Origin: Rhodocyclaceae bacterium
Lineage (GTDB): Bacteria > Pseudomonadota > Gammaproteobacteria > Burkholderiales > Rhodocyclaceae
Reading direction: 5' to 3'
Assembly: GCA_030680085.1 (NCBI GenBank)
Contig: JAUXWU010000061.1
Span: 1-32,821 of the forward strand
Length of the DNA: 32,821 nt
The notes under the pieces are model-generated. The model made no database searches. It saw only the letters and a program-made list of their open reading frames with translations, and was not told the DNA's origin. A program made the translations under genes and the position numbers. Shown one piece after another: positions 1 to 32,821 of the stretch. Every line of letters begins with the position of its first letter. The stretch's first letter is position 1.

Positions 1-91
1 TTTGTCATTTATATCCCTCGGATGAGGGGCGAGGCGACATCTTGACTTCAATACAACCACAACACCGGGGTTTCCTCCGCGTAGCGGCTTC

Positions 92-149
92 GTCCAACCT
101 TTCATTCGAGAGGGACTGGCTACGCCAGCCCCTCAATTTAACGTTATAC
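92..149 (+). repeat. attC-like site upstream of the first cassette
   Basis: GTCCAAC (RYYYAAC) at 92-98; imperfect hairpin GAGGGaCTGGC-tac-GCCAGcCCCTC at 110-134; GTTATAC at 143-149. Confidence 0.6.
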
Positions 150-847
150 CCTTTGATCCTTTAGTCTTACGCCCATGACCGAAAAATCAGTCGTTGAAAA
201 AGTCACTTCTAGCTTGCCGGTAAATGTAGGAACAAATTCTATAGCTGCGTTTGGTGCTACGGTTACTCCCTTGGCAGCGTTTATTCCATTCTTGGTACAG
301 AGTTTGGCTAGTGGGCGCCAAACCGAACGACTGGAAAAAATGTTCGCCGAGCTGAATTCAATTATTGAAGCTCATTCTGAGCAGATTCGTTCGTTGTCTG
401 ACGATCAATACAAGGTGATCAACGAGGCTATCGCCGCCGCTTTCTACACCGTTAATGAGCAGAAACTTGAGCTTCTGAGAAACGCAATCGCAGTCATTAT
501 CAGAGAGCCTAATATTGCGCTGTCCGCAGCTGATGCGTTGTCTCGCGCGATACGCGACATTTCCGCTGATGAGGCAAAATTTGTTGTAGATAATTTTCGA
601 TACTCGAAAATTTTGATCGACGCAGAGATTGATGAGAATAGAGCCGATTCTTTGATAGTTCGCCCTGGCACGACAGAAGAAGCTTTGGTTTCCGGGCTCA
701 TCAGTCTAGGGCTGGTCTACACGAAATCGTCGTCCTGGGACGCCCAAATGTATGAATGGTCTCCTCTCGTCGCCAAACTAATTGTTCTGCTTCGAAGGGT
801 ATAACGAATAAGGTTAGATCGTGCGAAGCCACGATCTGAACCGTTTG
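144..847 (+). mobile_element. Integron gene cassette (hypothetical-protein cassette)
   Basis: Left boundary G^TTATAC (143-149). The R'' box of its own attC is GTATAAC (799-805), the exact reverse complement, as expected for an excisable cassette. Right boundary G^TTGGAC (847-853). Confidence 0.65.
175..804 (+). CDS. Hypothetical protein, 209 aa, cassette-borne
   Basis: ORF from ATG fills the space between two attC-like sites. Confidence 0.7.
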   Translation: MTEKSVVEKVTSSLPVNVGTNSIAAFGATVTPLAAFIPFLVQSLASGRQTERLEKMFAELNSIIEAHSEQIRSLSDDQYKVINEAIAAAFYTVNEQKLELLRNAIAVIIREPNIALSAADALSRAIRDISADEAKFVVDNFRYSKILIDAEIDENRADSLIVRPGTTEEALVSGLISLGLVYTKSSSWDAQMYEWSPLVAKLIVLLRRV

Positions 848-853
848 TTGGAC
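799..853 (+). repeat. attC-like site of cassette 144-847
   Basis: GTATAAC...GGTTAGATCGTG-cgaagc-CACGATCTgAACC...GTTGGAC: long stem with one extrahelical G. Confidence 0.65.
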
Positions 854-1087
854 GAGCCCGGATCTGAGCGCTGGCCTCACAGGAAATATGTATTTGGGAA
901 GTAGCCCGGTTTGGCGTTTCACCGGGAGAACGGGGGCTTGAAACCCCGCTGATGTCGGCCGTTGCGGCAGTCGACGCCGGATTATGGTGGTGATTTGCCG
1001 ATTGAGCCCCGCTGCGAGGCGAACGGAATTCTCAGCTTGTGGGCGCTGACATCCCGTCACCGGCAAAGAGGTGATGCGTTCACATGG

Positions 1088-1440
1088 TCAATGCACCCCC
1101 TGAGTGACAATGGGCGCCGACATGACCCCTTCGATCCCCGACCGAATCCGCGTGCGCACAATCACCATCACCGCCCCGCAGCAACTGCACAGGATTGGCG
1201 CCCGCGCCTTGATCCATGCCAACGCCCGGCCGGGATCGAACTTCAGCAGCATATGCAGCAAGGCGATCAGCCGCTTGCAGTTCGTTCAGATCGACGCCGG
1301 CTTCGATCAGGTGGGTGGCGTAGCTGTGCCCCCCATTTGACTCGGCATATTCCTGGGCTCGGGATAGTGGCGCAGGCTGTGGGGCGTGATCTTTTTTTTA
1401 GCCCGCAGGAGGCGACGACCTTGTGCAGCGTGGTCTGCAC
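1088..1440 (-). pseudogene. Degraded tyrosine recombinase / IS91-type transposase C-terminal remnant
   Basis: Minus-strand frames read ...HKVVASCGLKKKITPHSLRHY..., then YATHLIEAGVDLNELQ..., then LLHMLLKFDPGRALAWIKARAPILCSCCGAVMVIVRTRI..., split by frameshifts. Confidence 0.45.
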
Positions 1441-1519
1441 ACCACCGCGATGAAGCCGCGCAGCGTCGGTCACCTTGAACGTTGGGCCTTGCGAGCAAAG
1501 GTCATGGCATACTTCAGAC

Positions 1520-1708
1520 ATGAAAGTCGGTGAAATATTGGTTTTGCTCCGTAACGACGGCTGGTTCTTGGTGGCGACAAGAGGTAGTCATCGCCAATTC
1601 AAGCACGCTGTCAAACCCGGACGTGTCACCGTCGCTGGCAAGCCAAGTGACGACTTGGCTCCAGGAACACTCAACAGCATTCTCAAGCAAGCCGCATTGA
1701 AAGGTTAA
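1520..1708 (+). CDS. hicA: HicA-family mRNA interferase toxin
   Basis: MKVGEILVLLRNDGWFLVATRGSHRQFKHAVKPGRVTVAGKPSDDLAPGTLNSILKQAALKG: small HicA fold with the catalytic-type GSH motif; followed directly by hicB. Confidence 0.85.
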   Translation: MKVGEILVLLRNDGWFLVATRGSHRQFKHAVKPGRVTVAGKPSDDLAPGTLNSILKQAALKG

Positions 1709-1712
1709 GGCC

Positions 1713-1967
1713 ATGCGCTACGCAATAGTTATCGAAAAAGCCGGAAGCAATTTCTCAGGCTATGTACCGGATTTGCCCGGCTGTGTCGCTACAGGAGCGA
1801 CGGTAGAAGAAACTGAAAACGAGCTGCTTTCGGCCATCCAATTTCATCTTGAGGGTCTCCTAGAAGACGGGTTTGCCGCACCTGCCTCAGAAAGCATTGT
1901 CGAGTACGTGTTTGTCCCAGCCCAATCCTGCGCTCCAGGGGACGCGCCGCAAGCGGCGTGCCCCTGA
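1713..1967 (+). CDS. hicB: HicB-family antitoxin
   Basis: MRYAIVIEKAGSNFSGYVPDLPGCVATGATVEETENELLSAIQFHLEGL matches the HicB N-terminal signature (DLPGC). Confidence 0.85.
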   Translation: MRYAIVIEKAGSNFSGYVPDLPGCVATGATVEETENELLSAIQFHLEGLLEDGFAAPASESIVEYVFVPAQSCAPGDAPQAACP

Positions 1968-1979
1968 GCTTCGTTAGGC
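1920..1979 (+). repeat. attC site of the hicAB cassette
   Basis: GCCCAAT...CAGGGGaCGCGCCGC-aa-GCGGCGTGCCCCTG...GTTAGGC: stem with one extrahelical A and a G.T wobble. Confidence 0.7.
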
Positions 1980-2020
1980 ACGTCCCCCGCCACATCCCAT
2001 GCACATCATCGAAAGCCCAC

Positions 2021-2044
2021 GCCGTCTCGCCAGCGCCGACTTTT
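2021..2044 (+). repeat. 24-bp dispersed repeat, intergenic copy
   Basis: GCCGTCTCGCCAGCGCCGACTTTT. Confidence 0.85.
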
Positions 2045-2051
2045 CACGGCA

Positions 2052-2094
2052 GTCACACGGACGCTGCGCGATAAAGCCGCGCAGCGCCGGTGAC
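2052..2094 (+). repeat. attC-like long hairpin (degenerate or orphan)
   Basis: GTCAC(A)CGG(A)CGCTGCGCG-ataaagc-CGCGCAGCGCCGGTGAC: 17 paired positions with two unpaired As on one arm. Confidence 0.4.
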
Positions 2095-2104
2095 TTCTAC
2101 GCGG

Positions 2105-2191
2105 GGTGAAACCGTTGAAGATGCTATCGCCAACCTGCAAGAGGCTACGGCGCTCTATCTGTCGGAGTTTTCCATTCCCGCACCAGGATAG
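2105..2191 (+). pseudogene. HicB C-terminal fragment
   Basis: GETVEDAIANLQEATALYLSEFSIPAPG*; no N-terminal part. Confidence 0.6.
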
Positions 2192-2265
2192 TCAAAGTCG
2201 GCACTCTGGCAGGCGTCCTGCGTCAGGCGGACGTATCGGCAGACGAATTCATCGCGGCCTTGTAA
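2191..2265 (+). pseudogene. HicA C-terminal fragment
   Basis: VKVGTLAGVLRQADVSADEFIAAL* resembles the HicA C-terminus. Confidence 0.6.
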
Positions 2266-2289
2266 CCGTGTTGCCCAACCCGGCATTCC

Positions 2290-2384
2290 AATCTCGCGCT
2301 CAGCATCTGTCGCATCTGCCTGCGGATTTGGCCAGGCGTATCGGCTATGAGAACGCCGAACGGCTTTACCGGCTTAACCGCTAG
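2290..2384 (+). pseudogene. C-terminal fragment of a TIM-barrel amidohydrolase-like protein
   Basis: SRAQHLSHLPADLARRIGYENAERLYRLNR* resembles the end of metal-dependent amidohydrolases (...I...NA..LY.L). Confidence 0.4.
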
Positions 2385-2401
2385 GCCGGGGGATGGCGGG
2401 G

Positions 2402-2647
2402 CTACTTCTCTGACTGGATTTTGTTCAGGATGCGCGCCCGGCCGGAGGCTTCGGCCTGATTGGCGGCGGAGACCTGGCGGCCATATTGGTCACGCTCATC
2501 CTTCGAGCGGCGCACGGCCTCGATGCTCTTGACGCAACGCCAGCGCGAGCCGGTTTTGGTGATGAGCAGCTTCATCTCCTCCACCGGATGGTGGGTGCGG
2601 CAGTGATAGCAGTAGCGGGTAGCGGGTTCTTTTTTCTCGGTACTCAT
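2402..2647 (-). CDS. Small zinc-ribbon-like conserved hypothetical protein
   Basis: MSTEKKEPATRYCYHCRTHHPVEEMKLLITKTGSRWRCVKSIEAVRRSKDERDQYG...; CxxC plus a later Cys. Confidence 0.65.
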   Translation of the reverse strand: MSTEKKEPATRYCYHCRTHHPVEEMKLLITKTGSRWRCVKSIEAVRRSKDERDQYGRQVSAANQAEASGRARILNKIQSEK

Positions 2648-2681
2648 AAGCCTGCGGATTATAGCAGTTTGGAATAGTTTG

Positions 2682-5063
2682 CTAGCTGGGCGCCAAGCCC
2701 GTCGGTTTGATCTTCGAGTCGATCGGTTGTCCCTTGCGGGCGCGGCTGCCGCGATGGCTGGCGAGTTCCTTGGCGGTGATCCGGTATTCGGCGGGTTTGC
2801 CGCCGCGACCGATGCCGCTGACGGTGAAGGCGGCGCCGTCGCCGATGGCGACCGCCACGAGTTCGTCCTTGGGCGGAATGTCCTGGATGATCGTGCCGCG
2901 TCCTTTCGCCAGGGTCTTGAGCTCGGCAAGCGGGAAGAGCAGCAGGCGGCCGCTTTGCGAGATGGCGGCTGCCGTCTCGCCAGCGCCGACTTTTACGGGC
3001 GTCAGCGGCTTCTCGCCCTGGTCGAGCGACATGAAGGCCTTGCCGACGCGGTTGCGCGAGATCAGGTCGCCCAAGCTGGCGATAAAACCGTAGCCGCCCG
3101 AGTTGGCGAAGAGATACTGCGCTACGGGCGTGTCGGTCAATGCCTGGGCCAGTTTGCCGCCGTCCTGAAATTCGACGAATGTGGTGATGGGCGCGCCGTC
3201 GCCTCGACCGCCGGGCAGGTCGGCGACGCGCACGCTGTAAGCGCGCCCGAGGCTGTCAATGAGTACCAGCGGCCAGACGGTGCGCGCCTCCATCACCAAG
3301 AGCGGGCTGTCGCCGCTCTTGTAGGCGATGCTGCCCATGTCAAGGCCATGCCCCTGCCGCGTGCGCACCCAGCCGTTTTTCGAGAGGATCACCGTCACCG
3401 GTTCGTCGGGAATGGCGACTTCGGCAAAGGCCACGGGGGCGACGGATTCGATCAGCGTCCGGCGCGCGTCGCCGTATTTCTTCGCGTCATCGGTGATTTC
3501 CCTGACGACGAGTTTGGTCAGCGCGCCACGGTCTTCCAGGATGCGGCGCAGGTCTGTTGCCTCCTCGGTCAGCGCCTGCTGTTCCTGTTCGATCTTGATG
3601 CCTTCAAGGCGCGCCAGTTGGCGCAGGCGGATTTCGAGGATGTCCTCGGCCTGGATTTCCGACAGCTTGAACTTGGCCATCAGTTCCGCCTTCGGCTCGT
3701 CAGCCGCGCGGATTGTCCTGATGATCTGGTCGATGGAGAGGAAGGCCGCCATGCGCCCGGCGAGAATATGCAGGCGGCGTTCGACCTCATTCAGCCGGTG
3801 TTTGCTGCGACGTTCGACCGTGACATGGCGGAAGGTGATCCATTCGTGCAGGATCGTCAGCAGCGGTTTCTGCGCCGGTCGGCCGTCGGTGCCGATCATC
3901 GTCATGTTGAGCGAAACATTGGCTTCGAGGCTGGTGCGCGAGAGCAACACGGCCATGAACTCGTCCTGCGGCACGCGCGAACTTTTCGGCTCCAGGACGA
4001 TGCGCACGGGGTCCTTTTCGTTCGACTCGTCGCGCACGGCATCCAGCACGCCGAGCATCACCTGCTTCGCGTTCTTCTGCTCCTGCGAGAGGTCCTTTTT
4101 GCCGGTGCGTGGTTCTGGATTGGTGACGGCCTCGATCTCGGAAAGCACCTGGGACGTCGACACGCCATGCGGCAGTTCATACACGATGACGCGCCACTGG
4201 CCGCGCGCCAGTTCCTCGATGCGCCAGCGGCAGCGCATGCGCAGGCTGCCGCGACCGCTGGCGTAGGCCGCGCGAATGTCGGCGGCGGGCGCGATCAGTT
4301 GGCCGCCGCCGGGGAAGTCCGGCCCCGGCAGCACGGTCAGCACTTCTTCGAGCGGGGCGGCCGGCTTCCTGATCAGTAGCTTCACCGCCTCGGCCACTTC
4401 GCGCAGGTTGTGCGGCGGAATTTCGGTCGCCATGCCGACGGCAATGCCCGACGCGCCGTTCAAGAGGACGAAGGGCAGCCGCGCCGGCAAAAGCTGCGGT
4501 TCGGTCAGCGTGCCGTCGTAGTTGGGTACAAAATTCACCGTGCCACGATCGATCTCGGTCAGCAGCAGTTCGGCGATCGGGGTGAGGCGGCATTCCGTGT
4601 AGCGCATCGCCGCCGCGCCATCGCCGTCGCGCGAACCGAAATTGCCCTGGCCGTCGACGAGCGGATAGCGCAACGAGAAGTCCTGCGCCACGCGCACCAT
4701 GGCGTCATAAATGCTGCTGTCGCCGTGCGGGTGGAACTTGCCGATCACGTCGCCCACCACGCGCGCGCTCTTGACGTGCTTGGCCGTGGCGAGGAGCCGC
4801 ATTTCGTTCATCGCATGGAGGATGCGGCGCTGCACTGGCTTCATGCCGTCCTCGACCTGCGGCAGGGCACGGCTTTTCACCACGCTCATCGCATAGGCGA
4901 GATAGGCGCGCTCGGCGTAGCTGTCGAGGGGGAGGGTGCTGCCGTCTTCGAAAGTCGGCGCTGGCGGGACGGCGCCAGCCGCTCCCGCCGCGTTGATGGG
5001 GACGGCGGGCGGCGGGGGATCGTTCGGGATGTCGTCGAACAGGTCAGGTGTGTCGTGGCTCAC
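2682..5063 (-). CDS. parC: DNA topoisomerase IV subunit A
   Basis: 793 aa; [37 protein letters not shown]...[11 protein letters not shown]; overlaps parE by 4 nt. Confidence 0.95.
2971..2994 (+). repeat. 24-bp dispersed repeat inside parC (sense peptide KVGAGETA)
   Basis: GCCGTCTCGCCAGCGCCGACTTTT, identical to the 2021 copy. Confidence 0.9.
4950..4973 (-). repeat. 24-bp dispersed repeat inside parC N-terminus (sense peptide AVPPAPTF)
   Basis: Reverse complement reads GCCGTCCCGCCAGCGCCGACTTTC. Confidence 0.9.
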
Positions 5064-7051
5064 AGGTCAGCCTCCACGAGGTGGCCACGGGCTTCCATCC
5101 AGGCGCGCCGCGCGGCGGCCTCGCCTTTGCCCATCAGCAGGTTGAAGAGTTTCAGGGTCTCGGCCTCGGCTTCCGGCCGTGCGGCGATGGGCAGCACGCG
5201 GCGCGTCGCCGGGTCCATGGCGGTTTCGCGCAACTGCTCGGGGTTCATCTCGCCCAGTCCCTTGAAGCGGCCGACCTCGATTTTGTCGGGGAGGAAACCT
5301 TCCTTGGCGAGCCGATCCTTGATGGCGGCGAGTTCGCCCTCGTCCAGCGCATACAGCCGCTTGGCCGGCCGTTTCTTGCCCTGCGCCGGCACGTCGATGC
5401 GATACAGCGGCGGCTGGGCGATGAACACGTGGCCCTTCGCGATGAGGGCCGGGAAGTGGCGGTAGAAGAGGGTAAGCAACAGCGTCTGGATGTGCGCGCC
5501 ATCGACGTCGGCGTCCGCCATGATGACGAGCTTGCCATAGCGCAGGTTGGCGAGGTCGGGATTGTCGGTGGCGTTGTGCGGGTCGATTCCCAAAGCCACG
5601 GCGATGTCGTGAATTTCGTTGTTGGCGAACAGGCGATTGACCTCGATTTCCCATGAATTTTGCACCTTGCCGCGCAAGGGCAGAATCGCCTGCGTTTCGC
5701 GGTTCCGCGCCATCTTGGCCGAACCGCCGGCCGAATCGCCCTCGACGAGGAACAGCTCGTTCTCGGTAATTTCGGTCGATTCGCAGTCGGAGAGCTTGCC
5801 CGGCAGCACGGCCACGCCCGACTGCTTTTTCTTTTCCACCTTTTGGACATTCTTCTGGCGGGTCAAGGCCTGCCGGATCGCCAGATCGGCAATCGCGCGG
5901 CCGGCCTCGACATGCTGGTTGAGCCAGATCTCAAACGGATCGCGCACCATGCCGGCGACCAGCTTCACCGCCTCGCGCGAGTTGAGCTTTTCCTTGACCT
6001 GGCCCTGGAATTGCGGATCGAGGATGCGCGCCGAGAGCACGTAGCCCATGCGGGCGCAGGCATCTTCCTGCTGGAGCTTGACGCCTCTGGGCAGCAGCGC
6101 ATGATGTTCGATGAAGGTTTTCAGCGCCTCGAAGACCCCGGCGCGCAAGCCCGCTTCGTGGGTGCCGCCGGCGACGGTCGGGATCAGATTGACATAGGAT
6201 TCATGAGGGATGTTTGATGCGCTATCCGCCCACCAGCCGAGCGCCCAGGCCGCGCCTTCGCCATCGGCAAAGCTTTCGTGATCGCCGCCGGCGTAATTCT
6301 CGGCGGCGTAGATCGGTGCCGCCGCCGCGCCTTCGTCGCTATCCGTGCCGACCAGTTCCCGGAGGTAGCCGCCCAGACCTTCCGGGTAGCGCCAGGTTTT
6401 CGACAACAGGCTGCCGTCGGATTGCTCGACATCGAGCGTTACCTCGACGCCGGGCAGCAGCACGGCCTTGGAGCGCAGCAGGTGTTCGAGTTCTGCCAGG
6501 GGCACCTTGGGCGTATAGAAGTATTTTGGATCGGGAATCACCCGGACGCTGGTGCCGGTCTGCCGGCCACAAGTACCGCGGGTTTCCAGCGCCGACACCT
6601 TTTCCCCGCCTTCTGAAAAAGTGACCGCATGGATCTTGCCTTCACGCCGCACTTCCACTTCGACGCTGAGTGACAGTGCATTGGTCACCGCGACACCGAC
6701 GCCGTGCAGGCCGCCGGAAAACGCATAGGCGGCATTGCCGGATTGCTTGTCGAACTTGCCGCCGGCGTGCAGGCGCATGAAGGCGAGCACGACGACAGGA
6801 ATTTTTTCTTCCGGGTGCAGGCCGACCGGGATGCCGCGACCGTCGTCCGCCACCGTGATGGCGCCGCTCCGCGCCACCGTCACGTGAAGATGCTTGGCAA
6901 AACCGGCGAGCGCCTCGTCGGCGGCGTTGTCGATGACTTCCTGGATGATATGGGCCGGCGAGTCGGTGCGGGTGTACATCCCGGGCCGCTCGCGCACGGG
7001 CTCCAGTCCCTTCAAGACGCGAAAGGATGATTCGTCGTAGGTTTGTTTCAT
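5060..7051 (-). CDS. parE: DNA topoisomerase IV subunit B
   Basis: 663 aa GHKL ATPase/[74 protein letters not shown]. Confidence 0.95.
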
Positions 7052-7213
7052 GCGGGCTAGGTTGCTCTGCGGAGCCGATAGTTCAAGAGTAAAAGTAAAG
7101 GGAGAAATTGCCTTTGTTTGCCACGCGGCGTCGTCACCCCCCCCAACGATAGAAAAATTCCGCGCTGCCCTTTACGGCGGAAGGCATTTCGGCTATAGTG
7201 CGCGCCTCAATTT

Positions 7214-7290
7214 GCGCCCGTAGCTCATCTGGATAGAGTACTTGGCTACGAACCAAGGGGTAGGGAGTTCGAATCTCTCCGGGCGCACCA
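7214..7290 (+). tRNA. tRNA-Arg (anticodon ACG), CCA encoded
   Basis: GCGCCCG...CTTGGCTACGAACCAAG...GGGAGTTCGAATCTCTCCGGGCGCACCA: cloverleaf with anticodon loop CTACGAA. Confidence 0.93.
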
Positions 7291-7297
7291 GAATATC

Positions 7298-7323
7298 AAG
7301 GGGTTAGCGAAAGCTAGCCCCTT
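7298..7323 (+). terminator. Hairpin downstream of tRNA-Arg
   Basis: AAGGGGTTAGC-GAAA-GCTAGCCCCTT, 11-bp stem (one G.T) with a GAAA tetraloop; short T tract follows. Confidence 0.5.
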
Positions 7324-7414
7324 ATCGTTTGTGGCGGGCTAACGCCCGGCTAACATTGAAACCGAATCCGTTAGCCCGTTAGTGTCTGTAATTCGGCATC
7401 TGCCCAAAACTATC

Positions 7415-7438
7415 GCCGTCCCGCCAGGGCCGACTTTT
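7415..7438 (+). repeat. 24-bp dispersed repeat, intergenic copy
   Basis: GCCGTCCCGCCAGGGCCGACTTTT. Confidence 0.85.
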
Positions 7439-8004
7439 CGCCGCTACCACCGCGCAGACGCTGGCACGCTGCCGCAGATGACAGGAAACGGGCTTGTCCC
7501 GAAACCTTCGATTGTCGCGGGCTAGTGGCTCAATGAGTGAGCCTGTCACCGAATAGCCATCTGACCGCGCCGTCACGGCGCTTGCAATCAACCCCGCAAG
7601 CCCCGCGCCGACGCTACCGCCTCGCCGACTGAACCCCGCCAGAGCGCATAAGGCCGCGCCCTGGCTTCGCGCCTTCGACTACCGCCGTCCCTCCTGCCCG
7701 CCGCTTGCGCCGTCGGCGATAAAGCCGCCCACGGCTTCAGCGGCTGCGCCGTGGGTGGTGTGAGTTGCTTCCTCGCTCATCGTCCGCGCCCGCCCGGCAG
7801 AAAAAACCTGCCAGGCGTGCACGGCCGCTGCTCTCGGTCGCCGCTGGGGCGCAAACCCTCAGTCAGAATGGTGGCAAAACCCCGCAGCTCGACGGCCGGC
7901 GCTTCGTGGCCCGCGCGCCGCTTACCTGCGGTCAAGCGGACGCGCTGCCATGCGGGCGTTTCGGGGCAAGGTCAAACCCAGTCAGCAAAATCAAAACCGC
8001 AAGC

Positions 8005-8028
8005 GCCGTGCCACCAGCGCCGACTTTT
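8005..8028 (+). repeat. 24-bp dispersed repeat, intergenic copy
   Basis: GCCGTGCCACCAGCGCCGACTTTT. Confidence 0.8.
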
Positions 8029-8040
8029 GGCCGGGTTATT

Positions 8041-8064
8041 GCCGTCCCGCTACCGCCGACTTTT
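8041..8064 (+). repeat. 24-bp dispersed repeat, intergenic copy
   Basis: GCCGTCCCGCTACCGCCGACTTTT, 36 bp after the 8005 copy. Confidence 0.8.
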
Positions 8065-8201
8065 TGAGAGATTCCGACGAAAACATATAGCAGAGTTTTG
8101 TTAGACGCTTCGCGTATTGATTAAACCAGTTGAACCCGTGCGCATGCGTCCGGTTAAAACGCTGGTTTATTTCGGACGCCTTGCCTTGCTTTATGGATTC
8201 T

Positions 8202-8222
8202 GTGAATTACAATGTAATTCAC
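8202..8222 (+). promoter_or_regulatory. Palindromic operator upstream of the relB-like gene
   Basis: GTGAATTAC-aat-GTAATTCAC, perfect 9-bp arms 15 nt before the antitoxin start. Confidence 0.6.
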
Positions 8223-8237
8223 TACAGGAGAAACACC

Positions 8238-8501
8238 ATGGCCGCTAATCAACTCGTTCAAACCCGCATCGATGGTGCCATCAAGGCAGAAGCCGCCGTC
8301 GTCTTGGCGGCAATGGGGCTGACCGTATCCGATGCCGTGCGCCTGCTGCTCACCCGCGTGGCGCGTGAGCACGCCCTGCCCTTCGATCCGCTGATTCCCA
8401 ATGCCGTCACCATCGCTGCCATGAAAGAAGCCCGCGCCGGCAATCTACCCAGCGCAAACAGCATCGATGAACTCATGGCGGCGCTCAATGCGGACGATTG
8501 A
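8238..8501 (+). CDS. RelB/DinJ-family antitoxin
   Basis: MAANQLVQTRIDGAIKAEAAVVLAAMGLTVSDAVRLLLTRVAREHALPFDP...; typical RelB/DinJ N-terminus. Confidence 0.88.
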   Translation: MAANQLVQTRIDGAIKAEAAVVLAAMGLTVSDAVRLLLTRVAREHALPFDPLIPNAVTIAAMKEARAGNLPSANSIDELMAALNADD

Positions 8502-8769
8502 GTGGACTGGCCAGTTCAAGCGCGACTACAAGCGCGAAGGAAAAGGCCCTCACCGTCTCACCATCAACGATGAATTATTTCCCGTTGTCGACCTCCTGGC
8601 CGGCGACCAACTATTGCCCCCGCGTTACTGCGACCACCCGCTTTCCGGCGACTGGAAAGACCACCGCGATTGCCACATCAAGCCGGACTTGGTGCTCATC
8701 TATCTGAAACCGGACGACGACACCCTGCGCCTGGCGCGCTTGGGCTCGCATAGCGAGCTGGGTTTGTAG
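8488..8769 (+). CDS. YafQ-family type II toxin (mRNA interferase)
   Basis: MRTIEWTGQFKRDYKREGKGPH...LPPRYCDHPLSGDWKDHRDCHIKPDLVLIYLKPDDDTLRLARLGSHSELGL; overlaps the antitoxin. Confidence 0.88.
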   Translation: MRTIEWTGQFKRDYKREGKGPHRLTINDELFPVVDLLAGDQLLPPRYCDHPLSGDWKDHRDCHIKPDLVLIYLKPDDDTLRLARLGSHSELGL

Positions 8770-8802
8770 GCCGCCGCCGTCCCGCCATCAACACCGGCTG
8801 GG

Positions 8803-8892
8803 TTGCATGCACGCATCAAGGCGGCGTGCGCGATGCGGGGGACGAAGATGGTGGATGAGATTCGGGGGATGTTGGAGGAGCGGTTTCAGTAA
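8803..8892 (+). pseudogene. Ribbon-helix-helix protein C-terminal fragment
   Basis: LHARIKAACAMRGTKMVDEIRGMLEERFQ* resembles ParD/RHH antitoxin cores; no N-terminus. Confidence 0.4.
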
Positions 8893-9051
8893 TGGTGCGC
8901 GACAATCGCTAAGGTTTGGGCAGAAGATGGATATTTTCTACAGAGGAATTACGACCAATAACGTCAAGAATCTGGACATCCTGATTAAGGCGGGGGAGGT
9001 CGTAAAATGTCGGCCATATTGCCATATTGCCATGCGCAAGCGTTCGAGACC

Positions 9052-9360
9052 ATGAAAAAACACGCGATCGTCATTTTGTTGCTGGGCTTGTGCCAAACGC
9101 TGTCCGCTGCCGCGCATACTCACCCGGAGGTGGGGCAGTTGCTGGCATTGAGACTGGAAGAGGTGCTGGCGACCAAAGTCAGCATCTCCACCCATACGCA
9201 GCAAACGCTTTCCAAAGCGCCGTCCGTGGTCTCGGTCATCACGGCGGAAGACATCAAGGTCACCGGCGCGACCAATCTCGCGGAGATATTGCAAAGCGTG
9301 CCGGGCATCTACGTCATGGCCAATCTGTTCGGCTTCGAGGCGGCTTCAGGCTTCACTTAG
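9052..9360 (+). pseudogene. Truncated TonB-dependent receptor (signal peptide plus start of plug domain)
   Basis: MKKHAIVILLLGLCQTLSAAAHT...SKAPSVVSVITAEDIKVTGATNLAEILQSVPGIYV... then stop after 102 aa; no barrel follows. Confidence 0.7.
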
Positions 9361-9370
9361 CCATAACAGA

Positions 9371-9386
9371 TGTTTTATATAAGACA
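9371..9386 (+). promoter_or_regulatory. Possible NifA-type UAS (TGT-N10-ACA)
   Basis: TGT-tttatataag-ACA about 320 bp upstream of rnfB. No convincing sigma54 -24/-12 element seen. Confidence 0.2.
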
Positions 9387-9444
9387 TTAAAAATATTGTT
9401 TGCGGCGCGGTTACGAAAATTCTTATACTGCACTGCATCACGAA

Positions 9445-9471
9445 CACGTACAGGGCGCAATCTTGTACGTG
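9445..9471 (+). promoter_or_regulatory. Inverted repeat upstream of the rnf operon
   Basis: CACGTACA-gggcgcaatct-TGTACGTG, perfect 8-bp arms in an AT-richer intergenic region. Confidence 0.35.
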
Positions 9472-9706
9472 CAATTCCGAAGAGGCAGCAAGCCGCCTTT
9501 TCGCCAAGTTGGCCGGGACACCCCCTGGCCACGCCGTGGTGGCCGTCGATGCACATGCCCGTAAGGCGTGTGTCTTGGTGGCCCGACGAAAGCTCGCTCT
9601 GCGTTTTTTCGAAGTTCCGGCCCAGGTGACCGGGTTGGTCCGCAGGCGGTGTTGGTGATTATGGTGCGCTGCGGTAGCGCGCCGAGCTTGGGGGTGTTTA
9701 TCTTTC

Positions 9707-10585
9707 ATGGAAACGATGTCGAGTCTGGCGGTAGCGAGCGGCTTTATGGCCGTGCTCGGCATTGCCCTCGCGGGGATCCTGGCGTTGGCCAGCCGCAAGC
9801 TCTTCGTCTATGAGGATCCGCGCATCGAGCAGGTCGAGGATCTGCTGCCAAAATCGAATTGCGGCGCCTGCGGCATGCCGGGCTGCCGCAGTTTTGCCGA
9901 AAAGGTGGTGATCGGCGCTGTCGTGCCGGCGCAGTGCACGGTCAGCTCGCAGCAGCAGCGCAAGGACATCGCCAGCCTGCTCGGCGTCGAAGCGGGCAAC
10001 ATCGAGAAGAAGGTGGCGCGGCTGGCCTGTGCCGGCGGCAAGCATGTCGCCTATGTTCGCGCGCGCTACGCCGGCCTCAAGTCCTGCCGTGCGGCGGCGG
10101 TGGTGGGCGGCGGCGGCAAGGAATGTTCCTGGGGTTGCCTGGGTCTGGGCGATTGCGAGGTGGTTTGCGGTTTCGACGCGCTGCATCTGGATGCCCATGG
10201 TTTGCCGGTCGTGGATGCCGACAAATGCTCGGCCTGCAACGACTGTGTCGAGGTTTGCCCCAAGGGCCTGTTTTCGCTGGAGCCGATCAGCCGCCGCCTG
10301 TGGGTAGCCTGCAAGAACCGCGCTGACGGCGACACGGCCGAGGCGTCCTGCGAAGTGGCCTGCACGGCCTGCGGCAAATGCGTGGCCGACGCGCCCCCCG
10401 GCTTGATGCATCTCGATGGTGAATTGGCGGTCGTCCGCTACGAACTGAATGTCTGGGCCACTCAGGGCCCCATCGACCGCTGCCCCACCGGCGCCATTGT
10501 CTGGTTCGCAACCCCCAACCAGGCGGTCAAAGGCGCGGTCGCCAAAAAAATTCTGCGGCAGGATGCCCTGCCGCAATTGAATTGA
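9707..10585 (+). CDS. rnfB: Rnf complex subunit B (electron-transport iron-sulfur protein)
   Basis: N-terminal TM; KSNCGACGMPGCRSFAEKV Fe-S motif; 4Fe-4S CSACNDCVEVCP. Confidence 0.9.
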   Translation: METMSSLAVASGFMAVLGIALAGILALASRKLFVYEDPRIEQVEDLLPKSNCGACGMPGCRSFAEKVVIGAVVPAQCTVSSQQQRKDIASLLGVEAGNIEKKVARLACAGGKHVAYVRARYAGLKSCRAAAVVGGGGKECSWGCLGLGDCEVVCGFDALHLDAHGLPVVDADKCSACNDCVEVCPKGLFSLEPISRRLWVACKNRADGDTAEASCEVACTACGKCVADAPPGLMHLDGELAVVRYELNVWATQGPIDRCPTGAIVWFATPNQAVKGAVAKKILRQDALPQLN

Positions 10586-10615
10586 ATTGCACTGAATTCT
10601 CAAGGAGCTCATGTC

Positions 10616-13600
10616 ATGTTGAAAAACCTGTTCCAGTCCGCCCAGACCGCAACCAGTGCAGCCAACGCGGCCGCCCCGAAATATCCCGGCGTGCGTGGCG
10701 CCGTCGATGGCAATAGCGCCGTTATCCACGTCGAACGCGAGTCCTCGGACGCGGCGGGCGCCTACCCGATCACGCCCTCGACGCAGATGGGCGAATACTG
10801 GGCCGAGGCCGTGGCCGCCGGGCATCTCAACATCTCCGACAAGCCGCTGATTTTCATCGAGCCCGAGTCCGAGCATGCCGCGGCAGGCGTCACCGCCGGC
10901 ATGTCGATGACGGGCTTGCGCGCCACCAACTTCTCCTCGGCGCAGGGCGTCGCCTTCATGCACGAGTCGCTCTACGCGGCCGTCGGCAAGCGCCTGCCCT
11001 ATGTGCTCAACATGGGTTGCCGGGCGATTACCAAGGCTTCGCTCAACGTCCACTGCGCGCACGACGATTACCACTGCGTCGATGACACCGGCTTCATCCA
11101 GGTGATGGCGAAAAATGCCACCGAGGCGGCCGACCTCAATCTGATCGGTCGCAAGGTTGCTGAGCTTTCCCTGACCCCGGCCGTCATCGGCATGGACGGT
11201 TTTTTGACCACCCACCTGGTCGAGTCGGCGTTGTTGCCCGAGCGCGAACTCGTTGCCGAGTTTCTCGGCAAGCCCGACGACATCATCGACACGCCGACGC
11301 CGGCGCAGCAGATGCTGTATGGCCCGAAACGCCGCCGCGTGCCGGCGATCTGGGACGTCGATACGCCGCTGGTATCGGGCTCGCTGCAAAACCAGGATGC
11401 CTACATGCAGACCGTGGCCGCCCAGCGGCCTTACTTTTTCGATCATATCGAGGCCCTGGCCGATGGCTGCATGGCGGAATACGCCGGGCTGACCGGCCGC
11501 CGTTACCAGCGGCTGTCGGCCTACCGGACGGAAGATGCCGACTACGTCATCGTCGGCATGGGCAGCATGACCGTGCAGGCCGAGGCGGTCGTCGATTACC
11601 TGCGCACAACACGCGGCCTCAAGCTCGGCGTGGTGAATGTCACGATGTTTCGTCCGTTCCCGGGCGACCTGCTCGGCCGGGTGCTCTCCGGCAAGAAAGG
11701 CGTGGCCGTGCTCGAACGCACCGATCAGCCGCTGGCCGAAGACCTGCCCTTGATGCGCGAAGTGCGCGCGACCGTGGGCAAGTGTCTGGAGAATGGCCTC
11801 GCGCCGGACGCTGCGCGCCCCTATCCCGGCTATGCGGCGTTTTCTTCCAGCGAGATGCCGCGCCTGTATTCTGGCTGCTATGGCCTTGGCTCGCGCGATC
11901 TGCAGCCCGAGGCGTTGATCGGCGCGTTCGAAAATATGCTGCCCGAAGGCACGCAGCGCCGCTTCTTCTATTTGTCGGTGGATTTCGTGCGCGATCCGCT
12001 GAATCCGAAGGACGAACTGCACCAGCAGGATCTGGCAGAAAAATATCCGCACATCCGCGAACTGGCCGTGCGCGGTTCGGAAAATCCCAACCTGCTGCCC
12101 GATGGCGCCATCACCGTGCGCCTGCATTCGGTGGGTGGCTGGGGCGCCATGAGCACCGGCCAGAACCTGGCGATGACGTTGTCCGAACTGCTCGGCTGGG
12201 ACATCAAGGCCAACCCGAAATACGGTTCCGAGAAAAAGGGTCAGCCGACCACCTACTTCCTGTCGGTGGCGCCAGAGCCGATTCGCATCAACTGCGAATA
12301 TGTCTATGTCGATGTCGTGCTGTCGCCCGACCCGGCGGTGTTCGGCCACAGCAATCCGCTGTCCGGACTCAAGAAGGGCGGCTTTTTCATCATCCAGTCG
12401 AACCTGGGCGCGGAGACCTGGGCAAGCTTTCCGCTCTGGGCGCAAAAATTCATCGTCGATAACGACATTCGCGTTTACTACATCGACGCTTTCCAGATCG
12501 CCCGTGACGAGGCCGGCGCGGCCGAATTGCAGTTGCGCATGCAGGGCATCGCTTTCCAGGGCGCCTTCTTCGCCGCCAGCCCGGTGATGCAAACCGCCCA
12601 GTTGACCGAAGAGACGCTGTTTGCCGCGATCGAGGCGCAGTTGCAGTCCAAGTTCGGCGACAAGGGCGCGCGCGTGGTGCAAGACAACCTGCGCGTGGTG
12701 CGCCGCGGTTTCACTGAACTCACGGAAATCACCGATAAGCAGGTCGGCGTCACGCGCAAGAATTTTGTCAAAAAGGATGCTGGGTTGCCGATCATGCTGC
12801 GCCAGTTTCCGGCCGGCGACGGGCGCGTGTCCGACATCCACCGCTTCTGGGAGCAGACCGGCAATTTTTATCTGACCGGCAAGGGCAACGACAACCTGGT
12901 CGACCCCTTTATTGGCGCTTCGCTGATTCCGGCGTCCACCGGCGTGTTCCGCGACATGACGGGCATCCGTTTCGAGCACCCGGTGTGGATCGCCGAAAAC
13001 TGCACGGCCTGCGGCAACTGTTATGTTGCCTGTCCGGACTCGGCCATGCCGGGACTGGTGAATACGGTGAGCGATGTTTTCAATGCCGTCATCAATGGCA
13101 TCGAGACCGCCGGGACGCCGACGCGCTTCCTGCGCCGCGCCGCGCGTGGCGTCGAGAAGAAGTTGCGCGGTCTGATCAGCGGGGATGGCATGAATGTGCG
13201 CCCGCTGATCGACCAGGCGATCGAGGCTACCATCGCCGAGGCGCCCGCGGAGGATCGCGACGGCATGATGGCCGAATTCAGGTTGTTCACCGCGCGGATG
13301 GGTGATTATGCCTTCGGCACGACCAAGCCGTACTGGACGCAAAATGAAAAGAAAGCCAAGGGCAGCGGCGGCCTGTTTTCGATTGCCATCAATCCCTACA
13401 CCTGCAAGGGCTGCACGCTGTGTGTCACGGTCTGCGCGGACGATGCGCTGAAGATGGTCACGCAGACCGAGGAATCGGTCGAGTGCCTGCGCCAGGACTG
13501 GAATTTCTGGCTGACCCTGCCGACCACGGCGCCGGAATTCAGTCGTATCGACAGTCTTGACGAAAAGATCGGCGCGCTGGAAACCCTGCTGCTCGACAAA

Positions 13601-15559
13601 CACAACTACAACTCGATGAATTGCGGCGACTCTGCCTGTTTTGGTTGCGGCGAGAAGACGGCGATTCACCTGTTTACCTCCACGGTAACGGCGTTGATGC
13701 AGCCGCGCGTCAAGGCCTTTGTCGAGAAACTTGACGGCCTGATCGCACGGCTTGAACAGCACATGCGCATGAAACTCGCGTCCGCCGTCGATCTCACCGA
13801 CACCGACGCCGTGATGCGCGCGGTCGACACGACCGGCCAGCACGATCTGACCCTCTCCAACCTCGCCGCCAAGCTCGGCGCGGACAAGCCCGCGCAACTG
13901 CTTGACCCGGTCTGGGTGCGGAACACCGCCCAACTGCTGGAAAAACTCCGCGACCTGAAGTGGCGTTACGTCGAGGGACCGAGCAAACGTGGCCGCGCGG
14001 CGATGGGCATCATCAATTCCACCGGCTGCACCTCCGTGTTTGGCTCGACCTACCCCTTCATGCCCTATCCCTTCCCCTGGACCGCGCACCTGTTCCAGGA
14101 CACGCCTTCCGTGGCGATGGGCGTCTTCGAGGGCCACATGGCGAAAATGGCCGAGGGTTTCAAGGCGGTTCGCAAGGCGGAGAGTGAACTGGCCGGCGAG
14201 TATGTGCCGGCCCGCGATAACGACTTCTTCAACCGCTTCACCTGGCAAAAATTCTCGGCCGACGAGTGGCTGCTGTGCCCGCCGGTGGTGGGCATCGGCG
14301 GCGATGGCGCGATGTACGACATTGGCTTCCAGAATCTCTCGCGCCTCTTGATGTCGGGCATGCCGGTGAAGATCCTGGTGGTCGACACGCAGGTGTATTC
14401 GAACACCGGCGGCCAGGCTTGCACGTCGGGATTCGTCAGTCAGGTGTCCGACATGGCGCCCTTTGGCGATGCCCAGCACGGCAAGCAGGAAATCCGCAAG
14501 GAGATTGCGCTGATCGGCATGGCGCACCGCAGCGCCTATGTGATGTCGGGCTCGATTGCGCACGTCAATCACTTGCTCGAAAGTTACATTGACGGCCTCA
14601 ACTGCCGGCGGCCGGCGGTATTCAACATCTACACCCCTTGCCCGCCCGAGCATGGCATTGGCGACGACAAGAGCGTCGACCAGAGCAAGCTGGCGGTCGA
14701 GAGCCGCGCCTATCCGCTGTTCCGTTTCGACCCCGACGCCGGCACCACCTTCGCCGAATGCGTCAGTCTCGAAGGCAACCCGTCGCTCGACAGCGACTGG
14801 CCGATCTATACATTGAATTACCTTGATGAAGATGGCGCCGCGCAGAAGCTGACCCTGCCGATGACCTTTGCCGATTTCGCCGCCACCGAGGGGCGTTTCC
14901 GCAAGCAGTTCAAAAAGGCGCCGCCAGAGACCTGGAACGAGAACATGGTCATGCTGGCCGATTTTCTGCCGCTCGATACCGACGAGCGCGAAGGCAAGTT
15001 CCCCTACATCTGGGGCGTCGATACCAAGAACCGCCTGACGCGTCTCCTGCTGACCGAAGACATGGTGCGTGCCTGTGCCGAGCGTCTGCATTACTGGCGC
15101 CAGTTGCGCGGTATCGCCGGCCTGGATGTGCAGCCTTCGGACACGGCTGAAATCACCGAGCGCGTGCGTGCCGAACTGCTGGCGCGGATCACCAATACGC
15201 TGGGCTTGGCGGGGAGCGACGTTTACGTCGGTAGTGCCAGCGCCGGCGATGCCAGCGCCGTCGCGCCAGCGCCGACTTTTGTGGGCGCGGCGGCTGTCGT
15301 TAACGTCGACTACGAGCCGGTCTGGGTCGAAACGCCCGAATGCACGGCCTGCGACGAGTGCACCACGCTTGCCCCCAAAGTGTTCGCCTACAACGACCAG
15401 AAGCTGGCCATCGTCATCAATCCCAAGGGCGCGAAATTCGCCGACCTCGTCAAGTGTGCGGAAAAATGCACGGCGTTCTGCCTGCACCCCGGCACGCCGT
15501 GGAACATGAACGAGCCGGGTATCGAGAAGTTGATGGCGCGCGCGGCGAAACATAACTAA
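10616..15559 (+). CDS. Pyruvate:ferredoxin (flavodoxin)-type 2-oxoacid oxidoreductase, 1647 aa
   Basis: N-terminal PFOR domain (DAAGAYPITPSTQMGEYWAEA); 4Fe-4S motifs CTACGNCYVACP and CKGCTLCVTVC; TPP-binding region GIGGDGAMYDIGFQNL; VYSNTGGQACTSG; extra C-terminal ferredoxin-like domain. Confidence 0.9.
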   Translation: MLKNLFQSAQTATSAANAAAPKYPGVRGAVDGNSAVIHVERESSDAAGAYPITPSTQMGEYWAEAVAAGHLNISDKPLIFIEPESEHAAAGVTAGMSMTGLRATNFSSAQGVAFMHESLYAAVGKRLPYVLNMGCRAITKASLNVHCAHDDYHCVDDTGFIQVMAKNATEAADLNLIGRKVAELSLTPAVIGMDGFLTTHLVESALLPERELVAEFLGKPDDIIDTPTPAQQMLYGPKRRRVPAIWDVDTPLVSGSLQNQDAYMQTVAAQRPYFFDHIEALADGCMAEYAGLTGRRYQRLSAYRTEDADYVIVGMGSMTVQAEAVVDYLRTTRGLKLGVVNVTMFRPFPGDLLGRVLSGKKGVAVLERTDQPLAEDLPLMREVRATVGKCLENGLAPDAARPYPGYAAFSSSEMPRLYSGCYGLGSRDLQPEALIGAFENMLPEGTQRRFFYLSVDFVRDPLNPKDELHQQDLAEKYPHIRELAVRGSENPNLLPDGAITVRLHSVGGWGAMSTGQNLAMTLSELLGWDIKANPKYGSEKKGQPTTYFLSVAPEPIRINCEYVYVDVVLSPDPAVFGHSNPLSGLKKGGFFIIQSNLGAETWASFPLWAQKFIVDNDIRVYYIDAFQIARDEAGAAELQLRMQGIAFQGAFFAASPVMQTAQLTEETLFAAIEAQLQSKFGDKGARVVQDNLRVVRRGFTELTEITDKQVGVTRKNFVKKDAGLPIMLRQFPAGDGRVSDIHRFWEQTGNFYLTGKGNDNLVDPFIGASLIPASTGVFRDMTGIRFEHPVWIAENCTACGNCYVACPDSAMPGLVNTVSDVFNAVINGIETAGTPTRFLRRAARGVEKKLRGLISGDGMNVRPLIDQAIEATIAEAPAEDRDGMMAEFRLFTARMGDYAFGTTKPYWTQNEKKAKGSGGLFSIAINPYTCKGCTLCVTVCADDALKMVTQTEESVECLRQDWNFWLTLPTTAPEFSRIDSLDEKIGALETLLLDKHNYNSMNCGDSACFGCGEKTAIHLFTSTVTALMQPRVKAFVEKLDGLIARLEQHMRMKLASAVDLTDTDAVMRAVDTTGQHDLTLSNLAAKLGADKPAQLLDPVWVRNTAQLLEKLRDLKWRYVEGPSKRGRAAMGIINSTGCTSVFGSTYPFMPYPFPWTAHLFQDTPSVAMGVFEGHMAKMAEGFKAVRKAESELAGEYVPARDNDFFNRFTWQKFSADEWLLCPPVVGIGGDGAMYDIGFQNLSRLLMSGMPVKILVVDTQVYSNTGGQACTSGFVSQVSDMAPFGDAQHGKQEIRKEIALIGMAHRSAYVMSGSIAHVNHLLESYIDGLNCRRPAVFNIYTPCPPEHGIGDDKSVDQSKLAVESRAYPLFRFDPDAGTTFAECVSLEGNPSLDSDWPIYTLNYLDEDGAAQKLTLPMTFADFAATEGRFRKQFKKAPPETWNENMVMLADFLPLDTDEREGKFPYIWGVDTKNRLTRLLLTEDMVRACAERLHYWRQLRGIAGLDVQPSDTAEITERVRAELLARITNTLGLAGSDVYVGSASAGDASAVAPAPTFVGAAAVVNVDYEPVWVETPECTACDECTTLAPKVFAYNDQKLAIVINPKGAKFADLVKCAEKCTAFCLHPGTPWNMNEPGIEKLMARAAKHN
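15257..15280 (+). repeat. 24-bp dispersed repeat inside PFOR (sense peptide AVAPAPTF)
   Basis: GCCGTCGCGCCAGCGCCGACTTTT. Confidence 0.9.
15311..15556 (+). other. C-terminal ferredoxin-like domain of the PFOR
   Basis: YEPVWVETPECTACDECTTLAPKVFAYNDQKLAIVINPKGAKFADLVKCAEKCTAFCLHPGTPWN. Confidence 0.65.
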
Positions 15560-15568
15560 ACACGGGCG

Positions 15569-16933
15569 ATGAAACTCCTTTCCTACTTTCGTGGCGAGGC
15601 GTTCCTGCGGGGCGTGCACCCGCCGTCCTGCAAGCTGACGGCGAGCACGCGGATTCGTCGCCTGCCGTTCGCCCCGCGAGTGACGGTGCCGCTGTCGCAG
15701 CATATCGGCAAGTCGCCGCATCCCGTCGTTCGGGTGGGGCAGGAGGTAGTGCGCGGTGAACCGATCGCGAAATGCGACGACTGGCTGTCGGTGCCGCACC
15801 ATGCGCCGGTGACCGGCGTGGTCGAATTCATCGGCCTGCGGCCCGGTGTGCGCGGGCCATGGATCGAGTCGATCGTCATTCGCGCCCATCCGGGTGCGTC
15901 GCAGGAAGATTTGTGGGGCCGGCCGCGCGACCTGGCCGACGCCACGGGCGGCGACATCCTGCAGGCGATCTGGGACAGCGGCATGGTCGGTCTGGGCGGC
16001 GCGGCCTTTCCGACCCACGCCAAGCTGACGGTGCCCAAGCAGGCGCATGTGCATACGCTGGTGGTGAATGGCTGCGAGTGCGAGCCTTACCTGACCTGCG
16101 ACCATCGCGTGATGGTGGAACAGGCCGACGCGCTGGTTACCGGCATTCGCTATGCTATGCGGGCGACTGGTGCGGTGCGCGCAATCGTCGGCATCGAGGA
16201 CAATAAACCGGACGCCGCCGTCGCGATTCGTGAAGCCGTCGCGCGTAGCGGCGGAATTACGGAGGGGGAGATTTACGCCGAACTGGTGCCGACCAAGTAT
16301 CCGCAGGGCTCGGAGAAGATGCTGGTCATGGCGCTGTTTGGCGTGGAAATACCGGCGGGAGATTTGCCGGTGTCATTGGGGATGGTGGTGAACAACGTCG
16401 GCACGCTGGCGGCGCTGGGCAAGTTGCTGCCGGCGGGGCGCGGGCTGACCGAGCGGGTTGTCACCATCACCGGCCCCGGCGTCGCCAAACCGGGCGACTA
16501 CATCGTGCCGCTGGGCACGCCCTTGCGTTTTGTGCTCGATTACGCCGGTGCGCCCGGAGCGCAATCGCGGCAGGTGATTCTCGGCGGGCCGATGATGGGG
16601 CAGGCCGCCGCTTCGCTCGACGTGCCGATCACCAAGGGCATGTCCGGCGTGCTGGTGATGCAGGGCGACGAACTGGCCTGGCGCGAAAACCAGAAAACCT
16701 ACCCCTGCATCAAGTGCGCCGAGTGCGTCGAATCCTGCCCGATGGGCCTCAATCCCGCGCACTTGGGCATGCTGGCCGCGAAGCGAGAGTACGACCTGAT
16801 GGGCTCGCGCTATCATCTCGGCGAATGCTTCGAGTGCGGCTGTTGCTCGTATGTGTGCCCGTCCAACATTCCGCTGGTGCAGCAGTTCCGCATCGCCAAG
16901 CAGATTCTGCGCGAGAAGGCCATCTCGAAATGA
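15569..16933 (+). CDS. rnfC: Rnf complex subunit C
   Basis: GGAAFPTHAKL, NGCECEPYLTCDHRVM, CIKCAECVESCPMGLNP, CFECGCCSYVCPSNIPLVQQFR. Confidence 0.95.
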   Translation: MKLLSYFRGEAFLRGVHPPSCKLTASTRIRRLPFAPRVTVPLSQHIGKSPHPVVRVGQEVVRGEPIAKCDDWLSVPHHAPVTGVVEFIGLRPGVRGPWIESIVIRAHPGASQEDLWGRPRDLADATGGDILQAIWDSGMVGLGGAAFPTHAKLTVPKQAHVHTLVVNGCECEPYLTCDHRVMVEQADALVTGIRYAMRATGAVRAIVGIEDNKPDAAVAIREAVARSGGITEGEIYAELVPTKYPQGSEKMLVMALFGVEIPAGDLPVSLGMVVNNVGTLAALGKLLPAGRGLTERVVTITGPGVAKPGDYIVPLGTPLRFVLDYAGAPGAQSRQVILGGPMMGQAAASLDVPITKGMSGVLVMQGDELAWRENQKTYPCIKCAECVESCPMGLNPAHLGMLAAKREYDLMGSRYHLGECFECGCCSYVCPSNIPLVQQFRIAKQILREKAISK

Positions 16934-18090
16934 CGATTGAAATAAGATCCGCCCCGCACATCAAGGGCACGCGCACTGTCGAGCAGATCATGCGCCATGT
17001 CGTCTGGTCGCTCATGCCGATCTGCGCGTTCTTTGTTTTTCAGTACGGGCTGTCGGCGTTGCTCTCGTTGCTCGTGGTCACCGTGAGCTGCCTGCTCACC
17101 GAACGGTTTTTCGTCCGCCAGGGCGGCCAGTCGGGCGACATCGGCGACTTTTCCGCCATCATCACCGGGCTCTTGCTGGCGCTTTCCCTGCCGCCCGGCT
17201 TCCCGTTGTGGATGGGCGCGGTCGCCGGCATCGTCGCCATTGCGCTGGGCAAGGCACTGTTCGGCGGCATCGGCTTCAACGTCTTCAATCCGGCGCTGAT
17301 CGGCCGCGCCTTTGTGCAGGCGGCTTTCCCGCAGGCGATCGCCACCTATACGCCATCCTTCATGCCGGGCCGGTTTTACGAGTTCATTCCCTCGTCGATG
17401 ACTATTCCGCTGATGCAGCCGGTCAGTGTTGTGGAATGGCTGAAGGACAGGCAATTCGATGCGCTGGCCGGCGCGACGCCGCTGGCGAAATGGAAATTCG
17501 AGGGCGTGCTCGCCAATGCCGACGATCTGCTGACCTCCCTGTCCGGCCACATGGCGGTGGGGCCGTCGCCCGTGCTGATCCTCGTCTGCGGCGCCTATCT
17601 GGCCTTTCGCCGCTTCCTCGACTGGCGCATTCCGGCGGCGATTCTCGGCAGCGCCGGCCTGACCGCGTGGATGCTGTTCGCGCTCAACGACGTGCGCTTC
17701 CCCAATCCCTTCTTCATGCTGTTCTCCGGCGGCCTGATCCTCGGCGCGGTGTATATGGCGACCGACATGGCGACCTCGCCGGTGACGCCCAAGGGCATGT
17801 GGTTGTATGGCGCGTTGATCGGCCTGCTGACCGTGATCATCCGTTATTACAGCGGCCTGCCGGAAGGCGTCATGTATGCCATTTTGCTGGCCAATGCCGC
17901 CACGCCGCTGATCGAAAAGATCACCCAGCCGACACCCTTCGGCAAAGGCGTCCTGAGCAACCTCGGCCGCCAGAAGAAAGGCGCGTCCTATCCCCTGCAT
18001 TCCGGCTACATCTCGCGCGAAGACGCCGGCGCGGTAACGCCGAAGAAGCGCTTCCTGTTCAACAAACCCAAGCATCCGCCCAAAGAATGA
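16930..18090 (+). CDS. rnfD: Rnf complex subunit D
   Basis: MTIEIRSAPHIKGTRTVEQIMRHVVWSLMP...; GGIGFNVFNPALIGRAF; ATGA overlap with rnfC. Confidence 0.95.
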   Translation: MTIEIRSAPHIKGTRTVEQIMRHVVWSLMPICAFFVFQYGLSALLSLLVVTVSCLLTERFFVRQGGQSGDIGDFSAIITGLLLALSLPPGFPLWMGAVAGIVAIALGKALFGGIGFNVFNPALIGRAFVQAAFPQAIATYTPSFMPGRFYEFIPSSMTIPLMQPVSVVEWLKDRQFDALAGATPLAKWKFEGVLANADDLLTSLSGHMAVGPSPVLILVCGAYLAFRRFLDWRIPAAILGSAGLTAWMLFALNDVRFPNPFFMLFSGGLILGAVYMATDMATSPVTPKGMWLYGALIGLLTVIIRYYSGLPEGVMYAILLANAATPLIEKITQPTPFGKGVLSNLGRQKKGASYPLHSGYISREDAGAVTPKKRFLFNKPKHPPKE

Positions 18091-18788
18091 CCCCCAGCGC
18101 AGCGATCCTTCCGCAAACAACGTCCGCCGTGGCGATGATTCGCACGCTCGGGCTAATTGCCGCCCTCTGCGGCTTCATCATCGTTTCCGCCTATCAGGGC
18201 ACCTACGACGCGGTGCAGGAGAACAAGCGCATCGCCGTCGAGCGCGCGGTGTTCAAGGTGATGCCGACCGCCAGGTCCATCGTCGAATACGTCGCTTCGC
18301 CCGCCGGAGCGGTTGTAAAAGTCGGCGCTGGCGATACGGCGAAAAGCGCGGCGCCGTTGGGCGGCATCAAGTTTTACGCGGGCTACGACGCCACCGGCAA
18401 GCTGGCGGGCATTGCCGCCGAGGGCGTCGCCAAGGGCTATTCCGACAACGTGCGCATCCTGTTCGCCTACGATCCGGCGAGCGCCACCATCACTGGATTC
18501 GGTTTGGTCGCGATGCGTGAAACACCCGGCATCGGTGACAAGATTCTGGTGGACAAGAACTTTCTGGCGAACTTCCCCCTTGAGGCGAAGCTGACCGGTG
18601 ATTTGAAGAAACTCGCCCAGGCCATTGTCACCGTCAAGCACGGCAGCAAGACCCACCCGTGGGAAATCGACGCCATTACCGGCGCGACGATCACCTCGCG
18701 CGCCGTCGGCCGCGCGATCAACGACGCGGCGCAAATGCTGTTGCCGCGCATCGTTCCGCAACTCTCCGAGCTTAAGGAAAAGCCATGA
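18087..18788 (+). CDS. rnfG: Rnf complex subunit G
   Basis: One TM and periplasmic FMN-binding domain; WEIDAITGATITSRAVGRAIN (FMN-threonine motif). Confidence 0.93.
   Translation: MTPSAAILPQTTSAVAMIRTLGLIAALCGFIIVSAYQGTYDAVQENKRIAVERAVFKVMPTARSIVEYVASPAGAVVKVGAGDTAKSAAPLGGIKFYAGYDATGKLAGIAAEGVAKGYSDNVRILFAYDPASATITGFGLVAMRETPGIGDKILVDKNFLANFPLEAKLTGDLKKLAQAIVTVKHGSKTHPWEIDAITGATITSRAVGRAINDAAQMLLPRIVPQLSELKEKP
18317..18340 (-). repeat. 24-bp dispersed repeat inside rnfG (sense peptide KVGAGDTA)
   Basis: + strand AAAAGTCGGCGCTGGCGATACGGC. Confidence 0.9.
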
Positions 18789-19432
18789 ACGCCTCGACGA
18801 CCGAACGCTGGGACGAATTCATGGAAGGCATCTGGCGCCAGAACCCGCTGTTCGTCATGGTGCTGGGCCTGTGTCCCGCGCTGGCGGTCACCGTGTCGGC
18901 GGTGAATGCCTTGTCAATGGGCCTGGCCACCACCTTTGTGCTGACCTGTTCCTGCGTGCTGGTGTCCTTGCTGCGCAAGCTGATTCCCAAGGAAGTGCGC
19001 ATCGCCACCTACATCGTCATCATCGCCACCTTCGTTACCGTGGTCGATTACCTGATCCAGGCAATCAGCCTCGCGCTCTACGATGCGCTCGGTGCCTTCA
19101 TTCAGTTGATTGTCGTGAACTGCATCATCCTTGGTCGCGCCGAGGCGCATGCCTCGAAGAATCCCTTGCTGCCGACGCTGATCAATGCCCTTGGCATGAG
19201 CGCCGGCTTTACCCTCGGCCTGTTTGCGCTGGGCAGCGTGCGCGAGATTCTTGGCGCCGGCGCCTTCTTCGGCGTCTCGCTGTTCGGGCCGGACTTTCAG
19301 CCCTGGGTGGTGATGGTGCTGCCGCCCGGCGGCTTCTTCGTGCTTGGCGCCTGGCTCTTGATCTTCGCCGCCATTGCGCGACGCAAGCAGAAGAAACTCG
19401 CGGAGCAGGGGGTGGGTGGGCAAAATGCATGA
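18785..19432 (+). CDS. rnfE: Rnf complex subunit E
   Basis: FMEGIWRQNPLFVMVLGLCPALAVT...; ATGA overlap with rnfG. Confidence 0.95.
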   Translation: MNASTTERWDEFMEGIWRQNPLFVMVLGLCPALAVTVSAVNALSMGLATTFVLTCSCVLVSLLRKLIPKEVRIATYIVIIATFVTVVDYLIQAISLALYDALGAFIQLIVVNCIILGRAEAHASKNPLLPTLINALGMSAGFTLGLFALGSVREILGAGAFFGVSLFGPDFQPWVVMVLPPGGFFVLGAWLLIFAAIARRKQKKLAEQGVGGQNA

Positions 19433-20003
19433 AACCGCCGCCCAGATCTTCATCAACGCCTTCCTCGCCAACAACTTCGTGCTGGCGATGTTCCTTGGCC
19501 TGTGTCCGTTTATCGGCGTGTCGGGCAAGCTGGAAACCGCCGTGCCGATGGGCGTTGCGTCCACCTTCGTGATGCTGGTCGCCTCGTTGTGCGCCTTCGG
19601 CATCAACATCCTGCTGGCGCATTTGGACCTGGAGTTCCTGCGACTGATCGCCTACATCGTCATCATCGCCTCGACGGTGCAACTCGTCGAGATGGTGCTG
19701 AAGAAATACAGTCCGAGCCTGTTCCGCGCGCTCGGCATCTATCTGCCGCTGATCACCACCAACTGCGCGGTGCTCGGCGTGGCGCTGTTCCAGACCGCGC
19801 GCGACTACGATTTCATCCAGTCGATCACCTTCGCCATTGGCGCCGGCGCGGGTTTCACGCTGGCCCTCGTGCTGATGGCCAGCGTGCGCGAGCGCCTGCA
19901 ACTGTCCGACGTACCTGCCGTTGCGCAGGGCACGGCCCTGTCGCTGATGCTGGCCGGCATCCTGTCGCTGGCCTTCATGGGTTTTGCCGGGTTGGGTGGA
20001 TGA
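19425..20003 (+). CDS. rnfA: Rnf complex subunit A
   Basis: FINAFLANNFVLAMFLGLCPFIGVSGKLETAVPMG..., TTNCAVLG. Confidence 0.95.
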   Translation: MHETAAQIFINAFLANNFVLAMFLGLCPFIGVSGKLETAVPMGVASTFVMLVASLCAFGINILLAHLDLEFLRLIAYIVIIASTVQLVEMVLKKYSPSLFRALGIYLPLITTNCAVLGVALFQTARDYDFIQSITFAIGAGAGFTLALVLMASVRERLQLSDVPAVAQGTALSLMLAGILSLAFMGFAGLGG

Positions 20004-20185
20004 CCGTTTATTTCGTGACCATCGCGCTGATCTTTGCGCTGCTGCTTGCGGGTATCGGCGTGGATCGGCTGTATCGCGCGTTTGCCGCGCGCAACCCGCA
20101 GTTGGGGCCGTTTCGCAAGAGCGAAGGGTGCGGATGCTGTTCGGGCGGTAGCGGCTGCGGTGACGACGCAGCTTGTTCGCGCTGA
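20000..20185 (+). CDS. Small Cys-rich single-TM protein at the end of the rnf operon
   Basis: MTVYFVTIALIFALLLAGIGVDRLYRAFAARNPQLGPFRKSEGCGCCSGGSGCGDDAACSR*; ATGA overlap with rnfA. Confidence 0.75.
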   Translation: MTVYFVTIALIFALLLAGIGVDRLYRAFAARNPQLGPFRKSEGCGCCSGGSGCGDDAACSR

Positions 20186-20194
20186 CGCAGGGCC

Positions 20195-21457
20195 CTAGTG
20201 CCTAACGTCCTCTAGCTGGCTGACAGCGTCGTGTTGCCGCTGGTTGGCTTCGTGGTGGCGCTTGATCAGCAGCATGATAGCGGCGACAAACAGGCCGAAC
20301 ATGGCGATCACCCAGTAGATGTGCACGCCGACCATGATCAGTACCGAGTAGGTGATCGTCATGACCAGGATGGCAATGTTTTCATTGAAATTCTGTACGG
20401 CGATGGAATGACCGGCGCCCATCAGGATGTGGCCGCGGTGCTGGAGCAGGGCGTTCATCGGCACGACGAAGAAGCCCGACAGCATGCCGATCAGCACCAT
20501 CAGCGCCATGGCGACCCAGGTGTCGCGGACGACGACCATCGCCAGGACGATGATGCCCATGGCAATGCCGAGCGGGATGACGCGCACGGCCTTGCGCAGG
20601 GTGATCAGGCGCGCCGCCAGTACCGCGCCGATGGCGATGCCGACGGCGACGACGCCTTGCAGCATGCTGGCCTTGGACAGGTCGAGGTTGAGCGCCACCT
20701 TCGACCATTCGATGACGATGAACTGCAAGGTGGCGCCTGCGCCCCAGAACAGGGTGGTCACCGCCAGCGAAATCTGGCCGAGCTTGTCGCGCCACAAGAG
20801 TTGCACGCAGTGCTTGAACTCGTGGAACAGATAGATCGGGTTCTTCTTGAGCGGCTTGTGGTCGACGCCGGTATCGGGCACATACAGATTGAAGAAGGCG
20901 GCCACCAAATACAGTCCGCCAATGATCAGGAGACTCATCTCGGCTACGCTGTCGATGCCGGTGTCGAGCACCGGAAAATCGAAGGAGAGCAGGTTCTGGG
21001 CGATGGTCGGATTGATCATCAGGCCCCCCAGCACCACGCCCAGCACGACCGCCCCCACCGTCAGTCCCTCGATCCAGCCATTGGCGACGACCAGCAGGCG
21101 GTGCGGCAGATATTCGGTGAGGATGCCGTATTTGGCGGGCGAATAAGCGGCGGCGCCGAGGCCGACCACCGCGTAGGCCAGCAGCGGATGCAAATCGAAG
21201 AACATCAGCGAACAGCCGAAAATCTTGATGCCGTTGCTGATGAACATGACGCGCCACTTCGGCATCGAGTCGGCGAAGGCGCCAACAAAGGCAGCCAGCG
21301 CCACATAGGAAATGGTGAAGAAGGTCTTGAGCAGCGGTTCATATTCCGCCGGCGACTGCAGGTCGCGCAGGATGGCGATGGCCACAATCAGCAGCGCGTT
21401 GTCGGCGAGCGCGGAAAAAAACTGCGCCGCCGTGATGATGTAGAACCCGGGTTTCAT
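20195..21457 (-). CDS. lplT: MFS lysophospholipid transporter-like protein
   Basis: MKPGFYIITAAQFFSALADNALLIVAIAIL...AYSPAKYGILTEYLPHRLLVVANGWIEGLTV; LplT-like. Confidence 0.8.
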   Translation of the reverse strand: MKPGFYIITAAQFFSALADNALLIVAIAILRDLQSPAEYEPLLKTFFTISYVALAAFVGAFADSMPKWRVMFISNGIKIFGCSLMFFDLHPLLAYAVVGLGAAAYSPAKYGILTEYLPHRLLVVANGWIEGLTVGAVVLGVVLGGLMINPTIAQNLLSFDFPVLDTGIDSVAEMSLLIIGGLYLVAAFFNLYVPDTGVDHKPLKKNPIYLFHEFKHCVQLLWRDKLGQISLAVTTLFWGAGATLQFIVIEWSKVALNLDLSKASMLQGVVAVGIAIGAVLAARLITLRKAVRVIPLGIAMGIIVLAMVVVRDTWVAMALMVLIGMLSGFFVVPMNALLQHRGHILMGAGHSIAVQNFNENIAILVMTITYSVLIMVGVHIYWVIAMFGLFVAAIMLLIKRHHEANQRQHDAVSQLEDVRH

Positions 21458-21620
21458 GGCCGGCGGTTTATATCACGAAAGTCTGTCAGCGATATTTCGC
21501 CTGCGGGATCGGGGCAGCGCCACCCGTAGCGGGGGATTCATTGCATCAGGCTTTCTTATGCGTCAAATTTGTGTTCGAATGCCAGTCTTATACAAAACCA
21601 GAAAATGAAGGGGAGTACTT

Positions 21621-22526
21621 ATGGCTGATCGCAGGCTTCAGGTTTTTCACGCCGTCGCCAAACAGCTTTCGTTCACCAAGGCCGCCGAGGTGCTGTTCAT
21701 GACGCAGCCGGCGGTGACTTTCCAGATCAAACAGCTCGAAGAGCACTTCAATACACGCCTGTTCGATCGTGGTCACGGCCGCATTTCGCTCACCCCGGCG
21801 GGCGAACTGGTGCTGACCTATGCCGAGAAAATCCTCGGCCTCTCCGGTGAAATGGATGTGCGTCTCTCCGAGATGACCGGCGAGGTGGGCGGGTCATTGC
21901 TCGTGGGCGCCAGCACGACTATTGCCGAATTCCTGCTGCCGCGCATCCTCGGCGAATTCAAGGCTAAATTTCCGAATGTCAAGCCCTGCCTGGTGGTGGC
22001 CAACTCCGAAGCCATCGAAATGCGCGTCGCCGAACACACCATCGACATCGGCTTCATCGAGTCGCCATCGCACCAGCCCAACCTGCAAACCGAGGTTTGC
22101 TGCGAGGACGAACTGCAGATCATCTGCAGCCCGAAGTTTCCGCTGGCGCGCATGAAGGAAGTCACGCCGCAGCAACTGATCGAATATCCCTTTGTTTCGC
22201 GCGAACCCGGCTCGGGCACGCGCGAATTCACCGAAGTCTATCTGCAAAAAAATGGCGTCAATATCGACCACATGCAGCCGGTGATGGAACTGGGCAGCCC
22301 GCTCGCCTTGCTTGAAGTGGTCGAAACCGGCCTGGGCTACGCCATTGCTTCGCGCACCTCTGTGTTGAAGGCGCTGCGTCTGGGCGACCTGGTCTCGATT
22401 CCGCTCAAGCCGCGCCTGACGCGCCAGTTGTCGATGGTCTACCCGAAGGAAAAATTCCGCTCGCGGTTGGTGACGGCCTTCGTCGATTTTGCGACCGAGA
22501 AGCTCAAAGAGTGCAAGAGCAAATAG
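21621..22526 (+). CDS. LysR-family transcriptional regulator
   Basis: N-terminal HTH RRLQVFHAVAKQLSFTKAAEVLFMTQPAVTFQIKQLEEHFNTRLFDR. Confidence 0.93.
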   Translation: MADRRLQVFHAVAKQLSFTKAAEVLFMTQPAVTFQIKQLEEHFNTRLFDRGHGRISLTPAGELVLTYAEKILGLSGEMDVRLSEMTGEVGGSLLVGASTTIAEFLLPRILGEFKAKFPNVKPCLVVANSEAIEMRVAEHTIDIGFIESPSHQPNLQTEVCCEDELQIICSPKFPLARMKEVTPQQLIEYPFVSREPGSGTREFTEVYLQKNGVNIDHMQPVMELGSPLALLEVVETGLGYAIASRTSVLKALRLGDLVSIPLKPRLTRQLSMVYPKEKFRSRLVTAFVDFATEKLKECKSK

Positions 22527-22533
22527 CCCGGGC

Positions 22534-23607
22534 ATGACGCGGCCGATTCGCGCCACGATTGACCTGGCCGCACTGCGGCATAACTTCGGCGTCGCCCGCC
22601 GCCATGCCGGACACGCCAAGCTTTGGGCAGTGGTCAAGGCCAATGCTTACGGCCACGGCCTGGAACGTGCCGTTGCCGCCCTCACCGACCTGACCGATGG
22701 TTTCGCGCTGATCGAGCTTGAACGCGCCGTGCAATTGCGCGCGGCCGGGCTCAAGCTGCCGATCCTGATGCTCGAAGGTTTTTACAGCGCTGATGAGTTG
22801 CCGCTGTTCATCGAACATCGCCTGACGCCGGTGCTGCACCGGATCGACCAGCTACAGACGCTGCAGGACGCTCGCTGGCCGGCCACGCTGCCGGTCTATC
22901 TCAAGCTCAATACCGGCATGCATCGGCTGGGCTTCAATGCCGCCGGGCTTGTCGCCGCCCGCGCCGCGCTGGCCGGCAAGGTGGACGACATTACCCTGAT
23001 GACGCACTTTGCCGACGCCGATGGCCTGCGCGGCGTCGATTGGCAGCTCGAACGCTTTGCCTTGATGACTGCCGACATGGATCTGCCCTGTTCGCTGGCG
23101 AATTCCGCTGCGTTGCTGCGTTTCCCCGACATGAAAAACGACTGGGCGCGTCCCGGCATCATGCTCTATGGCGGTTCGCCGTTTCCGCAGTTGATATCCG
23201 CCGCAGAACTGGATCTCCAGCCGGTGATGACCCTGCAAAGCGAGATCATCGCCGTGCAGACGCTGGCGGCCGGCGATAGTGTTGGCTATGGTTGCACCTT
23301 CACCGCCGATCGTCCGATGAAGATCGGCGTGGTCGCCTGCGGCTACGCCGACGGCTATCCGCGCCACGCGCCGACCGGCACGCCGGTATTGGTGAATGGC
23401 CTGCGCACGCGCACCCTCGGCCGCGTGTCGATGGACAAGCTCTGTGTCGACCTGACGGAACTCCCCGCAAAAGTCGGCGCTGGCGGGACGGCGACCATGT
23501 GGGGGAAAGGATTGCCCGCCGACGAAGTCGCCAGCGCCGCCGGCACCATCAGCTATGAATTGTTTTGCGCTCTCGCAGCGCGCGTACCGGTCGGCGAAAT
23601 TAACTGA
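22534..23607 (+). CDS. alr: Alanine racemase
   Basis: AVVKANAYGHGLERAV (PLP Lys); LNTGMHRLGF; GYADGYPRHAPTGTPVLVNG. Confidence 0.95.
   Translation: MTRPIRATIDLAALRHNFGVARRHAGHAKLWAVVKANAYGHGLERAVAALTDLTDGFALIELERAVQLRAAGLKLPILMLEGFYSADELPLFIEHRLTPVLHRIDQLQTLQDARWPATLPVYLKLNTGMHRLGFNAAGLVAARAALAGKVDDITLMTHFADADGLRGVDWQLERFALMTADMDLPCSLANSAALLRFPDMKNDWARPGIMLYGGSPFPQLISAAELDLQPVMTLQSEIIAVQTLAAGDSVGYGCTFTADRPMKIGVVACGYADGYPRHAPTGTPVLVNGLRTRTLGRVSMDKLCVDLTELPAKVGAGGTATMWGKGLPADEVASAAGTISYELFCALAARVPVGEIN
23469..23492 (-). repeat. 24-bp dispersed repeat inside alr (sense peptide KVGAGGTA)
   Basis: + strand AAAAGTCGGCGCTGGCGGGACGGC. Confidence 0.9.
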
Positions 23608-23609
23608 AC

Positions 23610-24989
23610 ATGGTCAAACCCAAATCGATTTATTCCTGCACCGAATGCGGCGCCAGCGCGCCCAAGTGGCAGGGGCAATGCCCCGGTTGCGCGCAGTGGA
23701 ACACTCTGGTGGAGGCCGTCGCAGACATAGCGACGCCGGCCAGCAAGCGCTTCGGCGCCAATTTCGCACCGCTGGCGGCCAGCAGCAAACCGCAGGACCT
23801 GGCGGCCATTCGCCCGCGCGATGAGCCAAGGCTGGCGACCGGCGTCGAGGAGTTCGACCGCGTGCTGGGTGGCGGACTGGTCGCTGGTGGTGTGGTGCTG
23901 ATCGGTGGCGATCCGGGCATTGGCAAATCGACGCTGCTGTTGCAGGCGTTGGCGCGACTTGCCGAAGCCGGCCAGCCGGTGCTGTATGTCTCCGGAGAAG
24001 AATCCGGCGAACAGATTGCCCTGCGCGCCAATCGGCTGCAACTGCCCGCCGCCGGGATGCGCCTTTTGGCCGAGATCAATCTCGAAAAAATCATCGCCGC
24101 GCTGCAAGACGAGAAACCGCTGGTCGCGGTGATCGACTCGATCCAGACGCTCTGGTCGGATGCCCTGCAATCGGCCCCCGGCTCGGTCGCGCAGGTGCGC
24201 GAATGTGCGGCGCAATTGACGCGCTTCGCCAAGCAGACGGGGGTCTGCATCATCCTCGTCGGCCATGTGACGAAGGAAGGCGCGCTGGCCGGCCCGCGCG
24301 TGCTCGAACACATCGTCGATACCGTGCTCTATTTCGAGGGCGACACGCACTCGAGCTTCCGTCTCGTGCGCGCCGTCAAGAACCGCTTTGGCGCGGTCAA
24401 TGAGTTGGGCGTGTTTGCCATGACCGACAAGGGTTTGAAGGGCGTCTCGAACCCTTCCGCCCTGTTTCTCTCGCAACATGCGCAGGATGTCGCCGGCAGT
24501 TGCGTGCTGGTCACGCAGGAAGGCACGCGGCCTCTGCTGGTCGAGATTCAGGCGCTGGTCGACAGCGCGATGGGCGGCAACCCGCGCCGGCTGACGGTCG
24601 GCCTCGACCCGCAACGGCTGGCAATGTTGCTCGCCGTGTTGCACCGGCATGCCGGCGTGATGTGCGGCGATCAGGATGTCTTCGTCAATGCCGTTGGCGG
24701 CGTGCGCATCCAGGAACCGGCGGCCGATCTGGCCGTGCTGCTGGCGATCGTCTCGTCCTTGCGCAACCAGCCCTTGCCCGGCAAATGGGTGGCCTTCGGC
24801 GAAATCGGCCTGGCCGGCGAAATCCGCCCCGCTCCGCGCGGCCAGGAACGTCTGAAGGAAGCCGCCAAGCTCGGCTTCACCCATGCCCTGATCCCCAAGG
24901 CCAATGCGCCCAGGCAGCCGATCAAGGGCATGACGGTGATCGCGCTGGAACGTGTCGAGCAGGCTATCGAGCAGATGCGGAACGGGTAA
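23610..24989 (+). CDS. radA: DNA repair protein RadA
   Basis: YSCTECGASAPKWQGQCPGCAQWNTLVE zinc finger; GGDPGIGKSTLLLQ Walker A; KNRFGAVNELGVFAM. Confidence 0.95.
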   Translation: MVKPKSIYSCTECGASAPKWQGQCPGCAQWNTLVEAVADIATPASKRFGANFAPLAASSKPQDLAAIRPRDEPRLATGVEEFDRVLGGGLVAGGVVLIGGDPGIGKSTLLLQALARLAEAGQPVLYVSGEESGEQIALRANRLQLPAAGMRLLAEINLEKIIAALQDEKPLVAVIDSIQTLWSDALQSAPGSVAQVRECAAQLTRFAKQTGVCIILVGHVTKEGALAGPRVLEHIVDTVLYFEGDTHSSFRLVRAVKNRFGAVNELGVFAMTDKGLKGVSNPSALFLSQHAQDVAGSCVLVTQEGTRPLLVEIQALVDSAMGGNPRRLTVGLDPQRLAMLLAVLHRHAGVMCGDQDVFVNAVGGVRIQEPAADLAVLLAIVSSLRNQPLPGKWVAFGEIGLAGEIRPAPRGQERLKEAAKLGFTHALIPKANAPRQPIKGMTVIALERVEQAIEQMRNG

Positions 24990-24992
24990 CAT

Positions 24993-26936
24993 TCAGTTCG
25001 TATCGTGTAGCAGTTCATAGGCTTCGACTGGCTGCCCTCGGCCCTTGACTTGCAAGGAGTAGCGCGCCCCGGTGCGAATGTTCGGGCCGCAGGCCTTGAC
25101 AGTGGCCTGGCTGGCGAGAATTGCGCAACCCGTTTCCTTGGTCATGCCTTCCAGACGCGAGGCGACGTTGACAACATCGCCAATCGCTGTGTATTCCATT
25201 CGGGTGCTTGAGCCGATGTTGCCCACCACGGCTTCGCCGCTGTGCAGACCAATGCCGATATCGAATCTGGGTAGATTGCGTTCGGGGAAGCGATCATCCA
25301 TCCAGCCGCGAAAATCCGTGGCTACCTGTCGCAATGCCAGCGCCGCGCGGACGGCCCGTGCCGCATGGTCTGCTTGCGGCAGAGGGGCGCCGAATTCCGC
25401 CATGATGGCGTCGCCGATGAATTTGTCGATGGTGGCATCCTCGGCGAGTAGCGCGGCGCAGGCCCGCTCGAAGTAGCTGTTGAGCAGTTCGACAACCTCG
25501 TGCGCGGCGAGTTTTTCGCTGATGGTGGTAAAACCGCGAATGTCGGAAAACAGCACGGTGATCGCCGCCGCCTTGCCACCGAGTTCCGGCGGTTCCGTTG
25601 CGTTGATCAGTGCTGTCACCACACGGGGCGAAACGTAGCGACTGAACATGGCGCCGATACGCGCCTTTTCGCGTTCCTCGTGCGTCAGGCGCAGTAGCGT
25701 CAGGCCGCCGAGCACCACGGCCATGCCGATATGCAGGTGAGCGACGGGGAAAAGCAGGTTTTGCTTGAATAACAGATAAGTCGACGCTGCACTGAACAGC
25801 ACGGCGCCCATGACGAGCAAAACCGACCCCAAGGGTGTCAGCCGTATGCCGATAAAAGCCAGCATGCCGAACAGCGCGAGAAAAGTGGTCAGCCGCGGTA
25901 GTCCGGACACTGGCTCGAGCCAGTGGCCGCCGAGTAGTGTTTCGACGATGTTGGCTTGAATTTCCGCTCCTGTCATCAGGCGATTCTTACCGCCCAAGCT
26001 GGTTGAGTACGGCGTGGGATGCGCGTCGCCCGTGCCGGCATAACCAGCGCCGAGAATGACAACCTTCCCCGCCAGTGCCTGTATCTCCAGCCGCTTTGTT
26101 GCATCGGGTTGCAACAGTGTTTCAAAGGAAATCGCACTAAAAGTACCCGGCGGCCCGGCATATGAGATGCGTAGTTCGGTGGCCGGCGGCCAGGCGCGGC
26201 CGCTAAAGGTGAATTTGCCATCGCTAGTTGCAGCGCGTGTGTCTTGACCGCTGGCGCGGATCGCCGCCAATGGCCCGAATGCCAGCAGTGGCAGACCCTC
26301 GCGGCGAGCGTAATCGCTGCTCGCTTCCAATAGTCCGAAGCGGCGCACCGTGCCGTCCGAATCCGCGCGAAGATTCGCCAGACCGATGCCGCGCACCATA
26401 TCCATGTCAGGAAGGGCCAGCAGATAGTCCGGGTTGGGTAAAACGAAATCATCCGCCGTCTCGCCAGCGCCGACTTTGAATGCTGCAAGCTCGACATATC
26501 CAGCATTGATTGCTGCCCGGAACGGCTGGTCGAGGTTGCGAGAGGCTTCATTGGCCTGCAGACCCATCTTGGCGATCCACCGTTCCGGAGAACTGCTAAA
26601 GATAAAGTCGATTGCAACCAGCTTGACGCCGACCTCGCGCAATGTCGCCAGCGCCTGCGCCAGATGAGGCGTCCAGAATGCCAGCGGCTCGTCGGGGCGC
26701 GCATTGAGGCTCGGATCGTCGATCATCACCAGCGCCGCATGAATCGGCACATGGCGCTGACCGGCCAGTCGATGCCAGATATCCGCATAGAGATGTTCGA
26801 GTCGTTCGGCCGCGCCGCTGCGGTAGAGTCCTTCCGTTACGCCGGTGGCCAGCAGAACGGCTGCCAGCGCCACTATCCGGCTTTGGCGCAACAGTGATTG
26901 CAGCGGCCTGTGAATGCGCATTGATCCGTCATTCAC
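24993..26936 (-). CDS. CHASE2-domain adenylate/guanylate cyclase
   Basis: N-terminal CHASE2 region, TM segments, then ITVLFSDIRGFTTISEKL...FIGDAIMAEFGAP...GIGLHSGEAVVGNIGSSTRMEYTAIGDVVNVASRLEG. Confidence 0.9.
   Translation of the reverse strand: MNDGSMRIHRPLQSLLRQSRIVALAAVLLATGVTEGLYRSGAAERLEHLYADIWHRLAGQRHVPIHAALVMIDDPSLNARPDEPLAFWTPHLAQALATLREVGVKLVAIDFIFSSSPERWIAKMGLQANEASRNLDQPFRAAINAGYVELAAFKVGAGETADDFVLPNPDYLLALPDMDMVRGIGLANLRADSDGTVRRFGLLEASSDYARREGLPLLAFGPLAAIRASGQDTRAATSDGKFTFSGRAWPPATELRISYAGPPGTFSAISFETLLQPDATKRLEIQALAGKVVILGAGYAGTGDAHPTPYSTSLGGKNRLMTGAEIQANIVETLLGGHWLEPVSGLPRLTTFLALFGMLAFIGIRLTPLGSVLLVMGAVLFSAASTYLLFKQNLLFPVAHLHIGMAVVLGGLTLLRLTHEEREKARIGAMFSRYVSPRVVTALINATEPPELGGKAAAITVLFSDIRGFTTISEKLAAHEVVELLNSYFERACAALLAEDATIDKFIGDAIMAEFGAPLPQADHAARAVRAALALRQVATDFRGWMDDRFPERNLPRFDIGIGLHSGEAVVGNIGSSTRMEYTAIGDVVNVASRLEGMTKETGCAILASQATVKACGPNIRTGARYSLQVKGRGQPVEAYELLHDTN
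26455..26478 (+). repeat. 24-bp dispersed repeat inside the CHASE2 cyclase gene (sense peptide KVGAGETA)
   Basis: GCCGTCTCGCCAGCGCCGACTTTG. Confidence 0.9.
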
Positions 26937-27579
26937 GCCGGTTTCTCAGGGCTCTTTGGTAAAGGGAAACCAGTACGTCGGCTGTCATGTTGCCGGAATG
27001 TGACCGTTTCACGTCCGTCAATGCCTTTTCGAGCCGGGCATGTTCGCGTATTTCCAGCAACCCCGCAAAAAGGAAAATTTCCGGATTAAGGTCATCGTGC
27101 GCAGACTCCGCCCGCAGTCGCTTGTAGGTGTTTTCCAGTTTTGCAACATCCGTTGTTTCGATGCTCCGCAAGCGCACGGCCCCCGTACGCCCCTGGCTAT
27201 CGAGAGCAGGGGTTCGGGCGATTTGCTTGACCAGAATGTCTGGTAATACCTTGACCTGCGGCTCGGCAAGCCCCTGGCCGTTACCCGCATGAGTCGCGAT
27301 CTCGATTCTGCCAGTTCCGCTCCAGCGTTCCTGACGGTTGCTTTGAAAGAACACCATCTGAATGCTGGCATTACCTTCGAGCACCAGCAAGTCACCCTGT
27401 TTGAGCTTTACGAAGGCTTGCACCGGTGATTGCCCCGTCGGGGTGATGCGGTTGATTCTGCCATCAACTGCCGTGACCAACGCGACATCGATTTCCGGGG
27501 TGGTCGCGAGCAAGCGGCCGGGTAGGAGAAATAAACCGAGAATCAATAAGGAAGTGGCTACTAGAACGGTATTTTTCAT
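26929..27579 (-). CDS. Secreted FecR-like hypothetical protein
   Basis: Signal peptide; VTAVDGRINRITPTGQSPVQAFVKLKQGDLLVLEGNASIQMVFF resembles FecR-type domains. Confidence 0.5.
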   Translation of the reverse strand: MKNTVLVATSLLILGLFLLPGRLLATTPEIDVALVTAVDGRINRITPTGQSPVQAFVKLKQGDLLVLEGNASIQMVFFQSNRQERWSGTGRIEIATHAGNGQGLAEPQVKVLPDILVKQIARTPALDSQGRTGAVRLRSIETTDVAKLENTYKRLRAESAHDDLNPEIFLFAGLLEIREHARLEKALTDVKRSHSGNMTADVLVSLYQRALRNRRE

Positions 27580-27684
27580 AAGTGGTACTCCATGAAAATC
27601 AGGGTTAAGGCAGAGACTTTTTTCGAGTAGGGTGTTTCAACTGCGTGAGAATTGTGGGATTATGAGCGTTCTTGAAGGGGATTG

Positions 27685-29361
27685 ATGATGAACATGTTTC
27701 TTTGCAAGCTGCCTGCCCTGGCTTTAGTGCCTTCTTTTCTGTTCATGATGAATTCGTCGGCTCAGGCCTCGGAAGAGGGTGGTCTCGTTCCTTATACCCG
27801 TCCGGCGGCGGCCGCGTCGGCTGCGGGTCCGGCGGCGGCCACGGCGGCTTCCGGTCCGGCGGCGGCGGCCATATCGGCCGCCGGCCCCAGAACCCCCGCA
27901 ACCAAGACCATTACCAACTTCAGTCAGGCGTTGCGCTGCATGGATGAGTTGTTTCTGGCGCACGGCAAGAAAGACATCGTCATCACCTCGGCGGGTATCC
28001 CGGACGAAACCGGCAAGGTGCGCACGGGTACCAAAGAGATGGTCATCACGGCCATAGCGAAAATGACGTTACGCAGCAACGCCTTTGAATTCATCGACTT
28101 TCATGGTGGCCAGGGGGGCGGTATCGTCAGCGACGATTTAGCGCGTCTCTTCGAAGCCCGCGGCGATTCAGCGCGCAAACTCCCGGACTACTATATCCGC
28201 GGCTCCATCACGCAAATGGACGACAACGCGGTCAGAAAAAGCAAGGGGGCCGGCATCTCCCTGCCATTCCTTGATTTTGGTTACTCGAAAGACGAGGCCT
28301 TCGATCTGATCAGCATGGACATGAGCGTCGGCGAAGCCGCAACACGGAAGATTTTGCCGGTCACCAGCACCTCCAACACCATGGTAATGATCAAGGGTGG
28401 GAGATCGATGGATGGCGGCGGCAAGCTGGGCAAGATCGGTCTGAGTTTCAATCTGGACCTCAGTCGCGCGGAAGGTCTGGGCGCCACGACACGCACATTG
28501 CTTGAGCTCAGCGTGATCGAGACGCTCGGCAAGTTCACGCAGGTGCCTTATTGGCGCTGCCTGGATACCGACATCACTAATCCGCTCATCCGCGAACAGG
28601 CGATAGAAAGTTACGACATGCTGAAGGACAAGGAACGCGTCACTTTCGTCCAGCGCAAGCTGGGCGGCAGCATGAACCGTTACAAGGGGCCGGTGGATGG
28701 TGTCATCAACGCCGAGCTCAAGCAGGCTGTCGGCGAGTATCAGGCCGCAGCGGGTCTGGTGGCGAACGGTCAAATCAATTTCGACCTGTATGCCAGTCTG
28801 CTCGATGACATTCAGAACAGTCTTGCCGCGCTGCCAGCCGTGCAAAAGCCGCCTCTGCCGAATACGCTGGCTATCGTCGCCGCGCCACCCCCGGCTTTTG
28901 CGCCACCTCCGGCTCAGGCGCCTGCCCAAGCCGGTGCGACTGGCAATTTCCGCGTCAATCTCGATACTGAGCGAGGAGCGCGCCCCAGCTATCGCGTCGG
29001 CGAATTCCTCAACCTGAACCTTTCTCTCACCGCTGATGGTACAGCCTATTGCTATTACGAAGATGGCGCACGCAATACCGCGCGTATTTTCCCCAACCAG
29101 TTTCAGACCAATTCATACCTCCGGGCAAACAACAATGTGCGTCTGCCCGCTGGCGGTTTCAAAATTCGTTTTGACCAGCCAGGGCGCGAACGCGTTGCAT
29201 GCATCGGCTCCGACCGTGAATTGATCGTTCCCAGGGCGTTGCAAGGCGTCAAGGATCTGACGCCATTGCCGGTCAGATCGCTGGACGAAGTGATCAATCA
29301 GTATCGCCAAGCCAACCCCGCCGCCGTGGTAAGCCAGATTGACGCAACGGTTGTCCGGTAA
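27685..29361 (+). CDS. CsgG-like secretion protein with peptidoglycan-binding-like and DUF4384-like domains
   Basis: Signal peptide; Ala/Pro-rich linker; YYIRGSITQMDDN...LISMDMSVGEAATRKILPV...ELSVIETLGKFTQVPYWRC (CsgG-like); KLGGSMNRYKGPVDGVINAELKQAVGEYQAAAGL (PG-binding-like); YRVGEFLNLNLSLTADGTAYCYYED (DUF4384-like). Confidence 0.65.
   Translation: MMNMFLCKLPALALVPSFLFMMNSSAQASEEGGLVPYTRPAAAASAAGPAAATAASGPAAAAISAAGPRTPATKTITNFSQALRCMDELFLAHGKKDIVITSAGIPDETGKVRTGTKEMVITAIAKMTLRSNAFEFIDFHGGQGGGIVSDDLARLFEARGDSARKLPDYYIRGSITQMDDNAVRKSKGAGISLPFLDFGYSKDEAFDLISMDMSVGEAATRKILPVTSTSNTMVMIKGGRSMDGGGKLGKIGLSFNLDLSRAEGLGATTRTLLELSVIETLGKFTQVPYWRCLDTDITNPLIREQAIESYDMLKDKERVTFVQRKLGGSMNRYKGPVDGVINAELKQAVGEYQAAAGLVANGQINFDLYASLLDDIQNSLAALPAVQKPPLPNTLAIVAAPPPAFAPPPAQAPAQAGATGNFRVNLDTERGARPSYRVGEFLNLNLSLTADGTAYCYYEDGARNTARIFPNQFQTNSYLRANNNVRLPAGGFKIRFDQPGRERVACIGSDRELIVPRALQGVKDLTPLPVRSLDEVINQYRQANPAAVVSQIDATVVR
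27801..27895 (+). repeat. Degenerate tandem repeat encoding an Ala/Gly/Pro-rich linker
   Basis: Three units of GGTCCGGCGGCGGCC-like sequence (RPAAAASAAGPAAATAASGPAAAAISAAGP). Confidence 0.6.
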
Positions 29362-29368
29362 GCGAACA

Positions 29369-29914
29369 ATGTACTCGCCTACTGTCTCGACCTGCATAAA
29401 ACTGCTCTGCGGAGTTTGGGTGTGCATTGTCACGACGCTGGCTGCGGCGGAAATAGTGATCCCGCCACAAAAAAGCGTTGAGGCCGAAAGGGCAAAAGCC
29501 GCGCCATTGATAGTGCCCACCATCATTCTCCTGCCTGCCGAAGAGGACGAGGGTGTGCTTGCTCCGCGTTATCGACCGGATGGACGAGCAGCGGACCAGC
29601 GCCACAAGGCGCGCCAATACCGGGAAGGTGTTCCGCCATTCGGCACGCCGCTCATTGGCGACGGAGCCATCATTCTTTTGCCTGAAGAAACTACAGCCGA
29701 CCGGGCGCGGGAAAATCGCGCACGCGCACGCGCCTATGTTACCGATGGCAATAAACTTCCCATCGAGAGAATGGGTTCAGACGGTATTCCCGTGATCCGG
29801 TGCGCACTCCCGGCCAGTAGTGTTGCCGGTCGGATCGGGGACGACACGCGGGCGGGCAGCTTGTTTTACATCGTACAGGGGAATCAGAGAATCAAAGTCA
29901 GGTGTGCGCCGTGA
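29369..29914 (+). CDS. Secreted hypothetical protein
   Basis: MYSPTVSTCIKLLCGVWVCIVTTLAAAEIVIPPQ... signal peptide; same strand as the CsgG-like gene. Confidence 0.6.
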   Translation: MYSPTVSTCIKLLCGVWVCIVTTLAAAEIVIPPQKSVEAERAKAAPLIVPTIILLPAEEDEGVLAPRYRPDGRAADQRHKARQYREGVPPFGTPLIGDGAIILLPEETTADRARENRARARAYVTDGNKLPIERMGSDGIPVIRCALPASSVAGRIGDDTRAGSLFYIVQGNQRIKVRCAP

Positions 29915-30008
29915 CAGCCATTTGGCCGGAAAGTTTTTTTTAAGACCGCGTCAACTTGCTGAAGCCGATAGACGTTGTCCGTATCGTGAACATGAGAGTC
30001 TGTCAAAC

Positions 30009-30356
30009 ATGACAAATCCAGCCCTTGCCATCCCGATTTCGCTTCTGGTCTCCCTGTTGTTCGCGGGTCAAGCGTACGCTCAGGTATCCGTTGATGTTCC
30101 AGGCGTCAGCGTTAGAACAGGCAAGAGCGATGGGAATGTGGCGGTCAGCGTGGGTCAAGGGGCAACGGCGGTCAATACCTCGGGTGTTATCGGCGCTGGG
30201 GTCGAAATGGAAGGTGTGGCCGTGGTGAATGGTGATGTTTTCATTGATGGCGAAAAAATCCAGCGTGGAAAAACCAGGCACACGGCCAAAAAAACCGGCA
30301 TTACCTACCGGATACAGTGGGGCAAGGACGGCAATGTCAACGTTCAGCAAAATTGA
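30009..30356 (+). CDS. Small secreted protein with GNVAVSVGQGATAVNTSGVIGAG motif
   Basis: Signal peptide (ISLLVSLLFAGQAYAQ) and a glycine/valine-rich motif shared with the 31326 and 32597 ORFs. Confidence 0.65.
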   Translation: MTNPALAIPISLLVSLLFAGQAYAQVSVDVPGVSVRTGKSDGNVAVSVGQGATAVNTSGVIGAGVEMEGVAVVNGDVFIDGEKIQRGKTRHTAKKTGITYRIQWGKDGNVNVQQN

Positions 30357-30396
30357 TCAATCAGAGTCAGTTACACGGCAAAGGATAGGATTTCTC

Positions 30397-31311
30397 ATGC
30401 TCGCAACCCTTAAAAGCAATCTTTTCCCGGTTGTGCGCGCGGCTTTGCTGGTGGTGTTTTTTACGGCTGGGTTGGTTGTCAATGCTGCGGCGTTCCAGCC
30501 GGTTGCGGGGGATTTTTCCACCATCCTGAATAACCGGTCCGGGCAATTGACAGTCTGGCAATACAAGGAGAATCCGGAGATTTATGTTTTCGATTTTCCG
30601 GGCATGGGTTACCAAGGGCGAAGCTTTAACCGCATTACCCAACTCACCGAGCAGCAAAGCAAAGGCGAACACCATCAGCGTATCCTGACTGAAAAAGAAA
30701 TGAACGCCTATCTCATGGCAGCCAGACGCACGGAGGCCAATTTTGCTTACGGCCATGACGTCATGGTTCATGAGTTGACCAAATTCTTCAATCTTGCGGA
30801 TCGTGATAGCGTCGCCCTGTATCCAGAAGAAATCGCCATTCGTGACTTTTTGGTGGCGCAGGGCATGTTGCGTAATTGGCGAGGATTTTGGCAGTTCATT
30901 CAGCCCAATGTTGTGATTCTTGCGATTCCACAGACGCAGGAAAAAAATGCCACTGAGCCGATGATCACTTCAGATGCGCGTTATGCGATTTTGCTGCATG
31001 AGATGGCCCACGGCGAGTACTACACGAATCCTTACTATGCGCAGTATTGCCGACGTTTCTGGGGTGAGTCGATGACAGACAACCAGCGCAAGGCATTCGA
31101 GACCTTTCTCGGCAAGGCAGGTTACGACGCAGGAGACGGTGAACTTCTGGTGAATGAGATGCAGGCTTACCTGATGTTTACGCCTGATCCGGCTTCGTTT
31201 AGTGCGCGCAAGCTAGGTGTGTCCGAGCAGGAGCTTGCAACAATACGCGCGGCCTTTCGCAGTGGCAGGCCGCCCACCAGGTTGCCGCTCCATTTCAATG
31301 TTCCACAATGA
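30397..31311 (+). CDS. Secreted putative zinc-metallopeptidase-like protein
   Basis: Signal peptide; YAILLHEMAHGEYY (HExxH) and downstream LLVNEMQAYLMFT (possible third ligand). Confidence 0.6.
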   Translation: MLATLKSNLFPVVRAALLVVFFTAGLVVNAAAFQPVAGDFSTILNNRSGQLTVWQYKENPEIYVFDFPGMGYQGRSFNRITQLTEQQSKGEHHQRILTEKEMNAYLMAARRTEANFAYGHDVMVHELTKFFNLADRDSVALYPEEIAIRDFLVAQGMLRNWRGFWQFIQPNVVILAIPQTQEKNATEPMITSDARYAILLHEMAHGEYYTNPYYAQYCRRFWGESMTDNQRKAFETFLGKAGYDAGDGELLVNEMQAYLMFTPDPASFSARKLGVSEQELATIRAAFRSGRPPTRLPLHFNVPQ

Positions 31312-31325
31312 GAAAGGGAGACGTG

Positions 31326-31631
31326 ATGCACAACTCATTCAACGTGGTGATTGCAACGTGCATGGTTTTTGTTGCCGCCGAAAGCAGTGCCCAGGCCAGC
31401 CAGACCCGCATCAAGGGTAATACGGAAATCAATGTCAAAACAGAGAATACGACCGCCATAGCAACCGGAACGGGCAACGTGGCGAAAAACCGCATCGGCG
31501 TAGTTCAGGGTGACAAGCGGGGCGACACCAAAATCAACGTTAGCGCTGCCAACGTCACTACCGTGGTAACTGGTCGTAACAAGAAGGCATGCACCAATAT
31601 CGGAGGAATTGTCAGCGATGAATGCAAATAA
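31326..31631 (+). CDS. Small secreted repeat-type protein
   Basis: TRIKGNTEINVKTENTTAIATGTGNVAKNRIGVVQGDKRGDTKINVSAANVTTVVTGRNKKACTNIGGI after a signal peptide. Confidence 0.6.
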   Translation: MHNSFNVVIATCMVFVAAESSAQASQTRIKGNTEINVKTENTTAIATGTGNVAKNRIGVVQGDKRGDTKINVSAANVTTVVTGRNKKACTNIGGIVSDECK

Positions 31632-31920
31632 ATTTTACCGGTGCGTCGGCTTTGTGCTGTTGCTTGGTTTTGCATCCTCTGCCGTTTACGCGACACAGGG
31701 TTTGGATGCTCCTGCTCAAACCAAGGTAAATAATGCGCGGGCGAAGGCGTGGACCGATGGCTCAATCAAAAACCCGGAGCACCAAAAAACCGTTGTCAAT
31801 GTCGGTAACAAACGCGATGGCGGTTGTAGTGACGTCAACATTGGCACTGCAAAACCTGGAGAAAAAGCACCAAAAAACATCGTCGTCACCACGAAACAAG
31901 TTATCAACGTCTGTAAATAA
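31618..31920 (+). CDS. Small secreted protein related to the preceding ORF
   Basis: KTVVNVGNKRDGGCSDVNIGT resembles TTVVTGRNKKACTNIGGI of the preceding ORF; signal peptide; overlaps the upstream stop. Confidence 0.55.
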   Translation: MNANKFYRCVGFVLLLGFASSAVYATQGLDAPAQTKVNNARAKAWTDGSIKNPEHQKTVVNVGNKRDGGCSDVNIGTAKPGEKAPKNIVVTTKQVINVCK

Positions 31921-31932
31921 GGAACCTGTAAC

Positions 31933-32568
31933 ATGAGATTTTTCGAAAAGTCGGTTGGTTGTCCGGTAGTTAGCGGTCTTGCGTGCAGTGTTCTTTTGGC
32001 GGCGTTGATTGGCGCTTCCGGGCTGGTGTCGGCTGAAACCAATGATGCGGCCAAGTTGAAAGAACTTGAGCGGGCCATGACGGTGCCATCTGACGTGGAT
32101 CCAGCGCAGAAAAAGCCCCGGACGCGCGCCATTGTTTTTGACGGTGCGGATGCCTCCGCCCCTGTCACAAATACCCAGCGCGTGGCGAATAACGTCATGG
32201 ACTGCGCAAATCTTCCTTCTGGCGTCAGAACCGATTCAGTCGATTTCGCCATTCAATTCCAGGCGGGGAGCGCCAGAATTTCTCCAGCTTCCGAGCAAAC
32301 CTTGATGAGCATCGGCAAGCTTCTGGGGCTTGATCCAAGTCGCTGCGTTGTCATTGAAGGACACACCGACATCACCGGTAATCCGGCCAAAAACTTTGAT
32401 CTGTCGAATGATCGCGCCAACTCGGTAGCCGGTTTTATTGTTGATAGATCAGGAATTGATCGCAAGCGGATATCGTCTGTCGGCAAGGGAGCGAGCGATC
32501 TCCTGCCCAATCTTGATCCGCGCGATCCGAAGCACCGCCGTGTTGTATTCAAGATCGTAGCTAAATGA
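31933..32568 (+). CDS. OmpA-family C-terminal domain protein
   Basis: VDFAIQFQAGSARISPASEQTLMSIGKLL...VVIEGHTDITGNPAKNFDLSNDRANSVAGFIVDRSGIDRKRISSVGKG. Confidence 0.85.
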   Translation: MRFFEKSVGCPVVSGLACSVLLAALIGASGLVSAETNDAAKLKELERAMTVPSDVDPAQKKPRTRAIVFDGADASAPVTNTQRVANNVMDCANLPSGVRTDSVDFAIQFQAGSARISPASEQTLMSIGKLLGLDPSRCVVIEGHTDITGNPAKNFDLSNDRANSVAGFIVDRSGIDRKRISSVGKGASDLLPNLDPRDPKHRRVVFKIVAK

Positions 32569-32596
32569 TTTTTTAACCCACCGAAGGAGACATACC

Positions 32597-32821
32597 ATGC
32601 GTACCATTTTGTTGATCGCTGCATCTGCAATTATCGCAACCCCCGTCTTTGCGCAACAAGCTCAACGCTCAAGTAACCCGCAGGGCGTCCAGATTCAGGG
32701 TAATACGAACATCAAGGCCAAGCAGGAGAACGTCGTTGCTGTTGCTGTTGGCGAGGGCAATACCGCCGCCAACACTGCCGGCGCCATCAAGGGCGGCACC
32801 CAGATTCAGGGCAACACAACG
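32597..32821 (+). CDS. Small secreted repeat-type protein (truncated by window end)
   Basis: MRTILLIAASAIIATPVFAQQAQRSSNPQGVQIQGNTNIKAKQENVVAVAVGEGNTAANTAGAIKGGTQIQGNTT...: signal peptide, then QIQGNT repeated. Confidence 0.65.
   Translation, partial: MRTILLIAASAIIATPVFAQQAQRSSNPQGVQIQGNTNIKAKQENVVAVAVGEGNTAANTAGAIKGGTQIQGNTT

Follow-up and report, generated by a model that had tools for sequence, protein, structure and literature searches.

We found that a 25-bp repeat dispersed through the genome of a Rhodocyclaceae bacterium is probably a DNA-uptake-signal-like sequence, spread by biased import and homologous recombination. Its abundance, strand balance, dialects, permissive placement, apparent origin in place, conservation above that of the flanks, over-specification and absence from an acquired island together make up the footprint of an uptake signal. 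From this footprint we infer a receptor, a bias in import and transformation.

The repeat unit and its abundance

The first-pass annotation of the window (the whole stretch of 32,821 nucleotides analysed here) had listed ten copies of a repeat of about 24 bp with unrelated flanks. All ten were located in our scan, with the coordinates and strands correctly given and with 0-2 mismatches, and 100 dinucleotide shuffles of the window gave no match. The source genome that contains the window, G000 (2,443,278 bases in 225 contigs, 96.6% complete), had 499 copies when up to three mismatches were allowed, 250 on the forward and 249 on the reverse strand, which is a density of 204 per Mb. Under i.i.d. 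bases only 0.0075 copies were expected, and the reversed pattern gave none on either strand (0/0). The genome-wide count thus exceeded chance by a factor of more than 10^4 and was nowhere near random. In a 400-kb sample of this genome, the mismatch histogram was bimodal: 35, 34, 18, 6, 5 and 2 matches had 0, 1, 2, 3, 4 and 5 mismatches, respectively, and the background began at six.

In the same sample, the unit was C-GCCGTCYCGCCAGCGCCGACTTT-t, with sharp boundaries and flat flanks. The unrelated flanks were therefore confirmed, but the length had to be corrected to 25 bp: a C precedes the 24-mer in 84% of the copies and the final T is conserved in just 65%. The motif is asymmetric and not palindromic. 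No significant hairpin was found in it, in agreement with the first-pass annotation, which had seen no strong one. The copies were tested for even spacing and turned out to be randomly spaced. The column conservation of the motif in the 400-kb sample summed to about 39 bits, whereas about 13 bits suffice to mark 500 sites according to our own arithmetic. Such over-specification is what molecular drive predicts.

Placement and origin of the copies

Four copies of the window were intergenic, all on the + strand. Those at 2020..2044 (no mismatch) and 7414..7438 (one mismatch) lay where no gene was called; that at 8004..8028 and its neighbour at 8041 (8040..8064) formed a direct pair, each having two mismatches. 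The other six were inside genes, and both their positions and their peptides had been given correctly. The gene parC, encoding topoisomerase IV subunit A (2682..5063, - strand; PF00521, E = 5e-132), had two copies. One was antisense (2970..2994, + strand), read as VKVGAGETA at amino acid 690. The other was sense (4950..4974, - strand), read as AVPPAPTFE at amino acid 31. Both sites were variable in orthologues, the former being a C-terminal loop of variable length and the latter an N-terminal extension. The gene for pyruvate:ferredoxin (flavodoxin) oxidoreductase (PFOR; 10616..15559, + strand; PF01855, PF01558 and PF17147) had a copy at 15256..15280 (+ strand), read as AVAPAPTFV, which sits in the length-variable linker preceding the last Fe-S domain. 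The remaining three were antisense: VKVGAGDTA (18317..18341, - strand) in the gene of an RnfG-like FMN-binding protein (18135..18788, + strand; PF04205, E = 4.5e-16), AKVGAGGTA (23469..23493, - strand) in the alanine racemase gene alr (22534..23607, + strand; PF01168 and PF00842), and FKVGAGETA (26454..26478, + strand) in the gene of a CHASE2 / adenylate-guanylate cyclase (24993..26921, - strand; PF05226 and PF00211).

To place copies genome-wide, 100 of them were compared with our own gene calls (399 genes, 90% coding), so that the coding and frame counts carry the uncertainty of a simple gene caller. Among these, 62 were within genes, 32 were strictly intergenic and six were partial. The intergenic share was significantly in excess (32% of copies vs 10% of non-coding DNA, P about 1e-9). 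Within genes, sense and antisense copies were about equal in number (33 vs 29), which implied that the element acts at the level of DNA, not in RNA or protein. The 62 in-gene copies were read as KVGAGxTA (21), AVPPAPTF (18), RRLASADF (13), KSALAGRR (7) and others (3); that is, four frames were common and two were rare (2 and 1). The first-pass annotation had noticed a single frame for each orientation. This was right in the window and did not hold genome-wide, where the frame bias was genuine, though not exclusive (chi-square, P = 3e-6).

The peptides read in the commonest frames are small and flexible, as might be expected if the copies reflected ordinary protein conservation or a codon-bias coincidence. 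However, distant ParC orthologues had no such peptides, 32% of the copies were intergenic, and both orientations and four common frames were used. We consider this explanation refuted. The copies occupy permissive positions, namely intergenic DNA and variable protein loops.

We also compared the lengths of orthologues at 101 sites for which one or more orthologues had no motif. In these motif-less orthologues, net changes in length peaked near 0 and +/-3, and 42% of the pairs, which are not independent of each other, differed by no more than 3 nt. Only 6.8% of the pairs at these sites fell in the range from -18 to -30, such gaps were the sole outcome at just two sites, and no peak of 24-bp gaps was observed. 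At the alr site, most motif-less orthologues were colinear or differed by about one codon, and the alr orthologues spanned every match grade, with perfect copies at one end and sequence without a recognisable motif at the other. Which sites were occupied varied from species to species. When both orthologues had the motif, the identity was 89% within it and 73% in its flanks, a difference that lends support but is not proof, as this set was picked by similarity to the core. It seemed that the copies were built mainly in place, by substitutions and small indels, and not by insertion of a unit.

These comparisons bear on the possibility that the repeat is a REP-, RPE- or MITE-like mini-element, mobile or homing, that enters a site as one discrete unit of about 24 bp; this is close to the in-frame mini-element hypothesised in the first-pass annotation. 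The sharp boundaries and unrelated flanks would fit such an element, and so would a few sites that look like clean gains (e.g. L392:1477, where the listed relatives show net changes of -18 to -29). The lack of a -24 peak, the colinear alr site with its intermediate states and the lack of a hairpin are all against it. Moreover, the motif is nearly missing from the prophages and islands of the complete chromosome described below (G080). We regard a mobile element as highly improbable.

Lineages, chromosome and competence machinery

Judged by ParC, the nearest named relatives of the source genome are Rhodocyclaceae, including Sulfurisoma, Sulfuritalea and Rugosibacter. These genera and their relatives form the motif-bearing group, with about 65-205 copies per Mb. 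Among 151 genomes of the family, those of six genera (g1, g2, g9, g38, g46 and g64) held about 200-775 copies each. One genome of a seventh genus had about 70, mostly of the CAGCGTCGAC variant, one of an eighth genus had about 30, and nearly all the others had 0-10. The number fell to 0-5 copies per genome in our sample of other families of the order and to 0-2 in the sample of the class. The dialects share the core GCCGTnnCrCCAGCGCCGACT, while the nn and the 3' bases are lineage-specific. In an unbiased search for over-represented 12-mers, those of the core ranked top in all four motif-rich genomes sampled. Nothing comparable was found in nine motif-negative genomes, nor in G023, which has about 30 copies. 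Samples of 80-100 kb from motif-negative genera revealed no alternative dialect. The motif is a clade-wide dialect system in one Rhodocyclaceae group.

Several motif-poor genomes (e.g. G056, G055 and G083) had their few copies confined to a single contig or to some tens of kb. These clustered copies look as if they were imported.

The complete chromosome of G080 (2,737,315 bases) was used to survey the large-scale distribution. Exact-core copies numbered 70 forward and 69 reverse; the positions of all 70 forward copies and of 30 of the 69 reverse ones were examined. Replichore polarity was not observed, the 70 forward positions being even over five bins (P = 0.53). We examined three long gaps between forward copies. 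Two were filled by other copies and one was a true desert, at about 1.7986-1.945 Mb (146 kb). This single region, selected for its gap in forward copies, had two weak copies vs 34.8 expected (Poisson, 5e-13); its reverse strand by itself had none vs 17.4 expected (3e-8). It contains phage genes (terminase, tape measure, tail, S49 peptidase and D5 primase), two large serine recombinases, a DISARM-like defence cluster and copper-resistance genes. In this one prophage/DISARM/copper island, the motif is nearly absent from recently acquired DNA. Such a strong contrast in density within one genome, here 2 copies vs 35 expected, marks recently acquired islands.

The main rival explanation is that the repeat is the binding site of a clade-specific cytoplasmic protein for chromosome organisation, segregation or repair, which the first-pass annotation had also raised. 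Hundreds of asymmetric sites, randomly spaced over the chromosome, restricted to a clade and conserved above their flanks would suit such a protein. In addition, the lack of a canonical ComEA in most motif-rich genomes leaves room for a role other than uptake. However, G080 has no replichore polarity (70/69), unlike what is seen for Chi or KOPS. The conservation also far exceeds the need for recognising 500 sites. Placement only where sequence is tolerated, at sites that differ between species, fits drive more easily than site-by-site selection. We think that this explanation is unlikely.

We also surveyed competence genes. The source genome had twenty matches to N-methyl pilins, and seventeen of them exceeded the family cut-off on their own. 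Two of its pilins belong to PF16732 (ComP_DUS), one of which adjoins PilV/PilW/PilX-like genes in an operon, and lytB. The PF16732 pilin genes lie at L321:13501-13899 and, starting at 10941, in L322, both on the minus strand. All 43 genomes examined for ComEC had it, and 16 of 17 had DprA. Only two of 15 motif-rich genomes yielded a canonical ComEA (TIGR00426/PF12836), which was not found in the complete G080 or in G069. Other strong HHH_3 matches to these models were rejected as ComEA, being about 800 amino acids long and Tex-like by length. Pilins of PF16732 were equally frequent in motif-negative genomes, and their tree was not sorted by the motif. No pilin clade matched the distribution of the motif, and hence no receptor was identified. 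Thus, ComEC, DprA and the minor pilins make the machinery appear compatible with uptake, though not diagnostic of it, and the missing canonical ComEA is the main weakness of the uptake reading. The hypothesis of an uptake-sequence analogue, already in the first-pass annotation, nevertheless seems the best supported by copy number, strand balance, dialects and placement, and further by the origin in place and the depletion in acquired DNA.

Molecular drive might also work through exchange without a competence pilus (vesicles, gene-transfer agents or conjugation), DNA with the motif being favoured at recombination and not at uptake. Its population-genetic footprint would be identical, and the canonical ComEA not being found in most motif-rich genomes would agree with it. 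Against it speaks the presence of ComEC, DprA and type IV minor pilins. We know of no such exchange system with a 25-bp signal, and consider this route quite improbable.

In the preferred explanation, biased uptake, DNA that bears the word would be preferred by a receptor on the cell surface, for which a type IV minor pilin (ComP/PilE-like or FimT-like) is the likeliest candidate. The DNA would enter via the pilus machinery and ComEC and recombine with the aid of DprA; the genes for these steps are present and their action is presumed. Near-matches arising by mutation would be favoured because their fragments are imported more often, and copies would accumulate wherever the sequence is tolerated, which is the placement observed. 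Related genera would diverge into dialects that keep a fixed core, as is observed, and newly arrived prophages and islands would be without the word, as was the 146-kb region.

According to a 2025 paper, the use of such motifs is known from no families other than Neisseriaceae and Pasteurellaceae (PMC12616744). Our searches of the open-access literature for the motif sequence, Rhodocyclaceae uptake sequences, Sulfuritalea competence and Rhodocyclaceae ComEA returned nothing relevant. We give even chances to the broader proposal that self-recognition of DNA during uptake had a third origin, in some Rhodocyclaceae, with the longest known signal (25 bp) and a competence route that has no canonical ComEA in most members. 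A third case, if true, would be one in environmental bacteria; it would allow the reasons for the evolution of uptake signals (sex for repair vs selfish drive) to be tested independently, and would supply a new set of pilins for the receptor search. If the uptake reading is true, the word might also make sulfur and aromatic-compound degraders that are hard to engineer transformable.

Comparison with known systems

Permissive placement with no bias of strand or replichore, the apparent origin in place, conservation above that of the flanks and near-absence from the 146-kb island are traits that typify the DUS (DNA uptake sequence) of Neisseria and the USS (uptake signal sequence) of Haemophilus. 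The motif resembles the DUS of Neisseriaceae in being an asymmetric repeat on both strands, at permissive sites of the core genome, with dialects around a fixed core and rarity in acquired DNA (PMC3630211, PMC2397512, PMC7371117). That acquired DNA is poor in DUS has been published (PMC2397512, PMC7371117). Pilins of the ComP family (PF16732), to which the DUS receptor belongs, also occur in the source genome. However, the DUS receptor is ComP itself, and no cognate ComP co-varied with the motif here; the failure to find a canonical ComEA in the majority of motif-rich genomes is another difference. The motif is also longer, 25 bp vs 12 bp for DUS and 9 bp for the USS core, and less numerous, about 200 per Mb vs thousands of DUS per genome. 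Inverted terminator pairs, typical of DUS and USS, were not seen for it. Its sequence is not that of a DUS, a 12-mer around a CTG core (PMC3630211). Both start with GCCGTCT, probably by coincidence, since the CTG core essential to DUS does not fall there.

Pasteurellaceae are not close relatives of Rhodocyclaceae. Their USS are similar to the motif in having hundreds to thousands of copies and two dialects. The motif density matches that of the Apl-type USS, about 200-500 per Mb, while its sequence differs from the AAGTGCGGT or ACAAGCGGT core (PMC12616744).

REP/BIME and Rickettsia palindromic elements are likewise short dispersed repeats, the latter (RPE) partly in genes, whereas the motif is not palindromic and seems to be made in place instead of inserted. 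Chi, KOPS and matS are short dispersed signals at the DNA level, too; the motif differs from them in having no replichore polarity and in being much longer and over-specified. As the motif is neither DUS nor USS by sequence, we class it as a sequence that probably works like them, and not as a member of either.

A motif desert in a motif-rich relative

On contig C1 of G080, the complete motif-rich relative, we found a motif desert of 146 kb (about 1798600-1945000, stretches L453-L460). Two large serine recombinases and phage structural genes lay within it. The same desert held copper-resistance genes and a DISARM-like defence cluster, with matches to DrmA/B/D, DrmMI and DrmMII.

Motif copies in viral contigs

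In the viral-contig scan (L181-L260), exact matches to the motif core were found in at least 120 stretches; these may belong to phages that infect hosts with the motif, or may be host DNA wrongly classed as viral. The IMG/VR viral contig L207 carried five copies at 883-2236, all on the same strand; the first four were spaced at 316 bases, and the array is a motif-carrying tandem repeat.

Local repeats and a motif peptide

At 7300-8200 in the window, three motif copies fell within a span of 650 bases where no genes were called, downstream of a sequence that looked tRNA-like by eye (about 7218-7291). Elsewhere in the window (27803-27887), a 27-30-base unit (CGGCGGCGGCC...) occurred three times in near-tandem, close to the start of a 557-aa ORF. 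The motif peptide KVGAG was also seen inside a weak pilin-like ORF of G000, the genome containing the window (contig C51, stretch L149).

Clustered copies in motif-poor genomes

Copies in the motif-poor genomes G056, G055, G083 and G129 were grouped on single contigs or inside tens of kb, as if they had been imported from motif-rich relatives.
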